NCBI GenBank assembly: GCA_020740775.1
Contig: JAHEWK010000008.1
Location: forward strand, 2,232,001-2,296,000
Direction of reading: 5' to 3'
From: Ilyonectria destructans
Taxonomy: Eukaryota > Ascomycota > Sordariomycetes > Hypocreales > Nectriaceae
Length of the DNA stretch: 64,000 bases
In this document: positions 1 to 64,000 of the stretch, in pieces
Numbering within the stretch: the stretch's first letter is position 1
Layout: each line of letters starts with the position of its first letter
Translations under genes and position numbers: made by a program
Notes under the pieces: model-generated
Told to the model about the DNA's origin: nothing
The model's input: only the letters and a program-made list of their open reading frames with translations
The model's database searches: none

Positions 1-3000
1 GGTTGCCTTGGTACAAAACTAACTTGGGCGAACATGAATGGTACTGAAATGCGCACATGGACAGAGACTGGTGATCTTCCTGTAACATGTCCTGACTTCG
101 ACGAAGTCCCGACAGCGGAGCAGAATCTGGCATCTCCACCGAGGAGCGGAAATTGCGAAAGTCAGCAGTGCACAGACAGCAAAGGGTTCAAGGAATAATG
201 TCCATTTGCGAAGAGCGCTTTCGGACACCAACCAGGCCCGATTCTTTTCAGGTGAGCGTGCACATGAATCCCGCGCTCTGTGAACCGCGCTTCTCTGGTA
301 CGTTTCAAGAAGGTATTAATATTACCAAGGGTATTCAGGTTCCAAAGACTGCTGTGCTCGCATCGTCGCGTACCTTCTTGTCGGGAGTCCAGCGAACTGC
401 AGGCGGTTCGCGGTGCGTGTTATCATCCTTGATCTCGACCTCCGACAACTCTTTTACCTCCAGATAATCTCCAAGTTGTGACGCTGGGGTATTTTTCGAG
501 ATCGAAGTATAGATTTCGAAGGAGGGCGAAAATGACAATAATTTCAGAACATGGCCGCTCAAAGCGGCCGTAAAAAAGAGCGACATGAAGTCCTGGATTC
601 TCGGGCTGGGTTCTCATGATGGATGAGATTCAATGCTAAAGTACTGTCTTGATACTGCCACAGTAAATGCAGAGCTTTCCCAATTGCGAATTGTTCATTT
701 AAAAACTCACTGAAGACAGATGGAGCGAGGGTTGGATGCATGGCTCTTGAGATTCGATTGCTTAAGATTGCCTGTGGGAGCGGTAGTTGGAGTTTGGACA
801 AGAAATCGATATTGCATATACGTATGGAAAATGATGACAGGTGAAAGAAGAGACGGTTGCAATATTATTTCCAAGGAGTGCAGTTTTATAAGCCTGAGTA
901 AGAAATAGCTCCCATCTGAAAAGGACATCTTTATGAACGCCATCCACCTGAGTAGGAGAAGGAAACAATGACGGAAAGAGTATCTCATAAGGGTCCAACA
1001 GATCTTTGTTGACTTTAAAATAACAGCACACTTCTAAATGTCATAAAAAAGTGTTTATCGAGAAGCAATCTTTGACAAGGGATTTTTCCAGCAGATGAAT
1101 ATATTTCCCAACAATCTTCAGCCAAATCTAAAGGAATAATAATACTAGCGACAAATGCTTAAAACTGTGGTAAGGCTAGATGGCAGCGTAAAGATTGCAG
1201 AGGTCTCAAAGCTGGAGGAAACAGAAGTATTCGCAACAATGCCATCTCGTCACAAGTCTCAGCAGTCACAGTAGCTGGGTCCTCGAAAACAAGATCGAGC
1301 AACCATTTCGCAATACCGCAGTGCTTGTAGTAAGTTGCATGGATCGTCAATTTTCGCAAGAAGTCAAGGTCTCAGAGAGTAGCTTCTTGTAGCCAGGTAA
1401 ACTTTTGCAGCTGGGACTCAGGGTGGGAAGCAGTATCATTGCATCTTTATCTCGTTAGTTATTATCCTGTCCCAAATTCTATAGCCCCTTCTCTTACTCA
1501 GTTTTTATGTACCAAGAATCTCGCTTTGTAATTTATATGTTGTGGTGTCTACAAAATAAAACATAATGTTTAAATGCGGGGGAGTTCCAAATGCAAAATC
1601 CGATATTGTCCAAATCGACCGACCCGGATTTGGAACGTGATCATCTGTGAGCTTGAACATGCCACGACGGGATTTTCTGCAGATTTTTCTTTTAATATTA
1701 AAGTGCCCCTGAAAATACCTGAAACGAAAAGTGGTCATTCTGCATCGGCCTCCCTCGTCCCGCGCTCGAGTTTGGCATTGAAGTGAACAAGCGACAGGTT
1801 CAAGAAGAAGCAAGAATTAGAATATTATTTGAGTTCATCTTTTAATTCTTATTTCTGAAAGTTGAAAGTCTTTAGCTACCTTAAATTCTCGTTTGCAAGT
1901 TCGCTGGCAGGTTGCCCCCGGTTAAGTAACTACTCTCGTCCTCAATTTATTCCCGCTCATCAATATTTGCAGTTATATTTTCTTTCTATTTTTCACTACC
2001 AGACATTCTCTGGCAATTGTTATTCTTTACTTATTGCTTTCTTTTTGTTAACTTATTCTTTATCTTAATATTCTGGAGAATTTCCCCCAGTACTGGTTAC
2101 TGTTATATATTATTTATTTTTTCTGCCTGCATTCCTTCAAATTTCACTTATCTTTTTAATAAGTATTCTTAACTCCTCTTTATTTCAACTTGGTATCTTG
2201 TTACGTTCGTTCCCTTTCTCAACCTGAATTACTTTTATTTTTATTCCTTGTCTCTCTATTAACATTTACCTTCTCTCAGTTTTAAAAGCTGGCATTTTAT
2301 CCCTGAGAAACGTTTCCTCCGTTTACTTAGAAAGAAAGACTCAAATCTAAAATGCCTGTAATCAGTAAATTTATCGACGATACAAGAAGTTATTTCCATA
2401 CCGTTCGTCTATATTAATTCAGAAGTAACAAAAGGATGAATATTTTTTGAAGGGCAATTAGAAATTTTATCTAATTAAAACTCCAATTCAGAAATACTTT
2501 AAACAGATTTTTGCAAAATTCGGCCTTAAAAGACTGAGGGATTTCTACAGGCACGACTCGATTCCAACCTACCCTGGCTCCGTAGCTGAACGCATCCTCA
2601 GGAGGAAAGTATGGCTCAAGCAACAAAAAATCTCGTTGTCTCGACTTTTGCATTTTCTTTAGCTGAAAGTAAACATTTCGCAATAAGACCAAGCAGTATA
2701 CCCTATCTACGAGCTATCAACGTTCTGGCTTTGTTCCTACCCTCTTGTGGTCTAGACATATCAAGACATAAGATAATGGGCCGAATTAATCCCTCGAGGA
2801 AGCCGAAAATTTTCGTCAAGATATTAATGCAGGTAACCAGAGACATGGTTCAAGAAGATCGTAGAACCGGCATCGTGACTACAAAAGTCCACTGTAGTTG
2901 CGAAATTGGCTTTTAGGAAGCTCCAAAGATAGCCCGTCAGAAGTGTGGTCAATAAATTTGGATCATATGACTTGGGAACAAGAGGATAACATGATGAAGC

Positions 3001-5510
3001 AAGGACAGCCCTCGAAATTTGATACAGCTGGGACTCGCGGGGGAGGAGAGGAGGACATCGGAATCAAGACCTTCATTAGTGAAGATGAGATTTAAAGTAT
3101 GGTTCCTTTGATAATGGTCCATAGTAAAATATGGCAATTTCGACAATTGAGATATCAGTGTGGAAAACATCATGTCGCGATCAGGCGAAGTCAAGTACCA
3201 TTGTGTCAGAGGGATGTGAATATTAAAAGTGTGGATCGTGAATAATGTCTGTTCAACATCGGGATGGATGCCGACTATTATTGGCACTGAATTTTTAAAT
3301 TGCTCTAGGTCGCTGAAATGTTGTTTTCGCAGCCATGACCCTGAGATGTTTGGCCGTGTTGTCCTGGGTCACAAGGGGAACGCAATTAGGTTGGGAGTGT
3401 TCTCTGTTGCATTATGCCCCATTTACTGGTGTAGCTTCTTGGGCAGCAATGCACAATTGCGAAAAATAGTTGGGATGCTTCTTTAAGCTCTTAAATACAG
3501 CATCCCATTCACAGTTTTCTACTCTGTCACCTCTAAGCTTCGACTGTCTTCTTCGAGGGATGTCCAATCGCGTGCATGCTTGTTTACGCACTCGCCCATA
3601 TCCAGCCTACCCGAGTCTCTGTCAAGCCTCAAAAGCAACAACCAATTGTTGTATATGAATGTTTCATTTGGATGGACATATTCTGGTGTTGCAGTTTTGC
3701 ACGCTGATGTAGCTGGCGCTTTGTCGCTGTGTCAAAAAACATAGCGGTCATGAAGTGGAAGGCACACTGCTTCATGCACGACCTGAAACCTGAACGCATT
3801 ACTCGAGAATAGAAAGATATTATTTACTGCCGAGACGCAACGAGTCAGCTGTGCAAGGTAAGAAAAAGATTCCATGCCAACTCTATGTGCCCATTTGTCT
3901 GCCGCTCTGTAATCGATCTGACAAAAGTCTGCCCATGCTCACCACGCCTCAATAAGTTCACATAATAATAACATCCCGCCAAGGCAACACCTCGCAGCGG
4001 TGTTACATCACCTTTTCTAGGCAGTATGAGTAACGGCCTGCCATGGCGACTTGGGTTGTTGTGGGTTTTAGATAGTGTAGGAAGACCCTTGCCACCCGTT
4101 AGATGCGAAAGTTGAGTAGTGAGTAATACACTTGGGGTATTCAGTATCAATATTTTTCCCGCCTTAATCTGGATAAAGCTATCACCAGTAGGTAAATCGC
4201 GAGACGCGATGTAGGCTGAGAGGCGCATCCGAACTCCTTTTAGTCGCCGCGGTTGCAGCACTTTAGTGGCAGAGGAGACAAGCAGTGTGCTGACCAGCTC
4301 ATCGTTTCTTGAGATATTCATGTACAGTTGCGAAAGGGTCGCCCACCCACCTTGACGCTAAAAACAGACGACCCACAAGCTCAACCAGATGAAGAGAAGC
4401 ATTCAATGTATTTTACAATGCAACTAGTCCGTAATTTGTCCCAACGTTAAGGGAAAAGTCGCCACATAACAATCGAAAGAGGCTGACTCACATTTTACAA
4501 TTCGCAACAGTAGTGAGGATTTCTGATTGACTCCGGCTGCCTGTCAAAAGCATTAGTAGTTTTGCATCTGTCATAATTAAAATCCATCATCACATATGGA
4601 AGGGTCATGACGGTTGTGGATGCGAATTACGTTGCTGCCTGGGTTAGGTGCGGCGTCCTGGATGCTACCTGGCCATCAGAGCGTTGCTTGCAAGACGACC
4701 TTTAGAATCTGTACGTCTGTGAATGATGAAGTTAGCTCGCAGAAACGCCATCTCAGCACCTAAGGCAGTTTGCAATATTGTAGTGAGAGAGCGTATGCTT
4801 CTCCAATAGCCTCGAAATTCTACATTGCGAAAAGCTCCGGTTACCACAAGTTAAGTCAAGCCCAGCCCAGCCAGCCGTCAACCTCAGCTCTCTTCTGTAA
4901 CAGCAATTGGTCCAATTTATGCAACATCCAACTCTCGCTACCTCTTGGAGACATTGGTGTAGCTTCTACGTCTCGCCCTGGACGGCCAGCTACATTCGGT
5001 GTCTTTCGCACCAGTTTCGCAGTTCTTGACCGCCACTCGTTTTCCTCCCCACTCGCCCCGCTGCAGTCCATTAAACTACAAGATGCATCCTTGATGATGG
5101 GAACGGAGATTTTAAATCGTTTCGTCTCATACTGAGACCCAGTCGTTCGCTGTCTAGAACTTTTCGCACCTAGATCAGATTGTCTATAGCAAGCCATCTC
5201 ATCAATCTTATCATCTAATTGAACTGCAATGGGATAGGCATGGTTATCGGAGTAGACAGCCGTTGGTAAGTTGTCGTAGTGGTGTGTGCTAGGCGTGTCA
5301 TGACGTGATTGAATTTGTGTCGATTTCTGGAGACCGAGGGTGGCGAGCGCGTTACCTTAACACACCAAACCGCGCCTCTCCCTGATCAAGCTTCTCACCG
5401 CGCTCCCCTGTGGTTGAGTAAATTATGAGTTCTTCTAATCTTCTCTCTTGCAATCATACATTGGAAACTATCGACTCTCAATCATCGCGTTCCTCGACTT
5501 CAAAGCAAGC
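1..5510. other. Gene-poor accessory DNA, no supportable gene
   Basis: Stop codons are dense in all six frames and no open stretch has a recognisable domain. The longest, a 158-codon reverse frame at 3845-4321, has no familiar motif and no convincing splice context. The stretch is AT-rich and carries 13 of the 55 TTTCGCA heptamers. I see no tRNA, rRNA, telomere repeat or terminal inverted repeat. Confidence 0.5.
1860..2300. other. Pyrimidine-skewed AT-rich tract
   Basis: About 440 bases with a strong excess of T and C over A and G on the plus strand, with many TTT, TTCTT and CTCTCT runs. No long open frame and no heptamer copy lies in it, and it falls in one of the longer heptamer gaps (1358-2676). 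It could be a diverged polypyrimidine tract of a lost gene or element; nothing decides this. Confidence 0.3.
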
Positions 5511-5852
5511 ATGAGCAGATCACGTAACAGCACTACGCTAAAGGTAACGACGAACAATACAGAATGCTCCAAATTTACCGCCATCTAAACCGTCGAGATC
5601 AAGTCAATCCAGTTAAGAATGAAAGAGGTACCGTCGGTCCTACGACGCCAGGAAGAAATCCGGAGTCGCAGTCTGACTTGCAATCGCAGCTATCGCCTTC
5701 TCGATGAAACGGAGAGAACAGATGGTGATGCAGTAAAGCAAGAAATCACTCCTACTCCACTACTGGAAATATTCGAGGGGCTGGAAACCTGTGATGACAA
5801 GTTCTGGGTACTTTTCGCAACATACCTGGCGAGCCCAACTTATGTAAAATAG
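5511..5852 (+). pseudogene. Possible small or decayed gene
   Basis: An ATG at 5511 opens a short exon (MSRSRNSTTLK) followed by a plausible GTAACG donor. After an acceptor near 5617 the frame is protein-like (Pro, Ser and Gln rich) for about 28 codons and then stops. A second frame takes over with an acidic, hydrophobic stretch ending SPTYVK at 5852. Joining the two needs a frameshift. Two heptamers sit at its end (5813, 5854). No family is recognised. This may be a broken remnant or chance. Confidence 0.22.
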
Positions 5853-6850
5853 GTTTCGCATCAAGCCCGAGTAAAGAAGGTGCACCTCGCAGGGGCGTCC
5901 GTTAATGATATGGCGAGGAAGCCGTTTAAGCTCTGATGCTGCCCGTCTCTATCTATCGTTTGCTCTTTAATTACTTTGAAATACCAACGTACTCTTCATG
6001 TAAATAATCTCTTCTTCTAGCAGCTTGGAGGAGATGGCTTTGAATAATCTGAGGACGCCAGCGCGGCCACGACACGCAAGCAGCGGAACAGCTCTGGGCG
6101 ATAAAAATACAAGCATTGAAATTGCCTTCAACTTTACTGAGGTAGGTGTTCTCATCGCTCTTTCTGGACTTTAAAACGTGCTCTTAGGGGGAAAGTTGTG
6201 AAATACCACCTCGGTTACGTTACTGGCATAACCCGCGATCGCGTGATGGTGGAGAACCGTTCGAGATTCTCTAAAAATATCAGAGTATAAACAATCTCCT
6301 AATCTAATAATATTCTAGTAGGCAACTCTTTCTGTAAGTGTAAGGATGTGGCTACTCGCTTTAGAGACAGGGGCGAATCGAGAAGGTTTGCATTCAGTCC
6401 CAGTTATTCAAGGGTATAACATACTCTGAGAAAATCCACTAGCATCTTAGCAGTCATCTGGCTATAAGTAATTTTGCTAATGCATTTAACTTTATCCTCA
6501 ATTAGATTGACTGTGTGGACTTGGAACCCAAGGTCCGTACTGGTGTAACAGTACGGCTATAATTGACTTTTGCGAAAACAAAAATGGATTATAATTATTA
6601 ACTATCTAAAACAGTTTACGACTCTGTGTTTTTATGACATACTTGACTTGAAAGGAGCTTATGAGCTAACTGATGGCGAATCTGATGAGGGTTTAAACGG
6701 CTTCTCTCGATCAACAGCTTTGTGGCACCGAGGGGGCCTCTCGTAGCGCTTTGTCTCAAGTGGGCAGGCATTGAGTAAGTCCCTCTTTATTTTAATACTT
6801 CGAGTTCTAAAAGGAAAGTTCACTAGAAATCTTGTGTCTTTAATGGCAGC

Positions 6851-7339
6851 ATGGATATCTACGTCCTGGACGACAATTTTAGTGGTGATGATGCAAATTT
6901 TGGTGAGGGGTTCATATCCGACAATGATGCCGATGACCGTAATATATATTCAGAACTCTTTCCCAAGGCTTTAGATGTGCTTCAGTGATGTAACTTTAAT
7001 AATAGTCGAAACATGCATGGAATGGAGACTGGATTTCGTGGCGAGTTATGGGTCGCGTTTTGCCTGGAGTTCTTTATGTCCCTTCTCTGGCTGGTTGGCG
7101 ACGAGCAGTATGAAGGGTGGTTGTGCAATTCATATTAATTTTCTTGGGATAACTTGGTGTATCCCTAGGTCTTTAGGAAGGCGGGTTTATGGAAGTATAT
7201 TTATTTCGCAATCGCAAAGAAATTCGCCTCAGGTCTGGTAGGATGCAATTATGGAGATTTTCCCCAGGATGCAGGCTTTCACCTTCAGATGGATGACAGC
7301 TTAGTTGTTTGCAAAAGATCTACATGGTTGATAATTTAA
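6851..7339 (+). pseudogene. Possible decayed ORF with three internal stops
   Basis: From the ATG at 6851 one frame runs 162 codons to a TAA ending at 7339, broken only by TGA, TAA and TAG. Each of these stops is one C-to-T change from an Arg or Gln codon (CGA, CAA, CAG). The N-terminal part is acidic and protein-like (DDNFSGDD, DNDADDRN, then a hydrophobic YSELFPKALDVL). The overlapping frame 6771-7241 has only one internal stop, so the choice of frame is uncertain. If real, the C-to-T pattern would suit repeat-induced mutation. No family is recognised. Confidence 0.28.
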
Positions 7340-7829
7340 TATGTTAATTTTTGGTTGGAATGACATTATTCACTGCTCAGGTTGCCGTCTCCGTTCGATC
7401 ACTGTCTAGCGAACTTGACGCCATTACCACTCTTTCCTGCCAACGCCAGCATCGCCACCGTTGTCAGCAACGTATATCGCATGTCTTAGATCTTCATGTA
7501 TAACCTGTGTGAGAATCATTATATTCCTGAGTGTCACAAAATCCGCGACACGATGGCCTTGTCCAGGAGCAGGGTCCCTCTCACGCCGTCGAGCGACAAC
7601 CACACCGTCGACAGACGAAGAGAAGGTTGTGTACCGCATTCTCTATGAGGATTAGCAATTTCAACTATTTTGAGATTTCGCAAAACACAGTCCGGTCCTT
7701 TCAAGTTTCAAGAGCCAGCAGCATGGTCGTTGGAGGAGAAGCACCAACGCGCAGAGAAACGGGCAACAGTTTTCTCTCTTTGTCTCATTACCTGACTCCA
7801 AAAAAAAGAAGGAGCGCTCATAACTTTCA

Positions 7830-8263
7830 CAGTGCAGTCAAACAACTGGGGCGCTTTTGTTTCCGATCCACCTGCATTTGTAATTCTTCACCCTTCAACA
7901 TTCCCAACCTCATACAACACCACCAAACACCTCCTCTTCACCACGTCGCACGGCAAGACAACCTCACCAACCAACAACCACGGAGAGGATCTGCTAAAGA
8001 TCTTCAAACCTGCTTCAAACAGTGAGTTTCTAGTATTTGATCATCTTTTTATTTCTTTACTCACGATATCTAGGCCGTCCCGCTTTCACCAACTCCAATC
8101 GCTTGGAGATCGTGTGGAGTCAATTCCTCGCGCCCACCAAGTTGTGTCAGTCGGACAAAACAAAGAGATCAGCCTGAAACATTGTTCGCCTCGCCCCCAA
8201 CTTGATAATTCAAGGTCAGTTTGTTTTCTATGGGTTTGACATGCCACTAATAGTATCCCTTAG
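7830..8263 (+). promoter_or_regulatory. Spliced leader region of the 8264 gene
   Basis: The stretch is rich in CAAC, CACC and CCTC as in fungal 5' leaders. It holds two plausible introns: one ending TATCTAG near 8073, and one starting GTCAGT near 8215 with a CTAAT branch, whose acceptor AG abuts the ATG at 8264. The nearest heptamer upstream is at 7676. Transcription start is not visible. Confidence 0.4.
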
Positions 8264-9193
8264 ATGGCCCCCGCGAAGAAGACCCTGAAAGCTGGTCGCA
8301 AGGCGTCCAAGCCAAAACCGACGGCTTACGGATCCTACTTCACTGCCAACGATGGCATATACCGCTCGTTCCTCCGAGCTTGCTCGGCAGGTTTGGTAAA
8401 AGGCGTTGCTTATGGGCCAACTTTTGGGCAATTGGCTGGAGCTTTGATGGGGATCAAGGACAAGAACGAGAACAACCTGCCGGACTGCTGGAGAAAATTC
8501 GCCGACAGGCACAAGGCCCATGCGCACCTTCTTCGGCGATCTGTGGCGGAGTTTCGGGTCTCAAATGGCTCAAAGTATCAGCTGGATCTCCCAGAAGGCA
8601 CGGTAAAGATGAAGAAGTGGCTCGAAATCCGAAACCCAGATTACGAAACCGGGATGCCTCCTACTGCTGGGAGTGGGACGCCTGTCAAGCGCCTAGCAAA
8701 GGCCGCCACTGCTAAATCTCATGGCGGTAAGAATCTTAAGATCAATGTCTATGATGATGATGAAGATGTTGAGGACGAGAACTTTTCAGACCTCGATGAA
8801 GACGACAATTGCGGAGAGGAAGACGACAGCGGCAAGAAGGAGGCCGCCATGAGATTGAAGGAATGGCGCGAGAAGGGAAAAATGGCAGCCACGCTTCAAG
8901 AGCCGAACCACGACAACCTCGAGAGCGATCATACGCCATCAACATGGGGTCCGTTGTATGGCGACAGAGGAAATGCTACCAGCGAATTCGCGTCTGATTT
9001 TGCGAACTCCTCGGGTTACCCATTTGCGAACTCCTTTGCAAACGAACTGCAAGATTCGACAGCTGTCGCGGAGCAGAGTGATGGGATTCCTGGGCCTACT
9101 GGCGAGTTGCAAAATTCCAAGCTTGATGCAGAACAGAGCAATGGGTCTACTGAGCCATACCCCAGCATCCCAGTCGATCCTCTTCTCAAGTAA
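8264..9193 (+). CDS. Uncharacterised accessory family protein, member A
   Basis: Intact single-exon frame of 309 aa with no known family recognised. Residues 1-20 are Lys/Arg rich. Residues about 21-130 form a domain shared with the gene at 13584-15113: a YxxYF start, an IYRSF/WYRTF motif, LAxxMGxKD, LPxxW, AD, RRxxAEFR and a late YExG. Residues about 163-190 are very acidic, and the tail is Ser/Asn/Gln rich. There is no signal peptide or membrane segment; a basic-plus-acidic layout suggests a nuclear or chromatin role, which is inference. The ATG at 8264 is chosen because a spliced leader intron ends immediately before it, exactly as in the paralogue. No exact heptamer lies inside the exon, although two hexamers TGCGAA do (9001, 9025). 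Confidence 0.7.
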   Translation: MAPAKKTLKAGRKASKPKPTAYGSYFTANDGIYRSFLRACSAGLVKGVAYGPTFGQLAGALMGIKDKNENNLPDCWRKFADRHKAHAHLLRRSVAEFRVSNGSKYQLDLPEGTVKMKKWLEIRNPDYETGMPPTAGSGTPVKRLAKAATAKSHGGKNLKINVYDDDEDVEDENFSDLDEDDNCGEEDDSGKKEAAMRLKEWREKGKMAATLQEPNHDNLESDHTPSTWGPLYGDRGNATSEFASDFANSSGYPFANSFANELQDSTAVAEQSDGIPGPTGELQNSKLDAEQSNGSTEPYPSIPVDPLLK

Positions 9194-9778
9194 CAAGCGA
9201 CATTCCTGACATCTGTTTTGCGAGATCTAAACCACAATTTGCTATGCTGCGACACCCCAGTCTTTCCACGGAATTTAGAAGGATGCAATATTGCATTTGT
9301 TCAGGAGTTTTCACAGAGCTAAACTTTGCTTGGTCTCCATTCTTTTCGGCGGGATCATGGTTCATATCATCTCATGCAGCACGAGGAGCATACAGTATTT
9401 GGGATTTGGCGTCAGTTAAGGTTGGCTTGGGACACAACCCGGTTCAGAAAACGACTGGAATTGCTCAAGAAGATAGCCACACCTAGTTCATTGAATGGAA
9501 GCATTTGGACTTGAATATCTTAAGGCTCGGAATACTGCTCATCATTAACACCCCATCCGGGATCGCGAGTATGTGTTTTGGTTCTAAGTTTGATCGACAG
9601 CACAAGCAATATTCCCATAGCTAGCTAGACACTTCACATACGCCTTGCGCAAATCAAGTATTCCCGTTCCCTTGTATCTCATTGCCAGCATCATCGAATT
9701 TCGAAACATGATTTTCCATCTTTGGCCCCCAACCCTCATCCTCCCCCGCTCATGAATCTGTCCTTGGAATGTTCCTCT
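9194..9778. other. Convergent intergenic region
   Basis: Sits between the 3' ends of the 8264 gene (+) and the 11012-start gene (-). It has no supportable ORF and no heptamer copy; it is part of the longest heptamer-free interval (7682-10648). Confidence 0.5.
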
Positions 9779-11012
9779 TTAGGCGTTTCGTTTCTTTTGC
9801 TGTCGCTCGCTTCGCTTGCGAAGAAACTCCTCGAACTCTTCAGGTTCAAGTGCTAGTTTCCTCTTCTTGTCCATGTGAATTCGAGCCCACTCAGCCCCCT
9901 CTTTCGCTTTCTTCCTATACTCCTCGGGATTGTTTTGTTTGAATTCCAGACGTCTCAGCTTCCTCTGCTTGTTTCTTTGAACCAGAGCGGCCTTTTTCTT
10001 CTTCTCCAATTTTTCCCACTCCTCGGGGTTTGTCTCTTTCAACTTTTCATGTTCCAGCTTGTTCCGCTTGTATTTTACCTGGGATTTGAAGCTGCTCACA
10101 AGTCGGGAGATTTCGTGACAAACTGAGAGTCGAAGGCCTTCTGTAAGACAGACATGAGACAACAAGCCATGCCAATCGACTTGGTCTTTCCACAGAATTG
10201 AGAGTAAGTTCAAAGCTGGCGGGTGATAGGCCTGGAAGAGTGTGGTGTAAGTAGCCTCAGCAAGTTGGCAGAGGAGACGATATCGAGTCCGCTGATAAGG
10301 ATCACTCTCAGTTTGACTGTTGGGGATATGAAGAATTGTAACCCATCCAGAGCGTCTCTGAACTTTGTCCTGCAGAAGAGAGTGGAAGAAAGACCTAATT
10401 ATCTGTTGTCAGAAGATAACGCATGAAGAGATGGCGTTAGACTTACCTTTTTTCTTTCTTGAGGTATTCTGGATTCTCCCGGTTTACACGTCGACAGTGC
10501 ATTCCTCTGGCACCAGTTGCCGAGCCCACATACAGATGGCTACTATGGCCATCCTCTTCTGGGGTGAGCATACAGCCATACACACCAAAGTCAAGTGTAT
10601 CAATCCATTGCTGACTGGCAAAAGTCTCTGAAGTTGGAGGCTGCTCTTGCGAAAGGAGAGATTTGATCTGAGGGTGTGTGTAATTCAGAATCTCAGTTGC
10701 CCACAATGTGGCGTTGGCATGATCCACGAAGTGCCTGGTAGCTGGACTCCATGGGACAAGCGAGGTTGGAGTGTCCAGGAAGGCTTGAATCTGACGAGAA
10801 ACGATACCAATGAGTTCAGCTGATTCGGTTTCGGGGCGGGGACGAGGCGCCATTCGTGAACTCATTTCCGGTGCACTTTTCTCAATTGCATCTTGAATCT
10901 CGACATGAAGCTGCGCCAGTTCTTCCGCGTTAAGGTCGTTCAGAGTACCAGGTGCGGCTTGCGGATCAGCGCCTGGTGCTTCGAGGGGCACAGATGGCTC
11001 GTGAAGCGACAT
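9779..11012 (-). CDS. GIY-YIG domain protein, two exons
   Basis: Start ATG at 11012; an open frame further upstream has no ATG. Exon 1 runs to about 10445, then a short intron (GTAAGT donor, CTGAC branch, AATTAG acceptor near 10393), then exon 2 to a TAA at 9779; about 395 aa. Residues 143-145 (GVY) and 161-163 (YVG), followed by GSATG and an Arg pair at 174-175, fit the two signature strands and catalytic Arg of the GIY-YIG nuclease fold. The last ~100 residues are a Lys/Glu-rich helical tail with three spaced PEE(W/Y/F) units. GIY-YIG domains cut DNA in homing, repair and restriction enzymes; here the substrate is unknown. One heptamer lies in exon 1 (10648), two upstream (11397, 11492). 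It could be a domesticated homing-type nuclease or an element-borne enzyme. Confidence 0.68.
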
Positions 11013-13583
11013 CTTCAAAACACCGCGCAATGCTCGACTTTCTTGGGTGTCTGGGATGTTCGATCGGTGCCGATTGCGAGAGAGTTGTGAAATGGAAAGC
11101 CGGTTTGAAGCCCAAGGCCAGCAGGTGGAAAATTGTTGTCACATCTTGACGGGGCGGAAGGAAGGAAGGCACCAGGTGCGGGAAGGAGCACCCAGCGAGC
11201 ACCGACCAACATTGGACAACGAGAAAGGTGAAGAATGAGAGAAGGCAGGGAATTGTTAGAGAAATACTTTTTTCCAGATACATTCTGTGTTGCAAAAAAA
11301 CATCTTGTATTTCTTCTCGAGAGCGTATTAGTTTCCAAGTCATTGCCATCAAGTTGGGAGGCACTCACTTGGCAAGATTCAGATGGCACACTCCAGTTTC
11401 GCAGCACTGTCTGCCTGTAATTGCTCACCCCCTCAGAATTGCTTTATGACCACTTATTTTCATGTCACAGTCTCGGGTTTATGGCACGCACTTTCGCATC
11501 TTGGGTGATTCCATATCGCGAGCGGTTTCGTATCGCCTAGCGCAGCCAGCGTAGGGTGTCCGCGACAGCTTATGAACCACCACATCGTGTGCTGGCTTCT
11601 TTATTTGTGATGAAACGACCAAGTGGTCTTATTGTTGTAGACGTTCCGATGTGATGAGCGTTGGTTTGTTGAAGCTGGGAATGTGTGGTGGTGGAGGTTT
11701 CTTGATTGTTGGAGATGGGTAATCTCAGTGATAGTGTGAATCACAGCGTGCTACCGCAGACGAGCTTCTTCAGTGCTCACAAGAGACAGAACCTGTCGTC
11801 TTCATACTTGTTGAAACGTAGCGCACGAAATAATCGCTTCAATCTCAACAACACTTGTCAGCGCAAGTCGGTAAACTCGAGCGAACCACACCAAGGAGGC
11901 AACAAAAGCCAGTAAGGCCATCAAGACATACTTTGAGTTCTTCTAGAGAGCCCCCATACCAATCTCTGCAGCCCAGAGGTAAATCTTGGACGAGCAGCCA
12001 ACATAATAATGTGGTACCATCTAATCCTGGCGCTAATTCGGAAAGCAGAGGATGCAGTACAGATGAGTTTCGCAAGAAGTGAGTGAGACATACTTTGCAA
12101 GTACCTAAGTTTAATCTCCCATCTTTTCTTCAAAATCACGAGGTGATCGAGACCGAGCAAGAGACGTGTAGAATGCAAGAGCGGGAGCGCAACTCCGGAG
12201 ATGTCGGCTATTTTCGCAAGATGTAAGCCTTACGATGTAATAAGATAGACTTCGGTGATCTTCGATCACTCCTCAACGATTGTCTGGAGCAAGACGATTT
12301 CGCATTTATATTTCGACTGTATCTCAATTTCATGGATTAAAAAACACAAGACCCAATGTCTGCACTTCATGAAAGAGTAGGCATATGACTACTGCGAAAT
12401 TGACGTTCCCCAACCCTACTCGGATATTTGATCCAATGTCCGCATCTTTTGTAAAGAGTAGGCGTGTGACTATTGCGAAATTGACGTTCCCCTACCCTGC
12501 TTGGATATTTGATCCAGTGTCATTCATCTCGGCGTCAGTAGTGGCGCTCTTGGGCCAGAAGTTCATGGGACTTGGCAGAGTATTGCAGTTATCTGTAGCA
12601 CAAAATGCCCATCGTATATACCCTACGCGGGCGGGGGTGATATTAGGACATGGTCCTAGGGAGGATTAGAACTTTGGACAGGGTGAAGACAGATGCAACC
12701 TGGTGTGAATCCTGAATAGAGCTGGACAAGGGTGACATTGAAGTTATGCTTTGCACAATCACAATGAGCTGGAATGCGACATAATTGCAGTACTAACAAT
12801 TATCCCAGAGTTTCCCAGGCGATGTGGAAGTTTGCGATTGCTCTTCGGCTGAGTATGGTTCTGTTGGTGAACAGGGTTGTTTTGTCCACATCGTCTCTTG
12901 CACGAAAATTAGTGTCGCTCGACAGCGCTACTTATTCCACAGCGTTGTCTAAGTAGCATCAATCCACACTGTCGCAAAGTATGTCGAAGATGCATCTAAT
13001 GTGATTTATCGTACTTATGTCGATGTCACTTATTAAGTTCTATAGCAGCTTATATTGACGTCTAAATACTATGTGGCTTTTCGCATCTAATGTGTTGGAC
13101 CTGTCTATGTTGATGGCAATTGTAATCTGCGCTCAAAAGGGCCCTACTGCCATAAACCAATATATAACCTGGATTGATAAGTCTAATAGCACTGGCGACC
13201 TGGCGACTTAAGGTGATACCGATAAAAATTATTGTTGGATTTCGCAGTATGCTTGGTAGCAAATAATGAGTAATAGTGAAAGATCAATTGTTCTGAGCTG
13301 TAAAAACTAAGCGATCCATATAAGAATGGTTTCATATCTTCATCATGTCTTGACGAGGTGAAAAATACCGCCCCAGTTAAAACTTCAAGATGATGCCATC
13401 TGCCCAGATATACCTAATCCCATGTATTCCATGTATCCCTGTCTCCCAGGTATCCCATTTAGAGATTCAACTGCCATAATCTGCCCAGAGAAAACCATCA
13501 TTGAGGAGCATCATCAAACTCCATAAAGCAAAAACATAAACGCCAGCTCACCCTTTCCCCTACTCTGACTTTCAATCCCAGAA
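11013..13583. other. Intergenic, heptamer-dense
   Basis: No supportable gene. The stretch from 11700 back to 11013 (reverse sense) resembles a CA/CC-rich leader for the GIY-YIG gene. A plus-strand frame at 11855-12082 ends near a GTGAGT donor and could be an isolated exon, but no partner exon was found. Ten heptamers lie here, five of them between 12068 and 12480. Confidence 0.4.
12349..12523 (+). repeat. 81-bp imperfect tandem repeat
   Basis: About 2.2 copies with a period of 81 bases: the AAAGAGTAGGC segment recurs at 12372 and 12453, and the ATCCAATGTC segment recurs around 12350, 12431 and 12511 with substitutions. Each full unit contains one TGCGAAA heptamer (12393, 12474), so local duplication contributes one extra copy to the motif count. 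Confidence 0.7.
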
Positions 13584-15113
13584 CTAAAAGTCCAGAAGAA
13601 AGAGACGGAGAATCTTGAAACTGCCAATCTCAAGATCGCGAGTCTGGATTGAACGTAAAGTGTCAAGAACCCGCACAAAGAACTCATCATTGTAAATCCC
13701 ATCAAGATCCAGGTTATTCTTTGCAATCGAGACTGCAAATGACCGGGAACTAAACTCCCCAAACCGTTCCAAGATTGCTCTAGCTGTAGCAAAGGAATAC
13801 TGAGAACGTAGACAGTCATGAACCAGTCCATTGTCATACTTTCGAAGCCAAATAATGAAATCTTTAACCTTCATGATGCCAAATTTCGGAGGCTTGGATG
13901 TCGGGTTGAGGCCAAGTAGACAAATGAATCGGGGAATAATTATGCGGAAACATCCTTGAATGACATCTTCTTCGCCTTCAAGGAATAGAGCCTTCAGAGA
14001 CTTCAGCTCACAGTCAAGAGTTTCTGCAATGAGGCATGTCAATCTTGTAGTAAGGAGGGAATCAATTCGAAGATCTTCAAGTTGAGAATCCGGGATAACA
14101 GCAGGAAGATCGGTGAACAGACTTGGGTCGAGTGGCTGTACTCTTTCGGAAGTAACCCAATTCAAAATGCAGCCGCAGAAGCCGGCGATTCGCTCTTGAG
14201 GGGTTTTCGAACTATGACTTTCCGGGATGAAGGGACTGAAAGGTATTTTGCTTCTACTGTCCTGAGTTTGGATGCTGGGGTAGACACATCCTTTGCTTCC
14301 ACTGTCCTGAGTTTGGATGCTGGGATAGACACATCCTTTGCTTCCACTGTCCTGAGTTTGGATGTCGGGATAGACACATCCTTCGCTCCCACTGTCCCGA
14401 GTTTGGATGCCTGGGAATGTCTGATCCTCGTGATTTCTTTTCGCAGTGGGATCCGAGGGGTGATCGTCATAGTGCCCCGTATCATTCTCGGAATCAGTAT
14501 CCTTTGCCGTATAAAACGTGGCATCAGTGTCATCATCCTCATCGGGCCCAGCTGTCCTGGCCTTCTTCTTTGCCTTCACTTCCTGGAAACTGCCTTTTCG
14601 CTTCTTTGGGACTGACAGAGTGCGAGGCTTCTTCGGAGTCGACGTTTTGGCTGGCTTCCGAGTTGGTGTCTTCTTTGGCGTTGCTGGGATAAGATCGAGT
14701 TCGGTTCGATGCGAATGTTCAGGTTTGATGTTGTCGGGGACAGAACCGCCTTCGTACTCCTTGTTGATCAGAGTGAGGAACTTCTTCTTCATGTACTTGT
14801 CCTCATTCCTCAGGGGAACCTGAAACTTCTGGTCGTTGTCTTGATTCCGGAGCTCAGCGGCTCCACGACGGTAGAGGCGAATCAACGGAGGGTTGAGATC
14901 AGCCAGTGCCATCCATTCCTTCGGGAGGTACTCCTCTGAAAAATCCTTCATGCCCATCAAGGAAGCGAGGTACTCGGTAGGTGGAGGAAGCAGGTCGATA
15001 TTTATAACCCCATTGTTCTTTTTCGCATCCTTGAGAGCAGCGACGCAATTGGCCTTGAACGTTCGGTACCAGGTGGACTTGGCCTTGAAGTACTTCTCGT
15101 ATATTGGTGGCAT
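13584..15113 (-). CDS. Uncharacterised accessory family protein, member B
   Basis: Intact frame of 509 aa. Residues 4-122 match the N-terminal domain of the 8264 gene product at low identity (YxxYF, WYRTF, LASLMGMKD, LPKEW, AD, RRGAAELR, MKK, YEGG). A strongly basic stretch with TPKK/PKKP-type units follows (about 145-185), resembling minor-groove-binding tails; then an acidic stretch (190-230), then three and a half 15-residue repeats (238-288), then a C-terminal region of about 200 residues with Leu-rich helices. No known family is recognised. In the leader, an intron with a CTAAC branch ends TTTTAG directly against the ATG at 15113, as in member A. Upstream heptamers sit at 15650, 15735 and 15804; two lie in the coding sequence (14439, 15021). 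DNA binding is inferred from composition only. Confidence 0.7.
   Translation of the reverse strand: MPPIYEKYFKAKSTWYRTFKANCVAALKDAKKNNGVINIDLLPPPTEYLASLMGMKDFSEEYLPKEWMALADLNPPLIRLYRRGAAELRNQDNDQKFQVPLRNEDKYMKKKFLTLINKEYEGGSVPDNIKPEHSHRTELDLIPATPKKTPTRKPAKTSTPKKPRTLSVPKKRKGSFQEVKAKKKARTAGPDEDDDTDATFYTAKDTDSENDTGHYDDHPSDPTAKRNHEDQTFPGIQTRDSGSEGCVYPDIQTQDSGSKGCVYPSIQTQDSGSKGCVYPSIQTQDSRSKIPFSPFIPESHSSKTPQERIAGFCGCILNWVTSERVQPLDPSLFTDLPAVIPDSQLEDLRIDSLLTTRLTCLIAETLDCELKSLKALFLEGEEDVIQGCFRIIIPRFICLLGLNPTSKPPKFGIMKVKDFIIWLRKYDNGLVHDCLRSQYSFATARAILERFGEFSSRSFAVSIAKNNLDLDGIYNDEFFVRVLDTLRSIQTRDLEIGSFKILRLFLLDF
14256..14410 (-). repeat. 45-bp in-frame tandem repeat
   Basis: About 3.5 copies of a 45-base unit inside the 13584-15113 gene, encoding the 15-residue unit DSGSKGCVYPSIQTQ with small changes. 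The period keeps the reading frame, so copy number can vary without breaking the protein. Confidence 0.85.
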
Positions 15114-16385
15114 CTAAAAGACATATGTTAGACATGGGGTTTCAACTGAGGCGGAGCACAAGAGTGTGAAATCTGCAGCACTCTAGAAGCAAGGCGACCA
15201 GATAATGCGCAGAAGTCTCAAAGGAGTTGCATATGTGTAATTCCATGACTGACACTGAGAATCTGAGAAGCAATCGTTTGTCGCCAAGAAATCGGCTCTG
15301 AGAAACTGGAGAGTGGATGTTGAAGGTAAATGGCGATTCTCCTGGTGAACTCCAGATGCAGAGAAGATAGGCGGCATGTACACCACAACTGTTTGCTGAG
15401 AGGACAAGAAAGTGCATGAAACGAAGTTCTTAGTTCTGGAGATGAGTTCGATGCAGGATTTGACAATCGTTCTTGGCGGTGATGGCGCTGTTGTTGCAGG
15501 AGTAGAGTTGGAGTTAGGAGGTTGGGGTGTGGTTGTGATAATGTGGTGATGTTTGTTCCTCGGAATGGGGAGGAGCTACCTTAGTGCGCTGAATATCATA
15601 GCGGCATCTCTGTGTTAGAGTCACGGGACCTGCTATGATCAAGCTGTGTTTTCGCAGATGCGTAAAGCTCACAGTATTACTTGTAGGAATGTAGTTATTA
15701 TTATATCGATACGGCGAACGAGGCGACGGAGCCATTTCGCATGTAGAAATTAGGCTATCGACCGAGGCTACGATCTGCATGCAGTGATCCGAGTTATCCC
15801 AGATGCGAAAACGCACTGGCGATGATTATTTCTAGACGCCGTGTTCCAATTGACGACAATCTGTAATCAGTATAGCATATTAAAGTCTTTTATTGATGCA
15901 GAGGGATGCGATTTTCTAGCTTCCGAGTAATAATTCCAGGTGATATTAGACGCAATCTCTTAAGTGATATACTATTTTGAGCTTAGATGAAGTGGATGGC
16001 GATATTATAATGCAATAATTATTTATTTAAATATTTATTTAATAGCAGCTAATATATATACTCAAGCGCCAGTAGTAGAGCGATGAATATTTACTGTTTG
16101 CTATTCTTCCTCATAGTGGTCATACTTCTGGTGTAAGAGGGTTGATGATGTGTGAATGTGGTATCTGTGCTATACGTGAACTGCGAAATAACTAAACCAC
16201 CATGACTGACAGCTCTCCCTTGCGATATAACTCCAAATCCATATAACTTGACCTCTACTGGACATTGCCGTCACACTGCGAAATTCCAGGCAAAACTCCA
16301 GGCTCATCAAAAGCAAAGCAATATCATACCAGGTCCATCCCGCCTCTCTCCAGTCAGAGTGCGAAAAATAAAACTCCCTAGCTGT
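15114..16385. other. Intergenic with two heptamer clusters
   Basis: The first ~400 bases are the likely CA/CT-rich leader of the gene starting at 15113 (-). The rest is AT-rich with no ORF. Six heptamers lie in two triplets (15650, 15735, 15804 and 16182, 16277, 16360) with spacings of 69-95 bases. Confidence 0.5.
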
Positions 16386-17800
16386 TCATGCTACTGCGCC
16401 CTCCTCATCTGAATCCTCCGGGACAAAAAGATTTGGATCTTCATCAGGGTCGTGCACTTCCAACACCTTCTTCTCCCGCACTGCACGGAGTGCGTCTGGA
16501 AGGAGAGCCACGTCGACGTGCGAGTCCGGCACGAACTTCTGTAGCCTCTTCGAATTCGACAAGTTCTGAAACCGGTCGCTGAGAAACTTGGCTGTATACT
16601 CCTTACCAGCATCATCAGCATGGCATGTAGCTCCGCGGTTGACTCTCATTTTCACAAGCGCCGCCATCTCGATGTAGACAACTAGTACTGGTCAGGCAAA
16701 CAGCATTTCGCATTACATGTAGCGGACCACTCACTCTTGCACCATTTAGCGACTTTCTTCGAAGACTGCGGCAGGTTAATCTTCTTCTTGGTGAAATCGA
16801 ATATCTCGATAAACTCGTCCAGCTTGTAGAAGCTCTCCAGGTGTTGCTGGATGACGTTAAGCGCGGTTTGCCTTTTGAAGATTGGGAACTGTGAATCGAG
16901 CCGGCGAACGTGAATCTGGATTGATTGTAAGCAGGAGAACTTTGTTGGAGGAGTGTCGAGGCGGCATACGTAGAGGTTCTTGAAGGCATTGCAGCGCCAG
17001 CTGTTGATGTTGTTCTTGACCTTTGTCAGGCCTTCGCTCATTAGCACCATGTTGTCTACACCCTCAATAGAGCCAAGATGGTACTGGACGATGTCTTTCG
17101 CCATACTGTCATTGAACGTGCATAAGAAAGAGATTCTAGTGCTGGTCTCCAGGCTGTGGAAAATCGTCTTGATGGTGTGGTCGAGAGACAGTCTGATGTT
17201 GCGGTGTTGTCCACGCTTCCGTCGCCCGTTTTTGTCCAGAAGCTTCTCGATTATTTCGTCGCTGTCGGCCTAAATGCGAAAACACATGTCAGTTAACTGC
17301 TGCACAGGTCAAATCACGGAGCTGGTATACCTCGTCTTCAGCAGTCCCTTGGTCACTATGGTCCTCGTCAAGTTCGGAGTACAGTTCCTGGCTCTCCTGA
17401 TTCTCGACAAGTTGGTCCCGCTGGTCTTCCGCATCACAGTCCTCGTCCGGTTCGTGTCGTGGTTCTGGTCCGCTCAAAGCTGGGTCGACTCCAGTATGTT
17501 AGCGTCGAAGCGCGTCGAGGAGTGACGATACACACCAATGATGTCGGCGTTGTTCTCCTGGTAGCCGTGTCGGGGAGGAGATGGAGCTCGAGACTGAACG
17601 CGACTGGAAAAACTGCGGATGGAGCCAGTGGAACGAGGTTCCAGCGCTTTCTGTCGACGCCGAGACGTCGGGGATTCTCGAGTCCGCGGGACCGAGTCGG
17701 AGGGTGCGCTTCTTTTATTGCGGTTGACGACGGGTGTTGCGTATCGAGGCTGCTGCGCCGTCGTGGACGCGATGCCTGGGAGGTTGCCGATGTTTGCCAT
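16386..17800 (-). CDS. Orphan five-exon gene, function unknown
   Basis: ATG at 17800, stop at 16386; four introns with clean GT/AG ends join to a frame of about 396 aa. Residues 1-88 are basic and Ser/Pro/Arg rich. Residues 89-138 are highly acidic (Asp/Glu/Gln). Residues 139-300 look folded, with helices containing LSLDHTIKTIF and WRCNAFKNLY. The tail is acidic and ends in DSDEEGAVA. No family is recognised. Two introns carry the heptamer: the intron at 17271-17330, where it sits 4-10 bases from the acceptor, and the one at 16682-16734. The splice junctions all keep frame, which supports a functional gene. The acidic/basic layout would suit a nuclear adaptor, but that is inference. Confidence 0.65.
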
Positions 17801-18177
17801 CGTCTGTGATGATGCAGACGACAGTTTGGAGTGAAGTGATGGGGGCGACGAGAAATCATTTTCTCTGCCCTCCTAGAAGATGCGGTGGAAGGTGCCACCT
17901 GCATACGGCGTGGTGAAGTTGGAGGAGGAGTGCCGGGAGGTGATGCTGAATGGCGCTTTATCTGCTCCAGCCACTAAAACCTGGCGACGGGCGGCTGCGA
18001 AAAATGCTCCACTCTACTGCCCACTGCGAACCTTGGTCCTTCTGCAGACACCACCCCACCAAGAAGAGCATTGGTAAGAAACCACTTTGCAACCCTTGCT
18101 ACAGACTAGATATATATCTGGAGATGTCCCGATAATATGCTAATACCATTCTATAGGTGACATTTATCTCCTGCACA

Positions 18178-21100
18178 ATGTCATATCGGAGAGTGCGTCG
18201 CCTTGAATTCACCATCCCATCCCTTCGCGATCCGCGTGGGGTTCCAGTACGGGCATCTCGCAGGCGTGGAGATAGTGAGCTGGCGAATGATGTGCCAACT
18301 CCAACCCAACATCAAGTGCGAAACCCCTCGAAACTTCCCTCTGCTGCAGCAGACCGCGTTGACGGAGAGCAAGACGCGCCTAAAGCCGACCGAGGTTCCG
18401 ACTGCGGAAACCGAACCGGAGTCGAGCGTTGGCTCAATGACATTGCACGGGACCCCGCCGACGAAGTTCATGACTACCGCAGGTCTCGATAACGGCGACG
18501 CGGGATGGGGCCTCGACGCTCCTGAGGATTACGATAGCGGGAACAGCGAAATTTTAAATGATCCCGAGAATGCACTCCAGGTAATAGAGCAGGTTTTCGC
18601 AAACATCGCCGTCGACTTGCCCAATAACAACATTGACGGCGATAGCGGGTCTGCTCGCCCTGCAACAGCAGCTCATGTCCTCGACACGCCTGCCATACAC
18701 GCCGAAACCACCACACCAGGAGACGAAGTCGAGTACGATAGGGTCTCATACATTTGCGATGAATAACACGATGCCAGACATTCAGAACCTGATGACGTCG
18801 GTTTCGATGTCCTCGATTCGCCTCTCGATGAAAGCCTGGCGTTGCAGCCAAACCATCGCAATAGCGCCAACTCCTCGCGTTCTGGTAACAATTCACCAAA
18901 CACAATGCTACATTCCGAGCCGCTTTCCCATTCTAGACGACCGCTGGACGACCCAACAACAGAAGAAGTTCATACTCCAACATTTCCATGCCTGTCCGCG
19001 TTCGAGGGTGCTCTGATGCTGTGGGAGCAGCAACATCATGTTTCGCGACAGGGTCATCGAGAACTGGTCGAGGTTCTTCAGATGGTTTCTGATGTGAAGG
19101 AACTTCGTTCATTACCTGTCTATAAGGACACGCTTAGCTGACGTCTCCAGAAGAGTCTACCACTACTTCCCCTCCGCCGTCGAACGTTAGCCCTGGATAT
19201 GTCGGTTATGCCGTCCAGAAGCAAGCCAACCGAGGATGTTCTCTCGTTTGACCTCAGAGTTGTGCTTCAAATATTTTTATCGTCACCGCAGAATATGAGC
19301 CTTGTGTATCGCGGCATGGCGAAATTAGTCGAAGGCTCTGTCAAGGAGCCATGGGAGGCGAGATGGTGGGGCGAATCAATCCGCACAACGTCGGGGCATT
19401 GCATCAAGGATGCCACCGGACATCCCCTGTGGCCGTCTGATTGCATTTGGTGGCGCTGCGACAACGCCGAGTGCGAAAAGCAGCATATTGGGAGGATCAC
19501 TTGGTGTGGTCATGACTTCACGGGCCGATCGAACTTCGAAGGCAGGCCGACATTGCGCGTGCAGGAGATGTTTTCGACGCTGAGCCTTCCCCGACTGCTG
19601 TTCGAATTGAAGGACCAGGCGAACTTCCACGATGCCATAGAAGAAACAAGCGTCCCACTCCAGACCCAAGAGAAACTTTCAGCTCCCCAAGAACTTGTCA
19701 TCATGTTCGATCAGGACCAGCTCATCAGCCCCGCCCAAATTGCCGGTCGTCTCTCCGATGTCTATATCGACTACGACTACGACCAAACGAAACAGCCAGC
19801 GGAACCACCGCTGTCGCACAACTTTACCATCCGTTTCATCTTTTCAATGTCACAACAACGGTTTCGGTCAGTCAAATTAACAACCCCACTCCGCGCTGAG
19901 AAGGAGATCATGGTATTTGGTCGCAAATATTTAGAGGAGAAGTTTTCTGATGCTTCCATGATCTCGCTCCCATTCTTTCTCTTTGTCGACGCATTTGGAC
20001 TGTACCGAAATATGTACTATGTACCGCTCACTCATGGGGTTTTACCCTATTCCACAGTTTCTAGAAAAGCAACATCGCGATCGCCGAAAGAGTGTCATCC
20101 CACTCGCACTTGGACCGTTTGGCACAAAGACTACTGAAACGTTTGAGTCTTTGGCGCAGCTGATCAGTTTGGATAACGGCATGGAAATGGAGATTAATGG
20201 CAGACAAATATTTGTTTGTTCATTTATCGGCGCAATTCTCGGCGACATGCCCAGCCAACAACTTCTCTCGGGGTGTCTTGGGCCAAGGGCGAACAGATCT
20301 TGTCGATACTGCTTAACAACGAAAGATGAACTTTCAAATCTCGGATATCATATCGTGGAGTTTGGGAGATACAGCGAACAACTGCGTCGTGACTTTAATC
20401 GAGTCCGGGCTATCCCTAGTAAGGTGGCACGACAGAAGGCGCTCAAGGATCTCGGGCTCCATAATAAGTGGGATCTGAAGGTTCTAGGTTCGTCTAACGG
20501 TGGTGCGCAGATGGAGTTACACTAACGATTGGACAAGATTCGCTCTTCCCCTGTCTTGATCCAAGACAAAGTCGGCCAGTCGATGCAGCTCATTCAGAAT
20601 ACCAGAGCATTGCGAAAACTCTTTACGCCCTCATATTCGATGAGCCTGGCATATTCACCCAAACAGCATTAGAAGACTTCTCTAAAGTGTTCAATACTTT
20701 TCCATTCCCACCTGGATGGAAGCAACTCCAGTCCCCCACCCGACATTTACTTTCATGGCGTATGCGAGTGCGCTCGAGGCGCAATTATTCTCCCCATCAT
20801 ATTCCGAGTCTGGCTCAAGAGGAACCATATCAAGAAGGACATGCAGGTTTCATTGGAGCAACGTGCCCGTGATTATTTTCGGTTCGAGATGTTCACTCAT
20901 GATGCCCGAAGGTTTAGCTGCGTCGAATGGTTAACAGCAGCATGTTGGGTTTTTGCCAAATCAGTTCTTTCTGTATGCAGTCCATTCTCATACTCAGATG
21001 CCAACTTCCAACAAGCTATAGTGGACGGACGCAAAGCAGTACAATTCATTGTTCAGTCATGTATTACAGCAAAGCATCTAGCAGAACGCAAAAGTAAGTT

Positions 21101-22340
21101 CATCCACATTCTATTTATCACAAGATTTAAAATATCTTGATCGAATGCAAAATTAACCTGGTTTCAGGAAACGCAACCACTGCAGCAAAGAAACGCCAAA
21201 CTCAACTTACTGGGGCCCCAAGTATTATCAGCGATGTAGCCACGACAACTGCAGACAGTCTGATTCTGTCGGAAGTGGGAAATCCTGGTGCTAGCGACGC
21301 TTCATCCAGGGGAGGCGCAGCAAAAGAATATGGTCTTGCAATCAAAATGAAACTCCCAAATATCCATACCGGACTCCATCTCCAAGAAGTCGCCCAGGAG
21401 TACGGCGGGTGTAACATGGTGTTCACGCTTCTTGAAGAGGATAAACACAGGTATGTAATTATCGCTCTGGCATCATCTTCTGCTCCTAATCTTCTCCTCT
21501 TCTAGAGAATACAAATCGGACATCCTCGCGACAAACTTCCACAATGCTGCCGCTACGTTAATTAAGCGGGAAAACTTCCGACTCACCATCGCGTTTCTAT
21601 TTGACAATTGTTTTCAAGATTCTCATCCGGAGATTCATAGAATATTCCAATCTGTTTATAAGAGCTGTCCAAGCCTGGCCGCTTCTCTGGATCATCGATA
21701 TGGAGAAGGTGAGGAGAGTTTGGCTGACACGTCAGAAGTGCCGCTCGTAGGCGACGAGCGCCACATGCGCCCGCTCGCTCTGAAACGGATTCTCATTGCG
21801 AAATCTAACGTCGATGCAGTCATATTCGTCGGCGTGCAGTTTCCAAAGGACCTAGATGACCAACATCCGTTCATCGTCCAACTGCGAAATTCCTATCGCC
21901 AGGACTACAACGTCCCAGCAATAACGCACTTTGAGAAGAACGCATTCCAGTGGAGCCAAAGGATTTCTTTCGCACCGAGGTAATCCCCATATTCTCCCAC
22001 TCGGCAATCGCCAATCATACTTACATATTGGGGTAGTCATCAAAAGCGAGTTTGTTTCAGCGTCGGAGACTTCATTTGTGTCAGATCTAAATTTGCCCGC
22101 CTTGAAGGATTGTTCGTCCATGCCCGAGCGACACAACGATATCTGTTCGCGGTAGTGGAGTATGCACAGATAAGACAGACGGGAGAAACAAAGGAGTTGG
22201 TTCTGGAGACGGATATTTATGAACTTAACGGGCAGCGTGAGATTATTGGTCTCCCAGCGATTATGGAAGATCACATCTGGATGATACCACGATATGACAG
22301 TAGCCTTCTATTTATTAATTACAATGTGTCATTCTTGTAA
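18178..22340 (+). pseudogene. Decayed Tnp2/CACTA-like transposase
   Basis: A long transposase-like sequence with the pattern I associate with fungal Tnp2-type proteins: FFLFVDAFGLYRNMY, then LGPFGTK, ILGDMPSQQ, a CRYC pair, VDAAHSEYQ and a late VGDF...YLFAVVEYAQ stretch. It is broken in several ways. A TAA at 18764-18766 and a TGA at 19139-19141 interrupt an otherwise continuous frame; each is one C-to-T change from CAA or CGA. A 7-bp tandem duplication (TATGTAC at 20011-20017 and 20018-20024) shifts the frame, and further shifts lie near 20525 and 20750. Downstream introns at about 21094, 21452 and 21979 still splice well. A leader intron precedes the ATG at 18178. Seven heptamers lie within it. 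The KDZ group is an alternative family. Confidence 0.7.
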
Positions 22341-22766
22341 CAATTGGGTTATATTCGGGGAGAGCAGTAGATCTAAGTTGATATTTTTCGCATCCACCAA
22401 TCCAGCTTTAACTGCATCCTCCCTCAGGCCAGTTGCACAATAAACATTCTCAGCTCAGTGACCACTAACCTCAACTGACTTTTCGATGTAGAATAAAGCA
22501 TGCCCATAGGAATCAAATCATCACCAGGCCAGGCCAACTACATCCGCACTCAGGCTGTAAGTTTCGCATCCTAAACATACCCCAATGCCGGAGCCACTCG
22601 CTTGCTCAACCACCAGAGCCGCAGGAAGCCATTCAGACACACGGCTTCGCCTGCCCCTTGTCTTCACCTCTCCTCGCGCCTTCCTCACTGCGAAACTCCA
22701 GACCGTATGTCTCCTCCCTGTCGCGCGTCCTAGAGTCTTCCCTTCTGGTCAATCGTTTCTGAAATC

Positions 22767-23868
22767 CTAACATTGACCGTTCTCTCCATCGGACGGCATG
22801 GCAAACGCCATTATCACTTCTGCGGCTCTGGGTTCTGAAACCATCTCCATCGTTGCCAGGACACCCTCTAACCGGGACACAGGTTCGTTATTGCGAAAGT
22901 TCGTCTCCTCCATCTCTCCGAAACTCCCAGGCGGCGTGTTGGGCGTTCTGACACCCAGACTCGGTATGTTTTCTGCGTTTACCTCTGCCCCTGGAATCGC
23001 AGCCGATGCTGGAGAAGCGCCATTCGTTTCTGATCTGGAGAAACTGATTCTTCTAGGAGGAGAAAGCTTTCCTGCCTCTCTTGGGTTTCTGTCCGTCATG
23101 ATCATCTGGTCGTTGAGAGAATGTCGTGGATGGTATGTCCCCGGAGTATCAGCTGTCATTCAGTCTTTTTTCCGCTCCCCATACTGATATATTTTAGGAT
23201 ACCATCCCCTGTCGCTGAGGTCTGATCTGTCTTGGTTGATGTTGGGTGTCAGTCGAAGTTTTGCTACACCCTTCTGGATGCTGTCGAGGTTTGCTTGGTT
23301 GGTGGCGTGGGAGTCTTGGGAGGCCTGTACTCTATCTGTCCCAAGTTATTCTTGTGCTTTGTCTTGCTAACTGCACCTACAGGTTTTTTATCAGCGTCTT
23401 TTCGCAGCAGATTAAGGAGTGTGATGCTTAACGGGTATTGTAGCGGAGGCATCTTACCTGGAGTCAACGACTGATCAGCTGCTAGGAAGTTCTGCCACCA
23501 GTTCACAAGCCACTGCCAGTTCGCTGTCCATCGCCGGTTCGCAGTCCCTCGCCAGTTCGCTGTCCCTCGCCAGTTCGCTGTCCATCCCCAGTTCGTGAGC
23601 AGTGTCTAGTTCCTGATTCGAGGTGCAAGTACTAACCTGATCACCGTCATGGCTGGCTTGTCTAGGTATATCGGTTATACGCTGGCGACGAACGAGTTCC
23701 AGGACACCGCCTCTTCACGCCTCCTGTCGCCGGATCGACTCGAGCGGAGCGTGTCCAGGAGAGAAGAGTATATATTTCAGACTTCGCTTGATCTCTAGCA
23801 GATTTCCTGAATCGGGTGGTATCTATTGACGGGGCATCTTGCTCACGCGTGAGTGCTTCTGGCGACAT
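22767..23868 (-). other. Possible multi-exon gene, unrecognised
   Basis: Several reverse-strand open pieces with protein-like composition line up: MSPEALTREQ from 23868, a DSELAR-repeat stretch near 23600, a WWQNFLAADQ piece near 23490, and a 130-codon Pro/Ser/Arg-rich piece ending at 22767. Between them are GT/AG pairs with plausible branch sites, one of which would contain the heptamer at 23400. I could not build one unambiguous spliced frame across 23500-23700, so this may be a low-complexity gene, a remnant, or chance. The opposite strand also has a 129-codon frame at 22798-23187, which looks less protein-like. Confidence 0.28.
23516..23602. repeat. 18-bp minisatellite
   Basis: Four units and a partial of an 18-base repeat, starting at 23516, 23534, 23552, 23570 and 23588, consensus CCAGTTCGCTGTCCMTCG. 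The period is a multiple of three; on the reverse strand it reads as repeated DSELA(R/M). Confidence 0.8.
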
Positions 23869-24747
23869 GTCCCTTGGAGTGAGTTCATGCTGACGTTGGG
23901 CCTGGTCTGGAGGTATCAGCGATCATCGCGACGCAGGCTATTACGACTCATCTCCGATAGCGAGGCTCAGATTCCGAGGATCTCCAAGTTCTGGAGTATC
24001 AGCTACCTTATGTCACGCATGGACAGCAGCGCGCTGGTGACTGAGCAGGGAAGCTGGAGTTAAGTGTGTTCTACTGCGCAGCTGAACTCGGTTGGAGATG
24101 CTAATACCAGAAACAGGTTCGCCCGCGTTTTCGCATTCAAGCTATGGAGTTCTGCCATTCTGAAACCAATTTTTTTGTATGTCGTATCTAAAACACTACA
24201 GTGATAATTGACCACAACTAACTGCACCACCACTTTAGCTTCATCATTTACCGTCCAGTACTTACAAATTAGCTTCATCTACCGTCCAGGTACATAAGGT
24301 GAGCGGGGTAATGAAAATTCTGCGCGTCATCTGCCTGCACTAATTGACCGAGCTGTTTTCTAGTTCCAGCATATAAAAGTTTGTTCTTTGTCCAGGCCGA
24401 GGTTATTGGATATCTGCGGCATTAGCAATGGGATCTGGGGCGGGTATTGCGACAGTATGGTTGAGTTAATGCAGTTATGGAAATCAAACTACTATAGAAT
24501 AACAATTGATGTGTTTTCGCATTGCATGTTGAAATTTGCAAATGGAAGCTGGACTCGCGTGATATGGAGCTGGACATTCAAACAGGATTCATATGCTGCG
24601 TTTTCGCAGAGAGCTTGGAGATACAATCAACATTTCAGCACACATCACCTGGACCGCCGAGACGCTATTCTGCTCACAATATAATCTTCATCTCAATGTA
24701 GCTTGACCTTAGACAGCATTACAGTAGATACATATATTCTTTTCGCA

Positions 24748-27700
24748 GTCACCCTATTGAGATTGAATACTCTTTCCAGTATTGCAAAGTAATTTCTGCC
24801 CAAAATCCTTATACGCGGCCAACATTACTCTGATCTGCACATTAGCTGCACGCCCGACAGCCTGTTATCCCAAATATTAATTGTTCACCGCGACACAATT
24901 TCCAGCTCGACATAACTGTTCACGCTGGACATAATAAGTTATGAAAGGTGTCCGCAACTGTCCACACCATATTTGAATATTATGCTGTTCATTTATAACC
25001 ATTCCCGAATCATCAAATCCGCACATGGTACTACCAGGCTGCAATCCTTCTGACAACCATGTCCTAATATCACCCCCGCCCGCGTACTTTCCGGGAAGAA
25101 ACACGAAAAACCTCTTCTGCAGGCTGCCCGCCGTTCATCACGTCAAGATGCGTGCGGTCATTATGAGTCCGTGGCCACGCTACCACTTACGTACGACGAA
25201 AATGCGATGAGGGTGGCCCATGCACGCCAGTTGCGGGCCTCGTAGGCGGTGTAGACCGTCAAATTCTTTCGGCAACAAAAAGCATTTCCCAGTGCCTTTC
25301 GCTCAAAAAGTTTTCTTCCTTTTAACGCACCCTCTAGACAGTGCAGCCATTACATAGCTCCGCTACCAGGTGACATTCTGTCATACTAGCCGTGGAGCCG
25401 TTGATGAACCTGCGATTTCGTGGTGCGGAGACTGATTTCTTCTTGGTTTTATAAGAACTGCCCAAGTTCATTCTCTACTGCTTGGGCTAGTGTCAGAAGA
25501 ACCGCACATTTTGATACCGTAGCCATCCACGCCGCTGTGATTTTATCTTCAGGCTGGGTCGGATAAGGAGAGACGACCCTTGTGTACCATCCCCCACATT
25601 TCCGGTCATGGAAATTGTTCGGTTCAGTTGATGCGATCTTCTCATGTCTCGTCAGTCGAGAGCCAAGAAGTCCAAGATCTGCCTCATTTGATTCGACATT
25701 GCCAATTTGTCGCGTCAGAAGGGCCAGAAATACCGTCATATAGAACTGTCTTCAGCTCAACTGCCGTCATGTGACATCGTGTTTCTGTGTGCGAATTGGA
25801 GGGGACGCCCCAGGTTGTCTCCAGCCCTTCAACGCACAACTGCCGTGTTTCGGCGATTGAGGCGTCGCGATGGTCAAGCTCGGATCCCTGAAAGACGGGT
25901 TCCAGCCCAAAGCCCATACGTCGTTGTGCAGCACAGCGCGGATGCATATCTTGCGGGGGACGGATAAACTGGGCAGGTGATGAAGCGATAACGGACGAAA
26001 TCCTTCCGAGATTGCCATGTGAAGCCTCCCGACGCCGCCCACCTTGCCGTCGTGGTGGCGACGTTGGTGTCGTGGTGGTCACCTCCCCGCCCTAAATCCT
26101 CGGTTGTCTCCCCCCAATGTCTTGGTTCGATATATGTGCCTCCAAGTATAACCTCTGGCGCCATCGTCAACTTGTTGGGAAAGACATTTCATCGTGATAG
26201 CATGTGAGGCTTTGGTCTCCCACAGTCAGATGCCACATCGAGAAAGCATAAAACCACCAAACAAACGGCGGTGATGTGATCGTGCCTCCCCTCAGCAGGA
26301 ACCCACACTAAGCCTATTCAAGCAGGGAGCTTCATCCATGATCCATGAATGTAGGGATCATCCTCCCACTCGGGCGTTGCTTGTGGAGGAATCGCATTGG
26401 GCATATCGGCTGCGTGGGCAAGCTGGCGGCGAATTCTATTCCCATGGTCTCGGGTCTGTCCCCGGAATTCGAAATGGAACTCGGTCAGAAATCCCTACCT
26501 TTTTGGAGCTCAGATCCAAAGGGCTTGTCTTCAGGGCAACAGCTCGCAACTGGCACATGGCACCGCCACCGGGAGGAGGAGGCGATGGCTGCCCCACATG
26601 TGTTTGAGTGGGTTGCCGGCGGCTTCGTGATGTAACCCGAAGCTATTTCCCGGAGGCCGGTGACAGCGATGATTCTGCAATACGGAGGGACGTCTGGGGA
26701 AGAGCAGAGTACATGGCCGGGGAACGGACTAGCGAAGTTTGGTCGACTCTGACTGCCGACTAGGCACCTTCACAGGCTGAACATTGGCAAGGCTCGGCAA
26801 CGGCATGGCATCCGATGGAGGAGGGAGGGCGGGCGCCCTGTTCTGATCAAGAGGGCGCAAGCACGAGCCCAAGAGCGCCAAAGCTCGAGCCATCGGCCAA
26901 GCAAGCAATGGGATGGAGGGCAACTCGGAGCGAAGGGGGGTCGGCCGGCAACCCGGGAGTTGGATAATGATTGGGGGTCGGTTATGGACTACTGTCGATG
27001 GGGGCGACGACGGCATGGAAGGTAGGTAGGTAGGTAACCTGCGATATTGCGTCGCAGGCAAGGCAGCGAGATACAGAGCACTTCCCAACAAACATGGCAC
27101 AAGCACGGGCTTCGTTCAGCGTCGGCCACTCGTCAGCAGGCACGCACACACGAGACAGCCAGACCATCCAAACCATGCCGTGCCGTGGCTCGAAGCCAGG
27201 CTCGCGGGTGTTGGGTGTTGGGTGTTAGCCGCCTGGCACATGACTCGAGCCCGTTGCTTACCACCAGGATATGTTAGCCGAGTGACTTGGCGGATTCGGC
27301 CATCCGTCATTCTGCGTGGTCCGTCTATGATTTTCCCGACGAAGCTCAGAGCCCGGAACCTGAATGCAAGCAACCGACCGAGTCAAGGCGCGATTTATTA
27401 GAGATTTGGGGAATGCGCCGCGGGGGGGTTGAGGATGGGGGATGGGGATAAGAGATCTCATATTTTTGCCTTTGCATGTGATCCCGCAGCGCAAATCGAT
27501 CCATCATTGATCCATTCCCATCCACCCCTGGCCAGTTAGCCCTGGCCTATCAACGGACCCCTGTTGCCGTGCTTGAACGCACCATTGCCCGGCTCTGACA
27601 CGTGCTTGTGATGATACACGATGCTACATGGGACCGACATCATGATTGTATCCCTACACACGAGGTACTCGACGGATAGATACAGTCATGGCTCCCATTC

Positions 27701-28765
27701 GTTGTCGCTGCCAAGTCATGGTTCATCGACCTGTGCCCCCGGTTGTTGTTACATGCCCTCCCACAGGATAATAATTGCCTGGCTACCCATCCATCCAATA
27801 TCCGTCCCCTTCTTCCACCCTTCATATGGCGAGGAAGTGAGCCGGCCGCAAGAGCCTGTCGCAGCTTTGCATCCGCGGCACTGTCTGTTAGCCATTCTGC
27901 TTCTATAGATATCATCCTCGTCCCTCCCTTCTCCCCCTTTGCCCCTCCTCCCCCGTAATAAGAAAAAAACGCTTATTTTTGACGAGCATGCAAGGTTGAC
28001 GCCGACCTGAGCCTCAGTTCGTCATCGCAGTTCGTCATCGTTTTTTTGTGCTTCACTGCTCAACCATCCCCCTCTCCACCGAATCTCAGCCCTGGGTCGT
28101 TGTCCCCTCCTCTCTCTTCCGGGGCGGCCCTCGTCCTCCACTTCTATCTCTGGGCATCGTCGTCGGGCGTCTCACAGGGCGTCTCACAGGCTTCTAGCGG
28201 GCTGATATCCCCACTATTCGGCTGTCTAGGTGGCGTTGTTAGCCACTGACCGCCCACTAACCCACTGGGATCCCACCTGAGCCCGGTCCGGTCTGCGCTA
28301 AAACTCGGCGTCCACCTCCTCGGCCTGGTCCCTGCAGCTGAGCCCGCTGGAGAGTTTCTCAGCACGAGCGCCTGACGTTTTCCCTGTGGCTTCGTTGGTG
28401 GTCCCCTGTGGCTCCCTGTGGTCCCCTGTGCGCTCCCAAGACCCCCGCCGCGATCAACTGAAATACCCTTTGCAGCCGCCCTCCCCCAAGCGCCCCTTCC
28501 GGGCGTCACCTCATCTCTCATCCCATTCATCCCTCCTTCCCCAACCCTTTTGCATCTTACTCCTCCCTCCTACCACCAAAGAATTGCCGACAAGACACAA
28601 TCCTCACTTTGCATCGCCCTCTCTTACTCCATCTCTCCGTCTCTGGCCGAGACGGCGCGCACCGCATCGCACCCGTTGGACTCTTCCGCGCCCGGCCAAG
28701 CGTCTTTCTCGTATCCCGCACCGATGTCCGGTTGACGTACCCGCCTTATCGCCGACGCCAGCTCC
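24748..28765. other. Block boundary, then long gene-free stretch and Opi1 leader
   Basis: The heptamer stops abruptly after 24747. From 24.8 to about 26.2 kb there are only short frames without recognisable domains. From about 26.6 kb the sequence becomes GC-richer. From about 28.0 kb it is strongly C/T-rich (many CCTCC and CTCTC runs), which fits a long leader or promoter for the gene at 28766. I see no tRNA or terminal repeats. The element edge, if any, should lie near 24.75-25.3 kb. Confidence 0.45.
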
Positions 28766-30658
28766 ATGGAGCGCAATCACATGCTTGCCCCAACCCGCGA
28801 TCGCGAGTCCGCCTCATCCCACGATGCCGTCCTCGGACCGCCGCCTCCTCTCCCGACACCCCATATGATGGGCTTCTCTCCTCCCGCCTACTCCCCCTCG
28901 AGCCACGTCGGCGCCTCGCTCCTCAACATGCCCGATGTGCCCACCACCGAGCTGCCTCCCCCGCTGCCGCGACCGCTACCGCCGTTGTCTCATCGGGATG
29001 CCGATATCAAGTTGCCTTCACTCAGCTCCCTCACCGGCGACTTGGCCCTCAACCCTCCCAGCAACCATTGGCCTCACCTAACCCCCCTCTCACCGTACCA
29101 CCCATCCGCTCCGCAGCCGCTGCACACCGCCGACAGCCCAAACAAGATGGACCTCGACGCAAGCACCAACAGTGTCGCCAGCGCTGCGTCTCCCGATCAC
29201 CTCCTCGATGCGAGATCAGGCAGTGTAAGCCTTGACGACCCCGATGTGCGACTGGCCGCCGAGGCGCTGGGCGATTTGAGAGCCGGTTAGACCCCCTGCT
29301 TACCCTCATGATGCGCAGTCGCTAATCATGTGACAGACTTTGTATCGTCACCTCCTAACAGAAATTCGTCGCTCCCCGTGAGCCCACCGACCTCTCACAG
29401 CTATCAATCAACCTCCCGGACACGGACGCAATCCCCACAGCCCGAACCCTTGCTGTCTCTCCTCACCACATCCCATCCGTTGCTGGCTAGCACTATCGAG
29501 GGCGCAACATCCGCCTATGGAGGCGCCAAGAACTTCTCCCCGCGCTTCCGGTCTGGCGCCGAGTACGTCGAAGGTTATCTCACGCCAATTGCCAATACCG
29601 TTGGCTCAGTCGGTCGGAGGACTGGCGTCGAAGGCGGTGTGCGGTGGTTCTTGGGTGCAGGACGAAGGCAGAACAGCTCTTCCTCTGACCTGGAAACTGG
29701 AAATGGCTCCAAGAAGCGACGGAAAGTTGACAACACCCAGTCTGTCAGCAACAAGCGAGTCGAAGGAGAAGGCATGAAACAGATTGGCGGTCTCCAGCAG
29801 CTCCCAAGTGAAAGCGACGGGCTACAAGACCCGTTCTCTCCCTCGTCCAGGTTCGCCTCCCGCCGCATGTCTACAACGAGTACCGTCGACACCTTGCCAG
29901 CCTACGATGAAATACGGTCGCCTGCCTACACCGAAACGGCCGATGCACAAAACTCTCCGAGGCCGTCCAATGGAGCGTGGCAGTCCCGCTTGATCATGTC
30001 CACTTCGGGGTTGAGCATCGCGATGAGCGATGAGAGCCTGCGCAGCTTGAAGTACTGCTTGCGATGGCTGAAGTGGGCCAATAGCCATATTGGCCGCGTC
30101 ATCGGTGCCCTGAAGGACACCCTGGAACAGTTTGACAAAGAGGATGCCGCGGCGGCTGCCCATTCTCAAACATCTGAGCAGGATCACGCCCTCGGCGGGC
30201 CGAGCAATGGCGCAGCAGTAGATGACCAAGCTCAGTCGCGGAGGGAGATTGCTGCTCGGATTGCCACCCTCAAGGGTGATGTCCTAAGGACTCTCCAGGA
30301 AGTCATCATCACCGTCTCAAAATACGCTGGTGGTGCCCTGCCTGAGAACGCGCGCATCCTCGTTCGCCGTCATCTCACCAGCCTTCCCCAGCGCTTCCGC
30401 GTGGCTACCATGTCGGACAATGCCGCCCAGGACAGTGACGCAGACAGCGAGTCTGCCCTACGTGAGGGTGCACAGAAGGTACTGGTCTTGGCCAAAGAGG
30501 GTCTCGACATGGTGGCACAGGTCAGCGGTGTCCTCGATGGCACCATCGTCAGCGCGGAAGAGTGGTGTGAGCGAATGGGCAAGCGACGACGCAACCCTGA
30601 TGAGGAGAAGTCAGTGTTGCCCCAAACTCAGACTAACGGCGATGTAAAAATGGGTTGA
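28766..30658 (+). CDS. ccg-8: Opi1-domain transcription regulator (CCG-8-like)
   Basis: ATG at 28766; exon 1 to 29285, a 51-base intron (CTAAT branch), exon 2 to a TGA at 30658; about 613 aa. The N-terminus is Pro/Ser rich. VRLAAEALGDLR near residues 160-172 and a strongly conserved block around 231-285 (SAYGGAKNFSPRFRSGAEYV, EGYLTPIANTVGSVGRR, GVRWFLG) mark the Opi1 family. A KKRRKV nuclear localisation-type signal follows at about 300. The C-terminal half carries helices (SLRSLKYCLRWLKWAN and others). Yeast Opi1 represses inositol/phospholipid genes; the filamentous homologue CCG-8 is a clock-controlled regulator linked to lipid and sterol stress response. Assignment to the family is firm; the target genes are inferred from homologues. 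Confidence 0.9.
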
Positions 30659-32464
30659 ATGTTTCATCCTACAAACCGAACCTTCTCACGAGATGATAAG
30701 AGGATGGTGCAGAGAGAAGCAACAAAGAGCCGGAGCGAGGCGATGCGAAAGACAAATGGCCCAGGAAAAGAAGCAAGAAAAAACCAAAACGGTTAAAAGC
30801 AAAAACAAAAACCTCTTGGAGATGGTGAAAGCCTCTCCACAAGCACCGGGGACTGGAGTGGTGGTTTACGGAAGACGCTGAGATGCGATGGGCTAGGATG
30901 TGGACTTGACATGATACCTGACTGTGCGCCACAATGATGGAACGCGGACATTCCTTTACACCGATTTCCTTGAGATACGAGAGGCAACGAGCTAAACATT
31001 CGGGGCAAGCAAGCGGGTCATGGCTGGGAACTGTTTGTCAATACTGACTTCCCACCTGACCATTTTCTTTTACCGTTTCTGTTGTGGATATGGCGTTGAT
31101 GGTTTAGGGGTGCCTGTCAATATGGGGCTGTTTTGGAGAGTTGATATTGAGCAAAACTGTTGCTTTCCCATGTCTTGGGTATTTTTCGAGACGGATATCT
31201 GAGGATATCTCACCGTTCATGTTGCGATCCATTTCAATGTCTCATCTTGTCTATGACATCGTCGCCATTCTTGGCGACGTTTGCTTGGAGCGGTATGATA
31301 CCTAGTTGTGAGTTTGCGTGTGACGTTGTATTCCTGACTTGAACTCTAGTTGGTGATGGGTTCACTCCGCCTGATGGAGAATAATGACATCATTTCTTCA
31401 ACCGAGTTGCCGTGATATCGTTCAAGGTAGAACCTCTGCCACTGGCGTGGTAGGGGAGTCAGCCCACGGCATGTATTCCGAATCGTGCCAATGGGCCCAG
31501 TGTGTATGGGAAATGGTAATGAATCAGCCCAACTTGTCCTACAGCCCGAAAGACACGCAATGACACTGCGCATCACAATAAGAGCCCCATTCATTCTTGA
31601 GTATTTCTATTCGCAAACATGCGTATTACATTCGCACATGGGTATGCATTCTTTCTCTAATAGCCAGGTAAACTAATGAACCTAGCCTGTATCCCCAATT
31701 AAGGGCAGGATCTTAGGCTTAAGGTCTACCCTTGCTATCAATCCTAACAAAATAAGCATTAGCCTTAAAGGATAAATACTAAGAATTATACATAGTCTTG
31801 TTGACTTTCATCTCTAAATTGCTCCACTAGAAATGATCGCCGTTACTTAAGTGTACTTTAACTTGATCAATGTGGAAAGCAGAGTAAGATCTACTTACGT
31901 ACTTCACAATGATGTAAACGAAGTACGGAACAAGAATTGGGGGCTTTGGTTCGCCTCACCCCGCTTCAGCCGCACCGCCTGGTCACTTCGCATTCACCCG
32001 TATTCATCGTATTGTCCTCTCAGGCGGCTCTCTGACAACGCAAAGGCTATTAAGCGATCAATACGGCCTTCTGCCCCCAGAGACGGCAGCCCTGCTACTA
32101 CGTCATCGTGGCATTAGTCCAATCCTATGGGGCTATTTTCAAGGGCTCGCAGACCGGGCCACCAGTTAGCATGGCGGTAGATGGACTGCAGCGGGTGAGG
32201 GATCGAAGATCATGTGGAGGAGATGCTTAAATGGAGGTTTTGGATTCTCAGCTACTGGCTGGACTAGCTGTAGGCTGCATCCTCCTTTCTTATTCCTCCG
32301 CAAAATGGTTGATGTATCTGGAACCAGTCGGTCTGGCTGTAAGTGGTTATTGAGAAGCAGCAAGCCCTAGCTCAACGTGAATGCATAAATACTCCCATAT
32401 CCCTCCCCATTGTATCATCTGATGGGCCACCACTCGGCATAGATCAGACGCTCAGGTTCTCATT
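30659..32464. other. Intergenic, no gene seen
   Basis: The first ~400 bases are an A-rich 3' region of the Opi1 gene. The 31.65-31.90 kb part is AT-rich and might be an old mutated repeat. A TATA-like ATAAATA stands near 32386, about 80 bases before the esterase start. No ORF, tRNA or repeat is supportable. Confidence 0.5.
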
Positions 32465-34276
32465 ATGAAGCCTCTCACCGCAGTATCACGGCTCACACTG
32501 CCCGTCTTGACAGTAGCCAAAGGCGAGAACTACCCCATCCCTCCTCCAACGGCAGCTCTCGACTCAGGTCCAATCGTCGGCGTTTCTGTAGAGCTCCTTG
32601 ATTCCATTTCTCCAGTCCATAAGTATCTCGGCATCCCATATGCGTCGCCTCCCGAACGGTTCAGTCGTGCAAAGAAACCAGAGCCGTGGACGGAACCACG
32701 TCAGGCCACTGAGTTTGGATCGGCGTGCACCCAATTGTTTGTCAACAATGGTAACTCATCCTCCTAGTTAAACACTTATATGCACAGAGTACTAATAATC
32801 TCACTTGAATAGAACTCGGTCCCGGTGTGGATATCCTCAAGAACTTCTTCGACAACAACCCGCCCGAGAGCGAAGATTGTCTGTACATGAACGCCTTCGC
32901 GCCGACAAGCCCGCAACCCCCTGAGGGCCGCCCCGTGGTGCTCTTTATTCACGGTGGTGGTTGGCAGCAAGGACACGGAAGGATCGATATGTCTGGGTTT
33001 GCAGCGTATGAAGACATTGTCGCGTTCTCGTTCAACTACCGCACAAATAGTATGTGGCTCCTGGTTCTCACACCTCAGACAACTAATCGAAGCAGTGTTC
33101 GGGTTCGCCAACTCTCCTGATATTCCCGTTGACGAGACCAACCTCGGTCTGTACGACCAACAGCTCGCCATCGAATGGGTCCAGGCCAACGCCAGAGCCT
33201 TTGGCGGAGACCCGAGCAAGGTGACTATCTGGGGCGAGTCAGCCGGCTCCATGTCCGTCGACATCCAGGTCAACGCGTACGGAGACGCCCACCCACCGCC
33301 CTTCCGCGGCGCAATCATGTTTAGCGGCCAGATGTCCGTAGGCCTGTTGGGCTCAACTTCGAAGCCTCAGGAGAAGCGAAACTGGGAGGCTGTCGCGCGG
33401 GTGGTAGGGTGCAACGGCACCGACAACCAACTGTCCTGTATGCGCGCCGTCTCGGCAGACGACCTCATCGACGCCATGTCCACCACGCAAGTCACCTTCA
33501 TGCCCGTCACCGACAACGTGACAGTGCCCAGCGGACGAGTAGAGCGGTGGCGCAACGGCGAGAACGCAAAGGTGCCAGTGCTAATGGGGACGATTGCGCA
33601 GGAGGGTCGCGCGCTGGTGAACCGCCACATCAACATGAGCCTGTTCCTGGATTCATACCTGATGGAGCCGCTGGTGACGCGGGAGCAGCGCGAGGCGCTC
33701 TTGGACGTGTACCGGGCGGATCCAGAATTGGAGACGGACTTTGATGTTGCAGCGGCGATTTATACGGATTATTTCTTCCAGTGTGTAAGTGAAGTGGTGA
33801 CCCCTATATTGGACCTCGAGAGCTGAACTGGTGCATAGCCTCAAGGAATACTAGCCAACATCTCGGCTTCCATCGACAACCCCACCTGGCGGTTCTACTT
33901 CAACGCCTCCCTCACCAGCATGTTCCCGAGCGAACTCGCCTGGCTGGAGAAATTCCACGGGTCCGACGTAGCGCTGCTCTTCAGCTCGCCCACATTCGAG
34001 GGCGACGCGGGGGGATTGCCGTTGACGCCGCAACTGTATACGTTTGGCAACTACCTGCGAGGCGTCGTGGGGAGGTTCGTCAAGAACCCGCAGGGCGGGC
34101 CTGGGTGGCCGGCGGTGGGCTCGCGGTATGTGCCGTTCGACGTGGCGAATCTGGGAGATGTCGGGAGAGAGGTGACGGTGGCGGGGCCCACGATGGTGGA
34201 TCAACGGGTGTTGGATGAGAGGTGCGAGCTGTATGGGGCGATATATCCTGTGCTTGAGAAGTATGTGTTGTCTTAG
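32465..34276 (+). CDS. Type-B carboxylesterase/lipase
   Basis: Four exons with introns at 32751-32812, 33050-33095 and 33785-33838; all join in frame to a stop at 34276, about 550 aa. The alpha/beta-hydrolase layout is complete: YLGIPYASPP, the SEDCLYMNAF motif, the oxyanion loop HGGGW, nucleophile Ser in GESAGS, an acidic residue in the QEGRAL region, and a His in FHGSDVALLF. This is the COesterase family, hydrolysing carboxylic esters; the natural substrate is unknown. The N-terminus is mildly hydrophobic and may be a weak signal peptide, but no clear cleavage site is seen. Confidence 0.88.
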
Positions 34277-34425
34277 TTGAGCATGTCACAGAGGCAGACA
34301 TGGGAGAATCAAATATCAAAGTGCATGGCGAGTTGAGTCTTGTGAATAGAGTAGATTTCCCGAATACGGACGTAACTATCCGGATAATCTTCCATTGCAA
34401 GATGTGTTTATCCTATTATAACCGC

Positions 34426-35245
34426 TTAAATACCTGCGATGAATGTTAGTCAATCTCATCAATGACGCCTCATGCTGCGAATCAACACTCACCAAGAGCC
34501 TTCGCAAGGGCGACTCCCACGCCGTGTGCAGATCCAGGGTTCTGGCCGGAGATGATCAGTCCATCGACAACGACCTTCTCTCCCCAGGCCTCGGCAGCCT
34601 TGACGTAGTTGCCTCCCACGCGCTTGATCTCGTCCTCGAGCAGGACGGGCATGTTCTTGGTCATGTCGACGGCGTCCTCCTCGGCGTTGCTGAAGCCGGT
34701 GACTTCGCGGCCCTTGAGGAGGGGCTGGCCGCCGTTGACGGTGACGTTAACGAACACGATGGGGCCGTGGCACACGGCGGAGACGGGCTTGCCGGCCTCG
34801 TAGAACTCCTGGATGATCTTGAGCGAGGTCTCGTCGTTGACGAGGTCGAACATGGGGCCGTGGCCGCCGGGGTAGAAGACGGCGTCGAACTCGGAGGCCT
34901 TTCCGAGGAACTCGCTGAGGGGCCGCGTCTCCTCCCAAAGCTTCTGCTTGCTGTTGAGGAACTTGACGGATGCCGGGTCGCTCTCGAACATCTTGACGGA
35001 GACTTGGTCGAGGGGCGCGACTCCTCCGGCGGGAGAAGCCATTACGATTTCGACGTCGTTCTTCTCGTCATCGCCGACGAGGGCGTAGTAAGGGTGGGCG
35101 AGCTCGGGCTGTAGTGGCGGATGTTTAGCTGGGGAGCTGGGCAGGGCAATTGGGTGAGGATACTAACCAGGTACCATCCGGTGGGTTCGCCATTGTTCAT
35201 CTTGTCACGGCTGGTGAGGACGACGAGGATCTTCTTGACGGCCAT
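34426..35245 (-). CDS. DJ-1/PfpI family (Hsp31/glyoxalase III-like)
   Basis: ATG at 35245 (MAVKKILVVLTSRD). One intron lies at about 35167-35112, and a second at 34492-34434 with a perfect CTAAC branch, which replaces the read-through end by a short terminus ending Gly-Ile with TAA at 34426-34428. Motifs: PGGHGPM, and AVCHGP with the nucleophile-elbow Cys; GREVTGFSNAEE and PVLLEDE follow. This matches the Hsp31-type branch, about 230-240 aa, known for glutathione-independent glyoxalase and chaperone activity. The leader contains GGTGTT-type runs. The exact 3' end rests on the second intron being used. Confidence 0.85.
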
Positions 35246-36303
35246 TTTGTCGAATGGATTGAACTGAAGGTTGGTTGGTTGGTGGTGTTGGTGGCGTTGT
35301 TGGTGTTGGTGGGGTGGGATGGTAAAAGCCTTTGTATGTTGGTGTGAGCGGGGGAGGGGTTGAAGGATGTCACCACAAGACGGATATGACGACAGGTCGT
35401 ATTTATATACGACCTTGTTTACAGCCCCTGCATCAGTCCTCAATGCATGTAGAAAGCTTCTGCTCGAGCTAGCGATTACCAAGCCAATGCCCTACCTCGG
35501 TGTTGTGTGGTTGTGTGTGTCGTTGCTTGACGTCAGACGGTCAGAGCAACTCCAATGCACGGCCCGGAGCCGTCCATTCTCGGCATCTAGCCCGATAGCG
35601 CCGGCTCGTCGGCGCCCTCACACTGCCAACTGCCAGCAAGGGCACGACGGCCGAGGCTGAAGGGCGGGGCCGTGGGAATTGTCGACCGTCTTTTTCGGAC
35701 TCGGGTAAGCAAGGTGCATTAGCTCCCTCGTCTTTGTTCGTTATCGCCGCCAGAGCTTTTATCGCCGCAGGAGCTTTCATCACCAGAAGCCCGTAGAGCG
35801 GATTCCAGGCTGATCAGCTTACCAACTCGCAATTCAAGTTCCATTCGTGGCGGTTGCACAGACTTTTGACCGTCGATACTTGGCACAACTGTCTGCCATG
35901 CTCCCGGCCCAACTGACAAATCCGCAGTGAAGTTGGTCCGAATGGGAGTGTTGTTTCTACGGGGACAGTATTTACGGCGTCTATGCCGCACAGAGAGCTA
36001 TCCAACTACCAATATTCAAGTCGATATTGTACTACGGAGAACATAGCTAGCTCAACTTGGGTGCATTCCGTAGAATGCTTGGCGATGGAATGGAAGCTCC
36101 AACTTCTGGTCTAGCGGGGAAATCCAATCACGGGGTCCACTTTGAAGCTCCACATGACTTCATCGCAAGACAACGACAACCTCCCTCAACACCACAACTC
36201 ACTCGCGCATCCTTGCCCAGCGCACACAATGTCCCCGTAGAGATCCCCTCTCTTATTACCTCGTATCATACCTAGGCACCCCTGCCACCACCTCGTCGTC
36301 ATC
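35246..36303. other. Divergent intergenic region
   Basis: Lies between two genes transcribed outward (35245 - and 36304 +), so it should hold both promoters. No coding stretch is convincing; short frames here are shadows or chance. No repeat was noticed. Confidence 0.5.
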
Positions 36304-37404
36304 ATGGCGCCCATCCACCACTTCTCCCTGCGCGTCCTCCTCATCGTCCCCGTCCTGCTCGCCATCGCCACCATCGTCGCCCTCTTCGTCCACTCCGACG
36401 TCAACGCGGCTCTGCTCTGGTCCCAGTGCCACTCGCACGCAGCCCTGCCGCTGCTCAGCCGCATCCCTCTCCTAGGCACGCCGCTGTGCTACCTGGTCAG
36501 CTTCTTCCATGCTGCCCTCGACTCGCTGCGCAGCGTCGCCATCATGGCCGCCGTCCTCGCTTTTGTCGGCGGGCTCCTGACCGTCAGCACCGTCGAGGCT
36601 GCCCGCGTCTGCAACGCCCCGCACGTCCTCGTCGCCTATCCCACCGGGCCCTGGCTCGTCTTTAACCTGCTCGGCGGTGCTGTCGTGTGGGAGCTTGTCA
36701 TTATCCCGGCCTTCTTCCATTCCACCAAGGCCCTCTTTGCCGCGAGGAAAAGACGCCAGGATGCCAACGAGGACCAAGAGGCCGCTTCCGAGACGGAGGA
36801 TCAGAGTAGCCACCTCCCAGACACCGACGTCGTTGCCATTCCCGTCAGCGTGGCCCTGGGCTACTTCCTCCCCTCTATCCTGATGCTCGTCCTCAACTCT
36901 CCCGTCTCCATTGGAATCTGGCTCTTCTTCCCAGTCTACGTCTCCCTCATCCGCCAAGCCGTCCGCAAGATGGTCACAGCCGTGAAGAAGGTCAACCCCA
37001 CCCTCATCCATCTCGAGTCAAACCGGCGCTCGCTCGCCATCGTCTACGCTCTCCCCATTGTCCTGTCCATCGCGGCCCATGTCTTTATCCTCTGGAATCT
37101 AACCCAGTCCGATGATCGCAAGAAGGTGACCAAATCCACCCTCACATTCATTGAGGTTGATGTTCAGTTCATATTCTGGACTGTTCTATACTGGATGCTC
37201 GTCGAGGTTGGTTGGAGGGTCCCCTTGGCCACGGTCGCCTGGTCAGTCTTCGTTGGTCCTGGAGCGGGAACTTGTCTGGGATGGGTCTACCGCGAGAAGC
37301 TCATTCATGATGGCCGTAGCCTTGACGGACACGAGGAACCCGAACATGGAAACGACGAACAAACCGGCCGGCCGGCAGACGAGGAGACGCCCCTGCTACA
37401 ATAA
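36304..37404 (+). CDS. Multispanning membrane protein, function unknown
   Basis: Intron-free frame of 366 aa with about seven or eight hydrophobic segments: near residues 9-28, 73-95, 117-138, 180-200, 203-222, 248-268, 288-308 and 312-332. A charged loop of about 35 residues (140-176, Glu/Asp/Arg rich) separates the third and fourth. The C-terminus ends in EETPLLQ, an acidic dileucine-type sorting signal that in fungi often directs proteins to the vacuole or endosome. No transporter signature is recognised. The ATG at 36304 follows a CACC-rich leader; a TATA-like element is not evident. Confidence 0.75.
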   Translation: MAPIHHFSLRVLLIVPVLLAIATIVALFVHSDVNAALLWSQCHSHAALPLLSRIPLLGTPLCYLVSFFHAALDSLRSVAIMAAVLAFVGGLLTVSTVEAARVCNAPHVLVAYPTGPWLVFNLLGGAVVWELVIIPAFFHSTKALFAARKRRQDANEDQEAASETEDQSSHLPDTDVVAIPVSVALGYFLPSILMLVLNSPVSIGIWLFFPVYVSLIRQAVRKMVTAVKKVNPTLIHLESNRRSLAIVYALPIVLSIAAHVFILWNLTQSDDRKKVTKSTLTFIEVDVQFIFWTVLYWMLVEVGWRVPLATVAWSVFVGPGAGTCLGWVYREKLIHDGRSLDGHEEPEHGNDEQTGRPADEETPLLQ

Positions 37405-37610
37405 TGATTGAACCGTCTCTTAGACATGAAGATGAGCGCTTTTAGATACCCAGACATAATCGTAATTTACCATGACACGTCCATAGCAATACAAGATCGT
37501 TCATAATACGGGTGTTTTCTCCTTGGGCCCACCGCCGTCATGCTTTGTACAGAATCCAGAGGCCTCATCCCTAAATGGTACAGTTATATGATACAGATTA
37601 GTTTGCCCCC

Positions 37611-38527
37611 CTATGCCCGCACCTTGCCCAGTATCCGCTCCCGGATGACCTGCGCCGCCACCACGGATCCATGCTGCAGGGTGATGGCGCCAAGAATCGC
37701 CAGGATAGCGCTGTTGAGCACAACTTCGACACCGGAGGCCTTTAGTTTTCGTACCTATTCGCCTGTTAGCACCGACATCTCAATCAAACCGGCCGTAATT
37801 CGCCATCTAGTGACAATAACCAGCGCTTGAGAATTCGTCCACGTACCAATCGAGGCTTCCACCGCACAACATCAATCAAGCCCACTTCAATAGCAAGATC
37901 GTACAGCTTCTCTTTGCCGACGATGTCCCTCGGCCCCTCCACGGTCAGGTTGTCTATCGAATCCAGCTGCGGGTGTGTGAACGGTTGTCGGTTGAACTCA
38001 TCCGCCACTTTCGCTCCGGTGATGGCGTCCTTGGCCACAATTTGTTTGGTCGTCTCCATGATGAGCGCCATTCGGCCTGCACAAGGTCAGCTCACTATTC
38101 CGTCCCGCCAATTCCTGGCCAAGGCCTCCGCAAAGGGCCGTAACATACCGACGAGCGCCAATCGGTCGTTGAAACCTCTCCTTCCCTGGTCAAAACTCTT
38201 GTGCGTCACAGCTAACCACTTGAGCTCCTCCGGCAAAAGCCTGCTGCCGTTGGGCCCCAGCAGGCGGTCGTACACCTCGTCCAGCTTCTTGGGGTCGTTG
38301 TTGACGGACCAGATCTTGTTGTGGGCGTACTTTGCAAAGTCGAGCTGGACATCGGCCTTCATCTGGGGGGGCGTCTGGGACCACCGGGGCACCGGGGAGG
38401 CGGCGGCGGGCGTGGACTTGAAGGATTCCGGGGTCGCGTCGGAGGCGTAGGCGCGCACGCAGGGCATGAGGGCGCGGGCGGCCTGGCGGGAGCGCGCGAG
38501 GCCGGCGCGGCAGGGTTGTAGAGCCAT
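37611..38527 (-). CDS. MRPL3: Mitochondrial ribosomal protein MRPL3 (mL44)
   Basis: ATG at 38527, stop TAG at 37611. Two introns: one with donor after NDRLALVG near 38145 and acceptor near 38077, one between RWKPRL and VRKLKASG (about 37846-37756, CTAAC branch). The first ~30 residues are Arg/Ala rich with few acids, as expected for a mitochondrial presequence. The body shows the RNase III-like fold of this large-subunit protein: LPEELKWLAVTHKSFDQG, then GFNDRLALVGRMAL, and late GAITLQHGSVVAAQVIRERI. The catalytic acidic residues of true RNase III are not evident, as usual for mL44. Role: structural part of the mitoribosome near the exit tunnel. Confidence 0.88.
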
Positions 38528-39863
38528 GGTTGTAAGGAATTGGCCCGGCTGCGAGCGTTGAGGCGGTTCGGTCGGTGGATGGAGACGTCTTCGGGATTGC
38601 TGCAAAGCTGCGGTCGCGAACATTTTCTCGATGTCACGTGGCCAGACCGCTGGGTTCCGCCGCCGCGGCCCCACTTCCGGGCTTGACATCTCCGTCTCAA
38701 TACTCCAGCACTTAGACCCAAACTTAAACCCCAATCGAAGGACAAAATTGTACATGGTTAATACCCATTCAGTAAATTTGCGGCATTGGGTCTTTTACTT
38801 AAATCTAGCTGCGTTTCATTAAACATTTGTCAGAGGAGAATAGCCTGCAAACTAACCAATTACATTACGCACTCACCAAGATGAGTTGGTCCGGCCGTTC
38901 TGATTTCATCTACTCGACTACTCCTATCACACTTAGCTGCGCCTCAGACTGGAAAAACAACAATCATTCTGCCAATACGATAATCACGCACGCTCATAAC
39001 ACCATGTCCGCAGAGGAACAATTTCAGGCGAACCTAGAGCGCAGGAGAGAACGGATTCGACAACGTGCCGAGGCGGACCGGCGAAAGCGGAAGCAGACCG
39101 GCGACGCCCACTCCGCGGAGCGCACGTGAGCCCTGGAGCACTTGACGCAAACATCTATGCAGAGAATTGAGCTACCTTTATTAGGCGAAGAATGGAAGCC
39201 ACAAAGGGTCACGACCTCATTCAATGGGCCTTGTCCAGGGTTATGTTAATCGTCGTGAGTGGCGTGCTGAGCTTCTTGGACAACCTGTGTACCCGCCTGA
39301 TGCTACGGCTTTCTCACGCTCCTTTAAAAGTTGCGAGGATAAGGTCGGCGACTTTTTTTACTTTCAATTCCGCGCCTGCGATACCCGGGACTTCGTTTAC
39401 ATGTCGCCGGAGCTACTTGTTAGAATACCATTACTTTCTACCCACACATCCTTGCTCAGATCTTAGTTGTTAACCGATTATCATCAACTTTTCGGTTGAT
39501 CAGCATCAAGATCAACTACAAATCGAAGCAGTTAAAGGTGAAATGGTATCAAAATGAGTGGATAGATTGTCAATACTCGTTAAAGACCAAATCCTTCATA
39601 CCATGTCATGCTCCCCGACTACTCTCATTGATGAGGTACAGGGTAGAGCGGCTGTCACTGAATCAAGGTACCATTCGGCAGGGCTTAGAGCAGGGATAGC
39701 TCCCCACTGTAGCTTACCCCTGCCCGACTGACAGTGATGGCTCAGCCACTAACGCACGCTGCAATGGTCGCTGTGGAGCTCCCCAGCGACCATTGCAGCG
39801 AACGACCCCCTTCGTCTGCATTTCCAAATGCGACCTGGATTTGGGCCATCATCAACATCCAAG
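38528..39863. other. Intergenic with a possible small gene
   Basis: Divergent space between MRPL3 (-) and RTT109 (+). A short frame from ATG 39004 to 39129 (MSAEEQFQANLERRRER, then a basic KRKQTG tail) looks like a coiled, charged peptide and ends at a possible GTGAGC donor. A frame at 39224-39466 is also somewhat protein-like. I could not splice them convincingly and recognise neither. An inverted repeat sits at 39757-39800. Confidence 0.3.
39757..39800. repeat. Perfect 17-bp inverted repeat, RTT109 upstream
   Basis: Arms 39757-39773 and 39784-39800 are exact reverse complements (CGCTGCAATGGTCGCTG type) around a 10-base loop that itself contains GGAGCTCC. It lies 64 bases before the chosen RTT109 ATG, so it could form a hairpin in the promoter or 5' leader, or be a small foldback insertion. 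Confidence 0.85.
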
Positions 39864-41564
39864 ATGCCCTCACAACACCACGGTGATAGCGGCCTCCGCA
39901 ACAGGCTGGCCGCAGTGCTCCCAAAGGACCACCACTTCGGGATATACCACATTTCAACGCCACCCACAAAGTCCGATCCGCTGTACTCGCCCCCGCCCAG
40001 CGAACGCCCCGAGCGAACCTACTGCGAGCACCACTTCCTCGCCGTCTCCATTGACGCCCCCAATGCCTCCCCGACGTCGACCGAGACGGACCTTACGACG
40101 GAGAAGAGCCTGAAGAAGCAGGTTCTGGTGCTGGGCGTCGAGGTCTTCATCTACACAACCGCCCGCTCGACCACGCTCTTCGTCTCCAAGGCCGACTCGA
40201 CCGGATACTTGAACCTCCTCGACCTCCCCAAGGGCACCGCGAGCCCCATCCGAGAGATATGCGCTACATTTGTAGGATACTTGGTAGAGAAGCGGAAGCG
40301 GAAGGATGTGCAATTCATCGTCAGCCTGTTCGCTCGAGCCCAGGACCAGTACCTGTTCCCCGGGAGCGTCGACTACAGCGGGAAGCATGTCCTGGACGAC
40401 CGAGGCCTCATTAAATGGTGGTGCCGCGTGTTGGATCCGCTCTTGGGTCCTGCTCCTATTGGAACTGCGGCGCCCTGGAAGAGTTCCAAAGCCTACCTCG
40501 TCGTCCCCGGTCTCGAGACATATGAAACCAAGGCGCTGATCGCCCGAAATGCGGGTGCCTCTTCCTGGTCCCTTACACACCCCCTGGAGCGCATCTCCCA
40601 CTACTATCGCGAATTTGACTGGGTCCCGCCCCGGTGCCTGATCCCTCACTTTCCCGACGACCCCAAGTCTCGTTTCCGAGACGAATTGGACGAGGAGGCT
40701 GCCAGTTCAGGGGCCATGAAGACGACTGGCAGCTGGAAGAGCGTTAAGACACTGGACACCTTTTGGGAAATGATGGCATACAGGCAGGAGTGTTCTAGTG
40801 GCCGCATGACGGGCTTCATCTGGGTCGTTTTCGATGACGTGGAGGAAGCCCCCGCTACAGCGCCGGCGTCAGCAGCCCCAACCCAGCCTACAGCCACACC
40901 AGAAACGCCTAAGAAGCAACGCATGGTGGCATGCGTGACACCCAACACCACGCCGCGCAAGCTGTTCCCGTCGAGGGCAGACCTCTTGAAGATAGACCAG
41001 GACAAGGCGAGGGAGAAGAGGACACCGAAGAAGAAGACCCTCAAGGGCCTAATCGTTCCCCGGAATCCTCGCATCAAGAAAGAGCAGCGCAATTATCTGC
41101 TGGACCGCCCCGCTTCAACAGCATATTACTCTTGGCCTCCCCAGGGCCGTGGCGAGAGGATCGTCGACGAGAACGAATACAAGCGTATCGTCGAACTCTT
41201 ACTGCATCTGGAATTCACAACCCTGAACAAGGCCACGGCTAGTACCCGGCGATGGGTCAGCGAGGTTGGCACCGGCAGCAAATGGGGAGCCGTCGTGACC
41301 GGCACCCGTGAGCTTCCAGCACCCGGCCAGAACGGCGCTGGAACTGTGAGCCAAATCAATAATCTGGCGGGGCTGGTTAAGAGAAAGCGCACCGACTCGG
41401 CGAGCAAGGCGCCAGAGGAGCCGAACAACAAGGTCAACGTCCTCAGCGCTGGCCTGGTCAAACGCAAACCGAAGGAGGAGGAAGCGACCAAGAGCGACGA
41501 ACAAAAGGAGCCAGCAGTCAATGTTCTCTCCACCGGCCTGGTTAGAAAGAAGCCAAAGGCTTAA
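39864..41564 (+). CDS. RTT109: Histone H3K56 acetyltransferase Rtt109
   Basis: Single-exon frame; the ATG at 39864 (MPSQHHGDSGLRNRLAAVLP) is preferred over an upstream start because the fungal family begins with this LxxxLP segment; 566 aa. Diagnostic blocks: LVLGVEVFIYTT, the FVGYLVEKRKRKDVQFIVSL stretch, ARAQDQYLFPGS, GKHVLDDRGLIKWWCRVLDP, and FWEMMAYRQECSSGRMTGF. Rtt109 acetylates newly made H3 on Lys56 (and Lys9) with Asf1 or Vps75 during replication and repair. The C-terminal ~100 residues hold three spaced copies of a GLV(K/R)(R/K)K motif before the stop; these are basic and probably chromatin or importin contacts (inference). Confidence 0.92.
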   Translation: MPSQHHGDSGLRNRLAAVLPKDHHFGIYHISTPPTKSDPLYSPPPSERPERTYCEHHFLAVSIDAPNASPTSTETDLTTEKSLKKQVLVLGVEVFIYTTARSTTLFVSKADSTGYLNLLDLPKGTASPIREICATFVGYLVEKRKRKDVQFIVSLFARAQDQYLFPGSVDYSGKHVLDDRGLIKWWCRVLDPLLGPAPIGTAAPWKSSKAYLVVPGLETYETKALIARNAGASSWSLTHPLERISHYYREFDWVPPRCLIPHFPDDPKSRFRDELDEEAASSGAMKTTGSWKSVKTLDTFWEMMAYRQECSSGRMTGFIWVVFDDVEEAPATAPASAAPTQPTATPETPKKQRMVACVTPNTTPRKLFPSRADLLKIDQDKAREKRTPKKKTLKGLIVPRNPRIKKEQRNYLLDRPASTAYYSWPPQGRGERIVDENEYKRIVELLLHLEFTTLNKATASTRRWVSEVGTGSKWGAVVTGTRELPAPGQNGAGTVSQINNLAGLVKRKRTDSASKAPEEPNNKVNVLSAGLVKRKPKEEEATKSDEQKEPAVNVLSTGLVRKKPKA

Positions 41565-41941
41565 AATTGGGTTATGGATTGTATTACTTGGAGTGTGGCG
41601 TTGGACCTGGACGATGGCAAACCATCAGGCTGGACGGATATCTGTTAGGGATTCTGAGCCGGAGTCGGGAGAATGTATCTGCTGTAACAATAGGAATTAT
41701 TTGGAAATTAAGATGAATTGTAACCAGCAACTTAGCAACTTAGCAACACCACCCATCTATCTCGTAGGTCCGAACAAGGCAAGTGTCGCCGTTGTTGCAC
41801 CCAGTTTATTGGTACCCTAGACCCGATCGATCCCCACACACCGGAGCCCCGGAGCGGGAACTACGAAGACAGTCCCGCAAGGCTATTAGACTGGAGTTTA
41901 TGGTGATCTCTTAACCCCTGACATATTCCCGACCATTCCTA

Positions 41942-42857
41942 TCAAACATATCGTCGTTGATCATACGAGGGCCTATCATTCCCATCCCTCTTCCACACGA
42001 GGAACCTAAAACACAACCCCAGCACGGCGATCAAGAGCGTGCATATCGGAACGACAATGGCAATGATTTCCCTGAATCCTAGGTCCGATGGCGAGGATTC
42101 CTGGTTTGCCGGGTTAGCTGCCGTGGTTGTTGGCTGGGAGTCTGTGGACGAGATGGTGCCGCCTGGATCTGCGAACACGGTTTCTGTCGACGGAGGCGGT
42201 GCTACCGTGGGACTCGGGAAGATGGTGTTTTCTGTCACGACGCCGTAGTTGTCGACCATCAAGGGGAGGTAGATCGGCGTCGCGAAGCCGGTGTATGTCA
42301 ACCCAACGCTGTATATGTTGGAGGCGCCAGTTTTCCCGCACGCAAAGTTGAAGTATGGGTTGCCGCCGAAATTCCAGGACATCGTGATGCAGCGGGGATA
42401 CAACTCGCTGCTGCTGTTCGCTCGAAGGTGCGTGCTTAGCTGCGGGACTAGTTATCGCAGAACGGGAACCTTGCGGCTGTATAACTCACCATTTCAAAGT
42501 ACTTTTGTCGTCCCAGCAGGACACGTCGCATAGAGAGAGGTTCGTTGACTCGACACAAGCCGTCGTGTAGGCCACCTCGACCGCGTCGGATGCACACACC
42601 TGTAGCGAGCGCTGCGAATTGAAGAAACAGGTCGAGTAGCCGGAGCAAGTGTGCCAATACTCTGGACAACAGTGAGCAACTGAAAAATACTCGAGCGAGA
42701 CAGCGCCAGGGCCTCGCCTACCCTGTGTCCCCCATATCCATCCACAGAGCCCTTCGTTTATTGTCAACTGGTCTCGGCGCCCGAGGACTGCGCTGGCGGA
42801 GGGCAGGGTTGGCGGGGACGTGATGAGGGCATTGTGCGTGCTGAGAGTCGCGGCCAT
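41942..42857 (-). CDS. Cys-rich single-pass membrane protein
   Basis: ATG at 42857; two short introns (one ending TTGTCCAG near 42661, one from GTGAGT near 42490 to a CTAAG acceptor) give a continuous frame to a TGA at 41942. A Cys-containing ectodomain with the pattern LCGWI...C...TC...VCASDAVEVAYTTACV, known from many fungal surface proteins, is followed by about 100 residues, then a Ser/Thr/Pro stalk, then one hydrophobic segment (IIAIVVPICTLLIAVLGLCF) and a basic tail. No clear signal peptide is seen, so either the true start is different or the transmembrane segment acts as the signal. Function unknown; surface sensor-like by architecture. Confidence 0.65.
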
Positions 42858-43736
42858 TGTCGAGCCTGGTCTTGGTTGCTCGCGGGCGTGGTGTGTGTTG
42901 CCAACTGAGACTCTGAGGGTTGTTGGTGATGGTGTAAGCCCAGAAAGACAAAGTCAAGTCAAGCTTGCCATTGACGAGACGGTCGCGAGAGGAGCCTGGA
43001 CAAGGCAGAAAAAGCCCATTGCCTTGTCGCCAAAAGAAAACCACCCCTCTTGTTATCACTTCTCCCCAGCCCTGCCCAAGTGAGGCTGACTGGGCGATGG
43101 CCACCTAGTCTGCGACGCCACCCAGGCTTATACCAAGCTGGTTCGGTCGGGGTTAGTGTAGCTGCATGGCAATATGCATATTCAACAGAGGAAAGAAGCC
43201 AGTGCTGATGATTGGCTGAGTATGAGGAAGCCAACAGGTTGGATCGAGGCGTTATTATTGGGCGTGTGCTAGAGGTGAAGCTTGGTCTGGTGGCGACTGA
43301 GAGCTGAGCCTGAGTCCCCATCCTGGACGTGGCTAATCGTTAGTCTGTCGTTAATAAATAAGGCTGTGGAAGCAGTACCGAGTGCCTGGGGAATCGTGGC
43401 GTAGTTGCCGATTGTCAGGATGGGCTCATCGTAAAAAGGACTTGTGGGAATAAGTCCAAAGGAATTGTCCTTGCTGTATTCCTAACCGTCAGTTGTAAGT
43501 GCGCTCTCAATAATTCTCAGGTAGAACGACATGCTCATTAAAGCGCCACTGGATCCTTGTGACCAAAAAAGGAAGGGAATACCATCGAATCGTCGTTAAT
43601 CATGTGTGTATTTTTGGTTTCTTGTTACAATTACCCAAACGCCTCGTCCGACAATGCCCATGCATCTACCCGTCCATGCTCTCACCAACCCATGTTTCAT
43701 TCCTGTCATGTCATCAAAAAGATCGTTGTGGCCTCT
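42858..43736. other. Intergenic, no gene seen
   Basis: Contains the promoter side of the 42857-start gene (-) and the 3' side of the dehydrogenase (-). Short frames only; no repeat or RNA gene noticed. Confidence 0.5.
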
Positions 43737-44967
43737 CTACCGCTTGAGGTAGTGCATGTTGACCGGTGAGATGGCATCACCGCCGCTCAACACAGCCATG
43801 ATGTTCCGCATGCTCAGCTCCTCAAAGCCCTCGTGCGTCTCAACAGTGCCGCCGGCGTTGTGGCAAGTCAGCATCACGCGACCTTTGCGAGCGAAACCCA
43901 GCAGGCCAGCGTGTACGGCGGGTTCGTTGGCGTGAACGTCGAGGGCAGCCGTTGAGATCTGGCCGTCTTCGAGTGCCTTGGACAGGGCATCTTCGTCGAC
44001 GAGGCTGCCTCGCGCAATGTTGACGAAGCGTGAGCCCTTGCGGAAAAGCTTCAGGGAGTCCTCGTTGATGAGTGCGCCGTCGCCCGCGGGCGTGCACAGG
44101 ATGACACAGTCGGCAACGCTGAGGAGGCTCTCGAGACTGTCATGGGCCTTGGCTTTGAGAGGCTCAGTGATGGAGGCGGGCTTGGGGAAAACGTCGTAAT
44201 ACTGGATGTTCATGCCGAAGCCGTGATAGCATCTGGAGGCAATTTGCTGGCCAATGTTACCGAAACCGATAAAGCCCAGAACCTGACCACGTAGGTTATG
44301 AGCCTGAGCTGTGACGTCACGGTGGCAGGTCTGGAAGTCAGCCTCATCGTTGGACGTGGCGGAGGAGATGCACCATGGGATCTGGCGGAAGGTGGAGATG
44401 ATCATGGCGATGGAGAAGTCGGCCACAGCGTCGGATGCTGCCAGTCCAGAGTTGCAGTAAATAATGCCTTGATGTTGTCAGTCAGTGAATTCTCAATCTT
44501 CACAACTGCATCATTCAGTGCATTGACTCACCTCGTTCGCCTAGTAGCTTCGTGTCCGCCCAGTCAAAGCCAGCGCCTGCACTCGCAAACACCTTGACAC
44601 TCTCCGGTAGCAAGTCTACCAACTCGGCATCCCAGTTGCCCATCTCGCCGCCAGTGCCCCAGAACGGGCGGAAAATGGCCTGGAATTCGCCCCATCTCCC
44701 CTCCTTGAGCGCTTTGATGAACTCTGGCCGCTGACGCTCCTCCGTCGACGGTCGGATGACGTCGCACTGTGCGCTGAAGCGATCATAGGTATCCGGGTTG
44801 TATTTGATTGGGTCACCAATGTGCAAAACACGGGGCTTTAACGACAGCATGGCGAGCTTGGCTGCGGAGAGAGGGGAGCCTGGGTGAGAGAACAGAGGGA
44901 CTGGAGGGGCCGGTGAGGTAGCTCGAGGCGTAGATCCAGGCACAGGCGTGTTGGTGGGTTCGGCCAT
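43737..44967 (-). CDS. D-isomer-specific 2-hydroxyacid dehydrogenase
   Basis: Exon 1 44967-44532, intron 44531-44468, exon 2 44467-43737; about 388 aa. The NAD-binding Rossmann motif GFIGFGNIGQQIA is present, as are the family catalytic residues: Arg in NIARGSLVDE, Glu in ALDVHANEP and His in MLTCHNAGGT. The N-terminal 35 residues are Pro/Ser rich and may be disordered. Such enzymes reduce 2-oxoacids such as glyoxylate, hydroxypyruvate or related acids with NAD(P)H; the true substrate is not visible. It is the last core-type gene before the second accessory block. Confidence 0.9.
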
Positions 44968-45794
44968 CGTAAAAGAATCCGTCAGCAGGGGTTTGGGGGT
45001 TTATAAGTGCAGACGAGAAGAATGCCGGAATATCGGGGGTTGTCAGTCGTCGATTGTCGGTCGACCGTTGCCAGACTCAGTGAGGCGAGGTGAGGTGACA
45101 AGCCCGAGTCTCAAGAGCCGCATCGACAACGGGGGCGGCATGTGCCCGATGGAGCTCTTCCCGCAGCCCAAAACCCGGTGGAGCGATGCTGCGACGACGA
45201 CTCACACGCCCGCCCTCGCGCCCGCGGCCACACCAAAGCCCCCACGGACCGTCGTAGTGGCCTACGAGACGACCATGGACCCCAGTCAAGGCGACAAAAC
45301 CGAGATAAGCGCCGCGACCGACTCCGCTAACGCCGGCTAGGCTACTTGTAGTTGGCCGGGTTCAACGGTCAACGACTACGTATAAACATGGCTGTCAAGA
45401 TGGTCCGAACAGTACTGAGCTGGAACGAGGTAAAGATGAACAACTTGTCTCCCCCAAACTCCAACGTCTTACCACTGGAGGGATGCCAACGAGAATTCCA
45501 GTAGACTGTGAGGAAAATGTGCCTTTGGCTCCGGCGAGATGGTCCGTGCTGCGGGAGCCCTTGGTTGATGCCTGAGGTGAGCTCCCACACTTGTCGCGCG
45601 ACCCTGGGGTGAGCGCTGCATCTCGAACCAACATTCACATTTCAGGAATCAAAACACAGGTACGGTGAACAGGACCAACGCGGCCATGGCGCGTGCTGCC
45701 ACGGATTGGCAGCGCTTCAAATGCAAGCCTGTCCCGTGTGCCGTCGCCATGGCTAACTCTCCCCTCCGCTTATGCTCGACGCACACCTCCAACG
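44968..45794. other. Divergent spacer between core and accessory block
   Basis: No convincing ORF. If the gene at 45795 is a Starship-type captain, the left end of the element should fall here, since captains sit just inside the 5' end reading inward. I looked for a TTAC-type target and flanking repeat but could not confirm one without the other end. Confidence 0.4.
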
Positions 45795-48700
45795 ATGGCG
45801 CTCCCTCAACCACGACGCTGGAAAGGCCCAGATGCGATTAAATCTCGCGCCGAAGCCGGCGGCTGGCGCAGAGGTGAGCATTTAGAGAGCGACAAAGAGA
45901 CGGGTATCTGGAGGTACGACCCAAAAGTTGAATACCAGCAAGATGCAGTGCTCCGGGTATATGCGACGTAAGTATTGCACCTGCCTTTGCAATCCGCGGA
46001 TTTGGCTAATGCAACGGAGCTGGCGTTGGGATCAGTCGGATCAAGAGGAGTCTTACGAAGAGTGCGTGAAGAGGTTTCTGTGTCCTGGAGCGCCTCTGCC
46101 GCAAATGCACGAACTCAAATGTTTCTGGCGGTTTTACCAGAAGCAGTCTAAGGGTCTGCTCTGCAAGCACCCTACTGTTGATACCCTTAAGAACAGAATG
46201 AAGCAGCTCAACGGCGGACTTCATCGATACACGAAGCAACGCTTGGAGGGAACGACCGTCTCCGAGATCAATCATGTATTGTCCCTGAACATCCAAGGTC
46301 ATCTCACGCTAATATCGAATGTAGTTCTTGAAAAGGCTTATGCCATATGAGGACGGTAGCGAAACCCGAGACGTTCACAGGCCGAAATACAACTTCAAAC
46401 CGCCAGACCTAAAACGGCTGCTCAATTCATTGTGGAATAAGCCAGACCTTCATTACATCCACGAGAGAGACAGAATACAATTCCACCTGAAGTTGATCTG
46501 GTTTGCTTCTACTGGGGGTAGGATCGGCGGTCTTCTCAAGAAAGGAATACCCTACAAGGTAACAAGATACGAAAGCATTCATACCTCACACCGCTGACTT
46601 TGAAGGACATTCACCTCGTCCTTCGACGGACAGACGCAGGCGAGCCTTATTTCATTTACCAGCTTGACCAACGCTATTACAAAAACAATCCAGATCCAAA
46701 AAACAAAACGTGAGTCCGCATCGCCCATTCCATCTAGCAAATACTCATTGTGTGCAGGCAAGGCAATGCTGAAACGGACTACCCTGTCCTTCTCTTGGAC
46801 TCCGTGTCTCTGATTCTCACTCTTGCTATCGCCGATGACGCACTTAGCCTCAAAGACCTGACGGCAATGCTAAGAGGTAAAGGCGAAGGTCCAGTGGATT
46901 GGAACGAACATGCTCTCGATGTACCCATCTGCCGACACATTCATCGCAACGGAGATGTCGATCCCAACGAATCAATGCACGAGGACAGGCTCAGGCAAAT
47001 CTTGTCGCAGCTCCTGGAGAAAGAGGCGTATGTCGGAGTAGCCCCCAGGATACATAGTATCCGCCGAGAAGTTGGAAGACAGCTGGATAGTAAGTGCTAT
47101 TTCCTTCACATATCCATTCGCGCTCACAACAAGCAGAACTCTACACACCGGTGGAACGGAGTCAACACGTAGGACAGGCCGACCTTAATGTCTGGGGTCG
47201 AAGCTACGTCGCGGCTGTTTCTTCCTGTGACGGTTTACGGGCATTTCTCCGTGAGAAAACGAATCACGAGGCCGTCGAATATTTCCAGGGCATCGAGCGA
47301 TTCCGCCAGCCTGGTCTTCCAACCACGCTCCCTGCCGCTCGGAGAGACCAATTACGGCAACAAGCCAAACAAGAACCGCACACTCCTTTCAGGAAACTGG
47401 AGCAGATGGCATTGAAGGCATACCAACAGGATTGTCTGCGACAGCTGAGGCAGGACAGTCTCTTCGGACGCGGCCGCCAACAGGCATGTGGCACAGATCC
47501 GGATCTGTTGAACTCGATTATGCCTGAGAAGGGTCAAGTCGCCAAGATGATGGCACGAACCACGCCTTTAAGCGTCGAGGAACGACTCTTGGCGATCTGT
47601 TGCATGGTCTCCTTAGCTACCTCCTATCAAGGCGTCTTCTATCGTCCCGGCGAGGAGCCTTGTGATGGTCGGTGTCCATACTGCCAAACGGCACTGAACA
47701 GGTGAGTATTAGTTGATGTCATGGAACACGAAGACTAATAATGTGTGCAGCATCAAAACGAAGCGAAGTAGGTCAAACCACATTCACCGCTGCCGGAGAA
47801 AAGCGGTAGCTAAGAACTTGGGTGTCCTTCAATCCAAGCTAAAGTTTTGCTATTTCTGCATGGACTTTCGTAAGGACAATGAGTGGGAAGATGATTGCCA
47901 GTGTCATCTTTTAACGTCATGGAAACGGTACGGCGCAATTACCTACCGGTCCACCCAGATTCGTCCAGCTTTCTGTTTACTCTGCAAACAATCAGAACAC
48001 CTGCCGGCAGGGACGAGAATGCAATATTGGGATACAGACGCCGAAGCAATACGCCACATGGAGGAGGAGCACGACTGGCCATGGTCCTGTCGTGAATGCA
48101 ACTTTGCGGCTGATAATGCAGACGCATGTTATCATCATCTCCATGATTCCCATGGATATCTACTTGGCGAAAAGCGGAGGTTTGGATCTGCCAATTCTGG
48201 AGACCTTCTCTCTTGCAAAGATGCCACTTCAAACGACTCTCACGGATCGCCCGGAGTCGAGTCGGACGACTGGATGTCAGAGTACATCGAATATCCACAC
48301 AGTCCCTCAGAGTCACCTGTAACTGATGTCAGTGCGAGCGGGACAGCATCGTGCATTTCACCCTCTTTGTTGTGCTCGCCAGAGACCTTTGGCCGCAATG
48401 AACAAGGCGGCGTTGATGGGTCGACATCGGACGAAGAGGTCAAGTGTCTCGACAACAAAACCCCCCGGAAGGTCCAGGTCGGCTGGAAGCCCGAGATTGA
48501 CCTTGTTCAGGTTAAGGTCTTCCAGGCTGGGAGCTCGCCAGAGATACAGGATTGCGGTCTTCCAGATGCCTCGTCCTTGGATCCACTTCTCGGCCGCCCG
48601 GCCATGGCGCTAGCAGAGGTTCTTGATCTGGCTTTCACTGCCAGGTCATCGCTATCATTACTGAGCACTCGCCCTTCGGACGTTTTGCTGTCAGATGCGT

Positions 48701-49392
48701 TCGCCGGAAGCCCACTGACCATGGAGACCTCTTCTGATGAAGACCTTGGTGAAGGCATGTTGGGCGGTTCTCTGCACACTTCTTCGACTGGTGAGACAGT
48801 TTTCATGCCTCCTCCGCCGGACAGCAGCGTACCAACAGTCACGGTAACAGACATAAGTTCGACAAGCTCCGAATCATCCCCATGCAGTCCGTCGTTCCGC
48901 CCTGCTGCGCCTCCGGCGCCGCGGACAACAGCCCCTCGTGCTACTGGAATCACTGGCTCGACGGTACCAGGCCCAGTTTCCCCAGGAGGGAAGAAACGTC
49001 GGATCAGATTCACTACGGCATCATGCAATCGGAACGAGGATGGTGTCGACGCTGAGGATGGTGTCGGCGCTGAGGCCGTTCAGGCTCCCCCGCGAAAAAA
49101 GTGTCGGATCATCTTGAAGACAAAACCACGGATCCCAAGTGGGGATGAGCATGTCGGTGATGCTAAAGCTGTTCAAGCCCCTCCGCGGGGAAAGCGTCAG
49201 AACAAGCAAACCAAGGTTGCAAAGCCCACCAATAAGCGGATCATCTTGAACAAACAGGCCAAGGGTACAGAGCCCATGCATGCCATCTTGGACAAACAAA
49301 CTCAAGTTGCAGAGCCCACCAAGACGCGCATAATTATCAAGACTGGTTCACGGAGGTTGCACAAGAGATCGTGGATAGGCGGGGATAGCTGA
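45795..49392 (+). CDS. DUF3435 tyrosine-recombinase-like protein with zinc fingers
   Basis: Seven exons (45795-45967, 46020-46275, 46325-46558, 46606-46709, 46758-47089, 47137-47701, 47751-49392) splice in frame to 1101 aa, with GT/AG and CTAAT or CTGAC branch sites throughout. The middle matches DUF3435: FHLKLIWFASTGGRIGGLLK, DIHLVLRR, YFIYQLDQRYYKNN and LTLAIADDAL. Then comes ERSQHVGQADLNVWGRSY, where R374, H377 and Y390 are the likely catalytic-region residues by position. Downstream are Cys/His clusters (CDGRCPYC, CYFC, CLLC...H, and a CRECNFAADNADACYHHLHD C2H2-type finger), then a long Ser/Pro-rich tail. DUF3435 proteins include the captains that move Starship elements. Integrity argues for function or recent arrival. 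A domesticated relative is the alternative. Confidence 0.8.
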
Positions 49393-49446
49393 GTGGGGGT
49401 CTGGACAAGCCTTGTAAATACACTGCCTACTTATGCCTCATGTTCT

Positions 49447-49698
49447 TCAACTATAAAGTCCAGCAACTTCCCTTTGCCAGTGGTCTTTACTTTGTCTACA
49501 TAGCTCAAAACAGATGCCCTCTCCAACTTTGCTGGTCTGGATGTGACCTTTTCCACTCGGTCCGACCATAGGGGCTAGTTTGTCATTAATGAAGCGAAGA
49601 AGTTGTCCAATGTGGTGGCTCAACTCCCGTACCTCAACCAGCTGTCCATCGCTCCACTGCCATTGTTGTGTGGTAATGTGCATCGATCGTTCGGCCAA
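49447..49698 (-). pseudogene. Possible gene fragment
   Basis: A reverse frame of about 80 codons is protein-like (HITTQQWQWSDGQLVEVREL, then LAPMVGPSGKGHIQTSKVGE and ELCRQSK) and ends in a normal stop. Its upstream part is truncated exactly where repeat copy 1 begins (49691), suggesting a gene cut by the duplication. Family not recognised. Confidence 0.3.
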
Positions 49699-50354
49699 GC
49701 TCTTTGCACAGTATAAGAATCAATGCCTGGAGATCGCTTTTCGATGCCGCTATCGCAGGCATATCACTTAGAAGCTCTGGTGATAGCTGTTTCGGCGATG
49801 CCATCTTCAGAAAGCAAGGAGATAAGCGGGCCGGTTGACTGGTGACTGGATCGTACTAGATTGGCGCATGGTTGATGACGCAAGTGACGAAGCAGCACAG
49901 TGTTGTGACGCCGAAGGCTCATGGGACCTCCCTGATTAAGCAGATCCTGTCACGTGTAAGATTGGAGACGGGAAACGGAGCAACGCAAAAGAGTCGCGTG
50001 GATCAAAGAAGAGAGTGCGGCTGCTGACCGGAGGGTACAAGACCTGGAGGGGTGGCAGAAGTCGTCTCCTCGAAGAGAGATAGGTTGACTGAACTCCACC
50101 CCACTCGCCAAGGACACCCCTCACGTAGGTTTAATAAAAGACGAAATATGTCGGCCAATGAGATGGTGGAGAGAGTCATCTGCACTCCGCTCAATTCACA
50201 CTGGGGGTGAAATGCATCAACCAATAAGATGTGTCAACCAATAAGATACATCAGCCAATGAAAAGTTTGCCTTTTGCTTGGTGGACACCAGCTTGCCACA
50301 CGCCTCTGCTGACACCTCCAGCAGCATTCTCCACCCGGAATTGAACTTCCCTCC
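49691..50354 (+). repeat. Duplicated segment, copy 1
   Basis: Direct copy of 53161-54104. The first ~190 bases are about 97% identical (six differences seen); similarity drops toward the end, with small indels, but is clear until 50354. The unit contains CCAAT-rich motifs (CCAATGAGAT, CCAATAAGAT, CCAATGAAAAG), like promoter DNA. It ends 278 bases before the ATG of the DUF7924 gene at 50632. Confidence 0.88.
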
Positions 50355-50631
50355 TCGCCAACTTTCGCAATTGTGGGCCATACGAACTACCCCGCAGGAG
50401 CTGCTCACAGCCAATCAACAGTAGCCGACCCACATCTTGCCGCCTGGCTATTTGCAAGCGCCCTGCTAAAAAAAGATCTTTTGCCCAAAACGAATCTCTC
50501 CAACTGCATTCAACGAAACCCACGACTTTACGGCTCTCAGCGGGCCATTCTGTCGGCCAGTCTAAGTGCCGATATATATCTAGATATATAGAAAACTCAT
50601 CCGTCCTGCACGCGTCAGTACGTCCTCTGCC

Positions 50632-52740
50632 ATGAACGGTAGAGTTACCAAGGCGCAGACCCGCCGCTCTCTTGCGACACCATCCAAGGCCGTGCAAGCG
50701 AAGCTGCTGGACGCTGCTGCAGACAAGAGTGCAGGTCAGTCATCAATAAGTTTCGTGGAAGCGGACGATTATTAACTTATCAAGTACAGAGCTTCCGCGG
50801 AGCCACCGAGAGCAGTCTCCAGTGAACAAGGGCCTCACCCAAGACGCGGCGCCCGTGCCGACGGCGAAGAGGCAACTCGACGCGACACCCGAGAGCGATC
50901 CGTTGTCGGCGAAGAGAGCCCGACTGACGCAAACGGACGCGCAACAGCCTAGAGTCGAGAAAGCAGAACAGACGGACAAGGTATGCAGGCATTCCCTGAC
51001 GCAAGCCAACGACTAACAGAGGGGATGGCGTAGACTCTACAACAGCCAGAGCCTAGGTATCCCAAGCAGCCATACGCCTCGTTCCTCAAGGACTTCGTCG
51101 ACCCAACCCATCCGCATCCCCGTCCCGAGTCTCTCCACACCTTTGTTTCCGAGTGGCTTGAGTCTGTCGGATCAGACCGAGACAGACGCTGCCGGTCGGC
51201 TAGCCATCTACACCGTTCAGACGACGACCCATTCCCGAGGCAGCTCACGAGATCGGCGCCGGAGATGAGTCACACACGGGATGCCGACGGGTTTGTCGTG
51301 CCGCCGACGCCGGCTTCCACCAGATCGCGCGCATCCCGAACAGGATCGCGTGCATCCCGAGCAGATTCAGAGGACTCCAACCGATCCTCGGCTTCCAGCA
51401 CAGCCAACGTTTGCAATCGACGGTACCGCCAGAACAACTTGGCACTCAACAATATCTACATCCAACACCCTGCTGCCCCGTTGCTAGACGTCGTATCCAG
51501 CCACGTTGACAACACAGTGCGCGCAAAGCGGGATTCGCCCGAGCTGTCGTCCGACGAATTGAAGCAGGCCAAGTACCGGCTGGGTGCACTCGAGGATGGG
51601 TGCGATGAGGACGACGTGGTGGTCTTCCTTAATGATATAATATTTCCCGACCCTAAAACCGATGCGACATACGGGCCTGCTACAGGTTTGGCGAGCGGCT
51701 CCGGCGCTCTTATGTCGCGACATCTCGTTCCCGTCAATCCTGAGAGTATGCACAGGGTTACTCAACCCAAACCGGACAAGTTATATGGGTACTCATGGAA
51801 AGTCAATCAGGCTTTCACACAGTCGCAACTCCTAGCTCAACAGATGCTTCATCCAAGAAACCCAGACTATCCTGCGGCAACATCAAACGGCCTTCGGTTT
51901 CCTTTCTTCGCCATCGAATTCAAAGCTGCCGGGGGTACTCGTGGTGACCTCTGGGTTGCTGCGAACCAATGCGCGGGTGCTTCGTCGGCTTGCCTCAACG
52001 CTGTTGGCCAGCTGATCACTGTGCTTCAAGAGCATCGGAACGTGCCACGTGTCGATAACATTTCCTATTGCATTGCTGTGGACAACAAAGTTGCTGAACT
52101 ATATGTCTCGTGGAAGGAAGATAGTTCAAGCTATTATCTCCAACGGGTTGATTCCTTCCTGCTATCAAGGTCAGAGGATCTTCAGAACTTTCGCAAACAG
52201 GTGCGAAACATTCTCGATTGGGGAAAGGACGCCCGCTTAACGCAGATTGGGGACGCCTTGGATATAATCCTTAAGGAAAACAGGAAGAGCTCTTCCGAGG
52301 CGGCGAAGTCTCGCCCACCACCGTCTGATAGTTCCGTGGCCAGCGGCAAACAAAAAGCATCATCGCGCAGAAATAAAAACAGATCCGACAATTCACAGGC
52401 CCAAACACGTGCAATAGACGGGCCTTACCAGAGATTGGATGAGGCGGCTTCACAAGACGTCCGTGGCGGCCAACCTTCCCACCGTCATCAACAGCAGAGC
52501 TTCGTCGACGCTGACGACTACACATCCCAAGGCGCTGGCGAGCACGGTCACCGGCCGAGCTCCCATCGCCACAAAAGCAATAGCCCGGCAACGCCGTCCT
52601 ACGTGCCGACACCTCCACGATTGTCTGGGGAGCGTCGTGAGTCAATTCGCTCTTCGCCATCCCGGGATGATTCCGCAAACAGCACCGCCCAGAAACACAC
52701 TAGGTTGTCTTGTGGAACCATAGTACAGTATTGGGAGTAG
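50632..52740 (+). CDS. DUF7924 protein (PD-(D/E)XK-like fold)
   Basis: Three exons join in frame (introns near 50734-50788 and 50981-51034) to about 666 aa. The first ~210 residues are basic, Ser/Pro rich and disordered. The conserved core (about 330-480) reads PKPDKLYGYS, then AFTQSQ, then RFPFFAIEFKAAGG with E393 and K395, then DLWVAANQCAGASSACLNAVG. This is the signature I associate with fungal DUF7924, whose D...ExK arrangement matches PD-(D/E)XK nuclease-type folds (D346, E393, K395 candidate triad). The C-terminal ~170 residues are low complexity, His/Ser/Arg rich. Biological role is unknown. It is flanked by the two copies of the duplicated segment, copy 1 forming its upstream region. 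Confidence 0.78.
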
Positions 52741-53160
52741 CATGCCACAAAACGCAGGTACTTCCACCAACACATGGATGGAACTATACCTGGGCAAAGG
52801 ATGAGTGAAAGCCATACTAAAATTAGGAGTCGTAAGATTAGGAAACGAGGATTTAGGATACTGATGGTTATCTCGGATGATGTAATTATATCGCGTATTT
52901 CGTCGCCAGATTTCTCTATATCGTGTAGGAAAGCAAGTATAGTCTCTCACATCCTCGTCATACTCCACCGATTTCTAGGCTCTGACTTACCCTTTTTCTC
53001 TTCCACCGCAGCTTCTTACGCCTGGTTGTGCTGAACTACCGTGATGCAAACTGAGCCTGAGCAGCCAGCAGGGTACGGAGCGGCAGGCAGCGGGGAAGGC
53101 CAAGGCCCTGCTTTACTCTACAGGGGGCGGCAACCGTCCGCCACCATCCTAGCGAACTCA

Positions 53161-54104
53161 TCGGCCAAGCTCTTTGCACAGTATAAGAATCAATGCCTGG
53201 AGATCGCTTTTCGATGCCGCTATGGCAAGCGTATCACTTAGAAGCTCTGGTGATAGCTGTTTCGGCGATGCCATCTTCAGAAAGCAAGGAGCTAAGCGAG
53301 CCGGTTGACTGGTGACTGGGTCGTACTAGATTGGCGCATGGTTGATGATGTTGGATACGCAATTTGCTATATGCAATAGCAGAAGTAATTGATCAAATGA
53401 TGTAAATTGAGAAGGTTGTTCCTCCATTGATTAAGGGTCATAGGGGTCCTATTTTATCCTCAAAGGGATCTAGATCAGGGTGTCAAAGGGAGACGGATCA
53501 GGCGTTGTTATGATGCCGGATCCGGCTTATTACCAGATCCGGCGTTCCGGACCAGGCTGTCCGGATCCGGCAGGTTATGCCGCCACACGAGGTCTCAATC
53601 TAACAGATGACGCAAGTGACGAAGCAGCACAGTGTTGTGAAGCCGAAGGCTCATGGGACCTGCCTGACTAAGCAAATCCTGTCACGTGTAGAATTGGAGA
53701 CGGGAAACGGAGAAACAAAAACGAGTCGTGTGGACCAAAGACCACAGAGAGCGGCTGCTCAACTGACCCGAAGGGTACAGGATCTGGAGGGGTGGCAGAA
53801 GTCATCTCCTCGAAGAGAGACTGAACTCCACCCCACTCGCCAAGGGAATGGCACCCCTTCACGTAGGTCTAATAAAAGACAAAATGCATCGACCAGTGAG
53901 ATGCTGGGGAGAGTGCGTTTAGCTGATCTGCACCCCGCTCGACACACACTGGAGGTGAAATGTATCAACCAATGAGATGTACCAGCCAATCAGATGCATC
54001 AGCCAATAAAAAGTCTGCCTTTTGCTTGGTGGACACCTGCTCTCCTCACGCCTCTGCTGACACCTGCAGCAGCATTCTCCACCCGGACTTGAATCCTCCC
54101 TCCT
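53161..54104 (+). repeat. Duplicated segment, copy 2, with LTR insertion
   Basis: Same unit as 49691-50354 in direct orientation, about 682 bases once the 257-base LTR and its target duplication are removed. It ends 74 bases before the ATG of the methyltransferase gene at 54178, so both copies sit immediately upstream of a plus-strand gene. The solo LTR is absent from copy 1, so it inserted after the duplication. Confidence 0.88.
53349..53605. mobile_element. Solo LTR with 5-bp target duplication
   Basis: A 257-base insertion relative to copy 1 starts TGTTGGAT and ends ATCTAACA, the short TG...CA inverted termini of retrotransposon LTRs. GATGA flanks it at 53344-53348 and 53606-53610, while copy 1 has a single GATGA at the matching point. 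No internal retroelement genes remain, so this is a solo LTR left by recombination. Orientation and superfamily are not determinable. Confidence 0.88.
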
Positions 54105-54177
54105 GGATTCGACAAAGCGATCTGAAACACCTCAGTCTTCCGCCAGTCCTCATTTCGGCGTGGGCCCTCCCGAAGTC

Positions 54178-55460
54178 ATGTCTTCGCCAGACAGGTGTGT
54201 CCTACGTACACAAATGATTTGGATACCAACGAGACTCACATATTCGATTTCCACTTCAGCATAACTGAGCCCGAAGGGAGATACCTCGACGATGGCTACT
54301 GGAAATATGGCCGCTTCTACGGCTCTTGGCTGCCCGGCAAATATTTATTTCCTATTGATTCAGTGAGTTAATGCTTGTTATGTCAGTACTGGAGTTATCT
54401 GGGCATTCTAATCAATACCACCTAGGAGGAGTTGGATCGCATGGATCTATTCCACAAAGTGTTCCTTGTCGCTCGAGGCAACAAGCTATTCCATGCTCCC
54501 GTCACGCGGCAAAACCCCAGAATCATGGATCTGGGCACCGGAACTGGCATCTGGGCCATCAACGTGGCAGAAGAGTGCATCCTCGCATTACCGAACGAAC
54601 CCCTGGCCAACATTTGCTAATATATGACAGCTGGTTCCCTGACGCTCGGATCATGGCTGTAGATTTGAACAAGATTCAGCCCGCACTGTATGTCTTGGGA
54701 GAATTTGCTATGAATTATAGATTAATGTGTCTAGGATTCCCGTCGGAGTAATACCGAAGCAATACGATATAGAAGACCCAATATGGAGTCCGCTGCTGGC
54801 AGACTGCGATTTGATCCATATACGGATGTTGCTCGGGAGCATTCGGACAGATCTATGGCCCCAGCTCTATCGCAAAGTCTTTGAGTAGGTACAACGGTGG
54901 CCACAGTTATCGCTCGTTCTAAACCATAAGCAGGCATTTAACACCAGGCCTTGGCCATATAGAACATGTTGAAATTGATTGGACCCCGAGATGGGACGAC
55001 GATGAGAAGAAACCTGCGAACTCCTCATTCCAACAATGGTCTCAGCTTTTTCTTGCTAGCATGGACCAGTTCAACCGCAGCGCGAGAGTTACCCCTAGGG
55101 AAACTCGACAAATGATTGAGGCCGCAGGGTTTACCAATGTCAAGCAAGAGGTTATTCAAGCCTTCGTGTGCCCTTGGTCTCCTGATTGGCGCAAACGAGA
55201 GATTGCACGCTGGTTCAACCTCGCTTTGAGCCTCAGCCTCGAGTCCCTGAGTATGATGCCGCTGATTGAGAAACAGGGTCTGAAGTGCGAAGAAGTTTGT
55301 GAGCTATGTGCGAGAGTCAAACGTGAGATCTGTACTTCGGGATACCACACCTACTGCAACATGTGAGCTCGCCGCGCATGATAGGCAGTCGGCCTAGCCG
55401 ATCCAGATCGCATGCTAACCGCTTTGCAGATATGTCTGGACGGCGACAAAGCCAGAATGA
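54178..55460 (+). CDS. LaeA-like SAM-dependent methyltransferase
   Basis: Seven exons; the first encodes only MSSPD before a GTGTGT-started intron, and all six introns join in frame to a TGA at 55460; about 313 aa. Hallmarks: an early [24 protein letters not shown] segment, motif [17 protein letters not shown] (SAM binding), [29 protein letters not shown], and a C-terminal [13 protein letters not shown]. This is the LaeA/Llm group of putative methyltransferases, some of which regulate secondary metabolism in the nucleus; target unknown here. All splice sites look intact although it sits beside repeat copy 2, which supplies its upstream DNA. Confidence 0.85.
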
Positions 55461-56068
55461 TGCGCGCGTTGCATAGGGCAGAAAGGTGTGAACTATCAGT
55501 GTTTTCTACGGAGCATTCCATGACACCGACTATATGTCAACGGAGAGGTGCACGGTTTGCTATCACAAGCGTGAGATAACGCCTTCTTCTTGATTTACCT
55601 AAATCGTACTTATCTAACTTATCATAGGCTAACTGGCGGTATATGTGCCCTGTGCTAGAGTTTGGTGGGTGTTGGAGTTTGGTGGGTGCTGGAATTTGGT
55701 GGGTCGGGCGCCGGAGCGGTAGCGGGGCATAGGGATGCGGGGGACAAGGGCGAGATTGCGGGCACGCCATGTCCAAGAACACCGTTGTGAGGCTGAACCG
55801 TCTGAGATCCCGACCTTTGAGAAACTACGCGCCAAAATCAGCCAAGAAAAAACACGAAAGTTTCGAGATTCCATTCAATCTCCGAGGCATTAACGTCATC
55901 AACGCTCCCTTGATGAACTTGGGCAACAGTCAATCTATGGATAAGCGTGGATGAATGAGGACTTATTATATAGTACATCGACTGATTTACTAGAAGAACC
56001 ATCCTTTCCACCTCTGATAGAATTGCCAAGGCGGGTTTGCCTGTTGTAATGGTCCGATCGTGGTCTGG
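55461..56068. other. Intergenic with a short tandem repeat
   Basis: Between convergent genes. At about 55660-55708 three imperfect copies of a 16-17 base GTTGGAGTTTGGTGGGT unit occur. A 61-codon frame at 55769-55954 is basic but unrecognised and is probably not a gene. Confidence 0.45.
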
Positions 56069-57481
56069 CTAGGCCCCTGGAAGGTCCAAGGTATCGATAA
56101 TCCACTTTCGGAACGTTGAATCGACCCAGTTAGCAAGCTCGCGCACTACAGCAACAATCGTGTAGAGACCAATAAGGGTATTTGTATCCCCGACTGACAT
56201 TTCCCCGACTACTTCCAAACGATCACCTCTGTCGCAGGCGAAAAAGAGTTTCCAGTTGTGTTCAACGCTTAGAAGCAGCGGCAACGTTACGATGGTGCGC
56301 TGTCGCTGTGCACTATCCAGTGTCTTTGCTGTATCTGAATTGAAGAAGTCGTTCATACGTTGGTGCCATGCGGCAGTCCACACCCCAAGTTGTAGCCTTC
56401 CTTCTTCGGCCGACCCTGCGGCTTTCGTCTCGATGCTGACTGCGATTGTGCGAAACTGGAGCGGTGGATACGGTGTCTGGTTGATGAATTGCCTGTCCCT
56501 CGGCTGAGACCATATCTTCTTCTGGATCGATTCATCTAACCGCTTGTCCGAGTCGGAAGATACGCCATCAAGGGCGAGAACCAAGACAAAATCGATCATT
56601 TTGCTCTCCACAGAGCTTCCTGGAATATTCGTAGGAGGAAGGAACGGAGACGCAATGCGGGCCGTGGTGACTAGTTCCTTCTTGACACAGCGATGTTGTG
56701 CCAACGCGAGCTTGAGAAGCGGACCGTGGACATCCAGATTCCATGCCGCTTCAGATCGGCCGAGGCGCAGACATTCGCGAGCTTCGGCTTTTATGTCTTG
56801 AAGTGCCTGTAGTTCGGCCAAGGCAAAAGACTGAGACACCTGCCCGTCCCCCTCCTGCACCTCGTCCTCCTCACTTGTATGTCCTCCAGAGAACCACGAA
56901 TCCCTTATATTTCGGCCGATAGCTTTCGAGATCTCGTGGCGAGCCTGTGGCGGGAATATTGGTTCGTGTTCCACTGCAATATTATAGATCCGATTATATA
57001 GCAGCCGGACGTCAGAGGGCAACTGGTCAGTTGCGTTATCCTCTAAAGCAATGTAATGTATCGGCTTTTCGAGAACTTGTAAGTTCTGTGTTCTCTTGGT
57101 CGGGCTGTTTGAGCGCCTGTGGGAGGATGTTGTTGACGACGGATTGGTTGAGGAATGCGTAGATGTAGGCAGCCTGTATGGGAGGCTTGGTCGATTGTTG
57201 GAGGCATTGGACTTGGGTGTCTGATCGATGTCGTACAGTGGGGGAGGCACGTCCGTCGTCGGGCTCTCAAAGATATCATTGTCGGGCGCCCTCCGTCGTT
57301 TTCGAGGCGACCCTTCCTGGTGCATGCTTGGACCTGATGACGGAGGCGTTGTCATACCTAGAGAATTGATGTACCTTGGGGTCTCTGGCGATAGGGGCCA
57401 ACGATAGACGGAGGGGCTTTCAGCAGAAATTCCGTCCACCCAGTCCTGAATTTGTGCCAAAAAGTCTGCATGCGTGGCCAT
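56069..57481 (-). CDS. Fungal PD-(D/E)XK nuclease-like domain protein
   Basis: Uninterrupted frame of 470 aa from ATG 57481 to TAG 56069. Residues 1-135 are Ser/Pro/Thr rich with a basic KRRR cluster, likely disordered and nuclear. Residues 150-460 match the fungal PDDEXK_12-type domain: RLLYNRIYNIAVEHEPIFPP, AAWNLDVHGPLLKLALAQH, KMIDFVLVL (D297), TIAVSIETKAAG (E351, K353) and QLGVWTAAWHQRM. The D...ExK set is that of the PD-(D/E)XK superfamily, so nuclease activity is possible but not shown for this group. Together with the DUF7924 gene it makes two such folds within 7 kb. Confidence 0.82.
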   Translation of the reverse strand: MATHADFLAQIQDWVDGISAESPSVYRWPLSPETPRYINSLGMTTPPSSGPSMHQEGSPRKRRRAPDNDIFESPTTDVPPPLYDIDQTPKSNASNNRPSLPYRLPTSTHSSTNPSSTTSSHRRSNSPTKRTQNLQVLEKPIHYIALEDNATDQLPSDVRLLYNRIYNIAVEHEPIFPPQARHEISKAIGRNIRDSWFSGGHTSEEDEVQEGDGQVSQSFALAELQALQDIKAEARECLRLGRSEAAWNLDVHGPLLKLALAQHRCVKKELVTTARIASPFLPPTNIPGSSVESKMIDFVLVLALDGVSSDSDKRLDESIQKKIWSQPRDRQFINQTPYPPLQFRTIAVSIETKAAGSAEEGRLQLGVWTAAWHQRMNDFFNSDTAKTLDSAQRQRTIVTLPLLLSVEHNWKLFFACDRGDRLEVVGEMSVGDTNTLIGLYTIVAVVRELANWVDSTFRKWIIDTLDLPGA

Positions 57482-59013
57482 GATTTTTGAAAAGAGGGGG
57501 TCTGCTGATGGTTGGTGCTACGCGGGGAGCTGCATTTCATCAGGAGTATTCCGGACAGCGACAGACATGTCGAGCAAAATGACAAGCTGCAGTTGGCATG
57601 CCAACCAACCAACGAAATCAGGCGGGGTACGGCAGCCTAAAAATCGACCCACCACCATGCGAGCCTTGTCTACGCGGTGATTGGCTTAAAACACCGTCCG
57701 AACCCAAGTTCGTTGTAGATAGAGCCAGCCTTGAGCCAAACACATTGTCACTGTATTGTCACGAACCACGATCTGGATGTTGCATTGGGCTACCCGCTCC
57801 GTGCGAGTCAGGGATGGATAACATGGGCCGAAGTCGTGGAGATATTTCATGCGCAGCTGGTTAGTGCTGCAGGCGGGTGTTTAGATGGTACCGCGTCCTA
57901 GTTGGGCGCGTAACTTCATTCGTTCATGGAAGTGCATTGTGATTCGTCCTGCCTAGTCTCGTAATATCCGTGGTCAGACTGACGATTGTAAGAGATACGG
58001 AGGACCATTTCAAAAGTCTTTGCCCACGCTAAGGACGCCACACCCTCGAATCCTTGCTAGGTACCTGACGATATATTTAGCCTCGTATCGCTACAGGCTG
58101 CTATCCACTAAATCTACTGCAGCTTTAGTGGTGTTAGACCTATGGTATCTCCAGCTTGTGGGCTAAGTGCGCTATAATATAGGGCCTCTTTTAGCGTCAA
58201 TGTTCGTGGGATGTACTCAATATTCTTTTGACAAGAAAAGCCAAAATGTGGCTTGCACGCTGGCAAAGACTTTTGAAATGGCCCTCCGTAGTAAGTGTGC
58301 TATTCACGGATCGAGGTCGCTACGTTCCTACTAAGCCGTGCGTTGACAGCTCGTGCCGGGAGTGACACCGGGGTCCTGCCGTGGGCCAGTAACGTAGGAC
58401 GCTGATGCTGGCGTCATTGGGGCGGGTGGGCATACGACCGTGGACGTGGTAGACCTTGAGTTCTTGAACACATGAAGTGGCGTTGATGGGTGGCCGTTCC
58501 CAAACTAGATGACGAAGACCTACTAGGTTCACTAATCTTCCACCTGAAGTCGCCTGATAATATAGGAGGCAACTTAGGCATTCCTCTCTATAACAGCAAT
58601 AACACTACCATGTGCGTTATTCTATCGGCCCTATTCAGCCTCCAGGTCATTTGTCCTTCAAGATTTCGGCTGCTCCCTTCAATCGCCAATGACTCGCATG
58701 ACTCCTCAAACTATCTATTAACCGGAATGAGCATAGCTTTCTTCTTCAACATCTGCAGAACTCACGGTCAGGTGCTCCATCCAGGGTGATGGAGTGTGTA
58801 GCTTGCGTTCTGATGTGAGAGGTTGTGTCCGATAATAAGTTGCGGGTACGGCACTAAATCTTGAAAGATCATATCGTTAACTTGATGCATCCCGCGTTAT
58901 AAAGGGGCACATACGGTGAGTAAAATGTCGAGAGTTATGGTAGAAAACCAACGGGACCTTGTCTAGGTCTGCAGCGAGGGACAACCCAGTCTGCTTAGTC
59001 GCAGGGCCCTGTG
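57482..59013. other. Intergenic, no gene seen
   Basis: About 1.5 kb without a supportable ORF; includes the promoter of the 57481-start gene (-) and the 3' side of the NACHT-ankyrin gene (-). No repeat or RNA gene noticed. Confidence 0.5.
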
Positions 59014-62000
59014 CTAGCCACCATCGACAGTATCGTCTGGCTCGTGTCGCACCAACGCGTGAGAACCAGCGCGGCACTTTACGCCAATCTCAGAACACTC
59101 CAGGCAGATATCGAAGTTGCCGCCATCGCAAATTTCGCAAGAATAGTACATGCAGCCAACCGGGATGCATAATGTACAGACATCACACCAACGTGAGTTC
59201 TGATCGAACGTTACCGGACTGCTCTTTATGACAGTGTCGTCGGGGCTGATTTGGATGCCTGCCTTCTCGGCATGATGGAGGAGAAGATGGTGGAGTTCAG
59301 GGTTTCCGCTCCGGCTGGCCCACCAGATTAAAGTTCGTCCAAACCCATCTTGAGAATCAACACAGGCATCGTCGGCGGTAAGCAAAAGCTCTACCGTCTT
59401 GGTATGGCCGTTTCTCGATGCGGCGAATAAAGGTGTTGTACCATACCAGTCCTTGACATTTGACTCGGACGGACCGTTGGCAAGTAGTACTTGCACCACT
59501 TCATGACGTCCCTGCCTGGCGGCGACAAACAATGCTGTGCGACCCTGGCCGTCCTTGCTAGTGGCTTTAATATCAGGGTGTTCGAGAAGCAGCTTGACCA
59601 CTTCGACGTGCCCATTCGATGATGCTCCATGGAGCGGCGTCCATCCGTCCTTGGTCGCAACAGTGATGTCGGCTCCCTTCTCGAGGAGCAGCTTGACCAC
59701 TTCAACGTGCCCATTCAATGATGCTCCATTGAGAGGCGTCCATCCGTCCTTAGTTGCAACAGTAATATCGGCCCCCTTCTCGAGAAGCAGCTTGACTACT
59801 TCAACGTGCCCATTCAATGATGCTCCATAGAGAGGCGTCCATCCGTTCTTAGTCGCAACAGTGATATCGGCTCCCTTCTCGAGAAGCAGCTTGACCACTT
59901 CAATATGCCCATTTAATGATGCTCCATAGAGAGGCGTCCATCCGTTCTTAGTCGCAACAGTGATATCGGCCCCCTTCTCGAGAAGCAGCTTGACCACTTC
60001 AACGTGCCCATTCAACGATGCTCCATAGAGAGGCGTCCATCCGTCCTTGGTCGCAACAGTGATATCGGCCCCCTTCTCGAGAAGCAGCTTGACCACTTTG
60101 ATGTGTCCGTTAGTAGAGGCTGCATTCAATGGCGTCCATCCGCCCTTAGTCGCAACCGTGATGTCGGCTCCCTTCTCAAGGAGCAGCTTGACCACTTCAA
60201 CATGTCCATTCGATGATGCTCCATGGAGCGGTGCCGCTCCGTCCTTAGTTGCAACCTTAGCGTCGGCCCCCTTCTCGAGGAGCAGCTTGACCGCTTCCCC
60301 GTGTCCATTCAATGACGCTCCATGGAGCGGTGCCACTCCGTCCTTGGTCGCAATAGTGATGTCGGCTCCCTTCTCGAGAAGAAGCTTGACCACTTTGACG
60401 TGTCCATTGGCAGAGGCTGCATTCAATGGCGTCCATCCGTCCTTAGTTGTGACCGTGATGTCGGCCCCTTTCTCGAGGAGCAGCTTGACTACCTCAACGT
60501 GTCCCCTATCAGAGGCTGAGTTCAGCGGCGTCCATCTATCCTCAGTTGCAGCAGTGATATCGGCCCCCTTCTTGAGAAGCAGCTTGACTACCTCGACGTA
60601 TCCATTCGATGATGCTAAGTTTAGCGGCGTCCATCCGTCCTCAGTCGCAACCGTGATGTCAGCCCCCTTCTCGAGGAGCAGCTTGACCACCTCGATGTGT
60701 CCACTATCAGAGGCTGCATTCAATGGCGTCCATCCGTCCTTAGTCGCAATAGTGATGTCGGCTCCCTTCTCGAGAAGAAGCTTGACCACTTTGACGTGTC
60801 CATTGGCAGAGGCTGCATTCAATGGCGTCCATCCGTCCTTAGTTGTGACCGTGATGTCGGCCCCCTTCTCGAGGAGCAGCTTGACTACCTCGATGTGTCC
60901 CCCAACTGAGGCTGAGTTCAGCGGCGTCCATCCGTCCTCAGTTGCAATAGTGATATCAGCCCCCTGCTCTAGGAGCAGCTTAACCACTTCGACGTGTCCA
61001 TTCGATGATGCTGTATGTAGTGGTGTCCATCCGTTCTTAGTCGCAACAGTGACATCGGCTCTCTTCTCGAGGAGCAGCTTGACCACTTCACCATGTCCAT
61101 TCGATGATGCTACATTTAATGGTGTCCACCCGTTGTTGCTTGGGACCGTGACGTCAGCCCCCTTGTCAAGGAGCAGCTTGACTACTTTAACGTGTCCATT
61201 ATCAGAGGCTGCGTTCAATGGTGTCCACCTGTTGTTGCTTGGGACTGTGATGTCGGCTCCTTTCTCGAGGAGCAGCTTGACCACTTCAACATGTCCATTC
61301 GATGATGCTTCATGGAGCGGCGTCCATCCGTCCTTGGTCGCAACAGTAACATCGGCACCCTTCTCGAGGAGCAGCTTGACCACTTCACCATGTCCATTCG
61401 ATGATGCTACATTTAATGGTGTCCACCCGTTGTTGCTTGGGACCGTGACGTCAGCCCCCTTGTCAAGGAGCAGCTTGACCACTTTAACGTATCCATTATC
61501 AGAGGCTGCGTTCAATGGCGTCCAGCCGTTGTTGCTTGGGACCGTAATGTCGGCTCCCTTCTCGAGGAGCAGCTTGACCACTTCAACATGTCCATTCGAT
61601 GATGCTTCATGGAGCGGCGTCCATCCGTCCTTGGTCGCAACAGTAACATCGGCACCCTTCTCGAGGAGCAGCTTGACCACTTCAACGTGTCCATTCGATG
61701 ATGCTGTATGTACTGGCGTCCAACTGTTGTGGTTGGCAACCGTGACGTTGGCCTTCGCGCCAAGTAGCGCCTTCACTATAACCACATTCCCTTTTGCACA
61801 GCTAGCTCCAAGAGCCGTTCTTCCTAAACTGCTCTTCTCGTCTGCGTCGTACCTGCGTTCCTTGATAAGATAGATCGCTGTGCCCGTCAACCCGAGTTTC
61901 GATGCGTAGTATAGAGGGCTGGGCGGCCTAGTCTCCTTGGCTGGCTCTGCTTTCATGGACTCTTCGTCATTGTCCTGCACCTCGTCATCATTTGAATCGA

Positions 62001-64000
62001 ACCACTCCCTCCACGAATTCCAGGTGGGATTGGTTCGATCAAGCAGCACATTCGTAAGCCTGATCATATCCGCATCATTTGACATTCCCAAGTTAGCATG
62101 GCGATACCATGAACCTGCTGCGTAGTCTCGGAACGAATTCCCAAGAGCGCCCATAGGTTCCCGAAGCGTGCCTTGCCAGACTTGCGGAAAATTGATGTAA
62201 TGGAGACACAACTTGGCGAGTAGAGTGCTTTCAATCGCTTCGTTAGAAGCCCGCAATCTCTCGTTAGCCAGTAGGAGCTTTTCTTGAGCCAGAATGTTGT
62301 AGAGGAGATACTGCTTGACCGAGAAATGTGTCAAGTGCACAGTCCTAAATGCTGGGGAAGGTTCCGAGGGTTGGCTCCGGACTTCTAAGAGCGGACCGCA
62401 AAGATCCAGTATTTCGCTCTCGATGTAGTCATCATCAACCGAGTCAGGGAGTTCGTCGAGCGGGAAGTCGTCACAGTCCTCGTGAATAAGTACAGCCTCG
62501 GTGATCTCACAAACCGTTAGGGGTCGCAGAGCAAACGCAGCCCAGCGTAACAGTGAAATCGCCCGAGTTTTATCCTCTTCCTCGAGACCTGCTATTTTCT
62601 CCCAATTCCGATCGTAGAGGCGTTCGAGCCCGACGGGGGTTTTAGCGATAGCGTCCTCGAGCTGCTTCTTGGTTTTGCCTCTACGCAGATGGTTCTCCTG
62701 CATCTTCAACCACAGAAACTGGCCCTCGCAGCGGTCGGCCATTCTCCCGGAAATTTCGCTTTTGATTGCTTCGCTCTTGTTAGATAGCTTCCTGTCGACG
62801 ATGCTTTTGGAATACAACGCCGTGTCGGCTTGGACGTCTTCGGGCGATATCTTGTACTCGACAAATCCCGCCCTCGTGTTATCCATCAGAGCATGTCGGA
62901 TCTCAGGCTCGTCGCGACTGACGATCAAGATCCGGGTGGTAGTATCTGCAGCTGCTTTCTTGACAGCCTCGAGAAAGGTCGCGACGGAGACGCTGCTGTT
63001 TTCAAGCTCGGCGCATTCATCCAGACCATCGGCAACCAGTGTACAGCCGGGTACGGCCTGGAGGAGCTCTCGGATGAGCTTGACGGCGGTCGCTCGCGTT
63101 GCCACCTGGTCCTGTTCGGCCTCCCATCTCTGGCGAACCAAGCCGAACGCGTCCGCGTGACGCGACACAATCTGAGAGATCCATGATCTTATGGCTACAA
63201 AGGGGTCCTCGCGGCTCTCAAAGTCGGATGAGAAGAATAAGTGTGCGATGGGCGTTTCCAGCGTGGAGGAGAGGTGTTCGACCACTCTGGCACATAGGAT
63301 TGTCTTTCCGAACCCGGCAGGTCCGTTAATCCAAAGCAGCTTGGCGGTCCCTGCCGGAAAGTCGGGTGAGAGCCAGCGGAGAAATGCGGGCTGGTCCAGA
63401 ATCCAGTCGCAGGTGCCGTCCAGCCTCTTCTGGATGGAGTCGTCGTAGAGTTCGTTAGTAGAGTGGCGACCGAGCAGCCAGGTGTGGACTTCACGTCGAG
63501 TCTCGGCTTCGCATGTTAGCTTCGGGACGGGAATGTGGTGGGGGTCCGTTATCTTACCTTTGATCTCGCCGTCTATCCGAGCTAGAATCTGTCGAAGCTC
63601 GGTTGACCAAGCGTGATGTGAGAATGTTCCTGCAAATCTCGGTTAGAACAGCACGACAACCGGCATCAAGCCAACATTCGCATCCGCACCTTGTAGGGCC
63701 ACAAGGGCATCAGTACCCCCGGAGTTTGGTCCATGTACCGGCCGTGTAGCCTTCGCGCCGTCAGGAGGAACCAAGTTGTGTAATTGCTGCACCACCCTCC
63801 CGAGCAGGTTGACCTGCTCTGTGCGTTCTCCCCTACCGCCTAACGCCCAAGCAAGCTTTCGCCTCTTGGATTCGGATGGTGCGGTGCGGGAAGGTTGGGC
63901 CTGGCTGGCGCGAAACAACTCATCTTGAGCAAGCCCGGTGCCGGCCAGGAGCGGGCGCCGAGAAGCGCCGTTTGCGTTGCAAATATTGTCGATGATCAGC
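59014..64000 (-). CDS. NACHT-ankyrin-ZZ NOD-like receptor, 5' end outside window
   Basis: Stop at 59014; introns at 63507-63557 and 63630-63689; the frame stays open at 64000, so the N-terminus is cut by the window. Order: an N-terminal helical region (about 64000-63510); a typical fungal linker with GTCDWILDQPAF; P-loop GPAGFGKT near 63330; Walker B VADGLDE near 63025; a winged-helix-like region with LLRWAAFALRPLTVCEI; then about 26 ankyrin repeats; then a ZZ-type zinc finger (CDVC, CEIC, CLEC) at about 59050-59195. This is the STAND/NLR class linked to fungal non-self recognition and cell death. The repeats are unusually alike (see the repeat entry). All visible motifs are intact. The N-terminal effector domain cannot be assigned from what is visible. 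Confidence 0.88.
59575..61735 (-). repeat. About 22 near-identical 99-bp ankyrin units
   Basis: Within the NACHT-ankyrin gene, about 22 consecutive units of 99 bases encode GWTPL..ASxNGHVEVVKLLLEKGADITVATK with few changes. Larger duplications are visible: the three-unit block (third to fifth repeat) recurs as the sixth to eighth, and the tenth-eleventh pair recurs as the fourteenth-fifteenth. Variation concentrates at the positions after PL (N, H, Y) and after KGAD. The four outer repeats are ordinary and divergent. Confidence 0.92.

Follow-up and report, generated by a model that had tools for sequence, protein, structure and literature searches.

An exact heptamer dispersed along an apparent mobile element of Ilyonectria destructans, and a different word in its sister element

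Introduction

Why does one exact seven-base word, TTTCGCA, recur dozens of times on both strands of a single stretch of fungal DNA, and what might read it? The question arises from a 64,000-nt stretch of Ilyonectria destructans (C73:2232001-2296000 of a 71.67-Mb genome), which is called the window below; positions are those of the window, with negative numbers lying to its left. A 20-fold enrichment of an exact heptamer over 28 kb, beyond what codon use produces, calls for a reader of the word even without a mechanism. The part of the field that lies inside the window is:

1..24747, both strands: 55 of the 62 TTTCGCA copies that make up the field, from the word count

A sharply bounded field

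With both strands counted, positions 1-24750 of the window hold 55 copies of TTTCGCA, 32 forward and 23 reverse, where about 3 are expected. The remaining 39 kb (24751-64000) hold 6 copies, which is near background. Only the full heptamer is enriched: the same left 24,750 bp contain ATTCGCA five times, CTTCGCA twice and GTTCGCA four times, again on both strands. All of this bears out an earlier note on this DNA, which had described the enrichment in both orientations, the fall beyond 24.7 kb and the dependence on the first base.

The limits of the field were set with 100 kb of flank added on each side of the window. The whole field comprises 62 copies between -2686 and 24741, the start of the last copy, with seven of them to the left of the window at -2686 to -400. 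The earlier note had given the extent as 154..24747; its right limit stands, while the true left end lies between -3094 and -2686, about 2.7 kb outside the window, whose edge cuts the field. Density reaches 2.2 per kb over 28.2 kb and the edges are sharp, with 27 copies in 235 kb of flanking DNA. Genome-wide, TTTCGCA occurs 7,577 times, or 0.106 per kb, predicting about 3 copies per 28.2 kb, and the word read backwards occurs 5,083 times; the concern that ordinary regions might be just as dense is therefore settled. The 62 sites divide into 35 on the plus and 27 on the minus strand, and the gaps between them average 450 bp with a coefficient of variation of 1.05, a spread that looks random.

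Exactness of the word

Base composition and low complexity are ruled out as causes by comparison with other heptamers and with Markov expectations. The 420 heptamers of the same composition occur on average 3.85 times in the element, and the second highest, at 19, is TTTCGCA shifted by one base and overlapping it. Markov models of order 1, 2 and 3 predict 5.2, 6.8 and 8.2 copies inside the element. A longer repeat carrying the heptamer, which the earlier note had named as a possible undoing of its reading, is likewise ruled out, as the copies are scattered on both strands and show no strong consensus beyond the word. Tandem arrays contribute little in window 1-26000, where a single two-copy array holds two sites. 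The immediate context has mild preferences: the second base after the word is a pyrimidine in 51 of 62 copies (TTTCGCAnY), C is scarce directly after it (6 of 62), and the bases in front lean towards T or A.

Among one-mismatch variants, those made by CpG transition are in excess, with 14 TTTTGCA (3.9 expected) and 6 TTTCACA (2.4 expected), together 20 against 6.3. The remaining variants stay near expectation, with 13 other transitions (15.7 expected) and 66 transversions (57.0 expected). By these counts the word seems to decay slightly through CpG mutation and otherwise to stay exact. This decay touches on the reading that the field is a by-product of mutation or gene conversion confined to the stretch, with no bound factor, since it shows that mutation bias acts on the word; yet the bias observed destroys TTTCGCA and does not make it, and we know of nothing that creates an exact heptamer on both strands without raising other neighbours. 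We rate this the least probable of all the readings considered.

One spacing is in excess among the sites. Eleven pairs lie 80-96 bp apart against 2.2 expected (best 17-bp bin, p 0.005), within -2686 to 24602 and in several orientation combinations, one of them inside the tandem array. The word of the sister element described below shows no such excess, with 2 pairs against 1.7 expected.

Genes, probable right end and bracketing repeats

The TTTCGCA stretch looks like an old low-copy mobile element. Its parts are:

8264..9193, plus strand: open gene of 309 aa whose N-terminal domain, some 110 aa long, has no Pfam family; candidate binder of the motif
9779..11030, minus strand: two ORFs (10443-11030 and 9779-10408) read as a two-exon gene; no Pfam hit
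12624..12667, minus strand: 44-nt counterpart of the right-end sequence in inverted orientation, complementary to 25043-25086 at 89%
13584..15113, minus strand: open 509-aa paralogue of the 8264 gene with the same N-terminal domain, by sequence comparison
16386..17269, minus strand: ORFs 16386-16691 and 16685-17269, the second with a weak relative in the sister element
18599..22340, plus strand: coding region resembling a transposase, weakly Plavaka-like; its six longer pieces share 48-60% identity with the transposase of the sister
25043..25086, plus strand: probable right end, containing CACCCCCGCCCGCGTA, by a pattern common to the sister's ends
25246..25488, plus strand: diverged direct repeat, right copy; left copy at -3350 to -3094

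The 8264 and 13584 proteins matched no Pfam family. Four helices are predicted at residues 31-95 of the 8264 protein by a fold from a six-row alignment, which is confident only at residues of about 30-95; a single-sequence fold, with a pLDDT of 41.9, was of no use. This helical domain has no convincing structural match, and PDB sequence matches are all at E 0.13 or worse. The ORFs at 9779..11030 we take, by eye, to be GIY-YIG-like, and their two-exon reading is likewise our own judgement. The ORF at 16685-17269 resembles a region of the sister near C67 position 1379816, weakly (36% over 53 aa, E 6e-6).

Among the ORFs scanned, a part of the total, the only transposase family matched is Plavaka, with two weak matches (E 0.0053 and 0.017; 16.5 and 14.8 bits), both under the curated cut-off of 26.3; the first of them is that of the window transposase. 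The transposase region changes frame near 20017 and carries two in-frame stops in the part before it; the window transposase is therefore probably not functional.

A candidate right end came from the pattern CACCCCCN{0,4}CCGCGTA, taken from a 22-bp repeat of the sister element. Genome-wide it has four matches, one pair at the ends of the sister and the other pair here (25071-25086, and 12624-12639 inverted). The reversed-pattern control gives 6 matches, and the number four is thus ordinary; what is unusual is that none of the four matches lies outside these two elements. Position 25086 is the probable right end of the element. No target duplication was seen beside the 44-nt inverted pair.

From the outermost TTTCGCA sites of the field it is no more than about 0.4 kb to the left flank repeat on one side and to the right-end sequence on the other. 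A genome search with a 165-base core of the right repeat copy finds only the two copies listed. The two best-conserved blocks of the repeat base-pair in the predicted fold, so that each copy has the look of a structured non-coding RNA gene, and the two share upstream sequence as well. Rfam gives no gathering-level match in the window or in the left-flank piece that holds the left copy; its snR3 model hits the right copy below threshold (16.6 bits against 100, E 0.62) and does not match the left copy.

Sites inside coding DNA

Codon use does not account for the sites in genes. Open-frame coding pieces totalling 7.4 kb contain 9 copies of TTTCGCA against a mean of 1.61 in synonymous-codon shuffles, which reached at most 7, with none of 5000 arriving at 9. 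This test leaves out sites 18317 and 18595, which lie upstream in the transposase region where the gene model is unclear. Density in coding DNA is 1.2 per kb, about half of the 2.6 per kb outside it. In the pieces compared, the five TTTCGCA sites of the transposase align without gaps to the sister's codons; they therefore look like substitutions, not insertions.

A sister element with its own word

The genome yielded a single further complete gene set, at C67:1371336-1392325 (sister B). It holds relatives of four genes of the window element in the same order and orientation, and both of its paralogues are nearer to 8264 than to 13584. Sister B is a 21-kb insertion that splits an NmrA-like gene, whose left half covers profile positions 2-82 and whose right half covers 102-298, and a 22-bp exact direct repeat marks its borders. 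The split gene and the border repeat indicate that the family has moved at least once. Sister B also has a minus-strand ORF of about 830 aa (1383808-1386300) that appears GIY-YIG-like by eye; Pfam gave no convincing match on two pieces of it.

Sister B lacks a TTTCGCA field, with 5 copies against 2.3 expected. A de novo search finds instead a dispersed word of its own, CGCAAKW, with 46 copies in 20.9 kb, or 2.2 per kb. After binning, 45 copies stand against 11.4 expected (log10P -13.3), while the best control reaches -8.6 and the median -6.2 in 28 overlapping, tandem-repeat-masked segments drawn from the C73 flanks alone. Scans without masking did not separate the sister: 4 of 10 controls beat it in the motif scan, where its best pattern was degenerate and AT-rich, and with limited degeneracy 3 of 10 controls beat it for 7-mers and 4 of 10 for 8-mers. 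We attribute the failure of these first scans to right-flank tandem repeats; after masking, sister B exceeds 28 of 28 controls.

The two words are not cross-enriched: CGCAAKW without a preceding TTT occurs 14 times in the window element against 13.2 expected. Both words contain CGCA, so the likeliest history, judged from this one pair of elements, would be a single ancestral site whose flanking preference has shifted. The earlier note had proposed asking whether other enriched regions coincide with copies of the element's genes; for TTTCGCA itself they do not, whereas the related word CGCAAKW is enriched in the sister, with its full gene set.

The shared CGCA, in elements that otherwise differ greatly, also speaks for a host DNA-binding protein with a role in the cell cycle, chromatin or silencing, either recruited by an element that gained or selected sites for it or marking the element on behalf of the host. 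Such a factor would account equally well for the two-strand layout and for the sites within coding sequence. From a single host factor, however, one would not expect each of two elements in the same genome to have a word of its own without cross-enrichment, and two same-orientation spaced-pair patterns found no third cluster of TTTCGCA. We consider the host factor rather unlikely, if the most serious of the rival readings.

The two patterns detect same-orientation pairs only, so that a sparse field would escape them. The first, TTTCGCAN{70,100}TTTCGCA, matches 23 places (6 in the reversed control), 8 here and 15 scattered. The second, TTTCGCAN{0,30}TTTCGCA, matches 26 (8 in the reversed control), one here and the rest scattered; of the scattered places, nine belong to a 30-bp repeat and two tandem runs of the heptamer. 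At C34:3561030-3561057 and at C56:2176887-2176914, four TTTCGCA copies stand in a short tandem run, with no link to the field seen. The 8264-type gene has weak matches at C12:3510656, with three stops in the matched frame, and at C1:6506759. The 3.3 kb covered at each of these two places contain no TTTCGCA, with one CGCAAKW at the first and none at the second.

Relatives in other genomes

Database relatives were sought by searches that reach only proteins sharing short exact words. Those of the 8264 and 13584 proteins are few: P0001 (93%), P0002, P0003 (Fusarium culmorum) and P0005. The transposase has 10 relatives at E 1e-5 or better, including P0008 (Claviceps citrina), and a CxxC motif is present in 6 of the 8 examined among these 10. 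P0002 and P0009 list the same longest contig (255,701 bp), as do P0005 and P0007 (30,583 bp); these identical listings suggest that paralogue-type and transposase genes travel together and that the module recurs. A viral-contig scan with P0007 gave no match.

These relatives bear on a foreign origin. HIP1 and DNA uptake sequences are genome signatures, and a donor rich in TTTCGCA throughout its genome could have left a similar mark. In 4-kb bins GC content spans 0.42-0.52 inside the field against 0.46-0.57 in its flanks, and the boundaries are sharp, but the two relatives of named source are in Fusarium culmorum and Claviceps citrina, and the related sister B has a different word. Foreign DNA of this kind is highly improbable as the explanation.

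Comparison with known elements

The logic of the locus resembles that of plant VANDAL elements and their VANC proteins. Two papers on this system describe a short word that is highly enriched in one lineage and seldom as dense elsewhere, different words in related lineages, and a density thought to give specificity (PMC5735166, PMC10398659). The present locus shares a lineage-specific short word that is dense in the element, in two elements of one genome. According to the first paper, most VANC targets are tandem repeats that share one orientation and lie in non-coding DNA (PMC5735166), whereas the TTTCGCA sites are scattered over both strands, include coding DNA (9 in the coding pieces) and belong to a fungus. 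The VANDAL analogy drawn in the earlier note is thus apt in its logic and does not carry over to the layout. VANDALs are elements of Arabidopsis in the MULE superfamily; the transposase here is, as far as the weak match tells, Plavaka-like, and the binding protein is a candidate.

CACTA/EnSpm elements encode TnpA, which binds many short sites of its own element; in the known cases these are bunched within a few hundred bases of the ends. TTTCGCA sites instead fill 28 kb and are not subterminal; the comparison with CACTA subterminal repeats, also made at the outset, fails on this point, as no part of the element's length is left out. The comparison nevertheless raises the reading that the sites serve transposition itself, with a transposase or accessory protein binding them to assemble a large element or to pick its ends, much as TnpA acts on CACTA subterminal repeats. 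The field does coincide with a transposase-encoding element, and in related CACTA elements the sites used are short and subterminal. Against this, the sites are spread as if at random with no concentration near the ends, and the 44-nt end sequences contain no TTTCGCA, making such a role quite unlikely. CACTA/EnSpm elements have CACTA-type inverted ends and a 3-bp target duplication; the window element has a 44-nt inverted pair, with no target duplication seen beside it. Its transposase is, through the weak Plavaka matches, distantly of the same broad clade as defined in one paper (PMC12730594).

Plavaka elements themselves are reported in that paper to duplicate 2-3 bp of target and to end in TGT..ACA or CATCA..TGATG (PMC12730594). 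Points of likeness are the transposase matches below the cut-off and the CxxC motif in 6 of the 8 relatives examined. Sister B differs in having a 22-bp border repeat and not a 2-3 bp target duplication. It has TGT one base inside the left repeat and an ACA that overlaps the right repeat at its first two bases, which is too little to call, and the right end of the window element shows neither pattern. Starships span tens of kilobases, have direct repeats at their borders and carry genes beyond a transposase. The same holds here for size, for the direct repeats at the sister's borders and for the extra genes, but the 10 genome matches to the Starship captain (DUF3435 tyrosine recombinase) all lie outside both elements. 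No membership in a named family is established; the logic is VANDAL/VANC-like and the layout is dispersed. In the literature searched, mostly outside subscription papers, TTTCGCA was not found as a whole word, and the titles and abstract openings among the matches listed, covering few subscription papers, showed no comparable fungal system.

A candidate reader encoded by the element

An exact word that recurs along the full length of the element, whatever the strand and whether or not the DNA is coding, and that gives way to another in the sister, suggests that its reader is part of the element lineage. The 8264 and 13584 paralogues are the leading candidates, since each of the two elements has a pair of such genes and no other role is evident for them. 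We put the chances at about even that TTTCGCA, more fully TTTCGCAnY, is the recognition site of an element-encoded DNA-binding protein, most likely one of these paralogues. That a protein binds the word, which protein this would be and what binding would do are points that we infer. The earlier note's suggestion of a factor site kept across a large element remains the best reading, given that field and element coincide, that sites are scattered over both strands and coding DNA, and that the sister has its own word; the factor itself stays a candidate.

Such a protein would use many weak sites on both strands to coat the whole element. Single genomic sites, some 7,500 in number, would be ignored, while dense weak sites would give element specificity. 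Coating would keep the chromatin of the element open or hold the element together as a transposition substrate. By analogy with VANC, we favour chromatin opening, that is anti-silencing, as the function, with a transposition complex as the alternative. As element lineages diverge, protein and site would change together.

More tentatively, and with a little less confidence than the recognition site itself commands, these elements may tag their whole length, coding DNA included, by selected point changes. The reader would then be an element protein of a new helical family that changes along with its word, and the system would be an independent origin of self-marking outside plants, dispersed and not tandem. 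To our knowledge, plant VANDALs are the only case of such self-recognition. If the proposal is true, these fungal elements form a second, unrelated group of mobile elements with sequence-specific self-recognition. They would also offer a fungal model for the co-evolution of a protein with dozens of scattered sites, and a new candidate family of DNA-binding proteins with two words.

Other genes and repeats near the field

Several other features lie to the right of the field. Genes there encode an Opi1-like factor (29330-30658), a HAT_KAT11-type histone acetyltransferase (39828-41564), a DUF7924 protein (51265-52740) and a PDDEXK_12 protein (56069-57481). A 1423-aa open frame at 59014-63285 of the window combines a partial NPHP3_N match with ankyrin repeats, and 21.6 tandem 99-bp units occupy 59582-61722. 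To the right of the window, 126-bp tandem units with a period of 42 codons are present in 6.5 copies at 65240-66054 and 31.6 copies at 71560-75531.
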